The notes: a model not told the origin generated them from the letters alone. Positions 1-64,000 are shown, numbered from the stretch's first letter. The stretch is DNA of 64,000 nt from a bacterium ADurb.Bin236 (GCA_002069885.1 MWCD01000014.1:1-64000); one strand, 5' to 3'. A program made the numbers and translations.

Positions 1-178
1 ACATTTGTCCAGTATAATCATATTGGATTATAAAAGTACCTCGCGGGTTCCCCTGTAGGGCCGACTCCCACGGCCCATGCACCACCCCAAGACCCGCCGG
101 ACGATTGTGACTCAAGGAAGGCATCCCCGCCTCCAGAGACACAACGCCTCGGCGAATAAGCAGTAAAGGGGTGATAGC
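1..178 (+). repeat. Conserved leader of the membrane-protein/helicase cassette, copy A (candidate structured RNA)
   Basis: Untranslated stretch directly upstream of the small membrane protein gene. Its reverse complement recurs at 30574-30753 before the paralogous gene pair, with about four substitutions and one 2-nt gap by hand count, although the proteins behind it are much more diverged. GGGCCG (58-63) and CGGCCC (71-76) form a perfect 6-bp hairpin, enclosed by a possible outer stem of GCGGGT (43-48) with ACCCGC (92-97). TTGTCC (5-10) and TATAAA (29-34), 18 bp apart, could be a promoter. It may extend left of the window. It could be a leader RNA, a regulatory region, or a genome-wide intergenic repeat carried along with the cassette. 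Confidence 0.7.
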
Positions 179-397
179 ATGGACTGGTGCGGAACAGCCT
201 TTATCCTCACGGGCCTCTGGCTCATCGGCAGCAAAAAACGCATTGGATTTCTCCTTAGCATCTTCGGCTGCGTGTTGTGGGCCATCTTTGGCCTGAGGAC
301 AGGCATTCCCAGCATCACAATCGTCAACATCATTTTCATTTTCGTAAACGCGCGTGGCTGGTTTCTTTGGGACAGAAGTGTCACACGCCATGACTAA
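179..397 (+). CDS. Small integral membrane protein, cassette copy A
   Basis: 72-residue hydrophobic protein with two to three predicted membrane segments (about residues 5-17, 22-40 and 45-62) and a GSKKRIG basic loop between the first two. The pattern resembles the C-terminal half of PnuC-type nicotinamide riboside transporters and similar small phage-encoded membrane proteins, but it is far too short to be a whole transporter. A paralogue, 80 residues, sits at 30331-30573 with the same GTAFIL and GLWLIGSKKRIG cores. It lies 27 bp before the helicase gene, so the two are probably co-transcribed from the conserved leader. Function unknown; a partner that ties the helicase to the membrane is only a guess. 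Confidence 0.7.
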   Translation: MDWCGTAFILTGLWLIGSKKRIGFLLSIFGCVLWAIFGLRTGIPSITIVNIIFIFVNARGWFLWDRSVTRHD

Positions 398-424
398 AAT
401 CCGAAAGAGAAGGAGAAAACGATC

Positions 425-3139
425 ATGAAGACAGGCGAACTCATCAGATACGGGTTTTCATCGAGCATTATCGATGTCTGGGAAAAATCCGGCTTGAAGG
501 CTCTACTGCCCGTTCAGTCAATGGCGGTGAGAAAATTCGATCTTTTCGGGCCGGGCAACCTGATTGTTTCAGCGCCGACGTCGTCCGGCAAGACATTTAT
601 CGGCGAAATGGCGGCGGTCAGAAACGCACTTGAAAATAAAAAGGTGTTCTACTGCGTGCCCCTCAAAGCGCTCGCCGAGGAAAAATATCATGATTTCAAA
701 AGGAAGTATGATCAGTACGGTTTCCGCGTCGTCATCTCGACTCGCGACCGGCGCGAATATGACGATAGAATCAATGCCGGTGAATTCGGCATCGCCGTGG
801 TGGTTTACGAAAAGCTCCAGCAATTGCTGACCCAGAACATTGGACTACTCGACGAAATCGGCATTGTCATCATAGATGAATTGCAGATGCTTGCGGACGA
901 CACCAGAGGCGCCGAGCTTGAACTCCTTCTGACGAAGTTGAAGCTTTATAAAGGCAACTTCAAAATCCTTGGACTGTCCGCAGTTATGAAAAACTGCCAG
1001 ATCGTGCCCGAATGGCTAGATGCGAAGTTCCTCGAATACTTCCAGAGACCGGTCGAGCTACGGCGGGGTATTCTCTACAATGGTGTTTTTCATTACGAAA
1101 CATTCAACACTGGTGAGACTGGGCAGGAAAAACTCGTGGAACCCGGGGAAAACGATTGCTCTGGAAGTCTGGCTGCCAATGTGAAGAGGTTTGCTGAACT
1201 TGGCGAACAAAGCCTCGTGTTCCTCAAAGACAAAAGTTCAACGCGCGATATTGCGGCCACGTTTGCAGTGAAATCGAATTTGCCTTCAGCGGATGCCGCA
1301 ATTGAGGAGCTTGCGCATCTTGAGGACACATCTTCAAAGCACCAGCTCGTGGAATGCCTTCAGAAAGGCGTCGCGTTTCACAACGCCGACATGAATATTG
1401 AAGAGCGCGAAGTTGTGGAGCGGCATTTCCGCGCCGGCGCGATTCGCATTCTGTGTTCCACGTCGACGCTCGCCATGGGAGTGAATCTTCCAGCAAGGAA
1501 CGTATTTCTTGAAACGCAGAAGTGGCACACAAACAAAAGATTCAACCGGCCATACAACGCCGCGATTACGAAAGCCGAGTTCGAGAACATGGCGGGTCGG
1601 GCCGGACGCCTCTCGCTTGAAAAGGAATTCGGGCGCGCGATTGTTGTTGCCGCCTCCGAGTTCGAATTCGAGTCCAATATGCACAGATACCTCGACAATG
1701 ATATTGAAGAGATGGGGACGCACCTTTTGGATAGCGATCTCGGCACGCTGGTTTTGAACATTGTAGCCAGCGGTATCTGTAAGACCGGGGGCTCGATAAG
1801 AAATTTCATTCGAAACTCTTTGAGCTGGTACATGGCGCGTAAGAAAGGCACGCTGTCTGATGCCGAATTCGATGAGCGGATCGTCGCCGTGATTAAAAAC
1901 TGCATCCAGGCGGGGCTGTTCAATCACAAGAACAAACAACTCGAAGCGAGCAGTCTTGGATTCGCATGCGCGACAAAAGGCATTTCCGTGGAATCGGCAT
2001 TGAGCATCATTTCATGGTTGAACGAAGCTCGGAACCGTGCAACAAGCGATCTTGAAACGCTATACGTGGCTGCACGCACCAGTGATGCGCACAACTATCA
2101 CATCAACATGTCCACGCGGGAATACAGAGAATCTCCATATCACGATATGCTTGGAAGCCAGCTCGGCCCTGATGCAAGGGCATTGTTCCGGCAGGATATT
2201 GATAATTCCATCTACCGGACATACGAACGCGTCAAGGAAATGAAAGTTGCCCTCATTATGAACGAGTGGATTTCTGAGACGCCATTCATCGACATCGAAA
2301 CAAAGTACAACACTTTTTCCGGCAGCATACAGCGGCTGGCCGAAGGGATAAGCTGGATAGTTGATGCCATCACCGGAATTGCGGCCGTAATGAATGTGGG
2401 TGAAACCCGAGTCCTCCAATTCGGAAAGCTTTCACGCAGACTTCTTGTAGGCATCGAACAACAGGGACTTTCCCTCGCCGTGCTTCGGATTAAAGGGCTG
2501 AACCGACACCAGATAGCCAAACTTGTAAAAGCTGGAATCGCCGATGTCGAAACGCTACGAGCCCGATCCCTTGATGAATTGACAGGGATTATTCCCACCA
2601 CGCTCGCGCGCCGCATTGTGAAGCGATTCGGTTCAGTTGCGCCCATCGTGAAAAACGCCGCGATAGAAAGACCGATAGAAACCCCACATGAGCCGGGTCC
2701 AGCATTAACGAAAGCTTCGAGGTCGTCAAAGGAAAAGCCTCTGTTCAAGTGCCGGGATAAGTTCATGTTTGACGGAAGAGTTGAGAAGAAAAGGACTTAC
2801 ATTGGAATAAATGGCGTACAGACGACCATGACCAACAGGATGTTTGAGATTCTGCTCAGGCTTGCCGTGCAGATGAAGAAAGATGGTATCGGATGGGTTG
2901 AAAAGAACGATCTTGCCCCGGACAACACAACGCAATACCTGTCACGAGCCCGTCGGGAGATTGAACCATTCCTGCTGGACGGCAAATCCGAAATCATAGA
3001 AAACAACGCTTTCGGCGCGTACAGGCTGTCGGTGCCTCCTGAGAATCTGATTTTCGATACGGAAACGCTGGCATGCCACTGGATGCACGGCATCAAGGAG
3101 TTGTCTGAAGAAGTCACAAGTCTATCGGCGACCGGGTAA
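425..3139 (+). CDS. Ski2-like superfamily 2 helicase with C-terminal winged-helix-like domain, copy A
   Basis: 904-residue predicted ATP-dependent DNA or RNA helicase. Visible motifs are Walker A (APTSSGKT, residues 50-57), the DExH-class DELQ near residue 150, STSTLAMGVNLP in the second RecA domain, and the QxxGRxGR-type NMAGRAGRL near 390, which places it close to Hel308/Ski2. A helix-hairpin-helix-like stretch (about 690-730) is followed by a C-terminal domain (about 780-890) with NGVQTTMTNRMFEILLRLA and NAFGAYRLS, reminiscent of OmpR-type winged helices. A paralogue of 906 residues lies at 27621-30341. AAGGAG at 409-414 supports the ATG at 425. Being prophage- or island-borne, it could serve defence, element maintenance or DNA processing; the sequence does not decide. 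Confidence 0.85.
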   Translation: MKTGELIRYGFSSSIIDVWEKSGLKALLPVQSMAVRKFDLFGPGNLIVSAPTSSGKTFIGEMAAVRNALENKKVFYCVPLKALAEEKYHDFKRKYDQYGFRVVISTRDRREYDDRINAGEFGIAVVVYEKLQQLLTQNIGLLDEIGIVIIDELQMLADDTRGAELELLLTKLKLYKGNFKILGLSAVMKNCQIVPEWLDAKFLEYFQRPVELRRGILYNGVFHYETFNTGETGQEKLVEPGENDCSGSLAANVKRFAELGEQSLVFLKDKSSTRDIAATFAVKSNLPSADAAIEELAHLEDTSSKHQLVECLQKGVAFHNADMNIEEREVVERHFRAGAIRILCSTSTLAMGVNLPARNVFLETQKWHTNKRFNRPYNAAITKAEFENMAGRAGRLSLEKEFGRAIVVAASEFEFESNMHRYLDNDIEEMGTHLLDSDLGTLVLNIVASGICKTGGSIRNFIRNSLSWYMARKKGTLSDAEFDERIVAVIKNCIQAGLFNHKNKQLEASSLGFACATKGISVESALSIISWLNEARNRATSDLETLYVAARTSDAHNYHINMSTREYRESPYHDMLGSQLGPDARALFRQDIDNSIYRTYERVKEMKVALIMNEWISETPFIDIETKYNTFSGSIQRLAEGISWIVDAITGIAAVMNVGETRVLQFGKLSRRLLVGIEQQGLSLAVLRIKGLNRHQIAKLVKAGIADVETLRARSLDELTGIIPTTLARRIVKRFGSVAPIVKNAAIERPIETPHEPGPALTKASRSSKEKPLFKCRDKFMFDGRVEKKRTYIGINGVQTTMTNRMFEILLRLAVQMKKDGIGWVEKNDLAPDNTTQYLSRARREIEPFLLDGKSEIIENNAFGAYRLSVPPENLIFDTETLACHWMHGIKELSEEVTSLSATG

Positions 3140-3177
3140 CATATCCGGTCGCCTATGTTGGCGAGAAGTTATTTCAT

Positions 3178-3210
3178 AGGGCTGTCCCATTTCTTTGTGG
3201 ACGGCCCTTT
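3178..3210 (+). terminator. Rho-independent terminator after helicase A
   Basis: AGGGCTGTCC (3178-3187) pairs with GGACGGCCCT (3199-3208), followed by a short T run. It lies 39 bp after the helicase stop. The rest of the 3140-3505 gap holds an 8-bp inverted repeat, TGTTGCCC/GGGCAACA (3268-3295), that could be an operator, and a small CCCCT/AGGGG hairpin (3380-3394). No further gene is visible. Confidence 0.7.
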
Positions 3211-3505
3211 CTGCATGTGGCATCAAATATCCAAGAGATAAAGCCTGTTTTTATGCCTTGTACATCGTGTTGCCCCATGCAACATACGGGCAACATGGAG
3301 ATAACATCTGGGTAAATCCGAGCAGAAATTGCCTGTCTGAAACGCGTTGTTACCACCATTCAATCTGTTTGTAATGTTGCCCCTCCGCGAGGGGTAAGTT
3401 GTACAGAAGTTGTTCCCCACATGATAGGCGATGAATTATCTTGAGAGCAGCTGATTGCAAACGAACCGAAACGTTTCATGCGGGATGAAAATGGAGGCCG
3501 TGAAT

Positions 3506-3691
3506 ATGAAAAAAGAATGGAGATGCTCAAACTGCAGCACTCTTCTTGGTGTGATAGAAAATGGCAATTTAATTCTTCGATACAAGGGGGTGGAATATGT
3601 CGTAACCAAGGGTCAGACGATGGCCGTGTGCAGAAAATGTCACAGAACGAACACCATTGTGGTGCCAGTCACCACAGGGAGTCTGGCATAA
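3506..3691 (+). CDS. Small zinc-ribbon protein
   Basis: 61-residue protein with two CxxC pairs: CSNC (residues 6-9) and CRKC (about 48-51). They are separated by a beta-rich stretch, the layout of a zinc ribbon. It recalls the Com-type translational regulators of Mu-like phages in size and cysteine spacing, but no specific family can be claimed. The start at 3506 is preferred over an upstream ATG at 3455 because GGAGG lies 8 nt before it. It sits between the helicase terminator and the sigma-like gene in the element near tRNA-Ala. Likely nucleic-acid binding; role unknown. Confidence 0.65.
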   Translation: MKKEWRCSNCSTLLGVIENGNLILRYKGVEYVVTKGQTMAVCRKCHRTNTIVVPVTTGSLA

Positions 3692-3780
3692 ACACAATGT
3701 GAATATTTGAGGCGCGAGACGCCCTGAAAACATAGGCAATACGAGGTGCGTGACGCCCAGCCGGAAAGGACGGCGGGCAA

Positions 3781-4587
3781 ATGTCACGCACATCAAAGAA
3801 CGAGATTCGTTATGGTATTTTCACGGAGGTTCATTCAAAAAAATTCAGAATGAAGTTTGAAAAGATGCAAGATAGTTCCGAGACGTTGGATCGCTTTTCG
3901 GATGTAGGCGCTTTTATCCGCTTCATGCATGATGAAAGCGACGAGGATTGGGACATGAAAAATAGCGCGCTTTTCGATTTGATCGTCGCGGCGAGATTTT
4001 CACGAACTCACGGGTCGGCGGCGCAGACACTCTTGATCGCCGTGCTCTGGCCGGGATTGGATCGGATTTCAAAACAGGTCGAACCGGCACCTGAGGCAAT
4101 TCAGGATTCTTTCGCGGAAGTGTACTTTGCGGCGCTTCATGAAATTCAGTCCTGGGACATGGAAAAACGAGAAAGAATTGCCGTCAACATTTTGATGGAC
4201 GTGAAAAAGCGGGTTATGAGGCTGTACGAGTTCATCCGGAAAAAGAAAATGATTCCTTTCGCACCGCCAGACAACACCGAGGAGGACGTAGATGCCGGAT
4301 CGTTTGTAGGAGGAGCCGATGAAATTGAAGATGAGAAGACCGTTGAGATGATGGTTGAAGAAAGAAACTGTGCAGCCGTTCTTGATCGTCTTGTAGCTGC
4401 GGATGTGATCAGCCCGCAGGAATCACTTCTCATCGTGCTTCACATATTCCACGACCGCGATCTTTCCGAAATCGCCGAATCCAGCGGGGTCAATTACAAA
4501 ACGCTCTGTCGAAAGTATGAAAGAGCAATCAGCAGATTGCGAAATTTCTTCGGGGATGAAAAAACCGGTAGGCATTTCTTGAGTTAA
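3781..4587 (+). CDS. Sigma-factor-like protein with C-terminal helix-turn-helix
   Basis: 268-residue protein. Its C-terminal about 65 residues have the sigma-70 region 4 pattern: an acidic linker, then ISPQESLLIVLHIFHDRDLSEIA and a recognition-helix stretch, GVNYKTLCRKYERAISRLR. The middle (about 85-150) resembles sigma region 2 helices only loosely. A very acidic segment (about 165-195) separates the halves. A ribosome binding site-like GGAAAGGA precedes the ATG. Such divergent sigma-like proteins occur in phages and islands, where they direct late or transfer genes. Whether it binds core RNA polymerase cannot be seen. Its own operon is not obvious, because the next gene starts 120 bp away. 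Confidence 0.6.
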   Translation: MSRTSKNEIRYGIFTEVHSKKFRMKFEKMQDSSETLDRFSDVGAFIRFMHDESDEDWDMKNSALFDLIVAARFSRTHGSAAQTLLIAVLWPGLDRISKQVEPAPEAIQDSFAEVYFAALHEIQSWDMEKRERIAVNILMDVKKRVMRLYEFIRKKKMIPFAPPDNTEEDVDAGSFVGGADEIEDEKTVEMMVEERNCAAVLDRLVAADVISPQESLLIVLHIFHDRDLSEIAESSGVNYKTLCRKYERAISRLRNFFGDEKTGRHFLS

Positions 4588-4707
4588 ACATCGTGGCAAT
4601 GAAAAAAACCGATTCTATTATTCAGCGCTGTTCGACTGTATAATTATTTTGCGCTCACAGTACGGGCGATATGTTCAAAATAGACGAGCGGTCGTAGGTA
4701 AAGTGAT

Positions 4708-5091
4708 ATGGATATAAAATTCAGCAAAGGCCCCAAAAAAATAAACTTGTCAAAGGCGGATATTCAAAAGCTCAGACCCGCCCATCACATGCCTAGGGAT
4801 GAGCAATTTCAAGATCTGTTCATGCGATGTATGAAAAATGAAGGTGTTGTGTTAGAGGAAACGTTGATGGACATTGCTATGATCGATCCATTCTCAAAAG
4901 ACGTTGTGGTTCCTGAAGTGTATATAGATGCCATAAAAATGCAGATACAAGATGGGGATAAACCGGAGATATTCGTTTACAAAAAAGGTGAGAGATACAT
5001 TATGAGTGACGACTACGCGGCGTATTATGCATATCTGTCGCTCGGATGGACAAGAATCCCAGTAAGCATTTTGAAACCTGATGAGAAATAG
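4708..5091 (+). CDS. ParB/sulfiredoxin-fold-like protein
   Basis: 127-residue soluble protein. The C-terminal half (GDKPEIFVYKKGERYIMSDD, then YYAYLSLGWTRIPVSIL) matches the general ParB/Srx nuclease-fold pattern of a preferred-value strand, a Y-I-x-S-D turn and a final G-x-x-x-I-P-V-x-I-L strand. The N-terminal half has no recognised motif, and there is no helix-turn-helix as in true partition ParB. It is the last gene before the tRNA-Ala attachment scar and is probably an accessory gene of the left element. Family assignment rests on pattern only. Confidence 0.45.
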   Translation: MDIKFSKGPKKINLSKADIQKLRPAHHMPRDEQFQDLFMRCMKNEGVVLEETLMDIAMIDPFSKDVVVPEVYIDAIKMQIQDGDKPEIFVYKKGERYIMSDDYAAYYAYLSLGWTRIPVSILKPDEK

Positions 5092-5145
5092 ATTGATTGC
5101 ACTTTACCGAAATGAATCTCAAACTGCCAGAGCGGAGGCGAAAAT

Positions 5146-5167
5146 CTGTAACATAGCTGTAACATAC
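5146..5167 (+). repeat. Paired 11-bp direct repeats left of the tRNA-Ala scar
   Basis: CTGTAACATAG is followed directly by CTGTAACATAC. A second pair of TGTAACA boxes, also exactly 11 bp apart, lies on the other side of the tRNA fragment at 5346 and 5357, and is duplicated at 7259 and 7270. Short direct repeats flanking a tRNA 3' end are the usual look of arm-type binding sites for a tyrosine integrase. That role is inferred. Confidence 0.5.
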
Positions 5168-5219
5168 GGATGTTGGCACTCAAAAAAGCTTGTGTTTATG
5201 CGGTTTATTAGGATTGCCG

Positions 5220-5266
5220 TCTGACTGGCAGTCAGAAGGTCACGGGTTCGAATCCCGTTAGCTCCA
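5220..5266 (+). pseudogene. tRNA-Ala(GGC) 3' half, putative attachment-site remnant
   Basis: Anticodon stem TCTGA/TCAGA around a CTGGCAG loop (anticodon GGC), variable loop AGGTC, T arm ACGGG-TTCGAAT-CCCGT, acceptor strand TAGCTCC and discriminator A. U70 in the acceptor strand suits the alanine G3:U70 identity pair. No 5' half (D arm, 5' acceptor) lies upstream, so this cannot be a working tRNA. It is what remains at the distal junction when an element integrates into a tRNA 3' end. The intact gene should lie left of the window. Confidence 0.85.
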
Positions 5267-5416
5267 TCGAAAAATAACCGCTTGAGAAGGCGGTTTTTTT
5301 GTTTCTTGGGGTTTTGTTTGATGTTGCAATAATGCTCAAAAAAGCTGTAACACAAATGTAACACAGAAATATCAACAGGCTTTTTGAAGGCTTATATATG
5401 AAGCGGTGTGTAAGAA
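5223..5416 (+). repeat. 194-bp direct repeat with tRNA-Ala tail, copy 1
   Basis: Starts inside the tRNA anticodon arm and runs through the tRNA 3' end, a terminator hairpin (AACCGC/GCGGTT, 5276-5295, then seven T), paired TGTAACA boxes and a tail ending GTGTGTAAGAA. It is nearly identical to 7137-7330, with about three differences. The sequence beyond 5416 differs from that beyond 7330. The two copies bracket a 1.7-kb segment carrying the DUF3124 gene and PAS debris, as expected for a small inserted unit or a tandem duplication. Confidence 0.85.
5276..5301 (+). terminator. Terminator downstream of the tRNA-Ala remnant
   Basis: AACCGC (5276-5281) and GCGGTT (5290-5295) form a 6-bp stem with an 8-nt loop, followed by a run of T. 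It is repeated at 7190-7215 behind the second remnant. It is probably the original terminator of the tRNA-Ala transcript. Confidence 0.7.
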
Positions 5417-5680
5417 AGGGATGCTCTGACTGTCTTTGCCCATAAAATAATCGAGCAAGACAGAGCATGCAACTTCGGTGGATAAACTGCGCATTGCGGA
5501 CATGTTTTTTTATCATGTTTTAGTGCTGAAGCTGAGTTTAGAGTAAAATATATGGTATAAAACTGGCTTTCGTGCAGTCCGGTCCACATTGGGGCGCAAA
5601 AATCGAGGTTTTACGGGTTGTGCAGAGCCAAAATAGACGCGATATGGGGAATGTCAGTTAATATATGAGGAGGTCGCACA

Positions 5681-6166
5681 ATGGACTACAAAAGAAAGGT
5701 TTCCCTTTATTTCATCACCGCCTGTTTCTTTTTTTCCATCGCACATGAAAAAGCCCTGTGTTCTGAACCGGTTCTTTCCAAAGGACAGACGATATACGTC
5801 CCCGCGTATTCTCACATCTACAGCGGGGACCAAGAACATAAGATGCTGCTAGCGGTTACGCTCAGCATAAGGAACACGGATATGAAGCATTCCATGAGGA
5901 TATTGTCCGTTGACTACTACGACACGAAAGGGAAACTTATAAGGAAATACGTCGGCAATCCGGTCAGCTTGAAAGCCCTAGAATCAACCCGCTATGTTGT
6001 AAAATACAACGATACTTCGGGTGGCTCGGGGGCCAATTTTATCGTAAAGTGGGAATCTGCCAAGGCAATGAATGCGCCTATGGTGGAATCGATAATGATA
6101 GGAGCACAAACCCAGCAGGGCATATCCTTCACATCCAAGGGACAGGCCATAAAAGAACACCAGTAA
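5681..6166 (+). CDS. Exported DUF3124 family protein
   Basis: 161 residues. An N-terminal signal peptide (about 1-28, hydrophobic FITACFFFSIA then a small-residue region) precedes a single DUF3124 domain. Diagnostic stretches are the IYVPAYSHIY strand, LAVTLSIRNTD, the SVDYYD motif and GGSGANFIVKW near the end. Members are periplasmic or secreted and have no established biochemical role. GAGGAGG six bases before the ATG fixes the start. The gene lies alone between the two 194-bp repeats, so it was probably carried in with them. Confidence 0.85.
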   Translation: MDYKRKVSLYFITACFFFSIAHEKALCSEPVLSKGQTIYVPAYSHIYSGDQEHKMLLAVTLSIRNTDMKHSMRILSVDYYDTKGKLIRKYVGNPVSLKALESTRYVVKYNDTSGGSGANFIVKWESAKAMNAPMVESIMIGAQTQQGISFTSKGQAIKEHQ

Positions 6167-6520
6167 TCACATGATTGCCCTTTCGGAGAAAAGGGAGCTA
6201 ATCGTTTTGTGACATAGCCGATGTCAGTTAATCCGTATCGCCGTTGCGTGTAGACCTTTAGCGAGAATGAGAATCAGAAACAAGTACTAGGGCTGGCTTT
6301 GCCGAACACTTGCTTTTCTTCTGAATCAGACAAAATTCGAACATATAAAACATTTCATCCATATGTTTATTAATTATATTTTTAAATCATCGAATGAAAG
6401 CGTCGTTGCAGCTTATAACCTCATTGGATATAGCAAATAATTAGTTTCTAGTAATTCAATTTAACAGGCATTCTTACGATTAATGGCACATGCTGAAGGC
6501 TTACAAGAAAGTAGTATGGT
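6167..6520. other. Intergenic stretch, nothing recognised
   Basis: AT-rich sequence between the DUF3124 gene and the PAS pseudogene. I see no credible open frame, tRNA, strong terminator or repeat. GTCAGTTAAT occurs here (about 6221) and also just upstream of the DUF3124 gene (about 5652), hinting at a small local duplication. Confidence 0.4.
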
Positions 6521-6871
6521 TCAAGTATCAGCTCCGACTCTTAACCCTAGTGTGTTGTCGTAAATAACTTCGTTTTGAAATTCCCAAATATGGGCTTGGC
6601 CCAACTTCTCTCCAAATATTATTTCATTCGTACAAAAAGGACATGCGGTATCACGATTTTGTAAAACTTTATAGCATTTATCACCCTTTGAAATATTGCC
6701 CCATCTTATTTTGAAAGCTTCATTAGCAAACAAAAGCTCGTGGGTTTCTGGGTCGCTTACATAAATAACCTCGTCTATTCAATCAAAAACAGGCAATATT
6801 TCTAAAATATCTTGCACCTGCCACTTTGATGATTGCTCTTCTAGTTCTTCATGGGATCGGTTTCTTGTCAT
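6521..6871 (-). pseudogene. PAS sensor-domain gene remnant
   Basis: Reading from an ATG at 6871, 30 codons are followed by an in-frame TGA (6781-6779), after which the frame continues as IDEVIYVSDPET, LLFANEAFKIRWG, KCYKVLQNRD and CPFCTNEIIFGEKLG, a typical PAS domain with a cysteine pair. The frame then runs into unrelated residues and stops at 6521, so the output domain is missing. A tryptophan codon changed to TGA plus a 3' deletion explains the state. A 40-bp piece of the same region recurs at 9868-9906. It is presumably debris from a histidine kinase or diguanylate cyclase gene. Confidence 0.75.
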
Positions 6872-7136
6872 TCATGCCAACCTCGCACAGATAACGATTA
6901 TGCAACTGTGGAATAATTGTTATTTCGGAAGTGTATTATTAATGACATAGTGAGTCAATGGATCGAGTAATTGTTTGCTATCACACTTCTGTATAGAATC
7001 CAGCGCATCCTTGTCTTTCCACTTCACCACTGGTGGACGTTGATGATGTGTTAAAACACAATTGTGTGTAGCAATGTGTAGCAGAACCCAAATTCAAATA
7101 ACCCAATGTTTATGCGGTTATTTGTTTAACGGTGTG

Positions 7137-7330
7137 GACTGGCAGTCAGAAGGTCAGGGGTTCGAATCCCGTTAGCTCCATCGACAAATAACCGCTTGAG
7201 AAGGCGGTTTTTTTGTTTCTTGGGGTTTTGTTTGATGATGCAATAATGCTCAAAAAAGCTGTAACACAAATGTAACACAGAAATATCAACAGGCTTTTTG
7301 AAGGCTTATATATGAAGCGGTGTGTAAGAA
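7137..7330 (+). repeat. 194-bp direct repeat with tRNA-Ala tail, copy 2
   Basis: Second copy of 5223-5416. The tRNA 3' half here has a T-arm change (AGGGG instead of ACGGG), so the stem no longer pairs fully, and the anticodon stem is lost left of 7137. The terminator hairpin (7190-7209) and the paired TGTAACA boxes (7259, 7270) are kept. Left of it are different 10-bp repeats, TGTGTAGCAA/TGTGTAGCAG (7065-7084), which may be arm sites of another integrase. Confidence 0.85.
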
Positions 7331-7604
7331 AAATTAAAGTTACTCGGCTAGAAAGCCTTTCTGTCTAGCTTTTCATTTATCTTTAAACTTCATTATACAC
7401 AAATTAGACAGTGGCGCTGGCGCTGGTTTATTATTCTCATCATCGCTGAAGATGTGCAAACTCACTTATGATATTCCAATAGTTGATTTTTCATGAAATC
7501 AATTCATCAAATATATTCATTTTGCCTATTATATAAGTTAAAATTGCTTGTTAATTTTGTTTGACATTTCTTTTTAAGAAACATCTACAAATCGGAGCGG
7601 TTTT

Positions 7605-9821
7605 ATGAATAAATTCATACAGCTCAATTCCTTCAAAGGCGACTTAACAGGCGGGGTGATGGGTGGAATTATCGGGATACCGATCTGCATGGGGTATTCT
7701 GTGCTTGCGTTTGCTCCTTTAGGTGAAAAATACTTGCCCCTCGGAATCGTTTCGTTTATTGCTTCAATGATTGTGATGAATATTGTCACGGCATTTTTTA
7801 GCGGAGTTAAGATACTTATTAACGGACCTAACGCGCTTGTGGCTGTAATGTTGGCATCAGTTTTGTCCGCTGGGTTGAAAATCGCAGAAGGCATGCCAAA
7901 TCAAGCGCAATTGGCGCTTACGCTTTTGTTTCTAGTTTGCCTAATTGCCGGATTGATTCAGACGCTATCTGGAGTTCTGAAGATCGGCGGACTCGCAAAA
8001 TATATACCGCTTCCTGTAGTCGCAGGCCTTATGAACGGCACTGCTGTGATAATTATGAGCAAGCAGATAAGGCCGCTGCTCGGACTTAAGGCTGACGCAG
8101 TTCTGTCGAATTTCGATTTCTTGTCAAAGAACGCACAAATGCCGACTCTGGCGGTAGGCATTATTACTTTCGCGACAATCATGTTCGGCCCAAAAATATT
8201 AAAAAGCATTCCCCCGGCGATTATGGGAATAATTGTGGGAACAGGCTCCTATTACGGCGCAAAAGCACTAGTTGGCGCACCGCATCTTGGCCCAGTAATC
8301 GGCGAGATTCCATCTGGAATTCCCAAGCCTGAGTATATATGGTATTTTATGAAGCTTTTCGGCGAAAGCGATATTATTAAATCAATCCCTTCGTTGCTTC
8401 CACTTGCTGCCAGCCTTGCGGTTGTCGCAACGTTACTGACGCTCATTGCGGTCGTAACCGCTGACAGCATGAATGGAGAACGCTCAGACTCAAATCGTGA
8501 ACTGATTGGACAGGGCATAGGCAACACGATCGCTTCGCTTTTCGGAGGAACCACTAACATTGGAAGCGTAACCGCTATGGTCACCAGTTTCACAAACGGA
8601 GCTCAGTCGGCAACATCGAAACTGATATGCGGAGTTTTTATGCTGGGCATTTTGCTCGCGCTCGGGGTTTTTATCGCGCTGGTTCCTAAAGTTGTGCTCG
8701 CTGGCGTTCTTGTTTTCATGGCTATCAAGCTTCTGGAACCTTGGAGTCTTGCGCTATTCAGCGACATCTTAAAACGCAAGATCAGCCTGAAAGAATCGGC
8801 AATGGACGTCGCCATCATCATGACAGTCCTTTTGATTCTCGTTTTTATGGGCGTAATTCAGGCCGTTTTCGCCGGAATAATCATTTCGCTCATTTATTTT
8901 GTTTACAGAATGACCATGGACAATGTCCGTAGGGAGTACGGCGCTGACAAGGTTCACTCTAACACAATGCGCAACGAGCAGGAATTTACTATACTCGAGC
9001 AGAACGGCGATAAAATAAAGGTTCTCGAACTAGAGGGCGCGCTTTTCTTCGGGACAACCGACAAGCTTTCATGCCATATCGAACATCTGCTCACAGAACA
9101 AGACGTAGAGTTTATAATTCTAGACTTCGCGCGCGTTTCTGAAATCGACAGCACAGGTTTCAACATACTCATGAAGGCTTCGATGAACTTCAAGAAAAGA
9201 AATGTCGTGCTCGCGATCAGCGCGATCAGGTCGAAAAATAAGATATCTGTCATGGTCGACACAACAAATATTTGCGGCGCGATAGGCAAAGAGTATTTCT
9301 TCGACAGCATAGACGATGCGCTTTCATGGACTGAAGACAGGTTGCTAGACAATTATCTCGGCATAGAGAGATATTCTAAAACGATCGCGCTAAAAGATTT
9401 TGGGATGCTCCGCGCGCTGACTAAAGATGAAAATGAAATCATATCAGGCTATGTAGAGCTGAACAGTTACAACGACGGCGATAAAGTTTTCAAACAAGAC
9501 GAGGAGGCCGACAGAATCCACCTGCTCGCAAAGGGCCGCGCGCACATCATAATCAGACTGGCAAACGGGGCGACCCTAAGAGTCGGAACCCTGAGCCTCG
9601 GAACAGTATTCGGCGAAATGGCTGTGATCGACAGCAAGCCGCGCTCCGCGACGGTCATAGCGGACGGACACATCGAATGCTACGAGTTTACAGTGGACAG
9701 CCTCAGCAGGATGAAAAAGGAAAACCCGGAAATCGCGTTTAAGTTCATCTCAGGACTCAGCCACGAACTCTCTAAACGCATAAGGATTTCCAATAGGATC
9801 GTCACTGAGCTTAAGGCTTAA
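7605..9821 (+). CDS. SulP-family anion transporter with STAS and cyclic-nucleotide-binding domains
   Basis: 738-residue inner-membrane transporter. About residues 15-430 form the SulP/SLC26 membrane core with many hydrophobic helices and an early GGIIGIPICMGYSVLAFAPLG segment. A STAS domain follows (about 460-570, with the EIDSTGFNIL loop). It ends in a cyclic-nucleotide-binding domain (about 600-735) with the FGEMAVIDSKPRSATV phosphate-binding cassette. Substrate is probably sulfate, bicarbonate or a dicarboxylate and cannot be read from the sequence. The cNMP domain suggests allosteric control. GGAGCGG precedes the ATG. It is a single-gene unit between tRNA-Ala scar repeats, so it may have arrived or been rearranged with them. 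Confidence 0.9.
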   Translation: MNKFIQLNSFKGDLTGGVMGGIIGIPICMGYSVLAFAPLGEKYLPLGIVSFIASMIVMNIVTAFFSGVKILINGPNALVAVMLASVLSAGLKIAEGMPNQAQLALTLLFLVCLIAGLIQTLSGVLKIGGLAKYIPLPVVAGLMNGTAVIIMSKQIRPLLGLKADAVLSNFDFLSKNAQMPTLAVGIITFATIMFGPKILKSIPPAIMGIIVGTGSYYGAKALVGAPHLGPVIGEIPSGIPKPEYIWYFMKLFGESDIIKSIPSLLPLAASLAVVATLLTLIAVVTADSMNGERSDSNRELIGQGIGNTIASLFGGTTNIGSVTAMVTSFTNGAQSATSKLICGVFMLGILLALGVFIALVPKVVLAGVLVFMAIKLLEPWSLALFSDILKRKISLKESAMDVAIIMTVLLILVFMGVIQAVFAGIIISLIYFVYRMTMDNVRREYGADKVHSNTMRNEQEFTILEQNGDKIKVLELEGALFFGTTDKLSCHIEHLLTEQDVEFIILDFARVSEIDSTGFNILMKASMNFKKRNVVLAISAIRSKNKISVMVDTTNICGAIGKEYFFDSIDDALSWTEDRLLDNYLGIERYSKTIALKDFGMLRALTKDENEIISGYVELNSYNDGDKVFKQDEEADRIHLLAKGRAHIIIRLANGATLRVGTLSLGTVFGEMAVIDSKPRSATVIADGHIECYEFTVDSLSRMKKENPEIAFKFISGLSHELSKRIRISNRIVTELKA

Positions 9822-9829
9822 CGTTAAAC

Positions 9830-9857
9830 CCGAATCCTTCGTTAGGATTCACGGGCG
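9830..9857 (+). repeat. Dispersed AATCC hairpin, copy 1
   Basis: CCCG-AATCC and GGATT-C-ACGGG form a near-perfect stem just after the SulP stop, probably serving as its terminator. Related hairpins occur at 12684-12709 and 14905-14933, also in gaps between genes. Confidence 0.7.
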
Positions 9858-9867
9858 ATTGTTCAGG

Positions 9868-9970
9868 GGTATCTGGGTCGCTTACTTAAATAACGTCGTC
9901 TATTCACAGACGTAACACAGAAAATACAACTGGCTTTTTGAAAGCTTATATATGAAGCGGTGTGTAAGAA
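9868..9970 (+). repeat. Composite scar: PAS fragment plus third tRNA-Ala-tail repeat
   Basis: 9868-9906 matches 6741-6780, part of the PAS pseudogene, with a few changes. 9912-9970 matches the last 59 bp of the 194-bp repeats. In the upstream locus these two blocks are about 500 bp apart; here they are only about 5 bp apart, so this copy looks like a deletion derivative of the same unit. Confidence 0.75.
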
Positions 9971-9985
9971 TAGTAGTATTGGAAT

Positions 9986-10597
9986 TTATTTCTTTTTCCT
10001 GCTACGGTTGCGTGCGATGTTTGAAAGGGAGGACCTTATTGCCTCATCCCCTCCTTCCAAAATTGGTGCGCCATGTCCGAAATATATCGAATCTATAGGT
10101 AGCGCAGAAAGTTTTATCAAAATGTCAGTAAACGGCTCAGAGCCGGAAGTGTCGTCGCCAGTCACAATTACATGAGAGTCGCCCACGAACAAAATGCGCG
10201 CACTGCGGCAATATAAACAAATAGAATCAGAGCTATGTTGGGGAAAATGGATGACTTCAAAAGTATCGTCGCCAGCCCTGATTCTGTCCCCATTCTTCAC
10301 AAGACGATCTACTCCTGCGCCGGGAGAAAAAGCGAAAACTTCCGGGTCAAACTCCCTTTTAATCGCTCCTAATGCCCCATTATGATCCATGTGGTTATGC
10401 GTCAATATAACTCTCTCAACCGGCTTCTTTCCCACACCTGTATATACATTACGTATCCAGTCAATAACGACCGGGTCGCTCCCTACATCTACAAGAGTGT
10501 TCAAATCATGAAGCGTATTCCATTCCCCTAACACAAGATAAGAGTTGCTTGTGTATATCTTTGATCGTTCCGTGACATTAAAAACCTTCACCAGCAT
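9986..10597 (-). CDS. Metallo-beta-lactamase-fold hydrolase
   Basis: 203-residue cytoplasmic protein. Metal ligands of the fold are visible: THNHMDHNG (the HxHxDH motif in the form HNHMDH), HFPQHSSDS, FVGDSHV and YFGHGAP near the C terminus. Length and order fit glyoxalase II-like or quorum-quenching-like hydrolases, but the substrate is not evident. A basic tail, RNRSRKKK, ends the protein. It stands alone, with its 3' end towards the composite scar. No good ribosome binding site is seen before the ATG at 10597. Confidence 0.85.
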   Translation of the reverse strand: MLVKVFNVTERSKIYTSNSYLVLGEWNTLHDLNTLVDVGSDPVVIDWIRNVYTGVGKKPVERVILTHNHMDHNGALGAIKREFDPEVFAFSPGAGVDRLVKNGDRIRAGDDTFEVIHFPQHSSDSICLYCRSARILFVGDSHVIVTGDDTSGSEPFTDILIKLSALPIDSIYFGHGAPILEGGDEAIRSSLSNIARNRSRKKK

Positions 10598-10684
10598 CTA
10601 CCCAAAGAGAAGAAAATAAATCCGCCCCACCAACTCCAATTAATACTCTATGAATTCATCATTCTTTCATTCTCTTATTCAATC

Positions 10685-11134
10685 CTAATTCTTCTTCGCA
10701 GTCGGGAAGCCTGTGCGAGTGAGTTTCTTTATATTCGCGCTACAGTTGATGAGGCCTCTGTTCAGCAAACCTTTGTTTATAAGACCTACGTTTACTCCAC
10801 CTTTGTTGATGCAGCCCAAATTCACCGCGCCCTTATTGATGAAGCCTCGATTCAGAACCGCATAGCTGAGCACGCCTCTCTCTCCTGCGCCCACGTTAAC
10901 GAATCCATGATTGAAAAGACCCAGATTCACTAGGCCAGTGTTCACTACGCCCCGGTTAACAATGCCTAGATTCGCAAACCCCTTGTTCACAATGCCATTG
11001 TTGAACGCCCCAATATTCACTATTCCGCTGTTTAGGACTCCACGGTTGACTATGCCGATGTTCAGCAAACCGTCATTCACTATCCCTATGTTTATAAGTC
11101 CGTCGTTCACAATGCCGATGTCTATTAGTTTCAT
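10685..11134 (-). CDS. Tandem xGxxN pentapeptide-repeat protein
   Basis: 149 residues, of which about 8-130 are an almost unbroken series of some 25 pentapeptides of the form x-G-[LIVAF]-[LIVF]-N (for example NIGIVNRGVL). Asparagine and glycine occupy fixed positions. This is the pattern of the Pentapeptide_2 repeats known from mycobacterial PPE proteins, not the A(D/N)Lxx pattern of quinolone-resistance proteins. It should form a regular beta-solenoid. No signal peptide or other domain is present, only a short basic tail. AAGGAG eight bases before the ATG supports the start. Function unknown; asparagine ladders suggest a structural or binding surface. Confidence 0.8.
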   Translation of the reverse strand: MKLIDIGIVNDGLINIGIVNDGLLNIGIVNRGVLNSGIVNIGAFNNGIVNKGFANLGIVNRGVVNTGLVNLGLFNHGFVNVGAGERGVLSYAVLNRGFINKGAVNLGCINKGGVNVGLINKGLLNRGLINCSANIKKLTRTGFPTAKKN

Positions 11135-11340
11135 GAATATGCTCCTTATTGAATTTTTTCATCTTCAGATAGATTCAGAATCAAAAAACAACTGATTTCA
11201 GTTATCTACTAACGATCCTTATTCATCGTCATCAACTGCTTCACCAATTATAATCCAACTTTGCCGTCATCTTCCACATAATGCCTGTATAACCGCCTTA
11301 AAGAAAACAATAAAGACATGTTCATTATGAAAAGCCTAGA

Positions 11341-11655
11341 TTAGTCTTCTAGAATGAACGTTCCAACGCCTTTAATCTTTGACAGTAAGTTTTTAATAAT
11401 ATTGTTCGCGTTTATAATCCTTAACGATTGACATTGCATTCTCAAGGCTTCAGAAACATACAGGATAGACCCAAGCCCCGCTGAATCTATGAATTTTAGC
11501 TTATCTAGATTCAGTATCACACAAGGCCCCTTGTCCCTTACTCTAATTGGGATATCTGTCATAAACTGCTTTGTATCGCTGAATATCAGCTCTCCAACCA
11601 ACTGCAACTCGATTCCATTATCTGCTTGTTTGGCTTCAACTTTCAGATCTCTCAT
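11341..11655 (-). CDS. STAS-domain anti-sigma factor antagonist
   Basis: 104-residue single STAS domain. The FIDSAGLGSIL stretch (around residue 57) contains the serine normally phosphorylated by an anti-sigma-factor kinase. Such proteins relieve a sigma factor from its inhibitor when dephosphorylated. No kinase, phosphatase or sigma gene adjoins it here, so its partner must be encoded elsewhere. Of two adjacent ATG codons, the second (11655) has the better distance from the GAGAGGG box. A second STAS protein is encoded at 14160-14558. Confidence 0.85.
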   Translation of the reverse strand: MRDLKVEAKQADNGIELQLVGELIFSDTKQFMTDIPIRVRDKGPCVILNLDKLKFIDSAGLGSILYVSEALRMQCQSLRIINANNIIKNLLSKIKGVGTFILED

Positions 11656-12103
11656 CATTCCCTCTCTGATAGCAATTGATTTCTACGCTTTTTAACGTCT
11701 TAGATCCTGTTTTTAACTGGGCCTATCAGGCAATAGTCGTGCTTGTCTGAATTCGACCCGGTTGAATGCCTATTATATAAGAATTTGCATTTTTATTTTC
11801 AATTCATTCGGTAAATAATACTTTGTCCCTCCATCGTTTTCAAACAACGCAATGAGTGACTTTGGCATAAATGGCATTCTTAAATGAAAGATAATCTTGT
11901 GCGGATGTTTAAAGCTGCTGCCCGTCAATGTGTGTGATTTGAAATTGGGTTCCCTCTTTCGAGGGAATGACGGCAGCGGGCGGGCATTTCCAGTAGTTGC
12001 CGGATTCATTAATCGACGTATGATAATATTTTCCCAGCATTTGATATAAATCAGTTTCGAGCTTCAAAATAGGGATATAATATCAATCAAGATTCTAAGA
12101 GGC
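11656..12103. other. Intergenic region with a TTCCCTC hairpin
   Basis: 448 bp without a convincing gene. It contains TTCCCTC-TTTC-GAGGGAA (11950-11967), a hairpin of the kind widely dispersed in bacterial intergenic DNA, followed by AATGACGGCAGCGGG. Short open frames here lack ribosome binding sites and plausible composition. Confidence 0.4.
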
Positions 12104-12592
12104 ATGATTATGTTGTTGACAAGCTTAACAACGAATCAATGGCTGGACATCGCGGGCCTATTCCTGTTTATCGCGGGATTCGTGATCGGCCTCGGCGCGG
12201 TGACTGTGATTGATTTGCACGGTTTTCTCGGCCGCAAGTCTTCGTATTGGACTGAAGCCACTACTCGCACTCACAAAGTGACGAAGCCTCTTATCTGGGT
12301 CGGGTTGACTCTTGCAATTATTGGCGGCGCTGTTTTTTATCGCGATGTTGATATGAGCATAGTCCCGGCGGCGCAAGCGCTTATTGTCGCTCCGCTTGTT
12401 CTTAACGGCCTTTTTCTTTCCTTCCGGGTCAGCCCTTACATGTTGCGGCGCGAACGGGAAGGAAGAGCGGGCGAACTGCTTCCGTCGTCTTGGCAGATTA
12501 AGATAACTATCAGTTTTATCATATCTTTCTTCGGCTGGTGGGGAGAGCTGTTTTTGCTCGTTTATTACATAATATTTAATCTACATCGATAA
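12104..12592 (+). CDS. Four-helix integral membrane protein of unknown function
   Basis: 162 residues with four hydrophobic segments: about 17-37, 63-80, 88-107 and 133-157. The order suggests a compact inner-membrane bundle with an HGFLGRKS loop and a basic RREREGRAG cytosolic loop. No catalytic motif is recognised. It recalls small uncharacterised membrane families, but I cannot name one. AGAGG precedes the ATG. The stop is followed by a short hairpin terminator, so this is a single-gene unit. Confidence 0.7.
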   Translation: MIMLLTSLTTNQWLDIAGLFLFIAGFVIGLGAVTVIDLHGFLGRKSSYWTEATTRTHKVTKPLIWVGLTLAIIGGAVFYRDVDMSIVPAAQALIVAPLVLNGLFLSFRVSPYMLRREREGRAGELLPSSWQIKITISFIISFFGWWGELFLLVYYIIFNLHR

Positions 12593-12662
12593 TGAAAATC
12601 GGAAACAAGCGTCGGGGCCGTCAGCGCCGAACGCAAGGTTTTGAGTTTTCAAGCCTCTGATT

Positions 12663-12709
12663 AGCGAGTGTCGCTTTTTTCGACCTGAATCCTTCATTAG
12701 GATTCGGGG
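12663..12709. terminator. Converging-gene terminator region with AATCC hairpin, copy 2
   Basis: AGCGA-GTG-TCGCT followed by six T (12663-12680) is a small terminator for the membrane protein gene. Immediately after it, 12684-12709 is a CCTGAATCC/GGATTCGGG hairpin, the second copy of a dispersed repeat. It ends next to the stop codon of the opposing nuclease-like gene and may terminate that gene. Confidence 0.6.
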
Positions 12710-13789
12710 TCAATCCCACTCCACAACCGTCCAAACTGGAAGATGATCGCTCAGTTTGCCACATGTCGATTTCGGGCAAACCCCTGATTCAAAGCTCCTA
12801 GCGTTCCGAATCAGAATAATATCTATAATTACTGGGGCGCCATAGCTCATGCCGGATGTGTGACGCTTCGACACAGGCAAGTCGGCGTGCGCGTCTGCAA
12901 AGCCGTTGTCCAAGAAATGAGAAACGGCAAAGTCGTTCTTTCCGCCGTTGCGAAGGTCGTTTATGTATGAAACCGTGTTCAGGTCGCCGCCCGCAATGAC
13001 TGGATAATCCACATTGGCGGCATGGGAGACGATATCCTCAGCTTGGCTTTTTGGGATGTCAGTCTTTGAAAACGGGTCTGTGTCAAAGTGCAGGGAATAC
13101 ACTCGTAAAGAATCCCCATCTGCGTTAATGTCCGCCGCAATAGCCATTCCGCCGCCAAGGCGCGGCTCTTTGTGGTCCCTATCCGGCCCCGGCGGCATGT
13201 AGCTGTAGCTTGTAAATCTGTGCCTTATCAACTCCGCGCCTGTTATCGGAAATCTCGAAAGCGCCGCGTTGCCGTGTTCGCACACAGCGTCAACCTCGTT
13301 AACCGCTTTTTTTGAGACACGCGGCAGTTCCACATATTCAACGCCGAACACGTAGTTCATCTTCAAGGCTTGCGCGATGTGGCGCGTGACATTCAGCTTT
13401 CCGGTGCGCGAGCATCCCCTGTCCGCCTCGCTTATCAATATGATGTCAGCTTCTTTAAAAACCGGGTGTTCCGCTAGAAGCTTTATCTGCTTTTCAATCT
13501 CCATGCCTCTCTCGATGTTGTACGCGACGACCTTCGCGGATTTGCCACGAGCCAGTTGCGGCTTTTCTGAAGGCCCTGAGAATTCGCCGCGCTCAAGCGC
13601 GCAGTGTATAAAAACTTTTTCAACCGCATTGTCGGGGTTTAACGCTTCTTCGCAAAGAGGGATAGCGGGATCGCTGTTCGTCGTCAATATTCCCTTCAGA
13701 TTAGAGGATTCGCCATGCGATGCGCTTCCGAATAAAACCAGCAACGCGATCGCCGGCAAAATGATAGAAATAGCGGGTTTTATTTTCAA
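12710..13789 (-). CDS. Secreted endonuclease/exonuclease/phosphatase-family hydrolase
   Basis: 359 residues with a signal peptide (about 1-26, PAISIILPAIALLVLFGSASHG). The EEP fold signatures appear in order: YNIERG (metal/phosphate Asn), ISEADRG (metal-binding Glu), HGNAALSRFPI, SLHFDTDP, GGDLNT and C-terminal SDHLPVW (catalytic Asp-His pair). It should be a metal-dependent phosphodiesterase or phosphatase acting outside the cytoplasm on nucleic acid, lipid or sugar-phosphate; which one is not readable. GGAG lies 16 nt from the ATG, so a TTG six bases upstream is a possible start. Confidence 0.85.
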   Translation of the reverse strand: MKIKPAISIILPAIALLVLFGSASHGESSNLKGILTTNSDPAIPLCEEALNPDNAVEKVFIHCALERGEFSGPSEKPQLARGKSAKVVAYNIERGMEIEKQIKLLAEHPVFKEADIILISEADRGCSRTGKLNVTRHIAQALKMNYVFGVEYVELPRVSKKAVNEVDAVCEHGNAALSRFPITGAELIRHRFTSYSYMPPGPDRDHKEPRLGGGMAIAADINADGDSLRVYSLHFDTDPFSKTDIPKSQAEDIVSHAANVDYPVIAGGDLNTVSYINDLRNGGKNDFAVSHFLDNGFADAHADLPVSKRHTSGMSYGAPVIIDIILIRNARSFESGVCPKSTCGKLSDHLPVWTVVEWD

Positions 13790-14159
13790 AGGATGACGTC
13801 TCCTTTTTAATTGCCAATACGAATGTTATACGGCGTCAAAGCAAAACCGTCCAGAATCGACATTAATATTGCTTCAAAACTTCCGCTCGCGCCCATGTCA
13901 TAGCGCGCATCCTCAGCGAAAATGGGAACTAGAAACAAGTTTCAAATCCCACTTCTGCTTCACTGCTCTCAGCCCGCTGCCGTCCATGAATATTCTATCT
14001 ATATACACGCGGCACTGCGCAAATGCTCCATGCGGATGCTTCAAATATGCTTTTTTTGCCCCATCTGTGGGAAACAAGATAAAAAACAATGTTTGAGATT
14101 GTCCGAATTTGGTATTAATAAGATGTAGCAAAAGTCACAGACAGGCGGAGTTGATGAGA
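13790..14159. other. Divergent intergenic region
   Basis: Lies between the nuclease-like gene and the STAS gene, which point away from each other. Both promoters must be here, but no clear consensus boxes stand out. Overlapping open frames on both strands at 13870-14130 lack ribosome binding sites and look like chance. Confidence 0.35.
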
Positions 14160-14558
14160 ATGCTCACGATGAAACAGAACAATACCCCGTCGGCCACAGC
14201 GCTGGCTCTCTGCGGAGAACTGATATGGGAGACGGAGCACGACTTCGTGGACAAGATTCACCACATAACCGCCTTGGACCCTCGCCCCATGTTAATTGAT
14301 CTGTCACAAGTCACTTTTATTGATTCCGCAGGATTAGGCGCGCTGATTTCCGTAATCGAGCACTGCAACAAGAAAAACATCAAAGCCGCCATCTTTCGAG
14401 TGAATCCGGGGATTGAGCCGTTGATAAGCGCGTTTCTGCCGGAGAAATTCATAATACGGGAAAAAAAGGCCTCCGCAAAAGCCAGCCGGGCCGCTCAACC
14501 CGCTACGGAACCGGCGGCCGCCCGACTCCGGCCCTCCATTTCTTTAAACTGCGCCTGA
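14160..14558 (+). CDS. STAS-domain protein with basic C-terminal tail
   Basis: About 132 residues. The STAS fold spans roughly residues 8-95 with the TFIDSAGLGALIS loop carrying the phosphorylatable serine. A tail rich in Lys, Ala and Arg (about 100-132) is unusual for the family. The ATG at 14160 is preferred over upstream ATGs because the GGCGGAG box lies about nine bases before it. It is a single-gene unit, followed by a possible hairpin terminator at 14608-14640. Together with the STAS gene at 11341 it hints at partner-switching regulation, but the kinase is not in this window. Confidence 0.75.
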   Translation: MLTMKQNNTPSATALALCGELIWETEHDFVDKIHHITALDPRPMLIDLSQVTFIDSAGLGALISVIEHCNKKNIKAAIFRVNPGIEPLISAFLPEKFIIREKKASAKASRAAQPATEPAAARLRPSISLNCA

Positions 14559-14607
14559 AATGTCGCCCGCAAATTAGCCGCGCCCGCGCTTCTTTAACCC
14601 GAAAAAA

Positions 14608-14640
14608 GCCAATAGAAAGCTTTTCGCCTTCGGCTATTGG
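14608..14640 (+). terminator. Probable terminator after STAS gene
   Basis: GCCAATAG (14608-14615) pairs with CTATTGG (14634-14640), with a secondary GCC-TTCG-GGC-like turn in the loop. The stem is 7 bp and the downstream T run is weak. Confidence 0.45.
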
Positions 14641-14774
14641 GAAAATCCTTTAAAAAGAGCTCTTTCCCAAAACCTCTTTTCCTTGCTTTTCGCATCTTTT
14701 TGTTTGGTCAAAATTGAGAATACATAACTATACGAAGAACTAAATGAAAGCTCCCATTTACTATTTGGTGAAAA

Positions 14775-14813
14775 GCATCATGCGCAATAGAAAAAGTTTT
14801 GCGCATGGCACAC
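14775..14813 (+). repeat. Dispersed CATGCGCAA hairpin, copy 1
   Basis: CATGCGCAA (14779-14787) and TTGCGCATG (14799-14807) form a perfect inverted repeat, with outer GCAT and GCACAC flanks. The same 39-bp unit occurs at 19076-19114 and, reversed, at 24329-24367. All three are intergenic. Confidence 0.75.
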
Positions 14814-14904
14814 TTGGTAGTGGGTAGAATCATCTAATAGCATGTATAATGGGCAGTTTCATCTAACAAATCAATGCTGTTCAATCAAACAACGCTTTGA
14901 TTCA

Positions 14905-14933
14905 TCCCGAATCCTAATGATGGATTCGGGATA
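14905..14933. repeat. Dispersed AATCC hairpin, copy 3
   Basis: ATCCCGAATCC (14905-14915) and GGATTCGGGAT (14923-14933) are a perfect 11-bp inverted repeat. It is the same core as at 9830 and 12684, here in the opposite orientation. Confidence 0.75.
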
Positions 14934-14977
14934 ATGCTTCGTGTATTGACGAATCTGGGGTTAAACGCGAAAAAAAA

Positions 14978-15007
14978 CCGGCGCGGGAAGAGAGCTTCCC
15001 GCGCCGG
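14978..15007 (-). terminator. Strong terminator of the glutamate dehydrogenase gene
   Basis: CCGGCGCGGGAAG and CTTCCCGCGCCGG form a perfect 13-bp stem with an AGAG loop. On the minus strand it is followed by eight U, and it lies 35 bp after the gdhA stop. Confidence 0.9.
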
Positions 15008-15041
15008 CGGTTTTAGCGGCGACTCGCCTTCAGGTTCGGGA

Positions 15042-16433
<1,392 letters not shown>

Positions 16434-16567
16434 TTATTGCCGTATAATTCCATCTGCCATTCCCTGCCTGATGCTACATTTGACATGTTTTGAGCATTGA
16501 ATCAAACCAAAATCATTTCTGCAACGAGCAATATTATAGATAAACAAGATAATAAATAAACAGCGCA

Positions 16568-16670
16568 ATACGGCAGTCAAGCCGTATTTTCCACCCTCGG
16601 CACAATGCTCTAACGGCAATTGGGCCGTTTATTACCCACGCCACAAAGCTCGATACGGCACTATTGCCGT
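16568..16670. promoter_or_regulatory. Array of three ACGGC-N6-GCCGT palindromes
   Basis: ACGGC-N6-GCCGT occurs at 16570-16585, 16613-16628 and 16655-16670. The intervals are 43 and 42 bp, close to four helical turns. An imperfect fourth, TCGGC-N6-TCCGA, starts at about 16695. The array lies 190-290 bp upstream of gdhA in a 680-bp gap shared with the divergent glycerol-3-phosphate dehydrogenase gene. Further ACGGCAA half-sites lie at about 16830-16850. A dimeric regulator binding cooperatively is the natural reading. Confidence 0.6.
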
Positions 16671-17065
16671 TTTACAAATTATTTTAAATTTATTTCGGCA
16701 ACTATTCCGATTATCGTTGCCGTTATGTTTAAGCCGTAGCGCATTTGGTTGTCCCATAATCGGTATTTTTCTTTTTTTTATGCTTATTTTTTAACAATCT
16801 AAAATACCGCCCCAACAAATCAAACGGCAAATATACGGCAATAGCAGGCAGTTTGTTTGTCTGTCATTTTGCTGATAGCGGGCATTACTCAAAAAACATT
16901 CCCGAAAGAGCCTCAAACAATCAACGCCCTTCGCGCGCAGGAGCGCGACAGATAACTTCTTTGCGACTATAAGGAATATGCGAGAGAATTTTACTATAAT
17001 TTAGACGGCGGCGCGGGCGCGCGGATATCTCTTCTTTCCTCCCCTGCGTTAAAAGGAGGCTTGTG

Positions 17066-18805
17066 ATGACACAGCGCAACAGGATACTCTCGGAGCCTGA
17101 CGTCCTGATAGTGGGCGGAGGGATAGTAGGCTCGGCCATATTCCGTGAGTGCGCGCGCAACGGCCTTTCCGTCCAGCTTGTGGAGAGCCGGGACTTCGGT
17201 TGGGATGTCAGCGCAGGCTCGACCGAGATGGCGCACGGCGGCTTCAGATATCTGATGGCGCTGGCGGACTGGCCGCTGGTCTTCGAATCCCTCACGGAGC
17301 GCGAGTTGCTCAGCGTCAACGCTCCCCATCTCGTCCGCCACCTGAACTTTTACATGCCCGTCTATAAGGGCGACGGCACGACGTTCGATTTCTGCATCCC
17401 TCGCGTTCCCTGCATGCCCATCACCGTCGGCGGCTATTTCGGAGCCGGGATGTGGATGATGCAGGCTGGGATGATACTCTATAAAGTGTTCGCCGCTCTC
17501 GGCCTGATAATGAAAGGATTTCCGCCGAACAAGGATAAAATAGGATATAAAAAATTCAAAAAAGCGCAGATGCTGAAGATAGCCCCGCAGTTGAACCCGG
17601 ACAAACTTGTGGGCGGATTCAGGTTCACGGACTGCAAGATAGAGGACGTCGAACGGTTGGTTATCGAGAACATCCTGTCTGCGGAGAGATACGCTCGAGA
17701 CACGGGGATCGCGGCGGAGGCGGCCAACCACGCCGTCGCCGAAAAATTCGAGACCGCGCCGGACGGCCGCGTGACGAAAGTCGGCATCAGGGACGCGCTC
17801 ACGGGCGAGGTCTTCTCATGCCGACCCAAGATAGTCGTGAACTCGACCGGCGTTCTCATAGACCGCACGCTGGAAAAAGCCGGCATCGGCGAGGGCCGCG
17901 AGCTTATCCGCAAAGTGTCCGGCTCCCACATCGTTTCCCCGCGCTTCCTGAAATCCCCCGACCTCACGGAGGCTTACGCGTTCTGGATAGACAAGAAAAT
18001 TCTCTTCCTAATTTCGAAAGGCAGGGACAGATTGCTTATCGGCACTACCGAGCGCGACGTCGAGGTCGGCGACGGGATAAACCACAACCGAAACTTCAAG
18101 GCGGACATCGACGAGATAACAGCGAAGACCAAGAGCCGGTTCCCAGAATACGCGCGCGACCCGGAAAAGGACATGTATTACACGCGGGTGAGGCCGTTGC
18201 TGAGACAGCCGGGCAAGACTGACCCGAAAGCCGTCTCCCGTCGAGACCTCATACAATGGAGCGGCAAATCGCCCAACACCGTGTCGGTCAGCGGCAAGCT
18301 CGGCCCGGCGCGGCATCTGGCGGAGGTCGCCACAAAAGGCATCCTTGCCAAACTCAAACCCGGAGCAAAATACGCCACGACTCACAAAGACAGATACCCC
18401 GGAGGCGAAATCGAGGGCTGCATGGACGATTGTTCCGCAAGGCTTCGCGCCGCATGGCCGGACATCGATCCCGTGACACTGGAAAACGTCGCAAGACGCT
18501 ACGGCGCAAGGCACGCTGGAGTCCTAGAACTTGCCAAAGAGCCTCGCGATTTGGATAAAATCGTTTCGCAGCCCGACTCACAGCCGCTGTGCGCTTTGCT
18601 CTTCTCCTTCAAAACCGAGCATTGCGCGACTCTTTCAGACGCGATGGCTCGAACCGGGACTCACAAGCTTTTCGGGCAGGGGCTGGACGGCGCGGCGAAA
18701 GCCGCCGACTACCTCGGCGAAAAACTCGGCTGGGACGCGGCTAGAATCAAATCGGAAATCGACGGATATAAAAACTTCATCGCGGAACGCTGCGACACCG
18801 TCTAA
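17066..18805 (+). CDS. FAD-dependent glycerol-3-phosphate dehydrogenase
   Basis: 579 residues. Oxidises sn-glycerol 3-phosphate to dihydroxyacetone phosphate and passes electrons to quinone at the inner membrane. The N-terminal dinucleotide fold reads VLIVGGGIVGSAIFRECARNG, followed by the family's STEMAHGGFRYL flavin motif. A C-terminal helical domain (about 450-560) of the GlpA/GlpD type contains RLRAAWPDIDP and RRYGARHAGVLELA. GlpB and GlpC partners are not adjacent, so it may work alone as in GlpD. AGGAGG six bases before ATG 17066 sets the start; a GTG one codon earlier is possible. Confidence 0.85.
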   Translation: MTQRNRILSEPDVLIVGGGIVGSAIFRECARNGLSVQLVESRDFGWDVSAGSTEMAHGGFRYLMALADWPLVFESLTERELLSVNAPHLVRHLNFYMPVYKGDGTTFDFCIPRVPCMPITVGGYFGAGMWMMQAGMILYKVFAALGLIMKGFPPNKDKIGYKKFKKAQMLKIAPQLNPDKLVGGFRFTDCKIEDVERLVIENILSAERYARDTGIAAEAANHAVAEKFETAPDGRVTKVGIRDALTGEVFSCRPKIVVNSTGVLIDRTLEKAGIGEGRELIRKVSGSHIVSPRFLKSPDLTEAYAFWIDKKILFLISKGRDRLLIGTTERDVEVGDGINHNRNFKADIDEITAKTKSRFPEYARDPEKDMYYTRVRPLLRQPGKTDPKAVSRRDLIQWSGKSPNTVSVSGKLGPARHLAEVATKGILAKLKPGAKYATTHKDRYPGGEIEGCMDDCSARLRAAWPDIDPVTLENVARRYGARHAGVLELAKEPRDLDKIVSQPDSQPLCALLFSFKTEHCATLSDAMARTGTHKLFGQGLDGAAKAADYLGEKLGWDAARIKSEIDGYKNFIAERCDTV

Positions 18806-19075
18806 AAAAGCCATCCGTCGCTAAAATAACCGGCGGGCGAACCAACGCGCAAAGAAGCGCTTTGTAAACCCAAATCTGTCGAAATAATTCGGGTTAAATG
18901 GCTCATCCATTGTATTCGTAAAAAGCATGTTGTTTGCAATTAGGAATTCCCAAGAAAAGATTATTATGTCTTCAGTGAATGGCGCGGCTTCAGGCTCTAC
19001 TGCCGGGGAAATAAAAACATCTAGAAAACCTATACGAAATATTAGAAACGTTTCCCGATAGCAATAAACATAAAT

Positions 19076-19114
19076 GATATCATGCGCAAATAAAACAGCT
19101 TCGCGCATGGCACA
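19076..19114 (+). repeat. Dispersed CATGCGCAA hairpin, copy 2
   Basis: CATGCGC (19081-19087) and GCGCATG in the same 39-bp frame as 14775-14813, with GCACAC after it. The surrounding 18806-19155 gap has no other recognisable feature; short minus-strand frames there are not gene-like. Confidence 0.7.
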
Positions 19115-19155
19115 CGACTGAACGAGAAAAAACGACCAATATCAAACCTAAAAAA

Positions 19156-19263
19156 CTATTTAGATTTCTTGGCCGGCGACAAAGCGGACGGTTTAGGCGC
19201 GACAATCTTTTTGTCAGCCTTTTTTTTCTTTTTTTCTTTCTTTTTCGGACTCTTGTCTCCCAT
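19156..19263 (-). CDS. Very small lysine-rich protein (MGDKSPK type)
   Basis: 35-residue protein beginning MGDKSPKKKEKKKKKADKK, then a short proline-containing linker and a KKSK end. GGAGG lies close upstream of the ATG. Similar tiny MGDKSP-K-rich proteins are encoded in many bacterial genomes and have no assigned role. High positive charge suggests binding to nucleic acid or another polyanion. It is the only gene in this stretch and is easily missed because of its size. Confidence 0.7.
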   Translation of the reverse strand: MGDKSPKKKEKKKKKADKKIVAPKPSALSPAKKSK

Positions 19264-19372
19264 GGCAACCCCTCCTGTTCGTTACATTGAATATACTCTT
19301 TTACCGCGTCTTTGTCACTTCTTTCAGAGAAACCAAGCGTCGCGGACTCGATTCTGAAATATCACAAGCGTC

Positions 19373-19406
19373 TAACCCGGATTTTTCTCATGAAAAATAC
19401 GGGTTA
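19373..19406. repeat. Inverted repeat with AACCCG ends
   Basis: TAACCCG-G-ATTTTT and AAAAAT-A-CGGGTTA form a 13-bp stem around a short loop. A decayed relative (TTACCCGGATTTTCCACATG) is at about 22078. It could act as a two-way terminator between the lysine-rich and epimerase genes or be another dispersed repeat. Confidence 0.5.
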
Positions 19407-19492
19407 AGGCCGGGCCGAGACTGCGAGCGGATTGAAAAGAGGATGAGTGGCGATAATATGAACCGGGGGGAGGCGAAAACAGATTCCCGTTT

Positions 19493-20494
19493 TCACCGTA
19501 ATGTCGGCGGCGGGGGTTTCATGATGCCTTGTTTGAGATACCATTCGTAACACTTTTCGACTGAGACTTTTATCGGCGTTATTTCGAATCCGAGCAGTTC
19601 CTGCGCTTTTCTGCTTGAGTAATAGTTGCGGCACGAACTCCAGAACGCTTTGTCGAATGTGATGTCCGGCTCTTTCTTTGTGAATGTCGAGAAGAAGTCG
19701 CATGTTTTCCCGATGATGTGGGCTAGTTCCGCGGGAGCGCGCAGCGAGGGAGCTCTGCCGCCGACCACTTCCGCGACAGTTTCGAATATTTCCTTAAAAG
19801 TGGCGTTGACGCCCGCGACGATGTGCCGCTCGCCCACCGCTCCGCGCTCGGCCGCCGCGATGTGCGCTTTCGCAACCGAGTCCGCGTCGCAGACTCCGTT
19901 TCCGCCCGGAGGACAGATTGGAATGTTCCCGTTGCGGATGTCCAGCAGCATGCTTCCTCCGTTGAGGTTCACGTCCCGCTCTCCGAGGATCATGCCGGGG
20001 TTGAGGATTACAGCCTGAAGCCCCTGTCGCGCGCCTTTCAGGACTTCTTTTTCCGCCTCTCGCTTGGAATGGTTGTAAGCGAAGTCGAACGGCAGCGTCC
20101 ATTCGAGCGTTTCGTCTCCGACCTCCCCGTCCTTGGGAATTCCCAGAGCGGATATCGTGCTTGTGTGGATGAAGCGCTTCACGCCCGTCTTCAGCGCCGC
20201 TTCGACCATGTTCCGCGTTCCGCCCGCGTTGATTTCGTGAGACCGCTTCCAACTCCCTTTCCACATGCTGACGGAGGCGGCGGTGTGGAAGACCCAGTCC
20301 ACGCCCTTCATCGCCTGAGCAAGCGACTCCGCGTCCGTGATGTCGCCGAACGCCTTTTCGCAATCAAGGCCTTCGAGGGCTTTTGTGGACGACGTATTCC
20401 GGAGCAGGACGCGCGCTTCGTGTCCCTGCTCGACAAGATGTTTGACGATGTTGGAGCCGAGAAAACCGCTGCCGCCCGTCACCAATGCTTTCAT
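19493..20494 (-). CDS. NAD-dependent epimerase/dehydratase-type oxidoreductase
   Basis: 333 residues, extended short-chain dehydrogenase fold. N-terminal VTGGSGFLGSNIVKHL binds NAD(P); the catalytic triad is marked by HTSTISALG (Ser/Thr) and YNHSK (Tyr and Lys). Length and the NPGMILGERD segment resemble HpnA or dihydroflavonol-reductase-like enzymes that act on hydrophobic or sugar-linked ketones. Substrate not evident. AAGGAGCGG nine bases before the ATG supports the start. It is divergent from the MTH1187 gene 220 bp away. Confidence 0.85.
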   Translation of the reverse strand: MKALVTGGSGFLGSNIVKHLVEQGHEARVLLRNTSSTKALEGLDCEKAFGDITDAESLAQAMKGVDWVFHTAASVSMWKGSWKRSHEINAGGTRNMVEAALKTGVKRFIHTSTISALGIPKDGEVGDETLEWTLPFDFAYNHSKREAEKEVLKGARQGLQAVILNPGMILGERDVNLNGGSMLLDIRNGNIPICPPGGNGVCDADSVAKAHIAAAERGAVGERHIVAGVNATFKEIFETVAEVVGGRAPSLRAPAELAHIIGKTCDFFSTFTKKEPDITFDKAFWSSCRNYYSSRKAQELLGFEITPIKVSVEKCYEWYLKQGIMKPPPPTLR

Positions 20495-20714
20495 AATGAT
20501 AACCGCTCCTTATGCCCGGCGTTTTCCGCCATCGCGCGCCTGCGCCCGAAGCTCGCGTTGTCGCTGTTCACATTATAGCTTGAAATCCCCGGCGCGGCTC
20601 TCCGACGCAGCTTTGATTAAGGCGCGGGGGAAATGTCATTTTTTGAACGAGCAGTTTTGTATTAGTGGCAAGGTTTTTATACTTATGCTTGATGTTTTCT
20701 TAGGGGAGGTTTTT

Positions 20715-21020
20715 ATGCTGGCGACGTTTACGATTGTTCCGCTTGGAGGGGGAGAGAGCATAAGCCCGACCGTGGCGAAGGTGATAAGGATGGTGGACGC
20801 GAGCGGGCTGGACTACAAGCTGACGGCGATGGGGACTATCGTCGAGGGGGACTGGAAAGCTGTTATGGAGCTAATCGGCAAATGCCACGCGCTGGTCCGC
20901 AAAGGATCGCCGAGGGTTCTGACATCAATAACCATCGACGACCGCAAGGGGGCCAAGAAGCGGCTCGAAGGCAAAGTGGAGTCCGTCAGGCGCAAGGCCG
21001 GGAAAGAAATCAGGACGTGA
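20715..21020 (+). CDS. MTH1187/UPF0045 thiamine-binding-family protein
   Basis: 101-residue small cytoplasmic protein. TFTIVPLG at the start, KVIRMVDASGLDYKLTAMGTIVEGDW in the middle and the RVLTSITIDDRKG strand match the MTH1187/YqgV family, which forms ferredoxin-like tetramers and binds thiamine or related small molecules. GGGAGG before ATG 20715 fixes the start. Its TGA overlaps the GTG of the next gene by four bases, so the two are translationally coupled. Confidence 0.85.
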   Translation: MLATFTIVPLGGGESISPTVAKVIRMVDASGLDYKLTAMGTIVEGDWKAVMELIGKCHALVRKGSPRVLTSITIDDRKGAKKRLEGKVESVRRKAGKEIRT

Positions 21021-21886
21021 CGGCGCGCGGCGGAGGATTGCTGTTCGGAACCGGAGGGATACCGCGTTCGGCGTCCGGCAGCGGCTTGGCCGGAGGCATA
21101 AGAAGACTCGCGGAGCTTGGTCTGGGATGCATGGAGATCGAGCATGTCTACGGGGTGAGGACGACGCCGGAAGCGGCGGAGGCGGCGCGGCAGGCGGCTC
21201 AGGAGACCGGGTTGGCGCTGAGCGCGCACGCCCCCTACTACGTCAACCTCAATTCAAAAGAGCCTGACAAAGTCGAGGCGAGCGTAAAACGGATATTGGA
21301 TTCGGCGCGCGCGGCGGCGGCGTGCGGCGGAGACCGGGTTGTGTTCCATGCGGCGTTTTTCGGGGGCGACCCGCCGGAATCCGCGTTCAAGGCAGTGAAA
21401 AAACAGTTGAAACGCATTCGCCGCGCGCTCGACGCCGAAAAACTCGGCGGGGTCTCCCTTCGACCGGAACTCACCGGGAAACGCTCTCAGTTCGGCAGTC
21501 CGCATGAGCTTATACGAATGAGCCTCGAAGTGGAGGGCGTGGCCCCCTGCTTGGACCTGTCTCATTTCTACGCGAGGGATGCGGGCGCGGCGAACAGTTT
21601 CGATGATTTCAGGCAGTTGCTCGACGAGATAGGCGACAGCCTCGGCAGCGGCGCGCTGGAAGACCTTCACATCCATCTTTCGGGCATAGAACACTCTGCG
21701 GCGGGCGAAACCCGGCATGTTGCGGCTCAAGAATCGGCGTTCGATTACGCGGCGGCTCTCCGCGCTCTTAAAGTGTGCGGCGCGCGCGGCAGGGTCATTT
21801 GTGAAAGTCCGGCCCTTGAGGACGATGCCCTTCTGTTTCAAAAAAAATACCGCGCGCTCAGAATCGGCCCGCGGTCGGCTAAATAA
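21017..21886 (+). CDS. AP endonuclease family 2 / sugar isomerase-type TIM barrel
   Basis: 289 residues. Endonuclease IV-like metal-site pattern: HAPYYVNLNS, VFHAAFF, RPELTGKRSQFGS, CLDLSHFYAR, HIHLSGIEHS and the closing CESPALEDDA. That order fits an Nfo-like AP endonuclease, which nicks DNA at abasic sites, though related xylose-isomerase-like barrels share the fold. Start is the GTG at 21017 in a GTGA overlap with the upstream gene. The operon ends at the terminator at 22003. Confidence 0.75.
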   Translation: MTARGGGLLFGTGGIPRSASGSGLAGGIRRLAELGLGCMEIEHVYGVRTTPEAAEAARQAAQETGLALSAHAPYYVNLNSKEPDKVEASVKRILDSARAAAACGGDRVVFHAAFFGGDPPESAFKAVKKQLKRIRRALDAEKLGGVSLRPELTGKRSQFGSPHELIRMSLEVEGVAPCLDLSHFYARDAGAANSFDDFRQLLDEIGDSLGSGALEDLHIHLSGIEHSAAGETRHVAAQESAFDYAAALRALKVCGARGRVICESPALEDDALLFQKKYRALRIGPRSAK

Positions 21887-22002
21887 CCCTTTCAACAAAG
21901 GGCTTTTACATTACAAATAAATATTTTTCAGGCCGGATTGACATAGTTGCTATAAAGGCGTACACTGATATCGACTGGTTTATGTTCTCTTTGGTGTTGC
22001 TT

Positions 22003-22048
22003 GAGCCCTGACTTCAACTCAAATAATAGTAAGGGCTCCTTTTTTTTT
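22003..22048 (+). terminator. Terminator after the TIM-barrel operon
   Basis: GAGCCCT (22003-22009) pairs with AGGGCTC (22032-22038), followed by ten T. The loop is long (22 nt). The rest of the 21887-22373 gap is AT-rich and empty apart from a decayed TTACCCGGATTTT repeat at about 22078. Confidence 0.65.
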
Positions 22049-22373
22049 GTCTAAAAACCTCCGGCCCGTATGTCCAATTACCCGGATTTTCCACATGTAA
22101 AACCTTGATTATTGTTTTCTATTAGTTTGCGGGACAACCATTTCTAAAAAAAGCTTCCATCTCCCCTTATAAAAAACTTGGCGCGCGCGATTTTGTTGAA
22201 CTTCATTCATTGAAAAAATCTTTTTTTTCGTTTATGAAATGTCTTGATGCAGTTAATTTTGATTGACCCGTATTTCACGCAATCTATGTCAGAAATCGAA
22301 ACGTTCAACAAACCCGGTCCGGAAAAGCTGCGCAGCCGTCCGCTGTCGCGCTTCGCCGGGAGGCGCGCCCGCG

Positions 22374-22802
22374 TCACAGGCCGTAGAGGTCTGAATCGCT
22401 CATCACCGAGCAGCCGTTTCTTGAAAGAAATTCGCCCAACTCCTCGGGATGCTCCACCTCGAACACAAAGACCGCCTCTTTGCCGCGTTCAAGGATGAAC
22501 CCGTAGGCGTCCTCCAAGTTGATGTCCCTGCTCTGGATGAGAGGCAGAATCCTGTCGAGGCCTCCGACAGAGTCGTCCATCTTGACGGCGACCACGCTTT
22601 TGAGGGCTACGGGGAAACCCGCGTCCTTGAGCGCGGCGGCGGCGGCTTCCGGTTTGTCCACCAGAAACTTTGCCACGCCGAACCCTTCTGAGGATGAAAT
22701 CGTGGTGGCGCGGATATTTACGCCCGCCCCCGCCAGCGCGCCCGTCATCCTCGCCAGACGCCCGGGCATGTTCTGCATGAATACGACCGCCTGAACCGCC
22801 AT
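22374..22802 (-). CDS. Tandem ACT-domain protein
   Basis: 142 residues containing two ACT domains (about 3-70 and 72-140). The first opens AVQAVVFMQNMPGRLARMTGALAGAGVNIRA, the second VVAVKMDDSVGGLDRILPLI. Stand-alone double-ACT proteins are commonly encoded beside phenylacetate-CoA ligases and are thought to bind an amino acid or aryl acid and regulate the partner. GGAGGC eight bases before the ATG supports the start. It lies 39 bp downstream of the ligase gene, in the same operon. Confidence 0.9.
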   Translation of the reverse strand: MAVQAVVFMQNMPGRLARMTGALAGAGVNIRATTISSSEGFGVAKFLVDKPEAAAAALKDAGFPVALKSVVAVKMDDSVGGLDRILPLIQSRDINLEDAYGFILERGKEAVFVFEVEHPEELGEFLSRNGCSVMSDSDLYGL

Positions 22803-22841
22803 ATCGGATTGCCTCCAAGCCGCGCCTCGCCGGCGCGCTCA

Positions 22842-24140
22842 TCATATTTGCCTTTTGTCAATTACACGCACAGCCTTGCCCACGCTGCGCGGCAGCGTGT
22901 TCGGCTCCACCAGCTTCACTTCGGGCGTCACAAGCGTTTCGTTCTTTATCGCCCCCTGAATGGACTTGCGCAGCCTGTTCAGTTCCTTGATGTCGCCCCG
23001 GAAGAAGGAATCCGCCACCTCTACGTTCACCGTTATGTGGTCTGCCCCCTCCACCCGCGTCAGCTCTATCTGCCACCCGCCGCCCACCTCGGACATCGAC
23101 ATCAGCGCGTCCTCAATCTGCGACGGAAACACGTTCACTCCCTTGATAATCAGCATGTCGTCGCTGCGCCCCGTGATGCGGTCTATACGGCGGTGCGTTC
23201 GCCCGCACGGACACGTCCCCGGCAGAACCGACGTAAGGTCCCTCACCCTGTACCTGATTATCGGCATCGCCTCCCGCGTCAGCGTCGTCATCACTATCTC
23301 CCCGCGCTCGCCCTCGGCCACCGGCTCCAGCGTTTTCGGGTCCACAATTTCGAGGATGTAGTGATCCTCCCACAGGTGCATGCCGTTCTTTTCCACGCAC
23401 TCGAAAGCGACGCCGGGGCCGTTCATCTCCGACAGGCCGTATGAGTTGAACACGCTCGCGCCTAGGAAGTCTTCGAGCTTGCGCCGCGTGCCCTCCGAGT
23501 ACGGCTCCGCGCCCACCAGCGCGATTCGCAGTTTCAGGTCGCGCTTCGGGTCTATCCCCTCGGCGGCGAACTCCTCGCACAGATGCAGCGCGTAGCTCGG
23601 AGTGATATGGATGACAGTCGTGCCGTACATCTTCATGTTCGCCATCTGCCATTTCGTGTTGCCCGCGCCCATCGGGATAGTGAGCATCCCCAGCCGCTCC
23701 GCCCCGAAGTGCATCCCCAGCCCCCCCGTGAACATCCCGTACCCCGTCATATTCTGGAACACATCCGAACTGTCCGCGCCCGTCATCGCCATGCACCGCG
23801 CCACCATGTCGGCCCAGTTGTCGATGTCCGCCCGCGAATAAAACACCGCCGTCGACTTGCCGGTCGTCCCCGACGACGCGTGCAGCCTCACCACATCCTT
23901 CATGTCCGCCGCCACCAGACCATAAGGAAACCAGTCCCGCAAATCCTGCTTCGTCGTGAACGGCAGGCGACGCAAATCCTCAAGCCCGCGCACAGACGCC
24001 GCGTCCACGCCCGCCTCCGCAAACCGCTTCTTGTAGAAAGGAGACCTAGCCGCCCGCGCCGCCACATCCCTCAGGCGCGCAGACTGCAACGCCTCCAGCT
24101 CCTCGCGCGGCATCGTTTCCTTAACCTTGTCCCAGAACAT
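22842..24140 (-). CDS. paaK: Phenylacetate-CoA ligase family protein
   Basis: 432 residues. ATP-dependent formation of aryl-acetyl-CoA from phenylacetate or indoleacetate in the cytoplasm. Motifs are the AMP-binding loop SSGTTGKSTAVFYS, GLSEMNGPGVAFEC, YRVRDLTS, and C-terminal KSIQGAIKNETLVTPEVKLV with the catalytic lysine region. The ATG at 24140 has GGAGG eight bases upstream; an in-frame extension further upstream is not protein-like. With the ACT partner it fits the aromatic amino acid fermentation or assimilation pathway of anaerobes. No indolepyruvate oxidoreductase is adjacent. Confidence 0.9.
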   Translation of the reverse strand: MFWDKVKETMPREELEALQSARLRDVAARAARSPFYKKRFAEAGVDAASVRGLEDLRRLPFTTKQDLRDWFPYGLVAADMKDVVRLHASSGTTGKSTAVFYSRADIDNWADMVARCMAMTGADSSDVFQNMTGYGMFTGGLGMHFGAERLGMLTIPMGAGNTKWQMANMKMYGTTVIHITPSYALHLCEEFAAEGIDPKRDLKLRIALVGAEPYSEGTRRKLEDFLGASVFNSYGLSEMNGPGVAFECVEKNGMHLWEDHYILEIVDPKTLEPVAEGERGEIVMTTLTREAMPIIRYRVRDLTSVLPGTCPCGRTHRRIDRITGRSDDMLIIKGVNVFPSQIEDALMSMSEVGGGWQIELTRVEGADHITVNVEVADSFFRGDIKELNRLRKSIQGAIKNETLVTPEVKLVEPNTLPRSVGKAVRVIDKRQI

Positions 24141-24328
24141 TTTCATCGCCTCCGGAGCGCCACAACATACAGACACCAATAATAATACCAACCGTCCCGC
24201 ATTTAAAGCGCGCCGCGCCATGCTCTCATGCTCCGCCCCTCGCCGCCCCCGCCGAACACCTTGAACACAACCACATATCCGAACCACGCGGCATTTGCCT
24301 GCCGATAGATGATCCTCCATGTTCATTT

Positions 24329-24367
24329 GTGTGCCATGCGCAAAGCTTTTTCCTTCGTGCATGATGC
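24329..24367 (-). repeat. Dispersed CATGCGCAA hairpin, copy 3 (reversed)
   Basis: Reverse complement of the 14775-14813 unit, with GTGTGCCATGCGCAA at one end and GCATGATGC at the other. AATGGGAAGTTTCATTTAA at about 24386 also resembles AATGGGCAGTTTCATCTAA near copy 1 (about 14848), so the repeat may be part of a longer dispersed element. The rest of 24141-24545 is featureless. Confidence 0.7.
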
Positions 24368-24545
24368 TGTTTTATCAAGTGGCTAATGGGAAGTTTCATT
24401 TAATTCTTCGATAAATGCGGCATAAGCCATCCCCATGCCCGAACCCCACTTGACACACACGACAAACCGAATAAAATTACACAGTTGAAAAAAGCCCGGG
24501 CAGCAGACCCGTCCGCGCCGGGCCATAGAAAAGGAACGCCGCAAA

Positions 24546-24617
24546 TCCTCGGTAGCTCAAAGGTAGAGCAAGCGGCTGTTAACCGCTAGGTTGCTGGTTC
24601 GAATCCGGCCCGGGGAG
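24546..24617 (+). tRNA. tRNA-Asn(GTT)
   Basis: Complete 72-nt cloverleaf. Acceptor TCCTCGG pairs with CCGGGGA (one G-T pair); D arm GCTC/GAGC; anticodon stem AGCGG/CCGCT around CTGTTAA (anticodon GTT); T arm GCTGG-TTCGAAT-CCGGC; discriminator G. CCA is not encoded. It marks the chromosomal end of the right-hand element and was probably its attachment gene. Confidence 0.95.
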
Positions 24618-26348
24618 TTGAATCGTGCGCTGTGGGTAAACCACATCGCGCACGATTCTTTTATTTTGGTCGAAAAACTCCGCGACATCCGCACCTTTTT
24701 GCACCTGTTTTAGCCCTTTTGCCGTTACATCGCCGTTACCCCCCCTAACGGCAGAAACTGCGACTTCCGACTCGAGTTCCGTGATTCTCTTGCAGTTATC
24801 TTCAAACGGCACTTTTAGATGTATGCGAGCGACCTTTCTGTCGATGATTTCCACACGATCCACGAAGAATTCAATTAGAGAACGCTGGTCTTCGAACGGG
24901 TATTCATTGAACTCCTTGAATATGATCATCGCGCGTCTTTTCACCAATTCGAAGCCCTCGCGCATGACGGTGTCGTAATAGTCGTCTTGCACTATTAATT
25001 GAACTTCCGCGAGGAGTTCCGTCCGTTCTTTTTCCAAGTTTGCTATCAAATCCTTGCACTTCAGAGGGTCCAATCCAGCACCGATGGCGTTGTAGTAGTT
25101 CTCGATTTTCTTTTCTATCTGGCCGACGCGGCGTTTGATGAATTCCGAGTCCTTTCCAAAACACGACCGCCGAGTCTTTATCTTCGCCTCACACGACAGC
25201 CGAATCTCCTCTATTTTCTCGGGGTTACAAAGGTTCTTTTTGAGTATTTCGAGGACTTCATTCTCTATGAATTCACGCTTGATTTGGAATGCGTCGCACG
25301 TCTTTTTCCCGTTTCGGATGTAGCCGCCGCAGATGTAGTAGTAATTGTAATATTCCTCGCCCTTGGTCTTCTTTCCCCGGAGCGTGATTTTCTGCTTCCG
25401 ACCGACGTATTTTGAACCGCAATCGGCGCAGAATATTAGGTTGCCGAGCAGGTATCTGGCATAGTGAAAATCGTTGTCGAAATTCGTCATATTCCGCTTC
25501 TCGACCGCTTTCCGAACCTTATCAAAAAGTGCTTTTTCGATAAGCGCTTCGTGGGCGTTGTCGACGATTATCATCTTCTCCCGCGGGTTCCTCTTTCCCT
25601 TGCTCATCTTGTTCCAGACAACGCGACCGATATAAACCTCGTTTGTAAGAATGTGGTGGACAGAAGAACGACTCCATTTCCGAGCGCCGTTCGGGCCCGG
25701 TACATTTTCCTCATTCAGAGCGTTGCATATCTGGATGTGACCGAGCCCTTTGTTCGCGGCCATGTCGTAGATGCGCTGAACGATTCGGATATGTACCGGA
25801 TCGCCAGGAACAAGGATATGCCGAATGGCGGTTCCCTCTTCGCGTTTATCTCGTCGGTATCCATAGGGCGCGACGCCACCGTTCTGGAATCCGCGACTCG
25901 CATTTTCGTTGAGTCCTTTGATTGTCTCGAGTGCGAGATTCATCGAATAAAACTGATTGATGACTTCGATCATGCCCTCGTAAAGGAATCCAGACGGTGT
26001 CTCCGGGTCGTAGACTTCGGTTATGGATTTTACAGTGACACCATTCTTCTTTAGTAGCGATTTGAAGATGATGGATTCCTCGCGGTTGCGTGAAAAACGG
26101 TCGAGCTTGTGGACGAGGATGAATTTCGGCTTGTGCTTTTTGCAGTAGGAAATCATCTCACAAAAGCCGGGGCGTTTGTCTGCCGGATGGTATGCAGATT
26201 CCCCTTCATCTCGGAACTCGGAGACCAGTTTCATGTCCGGGTCGCTTTCAACGTAGCGGTGAATCGCTTTCTGCTGCGCCGGAATCGAGATGTCTTTCTG
26301 CGCCTGTTCATCCGATGATACTCGGTAGTAACTTACGACTTCTATCAA
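24579..26348 (-). CDS. Large serine recombinase (element integrase)
   Basis: 589 residues. The N-terminal resolvase domain has YYRVSSDEQ with the nucleophilic serine at 11, and LVHKLDRFSRN. A recombinase domain (about 155-265) and a zinc ribbon (CADCGSKYVG, then ICGG and KKTC) follow, then a coiled coil (about 400-450). This architecture integrates and excises phages and conjugative elements between short att sites. The start is TTG at 26348, with AGGAGG nine bases upstream. The last residues (PGPDSNQQPSG) are read from the antisense of tRNA-Asn and its terminator, so the present C terminus was probably created by integration. Confidence 0.9.
   Translation of the reverse strand: MIEVVSYYRVSSDEQAQKDISIPAQQKAIHRYVESDPDMKLVSEFRDEGESAYHPADKRPGFCEMISYCKKHKPKFILVHKLDRFSRNREESIIFKSLLKKNGVTVKSITEVYDPETPSGFLYEGMIEVINQFYSMNLALETIKGLNENASRGFQNGGVAPYGYRRDKREEGTAIRHILVPGDPVHIRIVQRIYDMAANKGLGHIQICNALNEENVPGPNGARKWSRSSVHHILTNEVYIGRVVWNKMSKGKRNPREKMIIVDNAHEALIEKALFDKVRKAVEKRNMTNFDNDFHYARYLLGNLIFCADCGSKYVGRKQKITLRGKKTKGEEYYNYYYICGGYIRNGKKTCDAFQIKREFIENEVLEILKKNLCNPEKIEEIRLSCEAKIKTRRSCFGKDSEFIKRRVGQIEKKIENYYNAIGAGLDPLKCKDLIANLEKERTELLAEVQLIVQDDYYDTVMREGFELVKRRAMIIFKEFNEYPFEDQRSLIEFFVDRVEIIDRKVARIHLKVPFEDNCKRITELESEVAVSAVRGGNGDVTAKGLKQVQKGADVAEFFDQNKRIVRDVVYPQRTIQLPGPDSNQQPSG
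24620..24665 (+). terminator. Terminator of tRNA-Asn
   Basis: GAATCGTGCGC (24620-24630) pairs perfectly with GCGCACGATTC (24648-24658), with an inner TGTGG/CCACA, then a T-rich run. It begins three bases after the tRNA and lies inside the recombinase frame read on the other strand. Confidence 0.8.
24721..24752. repeat. CCGTTA boxes near the attachment end
   Basis: CCGTTA occurs at 24722 and 24733, exactly 11 bp apart, followed by an inverted TAACGG at 24746. It is the same box and spacing as the six-unit array at 27450. These lie within the 3' part of the recombinase gene. Confidence 0.5.
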
Positions 26349-26413
26349 AGTTGAAAACCTCCTTTCCCTTATAGGTCAGGTGTATGTTAAATGGATGTGC
26401 CCGAATATCAACT

Positions 26414-27382
26414 TCATTTTGGACATTCCATCCGAGTGTAAAATGTGCCTTTTCCGTTCTTATGCGCGACGATATCTTTGCCCTCCATTTCATGCAGGAT
26501 TTTGATGGCCGTCGTGTGCGAAACCTGGAGCGCGCTGCGCACATCGGCGTTCTTGATTTTTGCGTTCTGCGAGAACAAATCCATGATGCGCTTCCGCTTT
26601 TCATCGAACGAAACCAGCACTTTTTTCTCTACTTGGGATTTCGCGGCCGGAACGCGAATCGGTAAATCCTGCGCTTGAATAGTCTTCCGGTTGGACGGCA
26701 GTAAAACAGACGCCTGAATAACCACATTCATGAGTTCGCGGACATTGCCCGGCCAGTCGTAAGCGCGCATCTTTTTGATGGCGGAACCAGTGAATCTTTG
26801 TTGGGGATTCGTTTCCTTCAGGTAGTGCGAGGCAATGTCCATGATGTCTTCCGCTCGTTCATTGAGGCGGGGAATCTCGATGACGAAGCGTGAAAGACGA
26901 TAATACAAATCCTCGCGGAATCGCCCCTCGGCCATTTCCTTGCCGAGGTCTTTATTCGTGGCCGCGATGATTCGGACGTCGGCGTGGGACATGCGATCCT
27001 CTCCGACTCGCTTGAAATCACCGTATTCCAGGACGCGCAGAACCTTTGCTTGAGCTGAAAGCGACAGGTCTGCGATTTCATCGAGGAACAGCGTTCCTTC
27101 GTGGGTCGCTTCGAGTAGTCCCCGCCGGCGCTCGCTTGCGCCGGTAAATGCACCTCTGGAATGTCCGAACAGCTCGCTATCGAGAAGATGGTCCGCCAGC
27201 GCGGAACAGTTGATGACGTTCATCGGATGTCCCGCCCGTGGGCTTTTCTCGTGGATGTATCTTGCGAACAGTTCTTTCCCGGTGCCGGATGCACCAAGGA
27301 GAAGCACTGGAAAACTCGTTTCCGCCACTTTCCCGGCAATCTCTTTGACACGCTTTATCTTGTTGCTTTTCCCTATAATCAT
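26414..27382 (-). CDS. Sigma-54-type AAA+ transcription activator with C-terminal winged helix
   Basis: 322 residues. The AAA+ domain (about 1-235) shows GASGTGKE (Walker A), the sigma-54-contacting GAFTGA loop, GTLFLDEIADL (Walker B) and REDLYYRL. No receiver or GAF domain precedes it, as in PspF. The C-terminal about 65 residues (KRKRIMDLFSQNAKIKNADVRSAL, then SHTTAIKILHEME) form a winged helix, not the usual Fis-type helix-turn-helix. The ATG at 27382 fits the family start; a TTG at 27391 is also possible. It sits between the recombinase and the iteron array, so it may control element genes. Target promoters are not visible. Confidence 0.85.
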   Translation of the reverse strand: MIIGKSNKIKRVKEIAGKVAETSFPVLLLGASGTGKELFARYIHEKSPRAGHPMNVINCSALADHLLDSELFGHSRGAFTGASERRRGLLEATHEGTLFLDEIADLSLSAQAKVLRVLEYGDFKRVGEDRMSHADVRIIAATNKDLGKEMAEGRFREDLYYRLSRFVIEIPRLNERAEDIMDIASHYLKETNPQQRFTGSAIKKMRAYDWPGNVRELMNVVIQASVLLPSNRKTIQAQDLPIRVPAAKSQVEKKVLVSFDEKRKRIMDLFSQNAKIKNADVRSALQVSHTTAIKILHEMEGKDIVAHKNGKGTFYTRMECPK

Positions 27383-27449
27383 TGTTTCCAAGACACCATG
27401 TGTTTTTCATAACAGCCTCTACGTTAATGAAAAAAGTTCGTGTTAGGAA

Positions 27450-27515
27450 TAACGGAAGTGTAACGGATGGTTAACCGGGGGGTAACGGCAGGATAACGGC
27501 GGGGTAACGGGAAGT
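27450..27515. repeat. Six-unit 11-bp iteron array (TAACGG)
   Basis: TAACGG begins at 27450, 27461, 27483, 27494 and 27505, with TAACCG at 27472. That is six units with an exact 11-bp period, each followed by a G-rich 5-nt spacer. The array lies in the non-coding gap between the AAA+ activator start and the helicase terminator. One helical turn per unit suggests a protein oligomerising along one DNA face: a replication or excision factor, or the activator itself. Confidence 0.85.
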
Positions 27516-27567
27516 GCGAAGCGATGAAATAATGGCTTGGTTTAAGACTTTTTTATACATAACAAAA

Positions 27568-27593
27568 AGGCTGCCACGATGTGCGGGCAGCCT
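27568..27593 (-). terminator. Terminator of helicase B
   Basis: AGGCTGCC and GGCAGCCT form a perfect 8-bp stem, followed on the minus strand by five U, 28 bp after the helicase stop. Confidence 0.85.
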
Positions 27594-27620
27594 GATATTT
27601 TCTGGTGTGAAAAATCGTCT

Positions 27621-30341
27621 TCAGCTCACGGCTGAGAACTTGGCGATTTCCTCCGAAAGTTCCCGGATGCCATGCATCCAATGGTCCGGGAGGACATCCG
27701 CATCGAATGTGATATTTTCGGGCGGAACCGAAAGCCGGTACGCCCCGAATGAGTCGTTTTCGAGAATGTCGACGCTGGAATCGAGAAGGAAGGGCTCGAT
27801 CTCCTTGCGCAATCGTGAAATGTACTGCGCCGGATTGTCTGATGTGATATCGGATTTGCCGACCCACCCGATGCCGTCTTTTTTGATATGGACTCCCATC
27901 TTCAGGAGAATCTCAAAACTCCGGTTGGTAATGGATGTCTGCTTTCCGTTGATGACGATGTGAGTCCTTTTTTTGTCGACGCGCCCGTCGAAGTGGAAAC
28001 GGTCTTTGCACTTGAACGTGGTCTTCTGCTGGATCGGGATGGGTTCAGATTTCGGAGCCTGCGCAGCAGGAACAACATCGATGGTTGTCTGCACCGCTTT
28101 TTCAGGGGCTGCCACTTCAGGCTCTTCGCTTTTGTGTACGCGAGCAAGGAGTGCCTTGGCCAGCCGTTCCGGGATGATTCGTGAAAGGCTCATCAACGGG
28201 ACTGCTTTCAGCGCATCCATGTCGGTAATCCCCGATCCCACGAGCTTTGATAGGTGGTTGCGTGTAAGACCTTTCTGGCGCAGTTCGGCGAATGGAAGAC
28301 CATCTTCAACGACACCGAAAAGGAGCCGTCGTGAAATCTTCTCGTACTGCTTCACCTGGAGCGCGTCGACATCAATGACTCCGGCCAGACCGGCGATGGC
28401 GTCCACGATCCAGCTTATCCCACCGGAAACACGCTCTACTGTGCCGGATGTGACGTTGTATTTCTGCTCGATTTCTCCTACCGGAACTCCTTGAATCCAG
28501 TCATGCATTACAAGTGCGACCTTCATTTCCTTGATCGCATCGTAGCTCCGCTCAAGCGGGTCGTCGATCATCTTACTGAACATGGCTTTTGCACACTGGT
28601 CAAAAAGCATGTTGATCTTCGTATGGTACCCGCATTCGTACTGCTCCCGCGTAGCCATATTGATGAAGTAGTCCTTCGCATTCTTGGTGCGGGCGGCGAC
28701 GTAAAGAATCTCGATCTCCCGTGGGGACCGCGTTTTCACGGCGCGAAGCCAATTTATCAGTGGCCGGGCCGTGTCGACGGAAATCCCCTTCACGGCGGCA
28801 ACATACCCCAGTTTACTGGTCTCAAGCCCGTTCGCCGAGCGTTTTATCAGGCCATATTCGATGCAGCGCTTCAGACCTTCCGTGAGTTTCCTTCCGAGTT
28901 CTTTCACATTCATGTCCTGCTTCTGGCGAACGATGAACCAGCTCAGTGAATGCTTTATGAAGTTCTGAATCTCAGATTCGCTGTGGCAGATACCGCTTGC
29001 GACGAGGTTCAAAATGACTGTGGCCAGATCGTCAGAGAAGAAATGCGGTTCGAGGGCCTCAAGGTCGCCCTCGATGTATTTCTTCATGCCAGAAGTGAAC
29101 TCGATTAGTCTATCGGCGACGATGATTGCTCGCCCGAATTCCTTCTCATGAGAGAGACGACCGGCGCGGCCAGCCATGTTTTCAAATTCGACTTTCATCA
29201 ACGGTCTGGTGTCAGGTCTACCTGTTATGGGATTTGAATGCCATGTCTCGGCTTCGATGAAAACGTTCCGCACCGGAAGATTGACTCCCATGGCGAGCGT
29301 CGACGTGGAACAAAGAATCCGAATGTTGCCGAGCCGGAAGTGCCGCTCGATGATCTCCCGTTCCCTAAAGTTCATGTCCGCGTTGTGGAAAGCGACGCCG
29401 TGTTCGAGGCATTCGATGAGACTCTCTTTTGACGAGGTGTCCTCGGCATGTTTCAGGGTTTCTATCGCATCCTGCGCCTGCGGGAATGAAGAACTTCCAG
29501 CAATCGCGGCCGCAACTGTCCGGGTGGCATTTTTATCCTTCAAAAAGATGAGACATTGCTCCCCGTTCTTTGCGATTTGCAGGACGTTGGGGATCATGAT
29601 GTTGAGCGTCTTCCCGTCCGGGACATGGATCATATCCTCGGTGCCGGATTCTCCGGTGTTGAACTCTTCGTAATGGAACTTTCCTTCATAGAGAAGTCCA
29701 CGCCGCAGCTCAACCGGACGGATGAAGTATTCCAGGAAGTCGGCGTTCAACCATTCCGGGACTGTTTTGCAGTCCTTCAACACCGCTGAAAGGCCGAGTA
29801 TTTTGTATTCGCCTTGATACATTCTCAGCTTGGTCAAGAGCATCTCGAGGTCGGCGCCCCGGGACGGATCGGATATCATCTGAAGCTCATCAACGATAAT
29901 GAGTCCGATCTTGGACAAAAGCCCGATATTCCGGGTCACGAGTTGCTGGAGCTTTTCATATACGATGATTGCGATGTTGAAATCACCGTTCTCAATGTCC
30001 TCATCAAACTCCCTGTGGTCCCTTGTCGAGATGACGATTTTGTAACCGTATCGGGCATACTTGCGCTTGAATTCGTACCACTTTTCTTCCGCCAGCGCTT
30101 TCAATGGCACGAGATAAAAGGTTTTCTGCTTATCCTCGACCATTTTTATCGCGGCGATCTCACCGACAAAGGTCTTCCCAGACGAGGTCGGTGCTGAAAT
30201 AATGAGGTTCTTCTTTCCGAAAAGGCCATATTTCTTGATGGCCATGGCCTGAATGGGGAGGAGTTTTTCAAGGCCGGACTCCTTCCACGCGTCCACAATG
30301 TTTGTAGGAATGCCGTACTTCACCAGTTCATCAGTAAACAT
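27621..30341 (-). CDS. Ski2-like superfamily 2 helicase with C-terminal winged-helix-like domain, copy B
   Basis: 906 residues, clearly paralogous along its whole length to the 425-3139 product (roughly 60% identical by eye in the N-terminal half). It has Walker A APTSSGKT, DELQ, STSTLAMGVNLPVRN and NMAGRAGRLSHEKEFG. The C-terminal winged-helix-like region is the best conserved end (NGKQTSITNRSFEILLKMGV and NDSFGAYRLSVPPENI). A P/Q/A-rich linker (about 770-800) precedes it. The ATG at 30341 is chosen because GGAG lies eight bases upstream; an ATG six codons earlier overlaps more of the membrane-protein gene. It is probably translationally coupled to that gene, which ends inside its start region. 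Confidence 0.85.
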   Translation of the reverse strand: MFTDELVKYGIPTNIVDAWKESGLEKLLPIQAMAIKKYGLFGKKNLIISAPTSSGKTFVGEIAAIKMVEDKQKTFYLVPLKALAEEKWYEFKRKYARYGYKIVISTRDHREFDEDIENGDFNIAIIVYEKLQQLVTRNIGLLSKIGLIIVDELQMISDPSRGADLEMLLTKLRMYQGEYKILGLSAVLKDCKTVPEWLNADFLEYFIRPVELRRGLLYEGKFHYEEFNTGESGTEDMIHVPDGKTLNIMIPNVLQIAKNGEQCLIFLKDKNATRTVAAAIAGSSSFPQAQDAIETLKHAEDTSSKESLIECLEHGVAFHNADMNFREREIIERHFRLGNIRILCSTSTLAMGVNLPVRNVFIEAETWHSNPITGRPDTRPLMKVEFENMAGRAGRLSHEKEFGRAIIVADRLIEFTSGMKKYIEGDLEALEPHFFSDDLATVILNLVASGICHSESEIQNFIKHSLSWFIVRQKQDMNVKELGRKLTEGLKRCIEYGLIKRSANGLETSKLGYVAAVKGISVDTARPLINWLRAVKTRSPREIEILYVAARTKNAKDYFINMATREQYECGYHTKINMLFDQCAKAMFSKMIDDPLERSYDAIKEMKVALVMHDWIQGVPVGEIEQKYNVTSGTVERVSGGISWIVDAIAGLAGVIDVDALQVKQYEKISRRLLFGVVEDGLPFAELRQKGLTRNHLSKLVGSGITDMDALKAVPLMSLSRIIPERLAKALLARVHKSEEPEVAAPEKAVQTTIDVVPAAQAPKSEPIPIQQKTTFKCKDRFHFDGRVDKKRTHIVINGKQTSITNRSFEILLKMGVHIKKDGIGWVGKSDITSDNPAQYISRLRKEIEPFLLDSSVDILENDSFGAYRLSVPPENITFDADVLPDHWMHGIRELSEEIAKFSAVS

Positions 30342-30573
30342 GATGCTCACTCCTTTCATGTTTTTCGTAGGAAATGTCTGACCAGCGGTACCAGCCGCGG
30401 GCGTTTACGAAGACAAAGATGATGTTGACGACCAGAATGCTCAGGATGTGATGCTGCAGCCCATAGACAGCCCAAAATAGGCATCCGACGATGCCGACGG
30501 GAAACCCGATACGTTTTTTGCTTCCGATGAGCCAGAGTCCTGAGAGGATAAAGGCCGTTCCGACCCAGTCCAT
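30331..30573 (-). CDS. Small integral membrane protein, cassette copy B
   Basis: 80 residues, hydrophobic, with the same two- to three-helix plan as the 179-397 protein and identical GTAFIL and LWLIGSKKRIG blocks. It has a longer hydrophilic tail (about 62-80). Its stop lies ten bases past the helicase start, so the genes overlap here but are separated by 27 bp in copy A. The nucleotide sequence is about three-quarters identical to copy A by eye, lower than the leader and higher than the helicase. Confidence 0.7.
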   Translation of the reverse strand: MDWVGTAFILSGLWLIGSKKRIGFPVGIVGCLFWAVYGLQHHILSILVVNIIFVFVNARGWYRWSDISYEKHERSEHHVY

Positions 30574-30753
30574 GCAATCACCCCTTTACTGCTAAGTTTC
30601 GCCGAGGCGTTGTGTCTCTGGAGGCGGGGATGCCTTCCATGAGTCACAATCGTCCGGCGGGTCTTGGGGTGGTGCACGGGCCGTGGGAGTCGGCCCTACA
30701 GGGGAACCCGCGAGGTACTTTTATATTCCAATATGATTATACTGGACAAATGT
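30574..30753 (-). repeat. Conserved leader of the cassette, copy B
   Basis: 180-nt reverse-complement counterpart of 1-178, keeping the GGGCCG/CGGCCC hairpin, the outer GCGGGT/ACCCGC pairing and the promoter-like boxes. The match stops sharply at 30753. The remaining 30754-30894 stretch, to the end of hamB, is AT-rich with no feature. Confidence 0.75.
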
Positions 30754-30894
30754 TAGGCAGTCAAGTTTCCGAGAAAATCAACTATATTTTATATCTTCAA
30801 GTCATTTTAGGCCATTTTACGTGGCATTCAATTATATATTTCCGAACGTCTGTAAATCGGGGCATCACATCACCCTAAAATGGCACATTTAGTC

Positions 30895-33800
30895 TTATCC
30901 TAAAATCACATTGAGTCTTTCTGAATAATACGATGGATATTTGTTAATAATTAATTTGGCCTTCTTTTTTTCCTTACGAATAATTCTGCCAATCTGTTGT
31001 CGACTAAGCGAACTCTCCATTTCAACCAATTCACATAAATCCATTGCTATTGCACGATCCGAAAAACCAATCTCATAAAAAGAAACAGCAGCGTGTGATG
31101 GGAGTCCATATTTCATTCGTTTTTGAAGCATTTCAAGATTTTCTATTACCCCATCATCTTTCTTATAAAACCTCAATACTTCAATGATTGCACCAAGAAC
31201 CAATGATCCGTCAAATGATAACGCGTTCTCACAAATATCTACAGCATGATCGAGTTTTATTGCTCTGGGCCTCTCTCCGAATCCAAGTCTCAAACCAGAA
31301 TCTCTGAGGCAGTTAAATAATTCAAAATACGGCTCCCCGTTAATCCACTTACCAGCAACAGTCATCAATATATCAGGTGGGTTGCACTTATTGAATGTGT
31401 TGTTCTTTATCATCCTCGCCATGAGCGGCCATATCAGAATCAACATTTCATTTTGATTTTTGCTCAAAGCAAGCTTCTTGTAATTTTTGACGGTCCACTC
31501 TTCAATTTCTAAAGATTCTTTAACACCGTACATTGATTTCCCAAATGATTTTCTTCTTTCCACATCTTCAATTCTTGATACAATATGTTTTGAGAGAATC
31601 TTGAAAAGCTCAATAATATGGTTCTTTTGCTCATCTCCAGCAAGAAAATATGCAAGTGTACCTTGAGCCAAGTTTTCGATGGGAGAATTATCATCAGGAT
31701 TATTTGAACCATCCCAATAAGTCATAAGAAAACTCTCAATTGCATAAATAATACCAAGCTTATAGGAAATCTGGCTCTTTATTCCTTTTAGGCTAAATTT
31801 TGCATCTTTTAGTTCGGTAGTAATTTCAAAAGAGGGCAATTCATCTGGACTCTCAACATACAAACGCGCCAAATCCAAAGGACCCATTTTTAAGATGTAT
31901 TTGCTATCGTCGCTCTTCAATGGTTCAAAAATTGCAAGCAATGAACTGGCACATGGCTCTGAATTCTCTGGATTCATGATGTCTTTTATTTGATTCCATT
32001 TCCATTTCTTATCTCTTTCGTGCTTAGTATCATAAACTTCAGTGTCTGCAAATATTATGCTCCCTTCAGTGTACATACCGGATCGTCCAGCACGACCGAT
32101 TAAATTGTGGAAATCACGCACTTTAATTCTTTCCTCGCCTTGATAAATACTTGTCACTATAAGATATCTTACAGGGAAATTCACACCTTGAGCCAAAGTA
32201 GATGTACAAGCGACGAAATGCACCAGTCCTTTTTGAAGTGCATGCTCTATGGCCAGTCTTATACCATGTGGAGTATTTCCATGATGCGCAAAAACACCGA
32301 TGTTTGAACTGAGTGTTGCAACTGCATCTGCACCCAGATTACGCAAGTGAATGTAATGTAATTTATCTATTTCTAGTGCATCTGAAATTGACGATGGTTT
32401 GGGGATAGGCAAATTCCTTTCGTATATGTCAACGACTTTTTCACAGATATTAGCTGCAACATCCTTTCTGCCACAAAACACTGCGACGCTTCCATTCCCA
32501 CAGATTTTTAGGCCTAAGAATAAAGCAATATCTTTCCCATCATCTCTTCTTGGAAAAACCCGAGCATTTCGTTCTCTTCCTATTTTGTCAATTTCATGTT
32601 GTTCAATAACTCGAGGCACAAAATACATGCCTGTATCTAATTCATTGGGTTCTACAAACTCAAGTCGTCCACGTTGATCAAGCCAACTCGTGAATGCAAC
32701 TGTTCGATAAGTGGGAGCCAATTTAGATCCCTTAACAACTTCCGCTTCATCGCCATTCAGCCACTTGTTCACCATCTCTGCATTGCTTATGACGGCTGAA
32801 ATCAAAATAGTTTGAGCTTTATCAGGAATCATTCTCTTTAGGGATGTTAGAAGAAGTTCATAAGTAACTCCTCTCGTTCCTGAGTCAAATTGGTGACCTT
32901 CATCATAAATTATCAATCCAATACATGTGGCTATCTCTGGTGATTGTCTTAAGATATAAAAAAGCTTTTCAGGTGTAACTACAAGGATCTGTTTTTTACC
33001 CAAGAACTCTTTAATGTCAAAGTCTCTTTGTAAAACATCGGACAATTCATCAATGCTAATTGACTCTTCTTTAAAAGAAGAGAGAAGGCTATCATGAATC
33101 TCATGGCACAAGGCTCTGAAAGGCGCAACAATAATAGCAAGCGATGTTCTGCCAGATAAGAAGGCACTACGAATAATGATTTCAGAAGCTCTCGTTTTTC
33201 CAGCACTTGTTGGCATTTGTATAACTGCTGATCTTCCTCTATATACACCATGAGTACCAATAAGGTGCTGTGCAGGCCATAGTTCACGAATATAAGAGGC
33301 CTTTTTTATAACTTCTGCCCATGCTTCAACCGAAAGATCTGTATATTGGGGTAGACTATTCCATGTAGAATTTTGTATTCGTTTTATTGTGATGGAAGTA
33401 ATCACATCAGAGAATAGTAGCTGACGAGGTGTTCCAGTATTGTAAACTATCTCTCTGAAACGGCGCAAAAGCAATAATAGTTTATCAGACCCTTCTCCGT
33501 TTGAAAAATAGCTTGCCAGCCTATAAGAAATACGTTCAATAAGCTTATCATAACGGTTATTTGTCAGTTTTATTCCGTTGGAGAAATTTGCTTTCAGAAT
33601 CCAAAGTAACAATTGCTCAAGACCATCGCCGCTCAAATCAGGGCATCCATTTTGAAAATAGCTGGCAAGTACAGAAGCACTACCCGGCATGTCAGAAAGG
33701 TAGTAAGCCGATGCTCCAATCAACAATAGATAAGGATCGAGATGTTCATCTAATCGCGATTGTAGATATGCGTCAAAAAAACGTGCTGAAAAAGGTATGT

Positions 33801-34014
33801 AATTGCTGAGTTCATCAATGCGCTCGGTCGAGCGCCCATTTCCAACGCTTATCTCTGAAGAATAATCGCCCAACAATCCTATAGTTAGAGCAAATAGTTC
33901 CGCTGGATCACGTGGTATTTCAATATGATCTTCTAATGGAACTGCATACTCATACATCTTGGCTTTTGAATAAGTGATACCAAGGAGTCGTTTTGATTGT
34001 TGTTCAGGCCTCAT
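30895..34014 (-). CDS. hamB: Hachiman helicase HamB
   Basis: 1039 residues. Superfamily 2 helicase of the Hachiman anti-phage system: Walker A PTSAGKTRAS near 285, DEGH box (IIYDEGHQFD), STLAQGVNFPVRY and NLIGRAGRSGMYTEG. In Hachiman, HamB is thought to monitor DNA and release the HamA nuclease on damaged or phage DNA. The ATG at 34014 has GGAG eight bases before it and overlaps the hamA stop by 11 bases. It is the last gene of the defence run. Confidence 0.85.
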   Translation of the reverse strand: MRPEQQSKRLLGITYSKAKMYEYAVPLEDHIEIPRDPAELFALTIGLLGDYSSEISVGNGRSTERIDELSNYIPFSARFFDAYLQSRLDEHLDPYLLLIGASAYYLSDMPGSASVLASYFQNGCPDLSGDGLEQLLLWILKANFSNGIKLTNNRYDKLIERISYRLASYFSNGEGSDKLLLLLRRFREIVYNTGTPRQLLFSDVITSITIKRIQNSTWNSLPQYTDLSVEAWAEVIKKASYIRELWPAQHLIGTHGVYRGRSAVIQMPTSAGKTRASEIIIRSAFLSGRTSLAIIVAPFRALCHEIHDSLLSSFKEESISIDELSDVLQRDFDIKEFLGKKQILVVTPEKLFYILRQSPEIATCIGLIIYDEGHQFDSGTRGVTYELLLTSLKRMIPDKAQTILISAVISNAEMVNKWLNGDEAEVVKGSKLAPTYRTVAFTSWLDQRGRLEFVEPNELDTGMYFVPRVIEQHEIDKIGRERNARVFPRRDDGKDIALFLGLKICGNGSVAVFCGRKDVAANICEKVVDIYERNLPIPKPSSISDALEIDKLHYIHLRNLGADAVATLSSNIGVFAHHGNTPHGIRLAIEHALQKGLVHFVACTSTLAQGVNFPVRYLIVTSIYQGEERIKVRDFHNLIGRAGRSGMYTEGSIIFADTEVYDTKHERDKKWKWNQIKDIMNPENSEPCASSLLAIFEPLKSDDSKYILKMGPLDLARLYVESPDELPSFEITTELKDAKFSLKGIKSQISYKLGIIYAIESFLMTYWDGSNNPDDNSPIENLAQGTLAYFLAGDEQKNHIIELFKILSKHIVSRIEDVERRKSFGKSMYGVKESLEIEEWTVKNYKKLALSKNQNEMLILIWPLMARMIKNNTFNKCNPPDILMTVAGKWINGEPYFELFNCLRDSGLRLGFGERPRAIKLDHAVDICENALSFDGSLVLGAIIEVLRFYKKDDGVIENLEMLQKRMKYGLPSHAAVSFYEIGFSDRAIAMDLCELVEMESSLSRQQIGRIIRKEKKKAKLIINKYPSYYSERLNVILG

Positions 34015-34822
34015 CCGCAGCTCTCCTATAAAGCCCATGTGCGAGGGTCATCATGTCATCGCCTTTAATTACAATAAGTTTTAAATTGGGCACGTTGGGA
34101 TGGCTTGAGACATCTGTTTCTTGAATTATATTCCTATCATAAGTAGCGGTTGAGAATATGGCTGCTGCACCTGAAAGTTCAATATACGGACGATCAGATT
34201 TGTTTTGAAAACGCTTAATCTTGTTTGCACTTGCAGTATCTTCGTTACGAACAAAACGTCTTTTAAGTGCGTTTAATGATTCGGCTTTACGTAAATGATA
34301 GTCTTTTTCTGAATCATTCACAGCTTTCTGAAGGCGATTAATGCATTTTGTCCCTGAAAGTTTTGCCTTTGCTTCATAAATAACTAGAATGTCGTCTGGA
34401 GAATCGTCAACCGCAGCAAACTTGAAACCTATAACATCACTTCCTTTAGTGGACTCATTGCGTATGTTTTTGCTATCATATCTTTGACGTGGCACCCAAA
34501 AAGATAGCATGAATTCAAGATAATCAGCAATTAGGATTTCTGCAAAATCACCTGAGCGCAAACTTGGTCCTGGAGGAGTTCTTGAATCAGGAAAGACTAT
34601 ACTTAGGAGATAATCCCTCCTAGATAGGCCAGTCCCATCACGTAGTATGTCAATTTCCGTATCGAGACAATAATGTCTTCTGAAATGTCTTGCCCACGCT
34701 GATAAAATCTTGTCATCTGCTTTATGATTTAGCACCCATATTTCAATATCTCTTCCGTCAGAAGTCTTCAAGAAATTGCCCGTATTGGATAGCCATTTTA
34801 TATGTTCAGGAGTCTTAGCCAT
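34004..34822 (-). CDS. hamA: Hachiman nuclease HamA (DUF1837)
   Basis: 272 residues, DUF1837 domain. Visible landmarks are the RSGDFAEILIADYLEF helix with its acidic residue, KGSDVIGFKF, and VIYEAKAKLSG. These give the E, D and ExK arrangement of a PD-(D/E)XK nuclease. Its direct pairing with HamB identifies the system. The start is set at the ATG at 34822, since upstream codons overlap the previous gene and are not conserved-looking. It lies 22 bp after the Schlafen-fusion gene. The sigma and UV-response roles reported for other DUF1837 proteins are not implied. Confidence 0.85.
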   Translation of the reverse strand: MAKTPEHIKWLSNTGNFLKTSDGRDIEIWVLNHKADDKILSAWARHFRRHYCLDTEIDILRDGTGLSRRDYLLSIVFPDSRTPPGPSLRSGDFAEILIADYLEFMLSFWVPRQRYDSKNIRNESTKGSDVIGFKFAAVDDSPDDILVIYEAKAKLSGTKCINRLQKAVNDSEKDYHLRKAESLNALKRRFVRNEDTASANKIKRFQNKSDRPYIELSGAAAIFSTATYDRNIIQETDVSSHPNVPNLKLIVIKGDDMMTLAHGLYRRAADEA

Positions 34823-34844
34823 ATAGTCATTTATTCCCTCATGT

Positions 34845-36962
34845 CTACCAATGCATACCGATGTATTCGTGGGTGGCCTGGACGTCGAGTTGGCGGGTGG
34901 TGTTGCCAACGCGTACGTAGAACTCCTTGCCTGCTGCTTCGCAGAGGAAGACTGGCTTAGGCGATGACTCGATCTTTACGATGCAGATGGTTTTGTCATC
35001 CCATACTTCGAATGAAATCGAAACGAATCCGGCGTATTCCGCACCGAGGTAATCCGTGACGAGTGCAATGAGCGACTGCTGGAAGGCGTCGGTGTTCTGC
35101 CCCTTCAGGGTCTTCATGTCGTCTTCGATGCCGTATATCGAGCCGTCATCCACAACGCCGATAAGAAGGAGCCCGCCTCCGAAGTTTAGAAAACCGGCGA
35201 TTGTCTTAGCGATAACCTTCTGGAGCGCCTTGTTGACCTGTTTTTCTTTGACGTCCCATCTCAACGTGGATTTGTATTCCAGCGTCGCGCTTTCACCAGC
35301 TTTCAGGTAGTCGTCGAGCGTCTGCAACTTCTTTTCTATCACAACACCTTTGAGAAGACTGTCCATGAGTTCGTTATATGCGTCGGCTATCAACTCACGT
35401 CGCTTCGTAAGAAAGTCCTCATATCTCTCAAGTTTCCACAGAGATTCGTCCATCGGTATAAGCTGTTTTTCCAGAGCGCCGGGAAATTTCTCTATGATTC
35501 CGGGGAAATACTTGTCCGGCGGCGTGTTCTGCAGACTCTGGTTTGATGACCCAGTCAGAAACGTCCGGTTTGCGATCTCGTTGACGATCTTCTTATGAAG
35601 ATGATTGTCAGTGGTGTATCCGCCTTCCTTATAAAGAACCGACGACGGGAAGATGTGGTGGCTGTGAATCGAATAGGACGGGCCGTACTGCACATCCAGA
35701 GGTCGACCGTCGAACCAATCAAAGGCGCCTCTGCGTTTGATGATGATATAAGCCATGCGATAAGCCGGGTGCTGGATGTCTCGCCCTTCAAGATCCGCGG
35801 CCTTCAGATCAATGCGGCCTCTCTGGTCAATGATATTGTCTTCGAGTTCCTTCCACGGGTCACCATTACGGTCAATGATGGAAATATCCTGATCCAGACG
35901 CTGGTTCGTCTGTCCGGTATATCGCGCCCATGTGCTCGCCGCATACAGCCAATGGACAAAAAGATTGATGTCCTTTTGATCCGTGAACTTGCCGTTCTTT
36001 TTGGTAAGATAAACAAGCGGCGGAACAAGAACATAGCTGGTGTTCAGGTCTTCCGTTGAATGCACACAGGCGTGTTTGCCGAGAATGTTTATCAAGTAAT
36101 TCAATAAGACGGTGAGCTTTGTCCAACCCTCTTTCAATTCTTGCTCAGGCGTTTCATGAATGGTCCAGAAAAGCGCTCGCTTTTTCACAACTCCCGTCAG
36201 CGCTCGCACCATGAAAGTTATGTCGAAGTAATAGTGGTGCTTCTCAAGCTCACGTATTTTCTCTTTAATCACCTTTCGTGCCTGTGGCCATTTCCCGCAA
36301 ATGTGGGCTAGGGCCAATTCGGCCTCGGTCAATTTCGTGCCCATGCTGTTGACCTTATCGAAGACATCTATTGCTTCGTCTATCTTTGCATCAGAGGGCA
36401 CCGTTTGGATTGGATAGGGTTTTCCAATGATGTTTTTGAGACGGTTCAATTTCTCGTTATAAGCTTCCGCAAGTTTAAACGCAGCCTCTCCGCCCTGGTC
36501 GCCGGCCTTTGCTTTCGCTACATCGAACACACTCGGGCCTTTTCCGTTGAAGCAGTTCACGACCGACACCCATGTCGGGTTACTGTCCATAAGTTTCGGT
36601 TGATAATACATGAACTCGCCGGAATCAACGTCGAAATAGAGGTTCCGCGGGTCGTTCTGAATATCCTGATCAATGTAATACGGCGGTATCTTGCCATTTA
36701 CAAATAGATAAAGCGTCGTCAACCTCTGCTGACCATCGAGGATGACCATCGTCGTGCCGATTTTATCTTTGTTCACTGCGTTATTCTTGATGTCCGGAGG
36801 ATTGTCTGTTTTCCAGAATAGAAGGCTCCCGGTAGGATACCCCTTGAACAGGGACACGATAAGTTGTTTCGCCTGTTCCTTTTCCCAGACATATTCCCGC
36901 TGGAACTCCGGCAACACGAGGTCGAGCTTCTCAATTCCGTCCATTAGTTCACGTATCGTCAT
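34845..36962 (-). CDS. DUF262-HNH-Schlafen AlbA_2 fusion protein
   Basis: 705 residues. The N-terminal DUF262 domain, a ParB-like nucleotide-using fold as in GmrSD, shows LPEFQREYVWEKEQAKQLI, GYPTGSLLFW and ILDGQQRLTTLYLF. A central region ends in an HNH-like nuclease motif, HSHHIFPSS with NEIANRTFL (about 440-490). The C-terminal AlbA_2/Schlafen domain (about 580-705) has ATLEYKSTLRW, FLNFGGGLLLIGV, and EFYVRVGNTTRQL. DUF262 plus HNH resembles type IV modification-dependent restriction; the Schlafen module suggests an added RNA- or nucleotide-directed function. GAGAGGTG before the ATG supports the start. Confidence 0.85.
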   Translation of the reverse strand: MTIRELMDGIEKLDLVLPEFQREYVWEKEQAKQLIVSLFKGYPTGSLLFWKTDNPPDIKNNAVNKDKIGTTMVILDGQQRLTTLYLFVNGKIPPYYIDQDIQNDPRNLYFDVDSGEFMYYQPKLMDSNPTWVSVVNCFNGKGPSVFDVAKAKAGDQGGEAAFKLAEAYNEKLNRLKNIIGKPYPIQTVPSDAKIDEAIDVFDKVNSMGTKLTEAELALAHICGKWPQARKVIKEKIRELEKHHYYFDITFMVRALTGVVKKRALFWTIHETPEQELKEGWTKLTVLLNYLINILGKHACVHSTEDLNTSYVLVPPLVYLTKKNGKFTDQKDINLFVHWLYAASTWARYTGQTNQRLDQDISIIDRNGDPWKELEDNIIDQRGRIDLKAADLEGRDIQHPAYRMAYIIIKRRGAFDWFDGRPLDVQYGPSYSIHSHHIFPSSVLYKEGGYTTDNHLHKKIVNEIANRTFLTGSSNQSLQNTPPDKYFPGIIEKFPGALEKQLIPMDESLWKLERYEDFLTKRRELIADAYNELMDSLLKGVVIEKKLQTLDDYLKAGESATLEYKSTLRWDVKEKQVNKALQKVIAKTIAGFLNFGGGLLLIGVVDDGSIYGIEDDMKTLKGQNTDAFQQSLIALVTDYLGAEYAGFVSISFEVWDDKTICIVKIESSPKPVFLCEAAGKEFYVRVGNTTRQLDVQATHEYIGMHW

Positions 36963-37001
36963 AAAACACCTCTCTTCGCACTGAATTAATGTATGTCGTG
37001 T

Positions 37002-38072
37002 TTATTGAACTTCTTGAAATGGTGGTGCTTCTTCCGGGAACACTTTTGATATATTCTCAATCGAAAGACTCGTCTCAAAAAATTCCTTTGCACCGATTCC
37101 CCAGCAGACAATTTTATCTTCTTTTGCTACGGCCAATTTTGCTTTTATCCTTCCACACTCACTTGTCTCATCATCAAACAGGCCAACGGCAAGAAGTTTC
37201 TTATTGTCACTGCTATTTAAAGATTGTCCTATAATTCCATTTATATGATCATCAGCAAAGCCATAACCGACAGCAATGATCAATTTTGCATCACTCAAAG
37301 TTCTTTTTCTGAATTCATACGATAAGAATAAAAAAGGATCGACGTATTGAAGTTTATAGGTAGTTCCGAATATTATTTCTAATGAATCAAGTTCAATTCT
37401 TGAAGTGCTATCCTTGTAGGTGAGTTCTCCATTTGTATTTCTGACCCAATCAATCGAACCATGCAATTTGTATAGGAATATGTTGCTTTCGATTTCTTGT
37501 TCATTGTCAAAGACACGCCAATCCCATCTCGTATCGTCTCCGAATCCTCTTTCGACTCCTGATTCTGCACAGGCAATTTCAACACACATGTCGTAATTAA
37601 GGGAAAACACTCTCAGTGGAAATTCATATTCCTTCTGAAATCGTGATAAACCCGTGTAATATTTCGCATTATCGTTACGTTCTAGTTGAATCCATTTATC
37701 TCTCAACTGTCGAATAATATCTTTCCTAAAATCTTTTAATAAATTCAAATCGTTTCCAGCAACTTCCGGCAATTTGGGTGTCCAAGAACCAATGAATGGA
37801 AATAGAGGGTGTTCGTCACTCTTGAGAATCTCATCAAGCGTATTTACCAGTTTTTCGATGTTGAAATTATCATATTCGAATCGGCCCTTTATTCCATCAG
37901 CATAGATTATTGAACTCTTCATATAATGATATAACGAAGTGTATTTTTTCCATGAGTCGTTCTTAAGTAGTTCTTCAAGGCTGTCAATCATGTTTCTCGA
38001 AGCAGGTATTCCGGCTTCAACACTAGCTCCAGCACCGAGAAGAAATACCACTTCATCTTTTTTGAATAGCAT
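37002..38072 (-). CDS. SIR2-domain effector of the Argonaute pair
   Basis: 356 residues. SIR2-fold NAD-binding landmarks: FLLGAGASVEAGIPAS at residue 10, VFSLNYDMCVE, YKLHGSIDWV, and IIAVGYGFADDHIN. Such domains in defence systems degrade NAD when triggered, causing abortive infection. No APAZ domain is fused. The gene follows the Argonaute gene by 15 bp, the layout of pAgo-associated SIR2 effectors. GGAGGTGA precedes the ATG. Confidence 0.85.
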   Translation of the reverse strand: MLFKKDEVVFLLGAGASVEAGIPASRNMIDSLEELLKNDSWKKYTSLYHYMKSSIIYADGIKGRFEYDNFNIEKLVNTLDEILKSDEHPLFPFIGSWTPKLPEVAGNDLNLLKDFRKDIIRQLRDKWIQLERNDNAKYYTGLSRFQKEYEFPLRVFSLNYDMCVEIACAESGVERGFGDDTRWDWRVFDNEQEIESNIFLYKLHGSIDWVRNTNGELTYKDSTSRIELDSLEIIFGTTYKLQYVDPFLFLSYEFRKRTLSDAKLIIAVGYGFADDHINGIIGQSLNSSDNKKLLAVGLFDDETSECGRIKAKLAVAKEDKIVCWGIGAKEFFETSLSIENISKVFPEEAPPFQEVQ

Positions 38073-38087
38073 TGTTCACCTCCATAC

Positions 38088-40061
38088 TTACAAGAACCAT
38101 GGCGGAAGATTTTGAATGTCTATCTCTTCAAGGCCCAATCTGTCAAAGTTTCCTATGTAATCTGCGATCAGCTTTGCATAGTAAACAGAAACAGGTAAAG
38201 TTTTCGCATTGAAACCTCTCCAGTTTGCTCCAGACAGATTGATCGCGTCTTGTATGTATGCGATTTTATCATCGTCAGCCAAGAAACCGTCGTCTGTACC
38301 AGATGACTGTTTTGTAGGGTAAGTAAATTCTATATGCATCGGTCGCGAAATTCTCCTCCTGAGAGTTGGATTATGATATTGGAGGCCTTCGAACCATACT
38401 AAATATCCATCTTTACCAAGGCTTAGACATGTGCTTTCAAAAGGCACTTTACTGTTATTGGTAAGAGCAAAACCGAAATATTTACTTTTCTCGTTAAACT
38501 TCAGTACGACGAGCGTTTTATTGCACCCCTCATTCTTCTTATAGCTGTTAAGTGCTTCAAATATTGCATTCATTTCGTCTCTTCTTAACTTAAAGGGAGT
38601 GTGAACTACAAAACGCTCATATCTGTCAGTATATTCGCATAAAACGCTTTTTATGTTTTCAACAAGACCATCAAGATAGTCTTTCCTTTTTTCTGTGTGT
38701 GACAATATTCTTATACTGTCATATATGCCGCTCGAATCTGAAAGAACTGAATACGCGAAATACTTAGATATGCTTCCACTGGAATCCCTTCTGTGGGACT
38801 GGCCGATACCGATAATTAGGCATTTGTCATGTCTCGGAGAAACCTTCCATGGTTTACCCCCTAATTTACCGAAAATGGCAAGTGCAATGTTTGAAGCAGA
38901 CCACTTTAACGACTCTTTATTCTTTAATCTTTGTAGACTTACAAGCTGAGTAGGTATTTTTTGTGATAGGAATACGTGTTTTAGCCTGTAATAAATGTCA
39001 TTGCCGTCAACAGATTGTTCTAATTTTGACCATGGGAATATTATTACTGGTATTGAAAGACGATCCTTTGATATGGTTTTATACTTTTCAATTGCACTCA
39101 ACAGTTGTGGAGTGTCAAAGTTATCAATAGCAATCCCTCTTATATTCTCTTTTGTAATTGTCAATCTGAACATATTGGTAAATCCAGAAAAGGTAGCAAA
39201 TGTCTTTCCCTGTAACGCGTTGTTAAGATCATAAGCATAGGGTTTATCTTCCTGCCTATAAAAAAAACAGATCAATGGATCGCCATGAGATTGTTCTAGG
39301 GGTCCATAATCCTTCATACCCTTGAATTGTGAATTCGAGTTTTTGCCATCTGAAAATAAATATGATTTTGAGTTTAGTCTTATTGTGTTAATACCTTCCG
39401 ATGGCCAGATTACGTCTAGTGAATAGCCATCTGAAATATGCATTGGAAACAAATGTTTTCGGAATGACGATAGAAACTCTTCAATCTTACGAAAATGGTC
39501 TACATAATAATCCTTGTTCTCTCTTCCATCACGTGAAAGGCTCAAGCTTTTAATAAGAATTTGTCTGTTTACAACATTTAAATCTGACTTGTAATGAAAA
39601 CCTGTTATATAACCGAAGTGTTTCTTTGGCCCGTAATAATATGGTTCTAAGCCAACGCATTCTTTACCGTATTCATCTTTTGAGAGAATAAAATTGATTA
39701 CATGCCGATATGAATCATCCTCATAAAAGGTATCTTTATGAGAAGAGGTTTTGGCTTGAGCCAAAAGACGATGATAAAGGTAAAAACATGTAAGATATGG
39801 ATTGTCGAAAGAATTAACCATAAAAGGATCAAACCCGTTTACTTTGTTTATGCTAACAAGATAATCTGAGAAGGCCTGATCGTTATTGCCAGCTTCATGC
39901 ATCTGAGGCAATTTGTATCTCCTGATAGAGTTGTCTTCACCCCTTTCAATTGCGCTCTGAGCATTGGAGACACTTCGATATATTTCAAAATTGAAATCAT
40001 GATTGTTCAATGCCAGAAAGTTTAATGAAACTAATTGATCAGATATTTTCGAAGGTTCCAT
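38088..40061 (-). CDS. Catalytically inactive prokaryotic Argonaute
   Basis: 657 residues. The C-terminal PIWI domain (about 390-650) is marked by the NIALAIFGKLGGKPWKV lead-in, CLIIGIGQSHRRDSSG, the RFVVHTPFKLRRDE strand and a closing PPWFL. The first catalytic Asp, usually in an IGxD motif, is Gly/Gln here, and the third position also lacks Asp, so slicing is not expected. The N-terminal half has little recognisable sequence. With the adjacent SIR2 it fits the guide-activated abortive-infection type of pAgo, probably long-B-like by length. The ATG at 40061 has GGAG eight bases upstream. It nearly overlaps the methylase stop. Confidence 0.75.
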   Translation of the reverse strand: MEPSKISDQLVSLNFLALNNHDFNFEIYRSVSNAQSAIERGEDNSIRRYKLPQMHEAGNNDQAFSDYLVSINKVNGFDPFMVNSFDNPYLTCFYLYHRLLAQAKTSSHKDTFYEDDSYRHVINFILSKDEYGKECVGLEPYYYGPKKHFGYITGFHYKSDLNVVNRQILIKSLSLSRDGRENKDYYVDHFRKIEEFLSSFRKHLFPMHISDGYSLDVIWPSEGINTIRLNSKSYLFSDGKNSNSQFKGMKDYGPLEQSHGDPLICFFYRQEDKPYAYDLNNALQGKTFATFSGFTNMFRLTITKENIRGIAIDNFDTPQLLSAIEKYKTISKDRLSIPVIIFPWSKLEQSVDGNDIYYRLKHVFLSQKIPTQLVSLQRLKNKESLKWSASNIALAIFGKLGGKPWKVSPRHDKCLIIGIGQSHRRDSSGSISKYFAYSVLSDSSGIYDSIRILSHTEKRKDYLDGLVENIKSVLCEYTDRYERFVVHTPFKLRRDEMNAIFEALNSYKKNEGCNKTLVVLKFNEKSKYFGFALTNNSKVPFESTCLSLGKDGYLVWFEGLQYHNPTLRRRISRPMHIEFTYPTKQSSGTDDGFLADDDKIAYIQDAINLSGANWRGFNAKTLPVSVYYAKLIADYIGNFDRLGLEEIDIQNLPPWFL

Positions 40062-40075
40062 AAAATCTACTCCTG

Positions 40076-43000
40076 TCATGCTTTTGTTATTTCATTATCA
40101 TTTGTATCAGAATCTTTCCCCATGCGGTATTTGATGTCGTAATTGATGATGAAGTCGAGTTCCTCGTCTGTAAAACCGTAGTGCTTCGAAAGGACATGGT
40201 CTATCTCGTTGATCAACTCCTTCGCTTTCCAGCCGTAATATTCATCGTATGCAATCTTATGACCGTCTTGCGTTTGGATATTCTTTCTCTCCGTCCCTTT
40301 CAAGAGCGCGACCATGAGTTTGTCACCTAATTGAACAAGCCTATCTTCATGTACAAGTGATTTCGGAATTGGAAATGATCGAACTGACGAATCGTTAAGG
40401 TGGAAACAATCACTATAGGCAACAAAATGTGCAAAAAAGAGGCAACTGTGCATGACTGCACATATCCTTCGAGCAGTGTCAGCATCATTCAGAAATAAAT
40501 ACCGACCATGAGCAGGCGCACTGATCTTGCCATTCTTTGAATAGTAGGGAAGTCCAATAGTTGCTTTGACCCAATACTCAGTTGCTTCTTGATAGAAGAT
40601 AAAATGCTGTGTTTGCTCTTGAGCGGTGAACTCACCAAGAGGATGATTAGAAGAGTCAATAACCTTTTTAAATATACGTGCTATTTGTGTATTTGCATAC
40701 TTTGGAAAAACATCACGATAAAGAACGTCGTTATCTATTAATGCATACTCTATCGATTGAAATAATTGAGGCCGAACTTTCGATGGCCAGCGTTGGTATC
40801 TTGTCGTTGAGAGATGTAGTTTATCTTGTATTTTCCGTTGCTCGCCACCCGACATCCAGATTGTTGCTCGTGAATGCTCGAGTCCTTCAAATAGTTTTCC
40901 GGGTCTGTCACCGAAAGGAATGACATATAACGAAGAACTATGCTCCTTAAGCATATTGCGAACTACCGTCATGCGGGATGAGCTGACAATAGGAAGTTGA
41001 ACGATAAAGCTCATGCGGCCATGCGGTATTCGAATCTGAAGCCCTCGTTCTGTGCAAATCGAGTAAAGATTTCCGCACGATTCTGTTTTATAATTTCGCA
41101 CTGAATAATCTTTTTTTACTTTCGAGTATTCAATCCAAGGCGGATTCCCTACAAGCACATCAAAACCGCCTCTGTTCATAATGTCATAAAATTCTACATA
41201 CCAGTGGAAGGGCTGATGAGACGCGCGCCATTTTGCGAATGATTTTTCAGAACTCAGTTTTATGCCGTAATCGGTCGCGAGGTCCTTATCGAGTTCATCT
41301 CGGATTTCTTTCAGTTTCGCCTTGATGGTCTCCTTTGCTTTCCTGAATTGAGCGGAGCGGACGTCAAGTTCAGTCTGGAGTTTTCGGAAATTTATAAGTT
41401 CGCGGTCGGCGGATTTTACTTTAGTAATGATGTCCTCTTCCTCACCAAAAGAAAAAACTATCTTTAAAGGGCCTTTCTTTTTTCTCTCAATCTCTTCGAA
41501 AGACGCATATCCGACGAGGGTATTTCCGGCTTTGATGTTGAAGTCTATGTCCGGGAGCGGCTCGATGCGATTTACATCGTCCACCTGCGCGACGAGTTTG
41601 AGAAAAAGACGGAGTTTGCATATCTCTACGGCCTCTTCCATCAGATCAACGCCGAAGAGGTTGTTTATGATGATGCTCTTATAGATGAAGTATTTCTTGT
41701 TCGGGTGGCGCCCGACGCGTTCCATCTCGATTTTGAATTCCTTATATTTCGAATCTTTTGAGAACAAAGCCATCTTGTCGAGACAGATTTCATATAGCGT
41801 TTCAAGGATGTTGAGAGCGGCGAAGAGAAATGCGCCACTTCCGCAGGTGGGGTCGAGCACGGTTATCTTCGTAAGATTTTCGAAGTAGAACGCACGAAGC
41901 GTTATCGGGTCGGTTATGCCTCGCGCCCAGTCGTAGGCGAATTTCTTTATATCGAGGTTGTATGTAATAAGGTCATTTATGTTCTGAATCTTGCCCTCGG
42001 CGAAATCATCTCTAATCTGCTGGAACCGCTGTCGGCGGGCTACCGTCTCGCGCCAGATCTCCGTGGGTAGCGAGTAATCTGGGTCGGCGGGACGGTTCCA
42101 GTCCGTGCGCTTTGATACATCCTTTATCCCGGAGGCTATGTTCTCCGGCAGAGACAGTTCGACGCCCAACTTTACAGCTTCGTAGATGTATGGCTCCACA
42201 TCCTTCATCGGAAATGGATTCATGTCCGAGTAGCGGAGATTCGCGTGCCGGTCAAAAAGAAAAGGGATTATCGTGTTCTTACAGATATAATCGGTAATGT
42301 CCTCTTTGGTATAATAAGCGCCCATCTGTTTCTGGTTGATGTATTTCTCGAATATGTAGCCGAGGACATCGGGATTGATCTCGTTGTCGGCGCGGAGTTG
42401 GCGGTCGTCGAGATGCCATGTGTAACGCTCGAAGAACTGGAAGAGTTTATCGAACGCGGAATCGGCGATATGAATCTTTTCGCGATAGTTCTCTTCTATT
42501 TGATGCGGCATGAACAGGCCGCCGTTCAGAAACGGGATTGTGCCGAGAAGTGATTTCGTCTCCGGTGTGCGCTCTTTGGGTTCGAGGGCGAAGCCTTCAA
42601 AAAACAATCGGACAAGGAACTCACGATAAAAAGTGTCCTTTTTCTTTTCCCGGACGGATTTGAATTTGTTCGACAGGTAATGAGGGTCGCTGTTGAGAAA
42701 GCCCTTTTTCTGTATGAAATATATGAACATCAGGCGATTGAGCATGACGGAGGCATACCACTGCGAGTCGTCGAGAGAATCTATACCTTTGATGAACTTG
42801 AGAAATGCGGCGTGTTCGAATTTGAACTCGTTGTAGAATTTCTTTGTTACGCGATCCACGTCAAACGCTTTGGCGACCGGGCTTTTGACACTGGCAATAT
42901 CAATCTGCCCTTGATCGTCGAGGTCATCGAGTGAGAATGCGATGCCGGCGAGTTTCTGAAGAAGCAGATCGCCGGGCTGATCGCGATGGAATTTGTGCTC

Positions 43001-43348
43001 GCGGGGCACTGAGGCCTTTTTCGCCTCTCGCTTGACCCAGAGCCACAAGGATTCCGTTTTCGATTTGTCGGTAAAAATAATAATGTGTTCGTGAACGATT
43101 CCCTTTACCTTGTTTTCGATTTTCAGTCGAGTGGATTTTGGGGGTATTTTTCCGGTCTCCGGGTCTTCGCACCTAAATACAACCATTCCACCAAGTTCCG
43201 CGACATGATGAAGAACGAAAAGGCAGGAATCTATTTCAAGTTCTATGGGCTTATTCGGGTATCGGTTCCAACCAAGCTCCTCCACGAACAGGGGTTCACA
43301 ATCAAAATCCTTGAGGCATTTTCGAACGCGGGCGGTGTTGATTTTCAT
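40076..43348 (-). CDS. Eco57I-class N6-adenine DNA methyltransferase
   Basis: 1090 residues. SAM-binding motif I VLDPTCGSGAFLFAALN (about 505) and catalytic motif IV NPPWIEY (about 770) identify an N6-adenine methylase of the Eco57I/PglX type. The long N terminus (1-450) includes a LGYIFEKYINQKQMGAYYT motif typical of that class. The C-terminal region should carry target recognition. Its ATGA overlap with the SNF2 gene shows tight coupling, so it probably provides self-modification for that helicase. It could belong to a BREX-, DISARM- or Hma-like scheme, but the other genes of those systems are absent. Confidence 0.85.
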   Translation of the reverse strand: MKINTARVRKCLKDFDCEPLFVEELGWNRYPNKPIELEIDSCLFVLHHVAELGGMVVFRCEDPETGKIPPKSTRLKIENKVKGIVHEHIIIFTDKSKTESLWLWVKREAKKASVPREHKFHRDQPGDLLLQKLAGIAFSLDDLDDQGQIDIASVKSPVAKAFDVDRVTKKFYNEFKFEHAAFLKFIKGIDSLDDSQWYASVMLNRLMFIYFIQKKGFLNSDPHYLSNKFKSVREKKKDTFYREFLVRLFFEGFALEPKERTPETKSLLGTIPFLNGGLFMPHQIEENYREKIHIADSAFDKLFQFFERYTWHLDDRQLRADNEINPDVLGYIFEKYINQKQMGAYYTKEDITDYICKNTIIPFLFDRHANLRYSDMNPFPMKDVEPYIYEAVKLGVELSLPENIASGIKDVSKRTDWNRPADPDYSLPTEIWRETVARRQRFQQIRDDFAEGKIQNINDLITYNLDIKKFAYDWARGITDPITLRAFYFENLTKITVLDPTCGSGAFLFAALNILETLYEICLDKMALFSKDSKYKEFKIEMERVGRHPNKKYFIYKSIIINNLFGVDLMEEAVEICKLRLFLKLVAQVDDVNRIEPLPDIDFNIKAGNTLVGYASFEEIERKKKGPLKIVFSFGEEEDIITKVKSADRELINFRKLQTELDVRSAQFRKAKETIKAKLKEIRDELDKDLATDYGIKLSSEKSFAKWRASHQPFHWYVEFYDIMNRGGFDVLVGNPPWIEYSKVKKDYSVRNYKTESCGNLYSICTERGLQIRIPHGRMSFIVQLPIVSSSRMTVVRNMLKEHSSSLYVIPFGDRPGKLFEGLEHSRATIWMSGGEQRKIQDKLHLSTTRYQRWPSKVRPQLFQSIEYALIDNDVLYRDVFPKYANTQIARIFKKVIDSSNHPLGEFTAQEQTQHFIFYQEATEYWVKATIGLPYYSKNGKISAPAHGRYLFLNDADTARRICAVMHSCLFFAHFVAYSDCFHLNDSSVRSFPIPKSLVHEDRLVQLGDKLMVALLKGTERKNIQTQDGHKIAYDEYYGWKAKELINEIDHVLSKHYGFTDEELDFIINYDIKYRMGKDSDTNDNEITKA

Positions 43349-46300
43349 TCCTGTGTTTTGCCTCCCTCAGCGCCGAAAAGCCCAAGAGAACACAGGATGC
43401 GCGGTTCCTGTTGATCGGCCTCTTCCTGATTAAGGGTGAGCCTGTCCTCTTCGCGCAGAGCAACCACAAGCTCGGCAAGCGCCTGATCTGAAATGCCTGT
43501 GCGAAGCTGCCTGTTGAGAATATCCACGGCAAGGGAACGAAGCGGGAATCGGTATATGTCGTTGAAAGCGCGTTTGAGTTCCTCGGTCAGGAAGATGCTG
43601 TTTTCATCCTGGAGTTTCTTGATGTACAGTTCGAGTCTGGCGTAGGTTCTGAATCGTGCGCCGGAAGGTCGCCCAAGCTGGCCGCCGACTGTCTTTTCAT
43701 CCTGAACGATAACATCCACGCTCTTCTTCACGAGTTCGTGGTGGCGAGGATGTCTTTCTCTCGGTGGTGTATCGGGAGCGCACTCGGCAACTTTGAGAAC
43801 AGCCAGAGGCGACTCGGTCACCGGCTTGCCTTTGTCGTCCACGTAGCAGAGCGCGTCATTGCCCTCCACGGTTCTCACGTAAACGACGACGCCTTCGGGC
43901 TGGTGCTGGGTCGGGGTGTGGGTGCGGGTTGAAAAAACGACATCAGGCAGGTTTTCAACTGCTTTCTTTGTGGCCGGATCGTTTTTGGTTGCGTTCAACC
44001 ATATCTGATAGGCAAAAGAAGCAAGATCAATCTCGTTATCAACCTCGCCATCGAGAATGCCGGATTTCTCGGTGTAGAGGTCTTTGAGTGTTTTTTCTTC
44101 CTTCTGGTCTTCAAAGAACTGCTCGTCCGTGCCGAGCACCTCACCGTTTTCCGCGAGGCGCTGTCGCACACGGCTTCGGAGCCGAATGATGCGTTCGACG
44201 CCCTCCGCGGGAAGGAATGAATAACAGAAGATGTTTGCAGAAGTCTGGCCTATGCGGTCAATGCGGCCGACGCGCTGCACGAGACGGATGATCGCCCACG
44301 GGAGATCGTAATTAACTACGATAGCGCAGTCCTGAAGGTTCTGACCTTCACTGAGGACATCAGTCGAGAGGACGACGCGGAGTTCCTTTTCCGGAGGGAT
44401 GCTTTTCTCATTGCTTTTTGGGCAGAATCGGTATGCGATTGCAGTGGGATCGTCGGACTGGCCGGTGACCATCTCGAGGGCGCTGATATCGTTTTTCAGT
44501 TGGGAGTGAAGATATCGCACGGTGTCGGCAAACTGGCTGAAGACGATGATTTTCTCTTTGGGATGTTTTTTTGCGATGAGTTCCCGCAATTTGTTCAGTT
44601 TCGTGTCTTTCCGCGGGTCCCATTCGCCGCTGGTTTTCAATAATTCGATAAGCGATGAGGCATCGTCAAGGAGATTCGATTTGAGGTCGTCGGTGAAGAG
44701 TTCCGATCTGATCCACTTGAAGCGTTTTTTGTATTTCGTGCTGTAGGTTTTGTAAATCTTTTCAGCGTTCAGCCGGAACCAGTCGTCGGAGAATTGCTCG
44801 ATGACATTTGATTCCGATTCGGTATCTCCATTGTCACCATTGGCTTCCGTGTAATCAATGAGCGTCTGGGCCGCGGCAAGCGCATCGGAATCTTCATCAT
44901 TGGTCAAAGAGTCATAGAACTCGGAATCGAGCGTTCCGAGCGGAAGAGGCAATTTGTTTTCACATGCATAAGCGTATACATAGTTGCGGATGATGTGGCG
45001 ACCGACTGATAGAAGGAATGAACTGCCGGAGCTTTCAAGACGCTTGAAGAGGTTGGTTCGGCAGAAACCCATCAGCCGCTTTCCGGCGCGGGACAAATCT
45101 TCAATGATGAATCTCTCTTGCGGGGTGGCCAGTTCCTCTGCATTCTCAATCAGATAATTCTTCATACCATATCGGGGCAGACACAGGCAATTCACGAGGT
45201 CAACGACTTCCTTTGTGTAAAGGCGGGCGTATTGATCCGCCGTGTCCTTATCATCCAGTTTGAATTTCAACGTTCTTGGAATGCGATCTGGGAAATATGA
45301 ACGCCTGCCATCCGCGAAGACGAGATATTTGCGACCGTTTTCTGGATCGGTGTCGGCGTAGTTATCCTTGATGAAGCTTCTGGTGCGGCGGACGAGATAG
45401 AGGCGCATGAGGTCGCGCCAGTCGTCGATGAATTCGCTTTTCTCAAAGGCGGCTATAGAACGAAGCGGGGCTTGGTGACGGCGGATGAATTCCGTTTCTC
45501 CGATGTCCCGCAGGAGGGCTTCTGGCCGGATGCCGATGTCTTCATGCTCTGGAATGAAGAGACGAAGCTGAGTGGAAAGGTCGAGAAATGTCTTGTTATA
45601 TGGCGTCGCGGTGAGAAGAACAACGCGGGATTCATTTTCGGCGATGTATTCCTGAATGGCGCGGAAACGCTGCCCATCGCGGTTTCGCAGGTTATGGCTT
45701 TCGTCAATGATAACGAGCCGGTAGCGACGGAGTTCCGGGAGTTCTCTGGCGGCGACGCTAACAGGCAAAACCTTGGCGATGAGGCGATATTTTGAAACGT
45801 AATCTTCCCACATGGGCGTGAGATTCTTGGGGCAGATGATAAGGGTCTCAAGGGATTGATCGTCCTGAAATATTCGGGCGATGGCGGTGGCCATGAGGGT
45901 CTTGCCGAGACCGACCACATCGCCGACGACGACGCCTTTTCGCTTGTTGATGTGATGCGCGGCAATTTTGACAGCGGCGGCCTGAAAATCAAAAAGCTGT
46001 CCCTGAAGATTTGATGGCAGTTTGAATTCGCAGAGCCCGGCGCGCGCTTCCTGCGAAAGGTGATATGCGATTTTAAGGTAGATGTGATAAGGCGGAACGA
46101 GGTCTTCCCGCGCCCAACTTTGATCGATTATCTCCGCAAGCTCTTGAGAGATGTCCACGCACCAACGGTCTTCCCATCGGTCGTTGAACCATTTTTCGAG
46201 TTTTTTGCAGGCGTCTTGATCGAGGACGTCAATGTTCAGTTCGCCTTGCCTGGACAATCCGGCCAGTGTGAGATTGCTGCTTCCCAGATAGCCTGTGATC

Positions 46301-46758
46301 GGATTGTTGTAATCCGTTCGATAAAGGAGATATAGCTTCGCATGTAAGTTATACCGAAGGAAAAGCCGAACGGCGACTTTGTTGTTCTTTATCTGACGGG
46401 CAAGACGGCGAAGTCCTGCTTCGTCTTCGTTTGTGGGCGCGCCGACCATGAGCTGCTGGCGGAATTCCTCGGCGAGTTTAAGTTTAAGTTTTTTGACCTC
46501 TTTCTGGTCGATTCCTTCAGCTCTTGAAGTGAGACTGTATAGATCGCGAAGTTCCTGTTCCGGGAGTTTTTGCATACCGATCAGGACACGACAGCAATCA
46601 TTTTCTTTGCCGCTGCATTTCTCCACGTAACTGTCTATCAGCCGCCAGCCACGAAGATTGAAATAACCGACGCAGAAGTCTGAACGCTCTGAAACTGCAA
46701 GGGTTTCTTTTAAGGCCGGTAGGAGATCGAGTTCGATGTTGTCAAATATTCTCGGCAT
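43345..46758 (-). CDS. SNF2-family helicase with N-terminal phospholipase D-like nuclease domain
   Basis: 1137 residues. The N-terminal PLD fold (about 1-215) shows LHAKLYLLYR (HKD His-Lys) and YLGSSNLTLAGL. The SNF2 motor shows VVGDVVGLGKTLMATAIA, the DESH box, LLTATPYNKTF, and the C-terminal VVNYDLPWAIIRLVQRVGRIDRIGQ. It is likely the DNA translocase/nuclease of a restriction-like defence module with the methylase next to it. The ATG at 46758 has GGAAGGAAC upstream and is preferred over a start nine codons earlier. It is the first gene of the seven-gene defence run. Confidence 0.85.
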   Translation of the reverse strand: MPRIFDNIELDLLPALKETLAVSERSDFCVGYFNLRGWRLIDSYVEKCSGKENDCCRVLIGMQKLPEQELRDLYSLTSRAEGIDQKEVKKLKLKLAEEFRQQLMVGAPTNEDEAGLRRLARQIKNNKVAVRLFLRYNLHAKLYLLYRTDYNNPITGYLGSSNLTLAGLSRQGELNIDVLDQDACKKLEKWFNDRWEDRWCVDISQELAEIIDQSWAREDLVPPYHIYLKIAYHLSQEARAGLCEFKLPSNLQGQLFDFQAAAVKIAAHHINKRKGVVVGDVVGLGKTLMATAIARIFQDDQSLETLIICPKNLTPMWEDYVSKYRLIAKVLPVSVAARELPELRRYRLVIIDESHNLRNRDGQRFRAIQEYIAENESRVVLLTATPYNKTFLDLSTQLRLFIPEHEDIGIRPEALLRDIGETEFIRRHQAPLRSIAAFEKSEFIDDWRDLMRLYLVRRTRSFIKDNYADTDPENGRKYLVFADGRRSYFPDRIPRTLKFKLDDKDTADQYARLYTKEVVDLVNCLCLPRYGMKNYLIENAEELATPQERFIIEDLSRAGKRLMGFCRTNLFKRLESSGSSFLLSVGRHIIRNYVYAYACENKLPLPLGTLDSEFYDSLTNDEDSDALAAAQTLIDYTEANGDNGDTESESNVIEQFSDDWFRLNAEKIYKTYSTKYKKRFKWIRSELFTDDLKSNLLDDASSLIELLKTSGEWDPRKDTKLNKLRELIAKKHPKEKIIVFSQFADTVRYLHSQLKNDISALEMVTGQSDDPTAIAYRFCPKSNEKSIPPEKELRVVLSTDVLSEGQNLQDCAIVVNYDLPWAIIRLVQRVGRIDRIGQTSANIFCYSFLPAEGVERIIRLRSRVRQRLAENGEVLGTDEQFFEDQKEEKTLKDLYTEKSGILDGEVDNEIDLASFAYQIWLNATKNDPATKKAVENLPDVVFSTRTHTPTQHQPEGVVVYVRTVEGNDALCYVDDKGKPVTESPLAVLKVAECAPDTPPRERHPRHHELVKKSVDVIVQDEKTVGGQLGRPSGARFRTYARLELYIKKLQDENSIFLTEELKRAFNDIYRFPLRSLAVDILNRQLRTGISDQALAELVVALREEDRLTLNQEEADQQEPRILCSLGLFGAEGGKTQE

Positions 46759-47006
46759 TAGAAGGCAGTTCCTTCCAGAATACAATTTTCAATAATCATA
46801 CTCGATTTGACGTGTTGATGAAACATCTTGTCGCTACCCATCATCTTTTAACCCTGTTTGAATGGGTCATATACGTCAATGAGACACATCAGATTATACC
46901 AAAAGAGGTGTGACAAAAATATTCGGTGCGATAAAAAACACCAGCAAAATACCAACGAATTTAGTCTTGCGTGTCATATTGGCAACGGTGGCTGGAAAAA
47001 GTCTTT

Positions 47007-48053
47007 TTACGATAATTCAAGTTTTTTTGATACTTCCTCAAAATCGGGTGCTTCAGAATAGACTTTTTCAAAATCTTTCCGTGCTTGTTGTTGTTTGCCG
47101 AGAGCTTCGTAAACCAATCCCCGTTCATATCTCAGGGCCAACAACAGTTCCTGCGGTCGATCTTTTCTTCGCCCCATCGTTTTCGTTAAAACATCAACAG
47201 CGGCGTCAGGCAATCCGAGCATTCGCATTGCCTTGGCCCGGTACAACAGCAACGCTCCATGAATGGCACTCTCATTTTCGATATTCTGCGTCAAGTTGAT
47301 TATTGCTTTGTCCTGATTCGTATCGGTTTTCCCTATATCGTAATACAACTCCACAAGCGATAATCTTATCAACAGGTCATTCGGGTCAAGTTCTCTGAGT
47401 TTGTAAAGACATTGAAGCGCAGAATCCGATTTGTCGAGCCGTTGATATACTTCAGTAAGAGCGAGCAAAACGCCGCGCAGGTCCGCGCCGACAAACGCTG
47501 TGATTTCATCCGTTATTGAAATATTTGCCCCAGCTTCGATGCCGTGTTTATTTAGGAGTTTTCCGAGCTGGCTTTGCTGATTTAACGCCCCATTCAAATG
47601 ATCAGCAGCTTCCGTCAATCGCTCGAGTTTGAACGCTATGATACCGCCCATGAAGTCTGCGTCGGCGAGCTCTTTGGAGGTGTTGAAATGTTCAAGCGCC
47701 TTTTCAGGATTATTGCCGACCAGTTCCTTGCATCCCTCGATGAACGATTTCTCGTTCTCCGGTGTGGTTAAACGCTGAAAGAAGCTCAGATTGAGACCAG
47801 GCGGCGGCACTGGTGCTACAGTTGGTAATGGTTTTGGACTCGTTGCCCGCGAAGATGTTTTATGTGTTCCGTATCCATGCGAGGTTGTATAGTACAATCC
47901 CGTTCCGGGCAAACCGACGGTTTGTCTTGTGCCCTTTGGACCTACGGTAAATTTTGCACCGCGCGGTCCGAAAGAAGTCGACAGGCCGGATTTGCTTAGA
48001 TTCAGCGTTACACCGGGGGCGATTTTTATCCTTCTGAAAAGACGAAATCCCAT
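47007..48053 (-). CDS. DUF4236 protein with tetratricopeptide-like repeats
   Basis: 348 residues. The N-terminal DUF4236 domain (1-60) has the characteristic GFRLFRRIKIAPGVTLNLSK, GLSTSFGPRGAKFTVG and GLPGTGLYYT pattern. About residues 95-345 are helical TPR-like repeats (YQRLDKSDSALQCLYKLREL, YEALGKQQQARKDFEKVY). DUF4236 has no known activity; TPRs bind proteins. It lies upstream of the defence run, 248 bp before the SNF2 gene, and follows a small helix-turn-helix gene by 12 bp. A regulatory or sensing role is possible but unsupported. Confidence 0.8.
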   Translation of the reverse strand: MGFRLFRRIKIAPGVTLNLSKSGLSTSFGPRGAKFTVGPKGTRQTVGLPGTGLYYTTSHGYGTHKTSSRATSPKPLPTVAPVPPPGLNLSFFQRLTTPENEKSFIEGCKELVGNNPEKALEHFNTSKELADADFMGGIIAFKLERLTEAADHLNGALNQQSQLGKLLNKHGIEAGANISITDEITAFVGADLRGVLLALTEVYQRLDKSDSALQCLYKLRELDPNDLLIRLSLVELYYDIGKTDTNQDKAIINLTQNIENESAIHGALLLYRAKAMRMLGLPDAAVDVLTKTMGRRKDRPQELLLALRYERGLVYEALGKQQQARKDFEKVYSEAPDFEEVSKKLELS

Positions 48054-48065
48054 ATGCGTAATATC

Positions 48066-48557
48066 CTATTTGATCCAATCTCTGCAGTAAAACTGATAAT
48101 TGAGCTTCAGTAAATCCGTATATGCTTGGGGGTTTTCTTTTCTCAGTCGAAGAAGGTTTTCCATCTTTTCGCAGCATTCAATCATTAGTTTTTTCATTTC
48201 ATTATTTGTGAGCCGACTGTATTTTGGGTCTAAGAACTTCTCTTCAACAATTCCCGCATGAAGGTCTTCCAGAAAACCATTCCGAAAAACATGTGCCACA
48301 ATAGCGTTGGCTTCCTCTCGACAAGTCATTTCCGAGTCGAAAGCTTTTTCAATGTGCTCGTTCATATTCATAAGGCTGATATTGTATTTATCTCTTCTTA
48401 ACTTCGTTATTTTGCTCTTCGATACGCCGCATTTATCGGCTATCACCGAGTCGGGGAGTTCGCTGACACACCATAGTTGGACCATTTTTACATACGTCAG
48501 CTCATCGAAAGTGATTTCGGTTTGGTCGAACTCTTTAAGGCTGATTTTCTTCAACAT
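48066..48557 (-). CDS. Helix-turn-helix-like protein
   Basis: 163 residues from the ATG at 48557; a GTG at 48578 is an alternative start. About residues 28-50 read as a helix-turn-helix (SVIADKCGVSKSKITKLRRD), comparable to terminase-small-subunit or Xre-like DNA readers. The rest is acidic and helical, with ERKNP-type leucine-rich segments. It pairs with the DUF4236 gene and could be the local regulator of that unit. No exact family recognised. Confidence 0.6.
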   Translation of the reverse strand: MLKKISLKEFDQTEITFDELTYVKMVQLWCVSELPDSVIADKCGVSKSKITKLRRDKYNISLMNMNEHIEKAFDSEMTCREEANAIVAHVFRNGFLEDLHAGIVEEKFLDPKYSRLTNNEMKKLMIECCEKMENLLRLRKENPQAYTDLLKLNYQFYCRDWIK

Positions 48558-48689
48558 TTGAGCACTTTCTAATATCACAGTGAAAACAATTCAAACAACG
48601 TGAATTATACTTCTACATACACATAATGAAAAGAAATCAAAGGGTTAAAAACGCGATAGAACGACTTTTGAGTGTGAAATGTATAGATT

Positions 48690-49109
48690 TTACACAGGGA
48701 CTTCTATTGATGACATGAATATCCGCCAGCAGTCGGTCAGAACCGGAGTGAAATCAGTACGCATCCTGTCATTCGGATAAATGTAAGTCCAAGCAAGAAC
48801 GTCTTCGCCGTTGTTCAGAATCGTCACGGTTTTCGCAATTCGGACGTAGTGGCTTTGGATATCGCCCGGGCGATATCCTTCCAGTCGGTCGAGGCGTTCG
48901 AGCGTTTTTCCGATATCCGGGAACGTCATGACCTCTCCGAAGACTTGACCGTCAGGGGCATCGAACATCGCGGGGAAGCCGTAAGGAAGATGGTAAAGAC
49001 GACCTGTCGTGACTGCGGGTTCTATGTTGAGAGCGTCTCTACAGAACCGGTCGTGGTTCGACATGCCCCGCATCAGAGTTCCGTAGACGAAAATATGTCG
49101 TATCCCCAT
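48690..49109 (-). CDS. Gamma-glutamylcyclotransferase-like protein
   Basis: 139 residues. The AIG2/GGCT fold is shown by FVYGTLMRGMSNH near the N terminus, GRLYHLPYGFPAM, GEVMTF, and LDRLEGYRPG with the catalytic Glu region. The family releases 5-oxoproline from gamma-glutamyl compounds. It overlaps the upstream glutamine-amidotransferase gene by 37 bp and is the last gene of the amidoligase cluster. It could trim or recycle gamma-glutamyl groups on the cluster's product. GAGGAG before the ATG supports the start. Confidence 0.85.
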   Translation of the reverse strand: MGIRHIFVYGTLMRGMSNHDRFCRDALNIEPAVTTGRLYHLPYGFPAMFDAPDGQVFGEVMTFPDIGKTLERLDRLEGYRPGDIQSHYVRIAKTVTILNNGEDVLAWTYIYPNDRMRTDFTPVLTDCWRIFMSSIEVPV

Positions 49110-49870
49110 GATGAATAGCTCCTCATTTTTCCTTTGAAATAAAAATCACACTGGCGGAAGTCCATCACGTCGGCGACATTGAATACCGATAGCGTGTACG
49201 GGGCGACGTCCAACGGGATGACGTCCCGGGTTCCACTGATAACTTGCTTGAGTGGCCATTCCTCGGACGAGTAGAACACGGCCCGGAATCCCTTGTGATA
49301 CCAAAGGGTTAGCGGCTTGTTGCCTTTGATTGCCAGAATCGTATCGGGAGCCGATGTGCGCGTAAAAACGGCGGACATGCCGCCACGGACGTCCCTGACG
49401 CAACCCGTGAAGTCCTCGATGCTTTCCTTTTTATCCGCGAGCCGGAAGATGAACTCGCTGTCGGTCTCGGCTGTTCGCCGAAGCCGGTATCGTTTGAAAA
49501 GCCGATCCGCGTTGATAATCGTTCCGTTGTGTGTGCCAATGACCGCGCCGGCGCGGATCGGCTGGTTGTTCAGGCTGTTGGCTTCCGTTCCGCGCGTCTT
49601 CCAGCGGGTGTGTCCGAGAATGCAGGTCGTCCCGTTATCGAGCCGCCCCACTATCTCGGCATATTTCTCTTCCATAACCAGTTTCGCTGCGGGGCCCGGA
49701 CGCTTGAAAAGTGAATACACGCCGTCGCGCCGAATCATGGCAAGTCCGGCGGCGTCTTTCCCGCGCGCCTGATTCAGTAAAAGAAGCTCGGTAAAGATGC
49801 GCCCGATTTCCTCGATTTCAGTCTTCCGCCGTCGCTTCGTCTGAAGTATTACCCCCGTCAAACCACACAT
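49073..49870 (-). CDS. Class II glutamine amidotransferase
   Basis: 265 residues. Cys2 (MCGLTGV) is the nucleophile of the Ntn-type glutaminase. Other landmarks are GHTRWKTRG, IGTHNGTI and DSEFIFR. It lacks the synthetase domain of GlmS, PurF or AsnB. Stand-alone forms occur with amidoligases in phage and prophage clusters, where they are thought to supply ammonia or act as a peptidase/amidase on the product. GAGGTGA precedes the ATG. Confidence 0.9.
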   Translation of the reverse strand: MCGLTGVILQTKRRRKTEIEEIGRIFTELLLLNQARGKDAAGLAMIRRDGVYSLFKRPGPAAKLVMEEKYAEIVGRLDNGTTCILGHTRWKTRGTEANSLNNQPIRAGAVIGTHNGTIINADRLFKRYRLRRTAETDSEFIFRLADKKESIEDFTGCVRDVRGGMSAVFTRTSAPDTILAIKGNKPLTLWYHKGFRAVFYSSEEWPLKQVISGTRDVIPLDVAPYTLSVFNVADVMDFRQCDFYFKGKMRSYSSWGYDIFSSTEL

Positions 49871-49883
49871 CTTGATTCACCTC

Positions 49884-50327
49884 TTATAAATCTATCCGGT
49901 CGCATTCTTCGCCCATCCAGACCTTTGCGTGGTCCAGTCGTTTCATGAGCGTGGCGGCTTCGTGTATGGACTTTCCATCGTAATTGCGGATTTCGACCGT
50001 CCCTCCAGCAGCCTTGTAGAGCGCTTCCAAGACCTGATATGCCTTCCAGAATTTGTCTTCCGGCGCGTCCGTCATTTGCAGGATGTTTATCTTCTCCGTC
50101 AGCGTTCTGTCCGGCCCCGGCGTCCCGGAGTAGATGACCGCCGTGATATTCCTGTTTGCCAGCCGCTTGGAGATGATGCGCCGGACGTGGTTCCATTTTG
50201 GGATTGAGAAATCCACGATCATGAACAGGGACTCGCCATTGGACTCGTCAATCGTGATGATCGGATTCAGATTCTGTTGAAGATTCTGAAGGTTGTGCGG
50301 CGCGTTCCGCCTTTTCATATTCGACAT
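49884..50327 (-). CDS. Unknown protein of the amidoligase cluster, 147 residues
   Basis: Basic, low-complexity start (about 1-22), then a single compact alpha/beta domain with ITIDESNGESLFMIVDFS, NITAVIYSGTPGPDRT and an acidic C terminus. No recognised family or catalytic motif. It overlaps the 94-residue gene upstream by 80 bp and lies 13 bp before the amidotransferase gene. AAGGAG before ATG 50327 supports the start. The tight packing suggests it works with the cluster's enzymes. Confidence 0.6.
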   Translation of the reverse strand: MSNMKRRNAPHNLQNLQQNLNPIITIDESNGESLFMIVDFSIPKWNHVRRIISKRLANRNITAVIYSGTPGPDRTLTEKINILQMTDAPEDKFWKAYQVLEALYKAAGGTVEIRNYDGKSIHEAATLMKRLDHAKVWMGEECDRIDL

Positions 50328-50532
50328 TCCGTTCTCCTTCCGCTTTGATTTCCGGCCCGGCGATTCCGGCTTTCTCCTTCATGAAAGCAATCCATTCCTG
50401 GCGCTTCATGCCCATGGCTTTGCGGACGTCCGCTTTTGTCAGGATGCGGAGCCGCCGGAATTGTCCCATTACCGCGTAACAATTTTCTTCGGTAATGAAG
50501 CGAGCAATTTTATTGATGGGGTCGTCATCCAT
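50248..50532 (-). CDS. Unknown small protein of the amidoligase cluster, 94 residues
   Basis: The N terminus (about 1-55) is predicted helical with a possible helix-turn-helix-like RILTKADVRKAMGMKRQEW. The C-terminal 35 residues are rich in Glu, Ser and Asp and look disordered. GGGAGG precedes the ATG. It starts two bases after the stop of the next gene upstream and overlaps the following one by 80 bp in another frame. Role unknown. Confidence 0.6.
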   Translation of the reverse strand: MDDDPINKIARFITEENCYAVMGQFRRLRILTKADVRKAMGMKRQEWIAFMKEKAGIAGPEIKAEGERNVEYEKAERAAQPSESSTESESDHHD

Positions 50533-50534
50533 AC

Positions 50535-50777
50535 CTACACCTCCCGCGCGAGTCTGCGTTCAAGCAACTCGCTTACGAGCGACCGCGCGAGTTCCTCGTC
50601 CGTGTTTCCCTTAACGGTCAGCTCGACGTTCTCCATCATCTTCGCGTTGCGAAGCACCATGTCCACGTACTCGCGGACGGTCTTCACATCAGAGAACATT
50701 GTGGAGCCTTTCATCTGTGCGACGATTTTCATCGGTGAACCGCTGAATTTTTCGCCGTCCCGCAGTTCGATACGCAT
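50535..50777 (-). CDS. Unknown small protein of the amidoligase cluster, 80 residues
   Basis: Short beta-rich N terminus (RIELRDGEKFSGSPMKIVAQM), then helices ending in ELARSLVSELLERR. The ATG at 50777 is chosen because AAGGAGG stands just upstream; an open frame extends further but lacks a site. It could be a small carrier or a substrate of the amidoligase, but nothing in the sequence proves either. Confidence 0.6.
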   Translation of the reverse strand: MRIELRDGEKFSGSPMKIVAQMKGSTMFSDVKTVREYVDMVLRNAKMMENVELTVKGNTDEELARSLVSELLERRLAREV

Positions 50778-50799
50778 TGCAACCGCCTCCTTTCGCAAT

Positions 50800-51024
50800 T
50801 TATGCCAACCCAATCGGATGTGACGCATTATGGGTGCTAAGGTCGATCTTTCCTTCGAGGAGATCGCCCGATTCAAAGCATCGCGGACAGACCGGTATAT
50901 CGACGACCTGTCCGCCATGCTCGAGCCGAATAAAGAATCCGCCGCGCTCGAACGGCTCGCAGCAATGGCCGCATGAGAATCTGTTGTTGTATGGGTTCTT
51001 TCCGAATTTTACTCTGATTTTCAT
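50800..51024 (-). CDS. Zinc-ribbon protein of the amidoligase cluster
   Basis: 74 residues with two cysteine pairs, FSCGHCCEPF (residues 17-26) and VCPRCFESG (about 45-53), the spacing of a zinc ribbon. GGAGGG lies just before the ATG. It is adjacent to the interrupted amidoligase gene in the same orientation. Confidence 0.7.
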   Translation of the reverse strand: MKIRVKFGKNPYNNRFSCGHCCEPFERGGFFIRLEHGGQVVDIPVCPRCFESGDLLEGKIDLSTHNASHPIGLA

Positions 51025-51037
51025 TCTGTGCCCTCCG

Positions 51038-51361
51038 TCACGCCACCTGTTCTGTTTGTGGACGTCCGTTCTTGAATGCGCTGTCGCCCTCGAGGTATGC
51101 GAGCAGGTGCTGGCGCGCCGTCTTGAACTCGTCGCCGATGAGTCCCAGACCGAGCAGGAACACCCGAAAATCGTATTTGCTGTTTATTGGGTTCAGGTCG
51201 CGCTTGCGGCTGCTCGCCGCGTTGCTGTTGACGGCTTTCGCGCCGAGCGCGAGACAGAACTGAATGTATGATTTGATTTTTCCGGCGTGAAGCGTTCCGT
51301 TGAAATAGCGGAACTCGACCGTCCCGCGATACCACACGTTGTGAAGGTTTAGTCCTCGGTA
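51038..51361 (-). pseudogene. Amidoligase gene, C-terminal part (split by RIT insertion)
   Basis: Encodes the C-terminal about 107 residues of an amidoligase_2-family (glutamine-synthetase-fold) enzyme: [20 protein letters not shown] and [20 protein letters not shown]. The open frame continues upstream to 51481 only through transposon-end sequence. Joined to the N-terminal part at 54960-55532, the sequence reads through DSTRY then RGLNLH, the expected family motif, so a formerly intact gene was interrupted here. Confidence 0.85.
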
Positions 51362-51385
51362 TCTCTTATGTGGAATCCACATAAT

Positions 51386-51418
51386 CGCTATTATGTTGAG
51401 CAAAATATTATGTGGAGT
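51386..51418 (+). repeat. RIT left terminal inverted repeat
   Basis: Contains two ATTATGTkGAG boxes, 18-20 bp apart. It is followed inward by a long imperfect hairpin (51409-51475) with ATTATGTGGAG and CTCCACATAAT at its ends. Confidence 0.8.
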
Positions 51419-51477
51419 ACGGCCTGAAAAAGCCTTTTGTAACTGGCAATCCAGGCCGTTTTGCTCCACATAATATT

Positions 51478-52488
51478 TCATAACTTATCCAGCATCTCCA
51501 GCAACTTGTCCTCCGGTTTGAAGCGGATTGTTCCCATCTCCGATATTCCGCACTTCTCGAGGGCACGGAACTTCATATCCATGTTGATTACGGTGTAATG
51601 GTCGGTGGTCTCAAGTTCCGAATGACCGAGCCAGTCGCGGATTGTCACTTGATCAACGCCGGAATGGAGAAGGTGCATGGCGTTGGTGTGCCGAAGCGTG
51701 TGCGGGGAGATCGACCGTCTGGCGATTTCAGGATTCAAAAGCGCGATTTTCTCAATCGCCTTTTTGAGTATGTAAATGACGCCGAACCGTGTCATCCGTT
51801 GCCCACGCGCATTTCTGAATACCGGGACATCGGCCTTTATGTCGACACCGCTCTCCGCGCAAAATGTCCGCAGATTTTCCACGAGAGCTTTTTCCAACGG
51901 AACAACGCGGTCTTTGTCGCCTTTGCCATGAAGAAGCACTTGGCATGGGCGATCAAACCGAATGTCGCGGGCGTTCACACCGACCGCCTCCGAGACGCGG
52001 GCGCCTGTCTGCGATAGAAAAAGCAACAGCACATAGTCTCGTCTCCCTCGTGGTGTCCCGCGCTCCGGTGCTGTGAGAAGTAAATCAAGCTCCTCTTTCG
52101 TCAGGTACTCGACGGACTTCTTCGCCACTTTTTTGCTCTGGATTCCGAGAACGCGTTGCACCGTTCCCAGAGAAGCGGGATCGAGATACGCGACATGTTG
52201 AAAAAAGGAGCGAATTGCGGCCAGCCTGGCGTTGCGCGTTCGGATGCAGTTGCCGCGTTCCGCCTCAAGGTAATCCAGAAAGCCGAGGATTGTTTCGCGG
52301 CCGATGTCTTCAAGCGACAAGCGCGAGGGTTGTTTCCCCTTCTTTTCACTCGCGTATCTGAGCAGTAGTTTCATTGCGTCCCGATATGACGCGATAGTCT
52401 TCGGGCTTGCCCGACGCTGGGCTGCGAGGCGGCTGCGGAAAAAAGATTCCATCAATTCCGAGAGAGTCGGCGTTCTTTCATGTCTCAT
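51478..52488 (-). CDS. RIT tyrosine recombinase C
   Basis: 336 residues. The N-terminal SAM-like core-binding domain (about 10-115) precedes the catalytic domain. Catalytic landmarks are [13 protein letters not shown] (Arg I), [13 protein letters not shown] (Lys), [14 protein letters not shown] (HxLRH) and [14 protein letters not shown] (His and nucleophilic Tyr). All catalytic positions look intact. The ATG at 52488 overlaps the upstream recombinase stop. It is the third gene of the trio. Its stop lies at the left terminal region. Confidence 0.9.
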
Positions 52489-53437
52489 CGTGCACCTCCC
52501 ATGCCCGGAGCCAGTTGTGATATCGTTCAGCGGCCAACCCGAGCAGCTCGGCGGTCGCCGATATGTAGTACGCCGTGTCGCTGTAATGAACATGCCCCAT
52601 GTAGGTTGCAAGGCTGGGAAGCAAATTATTTAAATCCTCTCCCGACTTGTACCATTCAACCATGCGAGTAACGGCGAATGTGTGGCGCAGATCGTGGAAC
52701 CTCGGATTGCAGCCCGATGTGGTTTTCACTCCCATCTGCTTGGCATGGTTGATGAATGCGAGTGAGAGCGTGTGTTTTGAGAAGCGAGTGCGCCACATTG
52801 TTATGAAAAACGCCGGACAGTCGCACCCGACGAAAAACGCATCTCTCGCGCTCGCATAATTTCGCAGCTCATCAAGGGTTGTGACATGCACGGGAACAAG
52901 GCGATCTTTGTAAAATTTCGTCTGCCGTATGCTCACCATCCCCGTGTCGAGATTTACGTCGGATTTATCCAGCCGAACGACTTCACTGACTCGCATTCCG
53001 GTACTTGCCGCCAGTCCCACCATGGCGCGCAAGGTGATGCCGCGCATGGGGTTCTTGAGAGACACGTTACGGGCTTCGCGGACCAGCCGGTCGATTTCCT
53101 CCTGTGTGTAAATGTACGCCGGAGGGCGCGTCCGGGGACATCGCAGCACTTTCGGATCGAGGCGCGGCGTCCTTGGCTCGTATGTCGCGAGATAATCCGC
53201 AAAGTTCCTCACGTCGTTGTACCGCCTCACGACACTCTTCAATGTGACGTTGGGATTCGATGATGCGAAATCAAGTGCCAGTTCCTGAGTGAGAAGCCCG
53301 TTGCAACCATGTTCATGGACATATTTGTCGAAAGACCATAACGTGTCGGCCTGGGTGTCGAATCTCAAACCGAGCCCGCGTTTCAATTTTATGTATCCGG
53401 CGAGGTGCTCGGCGAAACAGCTTGTGAACGGTTTCAT
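52478..53437 (-). CDS. RIT tyrosine recombinase B
   Basis: 319 residues. Arg I in STGMRVSEVVRL, RQTKFYKDRLVPVHV (Lys), FHDLRHTFAVTRM, then YMGHVHYSDTAYYI with the tyrosine. The catalytic C terminus has an inserted KSGEDLNNLLPSL loop, a feature of the middle RIT gene. Four-base overlap with recombinase A at its start and eleven-base overlap with C at its end indicate translational coupling of the trio. Confidence 0.9.
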   Translation of the reverse strand: MKPFTSCFAEHLAGYIKLKRGLGLRFDTQADTLWSFDKYVHEHGCNGLLTQELALDFASSNPNVTLKSVVRRYNDVRNFADYLATYEPRTPRLDPKVLRCPRTRPPAYIYTQEEIDRLVREARNVSLKNPMRGITLRAMVGLAASTGMRVSEVVRLDKSDVNLDTGMVSIRQTKFYKDRLVPVHVTTLDELRNYASARDAFFVGCDCPAFFITMWRTRFSKHTLSLAFINHAKQMGVKTTSGCNPRFHDLRHTFAVTRMVEWYKSGEDLNNLLPSLATYMGHVHYSDTAYYISATAELLGLAAERYHNWLRAWEVHDET

Positions 53438-54684
53438 ACGGCACCTCCTGGAAACGGCAACGCGACAGCCGCGAGATGGACCACATCAACTTTTGTGTAG
53501 ATCGCCGTCGTATCTATGCTTGCGTGACCGAGAACATCGCTGATGTCCTTGATGGGAACCCCGTTGTTCACCATCCGGGTTGCGAGACTGTGTCGCAGAA
53601 GATGTGGTCCCCACACCGGCGCATCCATACCGGCGCGCTCCAAACATCTGCCCACGATGGATTTTATGGAGCCGTGGGTTTGGAAAGGGCCTTGTGGTGC
53701 TCTGTGCCGCAGAAAAACCTGCGGGACATCAATGGCGGGTCTTCCGTTCAGTATGTAATCCGACAACGCATCACCCACCTCTTGCGACAATGGCAGAACG
53801 CGCTCTTTGCAGCTTTTCGTTTTCGGCAAACGTATTTCCGCGCGCCGCCAGTTTATTTGCCCAAACGTAAGCCCGCGCACTTCTCCCGACCGCATGCCAA
53901 GACAGGCAAGCAGCGTCAGAATTGCCTTGTCGCGTTTTCCCTCGGGATGGTCTGTGGCAATGCTGTTTATCAGTTCCTGAACTTTTTCCCACGGTAGATG
54001 GCGCGGCACGGTGGACAAACGGTATTTGCGCACTTTGGGAACGACGCGCGCCAGGTCCACGTCAGTAATTCCCTCCCATAAAAGAAAACGGAGAAAACTT
54101 CTTGTTTCACCGCATAAATGCCGTCGCCACGCGGGGCTGTCGTACAACGCAATGCGGTCCGAAATGAAATCAAGGACATCCGGGCCGGTGAGTTCCCCAA
54201 CCGCTTTGTTGCCACGCTTGTCCCTGAGCCATTCGAGCAGGCGCCGCGCTCCTCTCAGATAGTGAAAGATGGTTGCAGGCGCCAATCCCCGGATATTTTC
54301 GAGATTGCTTTTGTAGCGCAGTAACAATGGCATGAACGGATCGTTGACGGGTACTTCCGGCTCGGAAGCGATTATTCCCTGCTTTCGAAGATAGTTCATA
54401 ATGTGCGCCATTACGTTGAGAGCATTGCGGAAAACGCCTTCTGAAGCCAACTCCTCGCGAATGAATTTATCAGCCAGTTCTTTGCTGATTTTCGCCGCAT
54501 CTGAAACACCCTTTGATTCCGCATACCGGCTGAACTTTCCCACAAGAGTCAACATCCCCCTCGCGGTTGTCGGAGCATACCTTTCCTGCCGCAGAGATGC
54601 GGCGAGACCGTCTATGTGCTCGCCGAACGGCCCTCTGCGCATCTGACGCATTCGCGTCTCATCCTCAAAAAAACATTCCAGCAT
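53434..54684 (-). CDS. RIT tyrosine recombinase A
   Basis: 416 residues, the longest of the trio because of an extra N-terminal helical region (about 1-105) before the core-binding domain. Catalytic landmarks: LGMRSGEVRGL, LPKTKSCKERVLPL, GPHLLRHSLATRM and VLGHASIDTTAIYT. The ATG at 54684 follows a GGGGGTG site; the longer open frame up to 54933 would begin in the terminal repeat region and has no good start signal. Confidence 0.9.
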   Translation of the reverse strand: MLECFFEDETRMRQMRRGPFGEHIDGLAASLRQERYAPTTARGMLTLVGKFSRYAESKGVSDAAKISKELADKFIREELASEGVFRNALNVMAHIMNYLRKQGIIASEPEVPVNDPFMPLLLRYKSNLENIRGLAPATIFHYLRGARRLLEWLRDKRGNKAVGELTGPDVLDFISDRIALYDSPAWRRHLCGETRSFLRFLLWEGITDVDLARVVPKVRKYRLSTVPRHLPWEKVQELINSIATDHPEGKRDKAILTLLACLGMRSGEVRGLTFGQINWRRAEIRLPKTKSCKERVLPLSQEVGDALSDYILNGRPAIDVPQVFLRHRAPQGPFQTHGSIKSIVGRCLERAGMDAPVWGPHLLRHSLATRMVNNGVPIKDISDVLGHASIDTTAIYTKVDVVHLAAVALPFPGGAV

Positions 54685-54926
54685 GATCACACCCCCATGG
54701 TTTATTTGCCCGGAAATTATTTCCGGCCATAGAGATATGAACACTTGTTTTTCATTCCTTTGTAAAGCGCCGCCCCACGCCCGATGCCTGTCCTTCGACT
54801 CGCCGATGAAATCTCCGGAATTCGCTTGGCTTAAAAAAGATGACGAGTAAACTCGAGATTGACGACGGAATATTATGTTGAGTAATCGGGGTTCAATTCG
54901 TGATGAAATCAGCATTATTTGCAACA

Positions 54927-54959
54927 ACTCCACATAATCTCCGGCTCCACATAATAGCG
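54927..54959 (-). repeat. RIT right terminal inverted repeat
   Basis: Reverse-complement partner of 51386-51418 with five mismatches, four of them in the spacer between the two boxes. Confidence 0.8.
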
Positions 54960-55532
54960 GGTCGAATCGTAGTGCGTCGGGCTTTGATTCTGGTAGCCGT
55001 ACCAGAGTTTGTTGAGTTCGTCTTTTGATTTCGGTTTCCGTTTTTCAATTTTCTCGATGAACTCGCCGTTTACTTTTTTTGCGTAAGAAGTGAGCCGCCG
55101 CTCGTTTACATCGAGGGCTTTAACGATGAGGTCTTCCTGTTTGTTGACGATTTTTGCGAGATTGACGAGGGCTTTCGCGGTGAAGGCGTCAGCGTCGAGG
55201 TGAACATGAACACCGCATTGGCTGCTTATATGCGCTCCGGCGTTCCGTACCGCCCGGACCACTTCCTGGAGCTGGTCCATGTCCCCATAAACAAGTATCG
55301 GGCTAACGATTTCAGCCCGATACTTTGCATCCACGTTTGTGAGCGACCCGTCGGCGACCACTTTCCATTTGCGGCCGCGGTCGTCGGTGACTTCCCATGG
55401 GTCGTGGCATTGCGGCATTCCGGTGTGCAGCACCGTGCCCCCGACAACCGATTGAATGGCCCGCGCAACCTTCTCGCGGGTCTGTCTTACCGTTTCGATC
55501 TCGATCCCGAATCTGATGTCTTTCAAATCCAT
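54960..55532 (-). pseudogene. Amidoligase gene, N-terminal part (split by RIT insertion)
   Basis: Encodes about 190 residues of an amidoligase_2-family enzyme, an ATP-dependent amide-bond former related to glutamine synthetase. Landmarks: RFGIEIET near the start, KVVADGSL (metal-binding acidic residue nearby), AEIVSPILVYGD, CGVHVHLDA, and LWYGYQ before DSTRY, where the RIT end begins. GGAGGCGGACAACG precedes the ATG at 55532. It was the first gene of the cluster running to 48690. Without excision, the enzyme lacks its C-terminal third and should be inactive. Confidence 0.85.
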
Positions 55533-55733
55533 CGTTGTCCGCCTCCGTTTCCGTAAAAAACCCTTTGTTTATAAGGTTTTTTAATTCTACACACATGTTA
55601 CGCCGGGGGCGGGTTAAGTCAAGCCAATTTATAAAGATAAATGTTAAAAACACGAGATAAATAAAGGATTGCAATCTTAAACGCCATTATTAGCTATTTT
55701 GACGTGTCTGGAGCCTGAAACGGGTCGTAACAA

Positions 55734-55770
55734 CAAAAAACGGGAGCCGAAAAACTCTCCGACCCCCGTT
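55734..55770 (-). terminator. Terminator of the phage lysis/tail operon
   Basis: AACGGG and CCCGTT arms (55739-55744, 55765-55770) with further G-C pairing inside and six U on the minus strand, 28 bp after the last phage gene. The 55535-55733 stretch before the amidoligase gene shows nothing else. Confidence 0.7.
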
Positions 55771-55798
55771 TTGGACTATGTCCGTGTTTACGGCTTGA

Positions 55799-56200
55799 TT
55801 ACAGCGTTTTCTTAATCCACTTCCCGGCTTTGTGGGACAGCTTGTTCAAAAGACCTGACGGCTCGATTTTTACCGCCCCGCCGGTGTCCACGGTCACGCC
55901 AACGCCGGGGATGAGTTTGTCGGTATAAATCTGCGCCTTCTTGTCCTTGAGCGAAATCGTAACGGCGTCGAGCACCTTGTCCACTTTCTTTTCCGACACC
56001 ACACCGGTGGCGAGAATGAGTTCTTTCGCGTGCGTGGAATCGATCTCGCCGGTGGTAAATCGTTTCAGTGCGCTGTCTGCTGCGTGCGCCAGCTCCTCGC
56101 GATCCTTCTGATTGAGCTTAAACACGATGCCGAGAACGGCAATGATGACCGGCATCAGAGCGATGGCGATCTGAATGATCTGGTCCGTAGTGAAATGCAT
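55799..56200 (-). CDS. Small membrane protein of the phage lysis region (holin-like)
   Basis: 133 residues. One membrane segment (about 8-27, IQIAIALMPVIIAVLGIVF) is followed by a basic/acidic cytosolic or periplasmic tail ending KAGKWIKKTL. A single-helix protein next to the endolysin and tail genes fits a holin or structural accessory, but the family is not recognised. GGAGGC precedes the ATG. It is the last gene of the phage operon. Confidence 0.55.
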   Translation of the reverse strand: MHFTTDQIIQIAIALMPVIIAVLGIVFKLNQKDREELAHAADSALKRFTTGEIDSTHAKELILATGVVSEKKVDKVLDAVTISLKDKKAQIYTDKLIPGVGVTVDTGGAVKIEPSGLLNKLSHKAGKWIKKTL

Positions 56201-56236
56201 GGTATGCCTCCAATATTTTTCGGGCGGCGCCCGGAT

Positions 56237-56632
56237 TTATTGTTTCCGCGAACCCGCGACGGCGCGGGCTTTCGGCTTCTTCTGATCATGTAACAAATCG
56301 AGAATATCCCGATGGTTTTCATGCTGGACAGCGTGGTCGTCCGCCATCTTTTTCTGAAACTCCGACAGCGTGGACGTCAACTCGGTCATGGATGTCGAAT
56401 TCTGCACGACGAGTTCCTTGAGAGAGCAGAGGAAACGGTCGGTCAGTTCCTTTCGCTCTCTGCACACCTCGTCGAGCGCGGTGCTCTGTTTCGCCAGAAC
56501 GGTATCTTTGTCCGAAAGCCGTTTCTCGAATGAGCTGAGAAGCTGCGGGATCAGCCCTTTGAAAATGCCGATCAGTGTCACAACGAGCGTGAGCAGGATG
56601 CCGCCGAGTTGCACGAGAAGATTGTTCTCCAT
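56237..56632 (-). CDS. Membrane-anchored coiled-coil phage protein (holin/spanin candidate)
   Basis: 131 residues. The N-terminal membrane segment (about 6-28) precedes a long helical region (35-115) with heptad-like Leu spacing and charged residues, then a basic tail (KKPKARAVAGSRKQ). An inner-membrane anchor plus coiled coil is the plan of i-spanins and some holins. GGAGGTG precedes the ATG at 56632. It lies four bases after the next upstream gene's stop. Confidence 0.55.
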   Translation of the reverse strand: MENNLLVQLGGILLTLVVTLIGIFKGLIPQLLSSFEKRLSDKDTVLAKQSTALDEVCRERKELTDRFLCSLKELVVQNSTSMTELTSTLSEFQKKMADDHAVQHENHRDILDLLHDQKKPKARAVAGSRKQ

Positions 56633-56635
56633 TGA

Positions 56636-57118
56636 TTATTCACCTCCTTCGGATACCGGAACCGTATAGTCTTCTCCCCACGAAGCGGGCGGCTCCAGGA
56701 TAATTGCCGATTCCGCGATGCGGTAGCTCTGCAAGAGCCGCGTCGGGACTCTGTTGAGGAACCCGAGAACTTCCTCTGCTGTCAGTTCCGTAACGATCAG
56801 GTCGTGACACACGATAGTGTCGTTCCACACGGGCCCCCCGCGGTCGAGGATCATCGCGTGCGCGTAGATCGGCTTTTCGCCAGAGATCATCCGGCGCTGG
56901 AGCGTTTCCGGCTTGACGACTTTGCGCTGCGCATTCGGCGCAAGCAGCGGATACTGGAATCCCGGCTCTCGGTAAGGACAGAAGAGTCCGCCGGTCTCGC
57001 CAAACGTCTTTTCCTGCCCGTCTTCCGGGTCAGTCACGGCGACTTTCGGAACACCCACCTCGTAGTCGTCCGTCGCGGCGTTGTACACCGCGCTGAAATC
57101 TCCTTCAATCGTTCTCAT
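56636..57118 (-). CDS. Phage protein of unknown function, 160 residues
   Basis: Soluble, acidic, beta-rich. Contains DPEDGQEKTFGETGG, FCPYREPGFQYPLL, and a C-terminal helical part (LTAEEVLGFLNRVPTRLLQSY). No recognised motif. It lies directly after the tail-spike gene, so it may be a tail assembly chaperone or a spike cap, as is common downstream of fibre genes. AAAGGAG precedes the ATG. Confidence 0.5.
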   Translation of the reverse strand: MRTIEGDFSAVYNAATDDYEVGVPKVAVTDPEDGQEKTFGETGGLFCPYREPGFQYPLLAPNAQRKVVKPETLQRRMISGEKPIYAHAMILDRGGPVWNDTIVCHDLIVTELTAEEVLGFLNRVPTRLLQSYRIAESAIILEPPASWGEDYTVPVSEGGE

Positions 57119-57138
57119 TTATGAAACTCCTTTCCGGC

Positions 57139-60100
57139 TCAGATCACCGAGCCGTTGATGATGTTGTGCGCGATCTCGTTCGTGTTATCCGGTGTGCCAG
57201 AGAACGGGTACGCTTTCGGCCATCCGGGTTGTACCGCTTTTGAATTCGTGAAGATATTTCCAATCACCGCGTTCTTCTTTGCGGCCGCAGTTGTGACCAT
57301 CATGCCGAGGACGCGATTGCCGTTGACTACGCAGGACGATCCCACGAACGTGCAGGACAGATTCACCCCGCCTGTGACATTGATGTCGCCGCACACGAAG
57401 TTGCCGGTGACCACCGAGAGCGACGACACGCCGTCGATATGCGCAAGATTCGTATATGCCCAGGCGTTATTTGATGTGCCGCCGTAAGAGGAGTTGAGAG
57501 CGTCGGCCCATGAGATGGTGTTGCCGGACACGCCGGTAATCATTCGCGTCTCGATGTCTTTGCTGCTCTGGAACGTTACGCAGTAGCCGGGCTGGAAATT
57601 GTCCACGTGCCCCGCCGTGTAGAACGTGCATGACGTGCCTGTTGCGTAAAACTTCTGGCTTCCGGTGTCGGAGTAGATGTTGAACTCGTCGATGCAGGCG
57701 TTTCCAGCGATCTGCGCACGGGGCACGATGGCGCTGATGGCGACCGACTTCTGTGTGCGGATGACATTGCCCGTAGCAGATCCCCAGAAGCCGAGCGTGA
57801 GCGTGCCGCGAACTGAGTTCCCGGACGCGCGTGAACCTTTGCCGCCAACACTGAGTCCACCATCCTCGATGACATTGTTCGCCGCAACGCTGTAGTCACC
57901 GGCCAGGGTCATTCCGTAACCTACAAAATTGCCGACTGCCAGCGTCTTCTCCGTGGTGCCGCTGATGACCTGAAGATTTCCCGCGACGTAGTTGCCATTG
58001 GCCGTGGCCGCGTTTTTCAGTTTCACGTTGCCGTGACACAGGTTGTTGTTAAAGATGACCCGGCCTTCATAAGCCGTCGCATCTATCGAGCCGATGTTGT
58101 TGTTGCAACAGATGAAGGCGACAGTGTTCGATCCATCAACAAAAATCTGTCCGGCGAAAGTGTTGCCAAGAAACAGGATGTCACCGCCGGAGAAGGAGTA
58201 CGGGCTGGTCTGCAACTTCACGGTCGGTTTATCAACGCCCGTAAAAAGCGTGGCGGAGGTATTGCCGATGATGTATGCGTTGAGAAGACCTATGTTCGTG
58301 CCGGGGTCTCTCGCGGCATTGATATCGAGATATCCATTTCCGCCGCCGTCAAAGTAGTTGAAACAGATGAACGTCTCGTAGGTGTTGTCACCCGCCGTGA
58401 TCCCGGATGAGGGGGGCTGGCTGTAGAAACTCTGGCCGGGCGATCCGTCATATCCGTGTTGGAACCCTCCGTTCACGGTGCAGATATAGAATCCATACAT
58501 GCTGTCGTACACCATGTCCTGAATCATTTTGCTGTCGCTGTTAGTGCCGTCGCTGAATCCGACCGTCATGCCAACAGCGATAAGACCTGAGTTCACGACA
58601 GCAGAGGTCGCGCGGAACTGGTTGCTCCCCTGATTGACAGCCGAATAAATGACATCATCGAGTTCATACCGGAAACCGCCGCTGCCCTGGAACCGGTTAT
58701 ATTCGATGACCGTGTTATTGTTCAGTTCGCAGTAGATACCATGCCGCAGTCGCCGAAATACGCAGTTGCGGATTTTGCCATTCATGATTTCCTGTCCCCA
58801 GACACCCCATTCGCCGCCGATCCCGATTGTGGTCGCGTTGAAATCGCTTCCGAAGTCCGTGGTCGCCGCTTCGATAAAGCAACCATCCACATCAAGCCGG
58901 GAACCGTAATAACGGAATGGACTGATGCCGATGCTGTTTTTCGGAACCTTGATCCAGAGATTCAGGAACTTGTTTCCGGGGGACGCCTGAATCATGCAGT
59001 AATCGGTGAACCCGGCTGCGGGCACCAGTGTCGGCATGACGTCCGGCAAACCTTCCTCCATCGAGCCGAGCCCGTAGAGGATGGTGTTGTGTTTCATAGT
59101 GACATGCGAACTGAGGGTATAAATGCCCGGCTTTATCCAGACAACACCGCCGTCACTGCCGAGCGCGTTGATTGCCAGTTGCAGATCGGAATATGTGCCG
59201 GGCGCGCCGGAAGTGTCCATGACGACCCACGAGGCGTTCGTGCCGCCAGCGCCCACGAGGTTTTTGACCCAGCCCATGGTCGCCGCGTCCTGCGGATTGT
59301 CCGGGTTAAGCAGATTGACGATTTTGCGGTTGCCCGCGCTGTTTCCCTTTGACAGAACCGTCGAAAGGTCAGGCACCGCCGACGACATCTTGAACCATCG
59401 TCCCGTGCCGGATGTCGGCGCGATAATCCCATCTCCGTCGTCCGTTCCGGTTCCGGTATCGTCGAAGCGATAAAGGGAACCTTTGTCCTCCACGAGACGC
59501 ACCTGTTTGTCCGAGCGGTTCGCAGCCGCGACGTCGCGGAGATTCTGCGCGGTCTGAACCGGCGACGCGAACTTGGACGCGACGCCTGAGATATCGCCGA
59601 CCGTTGCAAACGGGTTGGCGGCATTCGCGCCGGCGGCTCCTGACGCGGCGTTGTAGAGGTCAAGGGCGAGGTGATAACGCTCTGTCGACGTGCCGCCCTG
59701 CATGGAAAGAAGATCGTTGTGATTTTTTCTGTGAATTGCGGAGTCCAAGAGATGCGCGCCGATAGATGCGTTCCCGTTCACATCGGGAGATACCGGAAGC
59801 CCACCGTTGAAAGCCGCTGTGTGCAAGCCGGAATGTGCGGGAGACACCTGCGCCTGTGTGCATTGCCCGGACAGGTTTGCGATGTTGACCTGATCCGAAC
59901 CGCCTGCGCTGTGCGATGCCGAGTGAGGCGTGACAACACCGATGCCGCCCTGAACAACGTCGATGCGTGAATCTATTTCATTCAGGACTTCCTCGAGCGT
60001 GTCGCCGGTGTAGTTAGGATTCTGGACGTCGATATCCTCATCCTTGTGCCGATGTCCGCTTCCGGGACGACCACCGACGCGGTTCTGATACCCAGTGTCC

Positions 60101-60657
60101 GCACCGGCGAGAATCATTCCGGTATTTCGTATGTCCGTGAGAACGCCGCCAGCCTCGATTGCGATGCCAAGGTAGTAATGGTCGGGTTCGGGCATCGGAA
60201 GCGATGCGCCGAGGACTTTTCGGAGCGTCCAGTCGGTCTTCCACACCTTTACCGGTGTTTCCACGTTTGCGGGGAGCCGGTAGTCTCTTATCGCAGGGTC
60301 TTCCGCGTTCGTCAGGAGTTGCTCGACGGTGTCAATGAACCAGATTCCGTTTCCATTTGGGAACGCCACCGGCGCATTCGGCTGCTCGGATGCATGGGCG
60401 TCTTCAGACAGTTCGAGCTTCAGACCGGCGATCCAGATGTCACCGGTATGGATCAAGGGGTCGGTTGCGAGGCCGGATAACTTGAACCCGTCGTTCGGTG
60501 AGCCGTTTCCGAGAAAATCACACACCGCACGTCGCAGTCCGGTCTTGCCGATCTTCATGGCAAGGTTCAGATCAGCGTCCATGACGGGGACGCCTTCCTG
60601 CCATTCCGGCTCCGTCCAGTTTTTCGTTTCATCAAACTGATTGCGGGATACGGTCAT
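57139..60657 (-). CDS. Phage tail spike/fibre with beta-helix repeats
   Basis: 1172 residues. The N-terminal part (1-60: DETKNWTEPEWQEGVPVMDADLN) matches a tail-anchoring domain seen in phage appendage proteins. About 480-1150 is rich in N-G-N, V-I-G-N and Y-N-R-F-type turns (KIRNCVFRRL, VIEYNRFQGSGG, AYIIGNTSA) and should form a right-handed parallel beta-helix as in receptor-binding tail spikes. It probably binds or depolymerises surface polysaccharide; no catalytic residues can be assigned. Its ATG overlaps the endolysin stop (ATGA). Confidence 0.8.
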   Translation of the reverse strand: MTVSRNQFDETKNWTEPEWQEGVPVMDADLNLAMKIGKTGLRRAVCDFLGNGSPNDGFKLSGLATDPLIHTGDIWIAGLKLELSEDAHASEQPNAPVAFPNGNGIWFIDTVEQLLTNAEDPAIRDYRLPANVETPVKVWKTDWTLRKVLGASLPMPEPDHYYLGIAIEAGGVLTDIRNTGMILAGADTGYQNRVGGRPGSGHRHKDEDIDVQNPNYTGDTLEEVLNEIDSRIDVVQGGIGVVTPHSASHSAGGSDQVNIANLSGQCTQAQVSPAHSGLHTAAFNGGLPVSPDVNGNASIGAHLLDSAIHRKNHNDLLSMQGGTSTERYHLALDLYNAASGAAGANAANPFATVGDISGVASKFASPVQTAQNLRDVAAANRSDKQVRLVEDKGSLYRFDDTGTGTDDGDGIIAPTSGTGRWFKMSSAVPDLSTVLSKGNSAGNRKIVNLLNPDNPQDAATMGWVKNLVGAGGTNASWVVMDTSGAPGTYSDLQLAINALGSDGGVVWIKPGIYTLSSHVTMKHNTILYGLGSMEEGLPDVMPTLVPAAGFTDYCMIQASPGNKFLNLWIKVPKNSIGISPFRYYGSRLDVDGCFIEAATTDFGSDFNATTIGIGGEWGVWGQEIMNGKIRNCVFRRLRHGIYCELNNNTVIEYNRFQGSGGFRYELDDVIYSAVNQGSNQFRATSAVVNSGLIAVGMTVGFSDGTNSDSKMIQDMVYDSMYGFYICTVNGGFQHGYDGSPGQSFYSQPPSSGITAGDNTYETFICFNYFDGGGNGYLDINAARDPGTNIGLLNAYIIGNTSATLFTGVDKPTVKLQTSPYSFSGGDILFLGNTFAGQIFVDGSNTVAFICCNNNIGSIDATAYEGRVIFNNNLCHGNVKLKNAATANGNYVAGNLQVISGTTEKTLAVGNFVGYGMTLAGDYSVAANNVIEDGGLSVGGKGSRASGNSVRGTLTLGFWGSATGNVIRTQKSVAISAIVPRAQIAGNACIDEFNIYSDTGSQKFYATGTSCTFYTAGHVDNFQPGYCVTFQSSKDIETRMITGVSGNTISWADALNSSYGGTSNNAWAYTNLAHIDGVSSLSVVTGNFVCGDINVTGGVNLSCTFVGSSCVVNGNRVLGMMVTTAAAKKNAVIGNIFTNSKAVQPGWPKAYPFSGTPDNTNEIAHNIINGSVI

Positions 60658-61181
60658 TTCTTCACCTCCGCGAGAGACATCTTCTCTGCGACAGCTTTCC
60701 GCACGGCGTTCACGCTCACGTTTTTACCGGGACACGTTTTGCTGTAGCCTTCTTTGCCAATCTTTCGTTGCATCTCGCCATGTCCGTAGATCGACGTTCG
60801 GGGATCGAGTCCGTACTTCCGGCACCAGAACGCGAGAAGGTCCGTGAGCTTTTCCATCTGGCGCTCAGTCGGCGCGTCCTTGTCAAAATCGCCGATGAGG
60901 CACACATGGAGAGCATCGGCATTCGCATACTTGCAGCCGTTTGAGAATTTGTCTTCCGACCAGATGCGGTCGACGCGACCGTCCGCGACCGCGATGGATT
61001 TTCGTTTGCTCCACGCGTTGTAATTGGGATAGCCGTTGCAGATGACGGCGTGATAGCCGGGAGCGCTCCATCCATTGCCCTTCGGCTTGGGATTTGTGTG
61101 CCACTCCGTAATGACAGCGCCGTCGCCCCAGTTGCTCACGGAATGGTGGACAATGAGATAACGTATTTTTCTATTTGCCAT
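60654..61181 (-). CDS. N-acetylmuramoyl-L-alanine amidase (endolysin)
   Basis: 175 residues, a single amidase_2/PGRP-fold domain without signal peptide. LIVHHSVSNWG supplies the first zinc His, GYHAVICNG the next conserved His region, and YGHGEMQ with KTCPGK near the C terminus the remaining His/Cys ligands. It cleaves the bond between muramic acid and the peptide stem for host lysis. AAAGGAAG precedes the ATG. It lies within the tail genes rather than beside a classical holin. Confidence 0.9.
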   Translation of the reverse strand: MANRKIRYLIVHHSVSNWGDGAVITEWHTNPKPKGNGWSAPGYHAVICNGYPNYNAWSKRKSIAVADGRVDRIWSEDKFSNGCKYANADALHVCLIGDFDKDAPTERQMEKLTDLLAFWCRKYGLDPRTSIYGHGEMQRKIGKEGYSKTCPGKNVSVNAVRKAVAEKMSLAEVKK

Positions 61182-61199
61182 GAGTGATACTTCCTTTCG

Positions 61200-61697
61200 T
61201 CAGTTCTGTTCGCGCCGCACCGTGATCCGCATGATGCGTTCGAGATTGAAGTTATTGGACTTTGATATGCGCTCGTGGATGACGTAGTTGAAAAGAACGT
61301 GAGCCGGGTCGGGCCCGACAAGCCCGAACTCGCGGAGCTGCGCGTTTGCCTCTTCGGCCATGAAGACGACGCGAACGTCAATCGTGTCGGTCGGCGTCGG
61401 CGAGAAACGATTGTTCACGGCATCCCAGTATGAAACCGTGACCGGCTTCATAATCACTGGCGCGACGAGGCAAGTCCTGTCTGCCGTCGCTTCCTCGGGG
61501 GCCGTGTCCCATGCGGGATCGCCGCTTCCGACTTGCCATTGTGCGATGCCGTTCATCAGATTACCGAGCGCACCTACAACGAGGCCGAGACCGGAATCGG
61601 TAACAATGTTGTGTCCCTCGCGGATGATTTCGGAGCGGCCATCGAGATAGTGCGCGATGTCCATGAAACGGCCTTCAATCGTGAAAGCCGTTTTCAT
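61200..61697 (-). CDS. Phage tail/baseplate-associated structural protein
   Basis: 165 residues from the ATG at 61697, which overlaps the upstream stop as ATGA; an earlier ATG at 61724 is possible. The NIVTDSGLGLVVGALGNLM segment and the C-terminal LFNYVIHERISKSNNFNLERIMRITV resemble small conserved tail proteins that follow baseplate genes in contractile-tail phages. No enzymatic motif. Family not named with certainty. Confidence 0.6.
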   Translation of the reverse strand: MKTAFTIEGRFMDIAHYLDGRSEIIREGHNIVTDSGLGLVVGALGNLMNGIAQWQVGSGDPAWDTAPEEATADRTCLVAPVIMKPVTVSYWDAVNNRFSPTPTDTIDVRVVFMAEEANAQLREFGLVGPDPAHVLFNYVIHERISKSNNFNLERIMRITVRREQN

Positions 61698-62749
61698 AGG
61701 GATGTGAGTAACGGAGTTCTCCATAAGAGATTGTTGGTCGTCCTTTCAGATAGGATTTGCCATTCGTTTTCGCTGAATGTGTCCGTGAAAAGCCAGTTGT
61801 TTGACAGAAGGTCCGCCTGAACCGGTCGCCAGTCGCCGATGCAACTCGACTCCTCGTTGTATGTGGCGAGTTCGAGAATCACGGACATACACGCGGGCAC
61901 CCAGAACCGGAGGATACGAAACAGCTTGTTTCGCACCTTCTCGAACATGTGGAAGTCGTAAGTCGCTTTGATCTTGATGCGGATTCTGTCCGGAGATTTG
62001 TCGCCGCCGAGGATATAGTCCGCCGTGTCTGCTGACGTATCCATGTTCATCGTGACGTTTGGATCACTCACCTTGAGCGTCGTGCTGTCTGGATGGCCGG
62101 TCATGAGGATGTTGCGGTTGTATTTGATGACCTCCATGTCCCAGTTCATGATCCCCTGAATGAGATCGATGAGTCCCCGGCGCGTGCCTTTCTTTCGGTA
62201 GATGGCAACGGCGCGTTTGATTTCGGCGCGCTGGCGCAACACCGGCAGCTCTCGATTCAGAAGCCAGCCCACATTCCACGCGAGATGCTCGAGCAGGTCA
62301 TCGCGCGCTTCGTTCACATTGGATGTGTCGTTAAGACCGGATTGTGTTGTCCTGAACTTCTCCAGTTCCCATGCTATGATTCCTATGAACCGGCGCAACT
62401 CGTCGTTCTCGTCATTTCGTTCGTAGAGTTCCGGGAGATTGCCGTACAGCTTGCCGTGATAATCGAATGACATCTCGCATCGGATGCGCGAGCGGTCAAC
62501 TTCCACGGGCACATCAATCCATGCGCCGACTGCGTCTTGAAAGAACGCGCGGTAGTAGTTGTAGAAACCGTGCGCGGGAGACGGGTCGACAAAGGACTCC
62601 ACCGCCGGGGCGGCGTCGGACACGACGATTCCGTCATGGATGTTCCGGGGATAATCCCTCGTTTTCCTGACGAGAATAGTCCGAGCCGCGTCCGGAGGAT
62701 TTGTCCATGACACGATTATCGAGTTATCACGATCATGCGACGTCAGCAT
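61694..62749 (-). CDS. Phage tail protein I-like baseplate protein
   Basis: 351 residues. The central part (about 95-250: YGNLPELYERNDENDELRRFIG, LLEHLAWNVGWLLN, AIYRKKGTRRGLIDLIQ) has the pattern of the P2 gpI/'phage tail protein' family that links baseplate and fibres. The N-terminal about 90 residues look like a beta-sandwich domain. AAGGAG precedes the ATG at 62749. It lies between an uncharacterised structural gene and a small tail gene. Confidence 0.75.
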   Translation of the reverse strand: MLTSHDRDNSIIVSWTNPPDAARTILVRKTRDYPRNIHDGIVVSDAAPAVESFVDPSPAHGFYNYYRAFFQDAVGAWIDVPVEVDRSRIRCEMSFDYHGKLYGNLPELYERNDENDELRRFIGIIAWELEKFRTTQSGLNDTSNVNEARDDLLEHLAWNVGWLLNRELPVLRQRAEIKRAVAIYRKKGTRRGLIDLIQGIMNWDMEVIKYNRNILMTGHPDSTTLKVSDPNVTMNMDTSADTADYILGGDKSPDRIRIKIKATYDFHMFEKVRNKLFRILRFWVPACMSVILELATYNEESSCIGDWRPVQADLLSNNWLFTDTFSENEWQILSERTTNNLLWRTPLLTSL

Positions 62750-62758
62750 GGATGCTCC

Positions 62759-64000
62759 TTACTTCTTCAGAAACGGCGCTATGGTGAGAAACGCGGGCAG
62801 GAGATTGTGGAGATCGTTCATGACGCTGAACGCCGCAAGCATCGAGCGGAACTGATCGGCGCGGGAAACTGTCGCACTCGAATAGTCCGGCTGCGTAAGG
62901 ATTGTGAGCGGCGCTCCGTCCGCGTCCGGCTGCACGAGGACTTCTCCGACCTTGATGTGGCCGGTCGGCTCGTCCTGTGCCACAGGCTCGTCATAAGGCG
63001 AGAACTCGAAGATGGCCGAATAGGGAATGCCGGAGAGCGCGATACCGGGCGCATAGAACTTGCCCTTGAGATATGCCGATCCGAGCGCAACCGCGATTGC
63101 GGACGGGAAGTCGTATCTTTTCCCGGTGAAGATTGGTTCCTGATAGGGAAGCAACTCGACCGTGACGTAATCTGGATTGATGACGTCGGTTGTGAGAAGC
63201 GGAATGTCTGTCCCAACGGAACACTTGAATCCGTCCGGGGCAAGCTGGGTGTAATCCGTTCCGCCGCCGCCCTGGACCGGAAGCCCGCTGCTGGATACGA
63301 GCGTAGTGTCATCGCAGATGAAGACGTCGTTGCCGCCGTTTGTATCCTGCCAACTCGCCGTGACACCGTTTTTGTCATAAGTCATGGTGTTGGAAGAGCT
63401 TGGCGCGCCGGTGATGTTGTTCTTCTGGAACGCGACATAGTTCTCGGAACGGGATTTGATTACCGGAGTGAACTCCTGCGCGAGCGGCATGGACTTGGTG
63501 TTGTTGGAATTGAGAACATTCCAACCAATGTGGATGTCGCCTTTGCAGGTTTCGCGGTAAACGGTTCCGAGCCAGTCCGGGAACTCGTTGTTGTTGTGAT
63601 CGCGGAGATAGTCAGAGCCCGCATAACACTCGCGGATTTCGCCGTCACCGCAGATGAAGGAAATGCAGGAAAGTTCGAGCCCGTCGTGGTCGTATGTGAT
63701 CTTCACCGGTTTGCCGACATCCGCGTCGGCGACACCGTCCAGATGCAGGACGCGCTCGGTGTAGCTGTTACCGTTCATGATGCGGTAACCGGCACGAATC
63801 TTCATATTGCCGTTGTACTGAAACCCGCTAAGGCGGTAGTAATCGCTTATCGAGCCACCGCGAAAAATATGTGCGTTGTTGAGGATGACGCCGATCTTGC
63901 TATCGCCGGGGAGCGACTGCACCATGACCGACCACATCGTGTCGTACTTCTCGTTGTTCTGCTCCCCCTCGATTGCGAGGAATATCTCTTTGCCGACAGG
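62759..64000 (-). CDS. Phage structural protein, partial at window edge
   Basis: At least 413 residues; the frame is open to the right edge, so the start lies outside. Beta-rich sequence with IFRGGSISDYYRLSGFQYNG, QGGGGTDYTQLAPDGFKC, AIAVALGSAYLKGKF and a final helical LLPAFLTIAPFLKK. It precedes the tail protein I-like gene by nine bases. Probably a baseplate or tail structural protein; no family recognised. Confidence 0.5.
   Translation of the reverse strand, partial: PVGKEIFLAIEGEQNNEKYDTMWSVMVQSLPGDSKIGVILNNAHIFRGGSISDYYRLSGFQYNGNMKIRAGYRIMNGNSYTERVLHLDGVADADVGKPVKITYDHDGLELSCISFICGDGEIRECYAGSDYLRDHNNNEFPDWLGTVYRETCKGDIHIGWNVLNSNNTKSMPLAQEFTPVIKSRSENYVAFQKNNITGAPSSSNTMTYDKNGVTASWQDTNGGNDVFICDDTTLVSSSGLPVQGGGGTDYTQLAPDGFKCSVGTDIPLLTTDVINPDYVTVELLPYQEPIFTGKRYDFPSAIAVALGSAYLKGKFYAPGIALSGIPYSAIFEFSPYDEPVAQDEPTGHIKVGEVLVQPDADGAPLTILTQPDYSSATVSRADQFRSMLAAFSVMNDLHNLLPAFLTIAPFLKK

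Follow-up and report, generated by a model that had tools for sequence, protein, structure and literature searches.

Why would two mobile elements of one bacterial genome each carry the same leader, small membrane protein gene and helicase gene, and what does this combination do? The question arises from a 64,000-nt stretch of bacterium ADurb.Bin236 (MWCD01000014.1:1-64000), here called the window, for which a sequence-only reading had proposed a repeatedly acquired functional unit, perhaps serving defence, superinfection exclusion or maintenance. We found the three-part cassette at both places, with a leader RNA of ~157 nt. The features that bear on the question are as follows.

1-3139, + strand: cassette copy 1, with leader, small membrane protein gene and helicase gene in that order
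13..18, +: -10 box of copy 1 (TATAAT), placed by the 75-nt join with contig C43, the congener copy (11/12) and a three-way alignment
~22..178, +: structured leader RNA of copy 1, its 5' end deduced from the promoter position, matched by the covariance model
179..397, +: membrane protein gene of copy 1, 72 aa, three-helix, half-PnuC type (PF04973; phrog_2421)
425..3139, +: helicase gene of copy 1, 904 aa, Hel308-type with a C-terminal winged helix, motifs intact
5223..5330, +: attachment-type repeat at the helicase end of element 1, consisting of a tRNA 3' half (GGC, Ala-like) and a terminator
7137..7244, +: second copy of this repeat, 97% identical to 5223-5330 over 108 bp
24546..24617, +: intact tRNA-Asn(GTT), candidate attachment site of element 2, adjoining the serine integrase gene
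24579..26348, -: large serine integrase of element 2 (PF00239/PF07508; phrog_95 integrase, 4e-101)
26414..27391, -: AAA protein resembling sigma-54 activators, encoded between the integrase and the helicase (PF00158; phrog_7998)
30764-27621, -: cassette copy 2, with the same order of parts as copy 1
27621..30341, -: helicase gene of copy 2, 906 aa from ATG, Hel308-type with a C-terminal winged helix
30331..30573, -: membrane protein gene of copy 2, 80 aa, three-helix, half-PnuC type, overlapping the helicase start
~30574..30732, -: structured leader RNA of copy 2 (fold z = -4.7; covariance-model match)
30736..30764, -: promoter of copy 2, TTGACT-N17-TATAAT, 11/12 consensus matches
30895..46785, -: defence cargo of element 2, with Hachiman HamB/HamA, GmrSD-AlbA_2, SIR2 + pAgo, a type IIG restriction-modification system and a PLD-SNF2 helicase
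30895-34038 and 34004-34909: hamB paired with hamA, forming the Hachiman system beside copy 2
48718..64000, -: phage backbone, with three tyrosine recombinases, an amidoligase, an amidase/endolysin and a baseplate gene

The window opens inside the copy 1 promoter because the contig begins there. Contig C43 shares the window's first 75 nt and supplies both the upstream neighbour and the copy 1 -35 box (TTGACC), which lies 11 nt ahead of the window start. A third copy of the cassette, in a congener genome (G005, JAKQPS010000076.1), is arranged as in copy 1, showing that the join between C43 and the window is real. Copies 1 and 2 are well diverged: their membrane proteins are 67% and their helicases 55% identical in amino acids, and the fourfold-degenerate sites are identical at only 30-38% (5/13 in the membrane gene, 42/141 in the helicase gene). 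In copy 2, the two genes overlap by 11 bp. The helicase identity and the congener copy together exclude a recent duplication within a single genome, which had been named as an outcome that would undo the proposal. With a conserved promoter and leader, a fixed order of parts and a copy in another genome, the idea of a functional unit on two diverged elements is borne out, and the cassette is a real, selected unit.

The leader stands out from this background of divergence. It is identical at 152/157 nt (97%) between copies 1 and 2, far above the fourfold-degenerate sites of the helicase gene (Fisher p = 7e-38) and of the membrane gene (Fisher p = 2e-10). Before the -35 box the two copies agree at 45% of positions, and through the -10 region at 21/21; identity is still 86% over codons 1-24 of the membrane gene and 61-73% beyond them. 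The conserved block thus runs from near the -35 box to the start codon of the membrane gene, which argues against both chance and a simple recent duplication, and a block with these limits appears more in keeping with selection on a promoter and leader RNA than with a conversion tract. The cassettes share a near-consensus sigma-70 promoter (TTGACY-N17-TATAAT); its score is 11/12 for both copy 2 and the congener's cassette, and in copy 1 it is assigned by alignment.

Both leaders of the window fold better than shuffled sequences (z = -3.8 for copy 1 and, as listed, -4.7 for copy 2). In all three copies, the Shine-Dalgarno (SD) sequence GGGGUG of the membrane gene is predicted to be paired with a probability of 1.0 and the AUG with a probability of 0.78-0.99, compared to 0.19-0.80 for the SD regions of ten control genes of the same window. 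The predicted partner strand is CACCCC, ~85 nt upstream, and opening the ribosome-binding site would cost 10-11 kcal/mol. The leader is therefore predicted, from these folding models, to keep the membrane gene's SD sequence and start codon locked. The few differences among the three leaders break none of the predicted pairs; none of 48 pairs is changed on both sides, since the three leaders are too alike to show covariation. A short open reading frame within the leader was considered and rejected, as its start is either ATG or GTG, a 2-nt indel shifts its frame and one of the changes is non-synonymous.

Searches for relatives of the leader returned the cassettes themselves. The covariance model found the three cassettes only, among the collected helicase relatives and 7 genomes of the phylum, and the exact leader pattern had no match in IMG/VR, nor did the DNA of leader plus membrane gene in plasmids. 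Rfam gave no family match, either for the window or for the leader at a loose threshold, and, as far as these searches reach, the leader belongs to no described family. One helicase relative, L054, combines a strong promoter (TTGACA-N17-TATATT) with a ~200-nt leader, but this leader folds no better than shuffled sequences (z 0.07), so that we rejected it as support for a shared leader RNA.

The membrane protein aligns with one half of PF04973 (PnuC), and its scores of 31 and 41 bits exceed the curated cut-off; it also matches phrog_2421, a phage family of 84-aa proteins without an assigned function. With 72-80 aa, it corresponds to a single three-helix half and not to the full 7-helix transporter; its AlphaFold model is of low confidence (pLDDT 67).

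The helicase had been described as Ski2-like, a superfamily assignment that holds and can be made more exact. PADLOC HamB profiles match the helicase core, but the best sequence match in the PDB is archaeal Hjm/Hel308 (2zj2; E 2e-110, 373 bits, residues 11-747), whereas HamB scored 94 bits (8e-26) in the same search. The AlphaFold2 model of the copy 2 helicase (pLDDT 78) likewise best matches Hel308/Hjm structures (TMt 0.82-0.88), and PF21280, domain 4 of Hel308, is found in the protein; similarity to Hel308 domains 1-5 extends over the full-length sequence and the fold. The helicase motifs are intact, with motif II reading DELQ in both copies. After residue ~780 follows an extra domain whose strand-helix order in the model matches a winged helix; phmmer of this isolated domain against the PDB gave nothing significant, and in a relative the same domain is a recognisable Trans_reg_C winged helix (PF00486-like). 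Sequence and modelled fold place the protein among DNA helicases of the Hel308/Hjm type, with a winged helix added at the C terminus, and not with HamB. The Hel308 trait of 3'-5' DNA unwinding at forks is putative here.

Helicases of this kind have a wide distribution, which the small gene and leader do not share. In the Hydrogenedentota phylum, the helicase is present in 56/68 genomes, nearly always as a single copy and without a widely conserved neighbour, and thus looks like a resident cellular gene. Apart from caspase fusions, the helicases of mobile elements form one clade (99/99 support), comprising those of the window, Planctomycetota loci and IMG/VR contigs, which is sister to this vertically held gene. 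In five independent elements, a LexA-like gene (LexA_DNA_bind + Peptidase_S24) lies 0-100 bp upstream of the helicase gene, and several of these loci have a serine integrase nearby. The eight plasmid relatives examined all have a caspase fused to the helicase; in the tree they fall outside a clade that unites prophage helicases with those of the Hydrogenedentota type and of the Zipacnadia type, the last being a second cellular group. Betalipothrixviruses also have a helicase of this kind (phrog_6819, 1e-80).

Among the helicase relatives outside the genus, whose loci were searched by profile and of which 8 genomes or records were searched whole, neither the membrane gene nor the leader was found; the membrane-protein profile had no match on the helicase relatives, and the protein had none in plasmids, phages or IMG/VR. 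The small gene and leader were found in this genus only, and the helicase usually occurs without both. The sequence-only reading had expected them to mark the helicase subfamily. This expectation failed in all relatives checked outside the genus, and for the wider family the helicase does usually lack these companions, the outcome that reading had named as speaking against it.

Both elements that carry the cassette have phage genes, and in element 2 a serine integrase, an endolysin and a baseplate gene mark a phage origin. Starting at tRNA-Asn, element 2 comprises the serine integrase, the AAA protein, the cassette, the defence cargo and the phage genes in this order, and parts of its phage backbone are common to the congener's element (80-92% in nucleotides). 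Element 1 consists of the attachment-type half-tRNA repeats, the cassette and then Druantia/DISARM-like cargo on C43, and also contains stretches homologous to the phage backbone of element 2. Of the two attachment ends that had been proposed, the one at tRNA-Asn is a candidate site, where the tRNA is intact and adjoins the serine integrase; the congener contig used for an empty-site comparison stops 4 nt past the tRNA. At the other, a tRNA-Ala had been claimed where there is only a 3' half with a terminator, within an attachment-type repeat of which the congener has further copies; ARAGORN calls no tRNA at 5223-5330 and the Rfam score is at threshold. The defence cargo beside the cassette differs between elements 1 and 2, and the cassette is a fixed module adjoining a variable cargo slot.

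The anatomy of the cassette is solid, and from it we infer a function. Our main reading, to which we give a probability of roughly 0.4, is that the cassette forms an RNA-gated operon within the lysogeny module of a prophage and serves DNA repair, replication or genome-integrity sensing. The operon would be placed at the lysogeny or attachment end of a family of integrative elements derived from temperate phages. Through its predicted pairing with the SD sequence and AUG of the membrane gene, the leader would permit little translation of the operon until opened by a signal. The helicase may then act for its element where DNA is damaged or stalled, in replication restart, repair or, as in archaeal Hel308 and HamB, genome-integrity sensing, and the membrane protein may be its co-regulated partner or output. 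As a LexA-like repressor holds the place of the leader and membrane gene in sister elements, RNA gating would have replaced protein repression. If the operon serves DNA metabolism alone, however, this reading does not account for the membrane protein, which counts against it.

The caspase-fused relatives and the flanking defence genes also count against the main reading by pointing to defence or superinfection exclusion, in which the helicase would sense the abnormal DNA of an invader and trigger a membrane-perturbing protein, the leader keeping this toxic effector off. We regard this, the main rival, as possible but rather doubtful. A small hydrophobic protein under a predicted translational lock would suit such a role, as would carriage by a phage-derived element (integrase, endolysin, baseplate), fusion to a caspase in 8/8 plasmid relatives and the example of HamB, a related Ski2-like helicase that is a proven damage sensor gating an effector (PMC12278908). 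Both cassettes also border defence systems, but because the cassette is fixed beside a variable cargo slot, this nearness is not independent evidence. The membrane protein resembles a half-transporter (PF04973) and not a known effector. What weakens the defence model is mainly that the nearest cellular helicase group is near-universal and single-copy in one phylum, unlike defence genes. It is unlikely, but worth stating, that the cassette is an undescribed RNA-gated prophage module arisen from a LexA-helicase pair, in which a leader of a new ligand- or protein-sensing class, a membrane effector and a Hel308-type integrity helicase would protect or police the lysogen.

Other explanations start from the leader. 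It could be a trans-acting immunity or copy-control RNA, like P4 CI RNA or CopA/CopT, by which the elements recognise each other; the leaders are indeed near-identical between two elements in one cell and located on a translational target. Yet within the leader no antisense promoter reached a score of 9/12 in a consensus scan, no complement of at least 14 nt occurs elsewhere in the elements examined, and both elements coexist in one genome, making this quite improbable. We hold it equally improbable that the leader is a recombination hot spot beside which cargo is exchanged, or is kept alike by gene conversion. In favour of exchange, the congener matches the cargo flanking the copy 1 leader at 99.4% over 16.5 kb, against 96% on the opposite flank. 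On the helicase side, however, divergence forms a mosaic, ranging from about 0 to 14% per 250 nt, and does not change abruptly where the leader lies, which led us to reject the leader as a recombination point; the block limits, too, are those expected of a promoter and leader. Finally, the PF04973 scores and the matches to phage PnuC-like PHROGs would allow the half-PnuC protein to be metabolic cargo that supplies the lysogen by importing NMN or a similar compound, with the leader as its riboswitch. This earns the least credence, as no Rfam riboswitch matched even at a loose threshold and PnuC is unlinked to the Hel308-type helicase in the relatives.

Hel308 has been stated to be absent from bacteria (PMC12278908). 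Our survey contradicts this statement, since Hel308-type helicases with a winged helix occur in those 56 Hydrogenedentota-phylum genomes, in prophages of several phyla and in the plasmid caspase fusions. An archaeal and animal repair helicase thereby becomes linked to the biology of bacterial mobile elements. The idea of a helicase as damage sensor with an exchangeable output becomes directly testable, and the cassette offers a compact unit for it, with a near-invariant RNA leader of no known family before a membrane protein and a Hel308-type helicase. The combination of the three is new, each protein being within a known family.

Compared with known systems, the cassette helicase resembles archaeal Hel308/Hjm in full-length sequence and fold but is bacterial and prophage-borne, has the added C-terminal winged helix and a DELQ motif II, and stands in an operon with a membrane gene and leader. 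With Hachiman (HamAB) it shares the Ski2-like superfamily 2, but it scores far higher against Hel308 than against HamB (373 vs 94 bits), and the cassette has a PF04973 protein instead of a HamA (DUF1837) partner. Type I toxin-antitoxin mRNA leaders are similar in the predicted sequestration of the SD and AUG of a small hydrophobic ORF; in contrast to these, no promoter for an antisense RNA was found opposite the cassette leader, and the ORF, with a helicase gene after it, encodes a half-transporter. The plasmid caspase-helicase fusions share the helicase family (27-34% identity) but have their effector domain fused N-terminally, with no membrane gene or leader detected. The pairs of LexA-like repressor and helicase in Planctomycetota and uncultured prophages have a helicase of the same clade and occupy the same position near an integrase, but carry a repressor gene where the cassette has a leader RNA and a membrane protein.

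A gene for the Hel308-type helicase was present in 56 of the 68 genomes of the Hydrogenedentota phylum that we surveyed (loci L065-L094), in which it was near-universal and single-copy, and the members examined carried a winged helix. This distribution contrasts with the description of Hel308 as missing from bacteria (PMC12278908). On plasmids, all eight relatives examined (L022, L023, L024, L025, and L042-L045) had a helicase fused to a caspase (PF00656), possibly an abortive-infection architecture.

The following features lie in the window or in the compared loci.

3781-4587, gene downstream of copy 1's helicase, encoding a 268-aa protein weakly similar to sigma factors
5223-5330 and 7137-7244, half-tRNA attachment repeat, present twice
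24306-24425 region, intergenic repeat of ~80-100 nt
26414-27391, gene for a sigma-54-activator-like AAA protein, between the integrase and the helicase of element 2
30895-46785, dense defence island within the prophage-like element
51478-54933, three tandem tyrosine recombinase genes
L004 488-11999 and L018 6741-18561 (loci of two congeners), three-gene DruE-like/DpdE-like/DrmMI-like cargo

The AAA protein matches phrog_7998, and the 268-aa protein is common to the window and the congener. The defence island encodes Hachiman, GmrSD fused to AlbA_2, SIR2 with a 663-aa pAgo, a type IIG restriction-modification system, and a PLD-SNF2 helicase. The three-gene cargo is 99.4% identical between congeners, compared with 85 to 96% in the flanks, which indicates that it was exchanged recently. 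The intergenic repeat occurs dozens of times across the genus, at 78 to 94% identity and in many places in genomes G000, G004, G005, and G006.

Additional copies of the half-tRNA attachment repeat were also found in the congener, suggesting that tRNA-Ala sites have been integrated into repeatedly. The tandem tyrosine recombinases resemble a recombinase-in-trio element.
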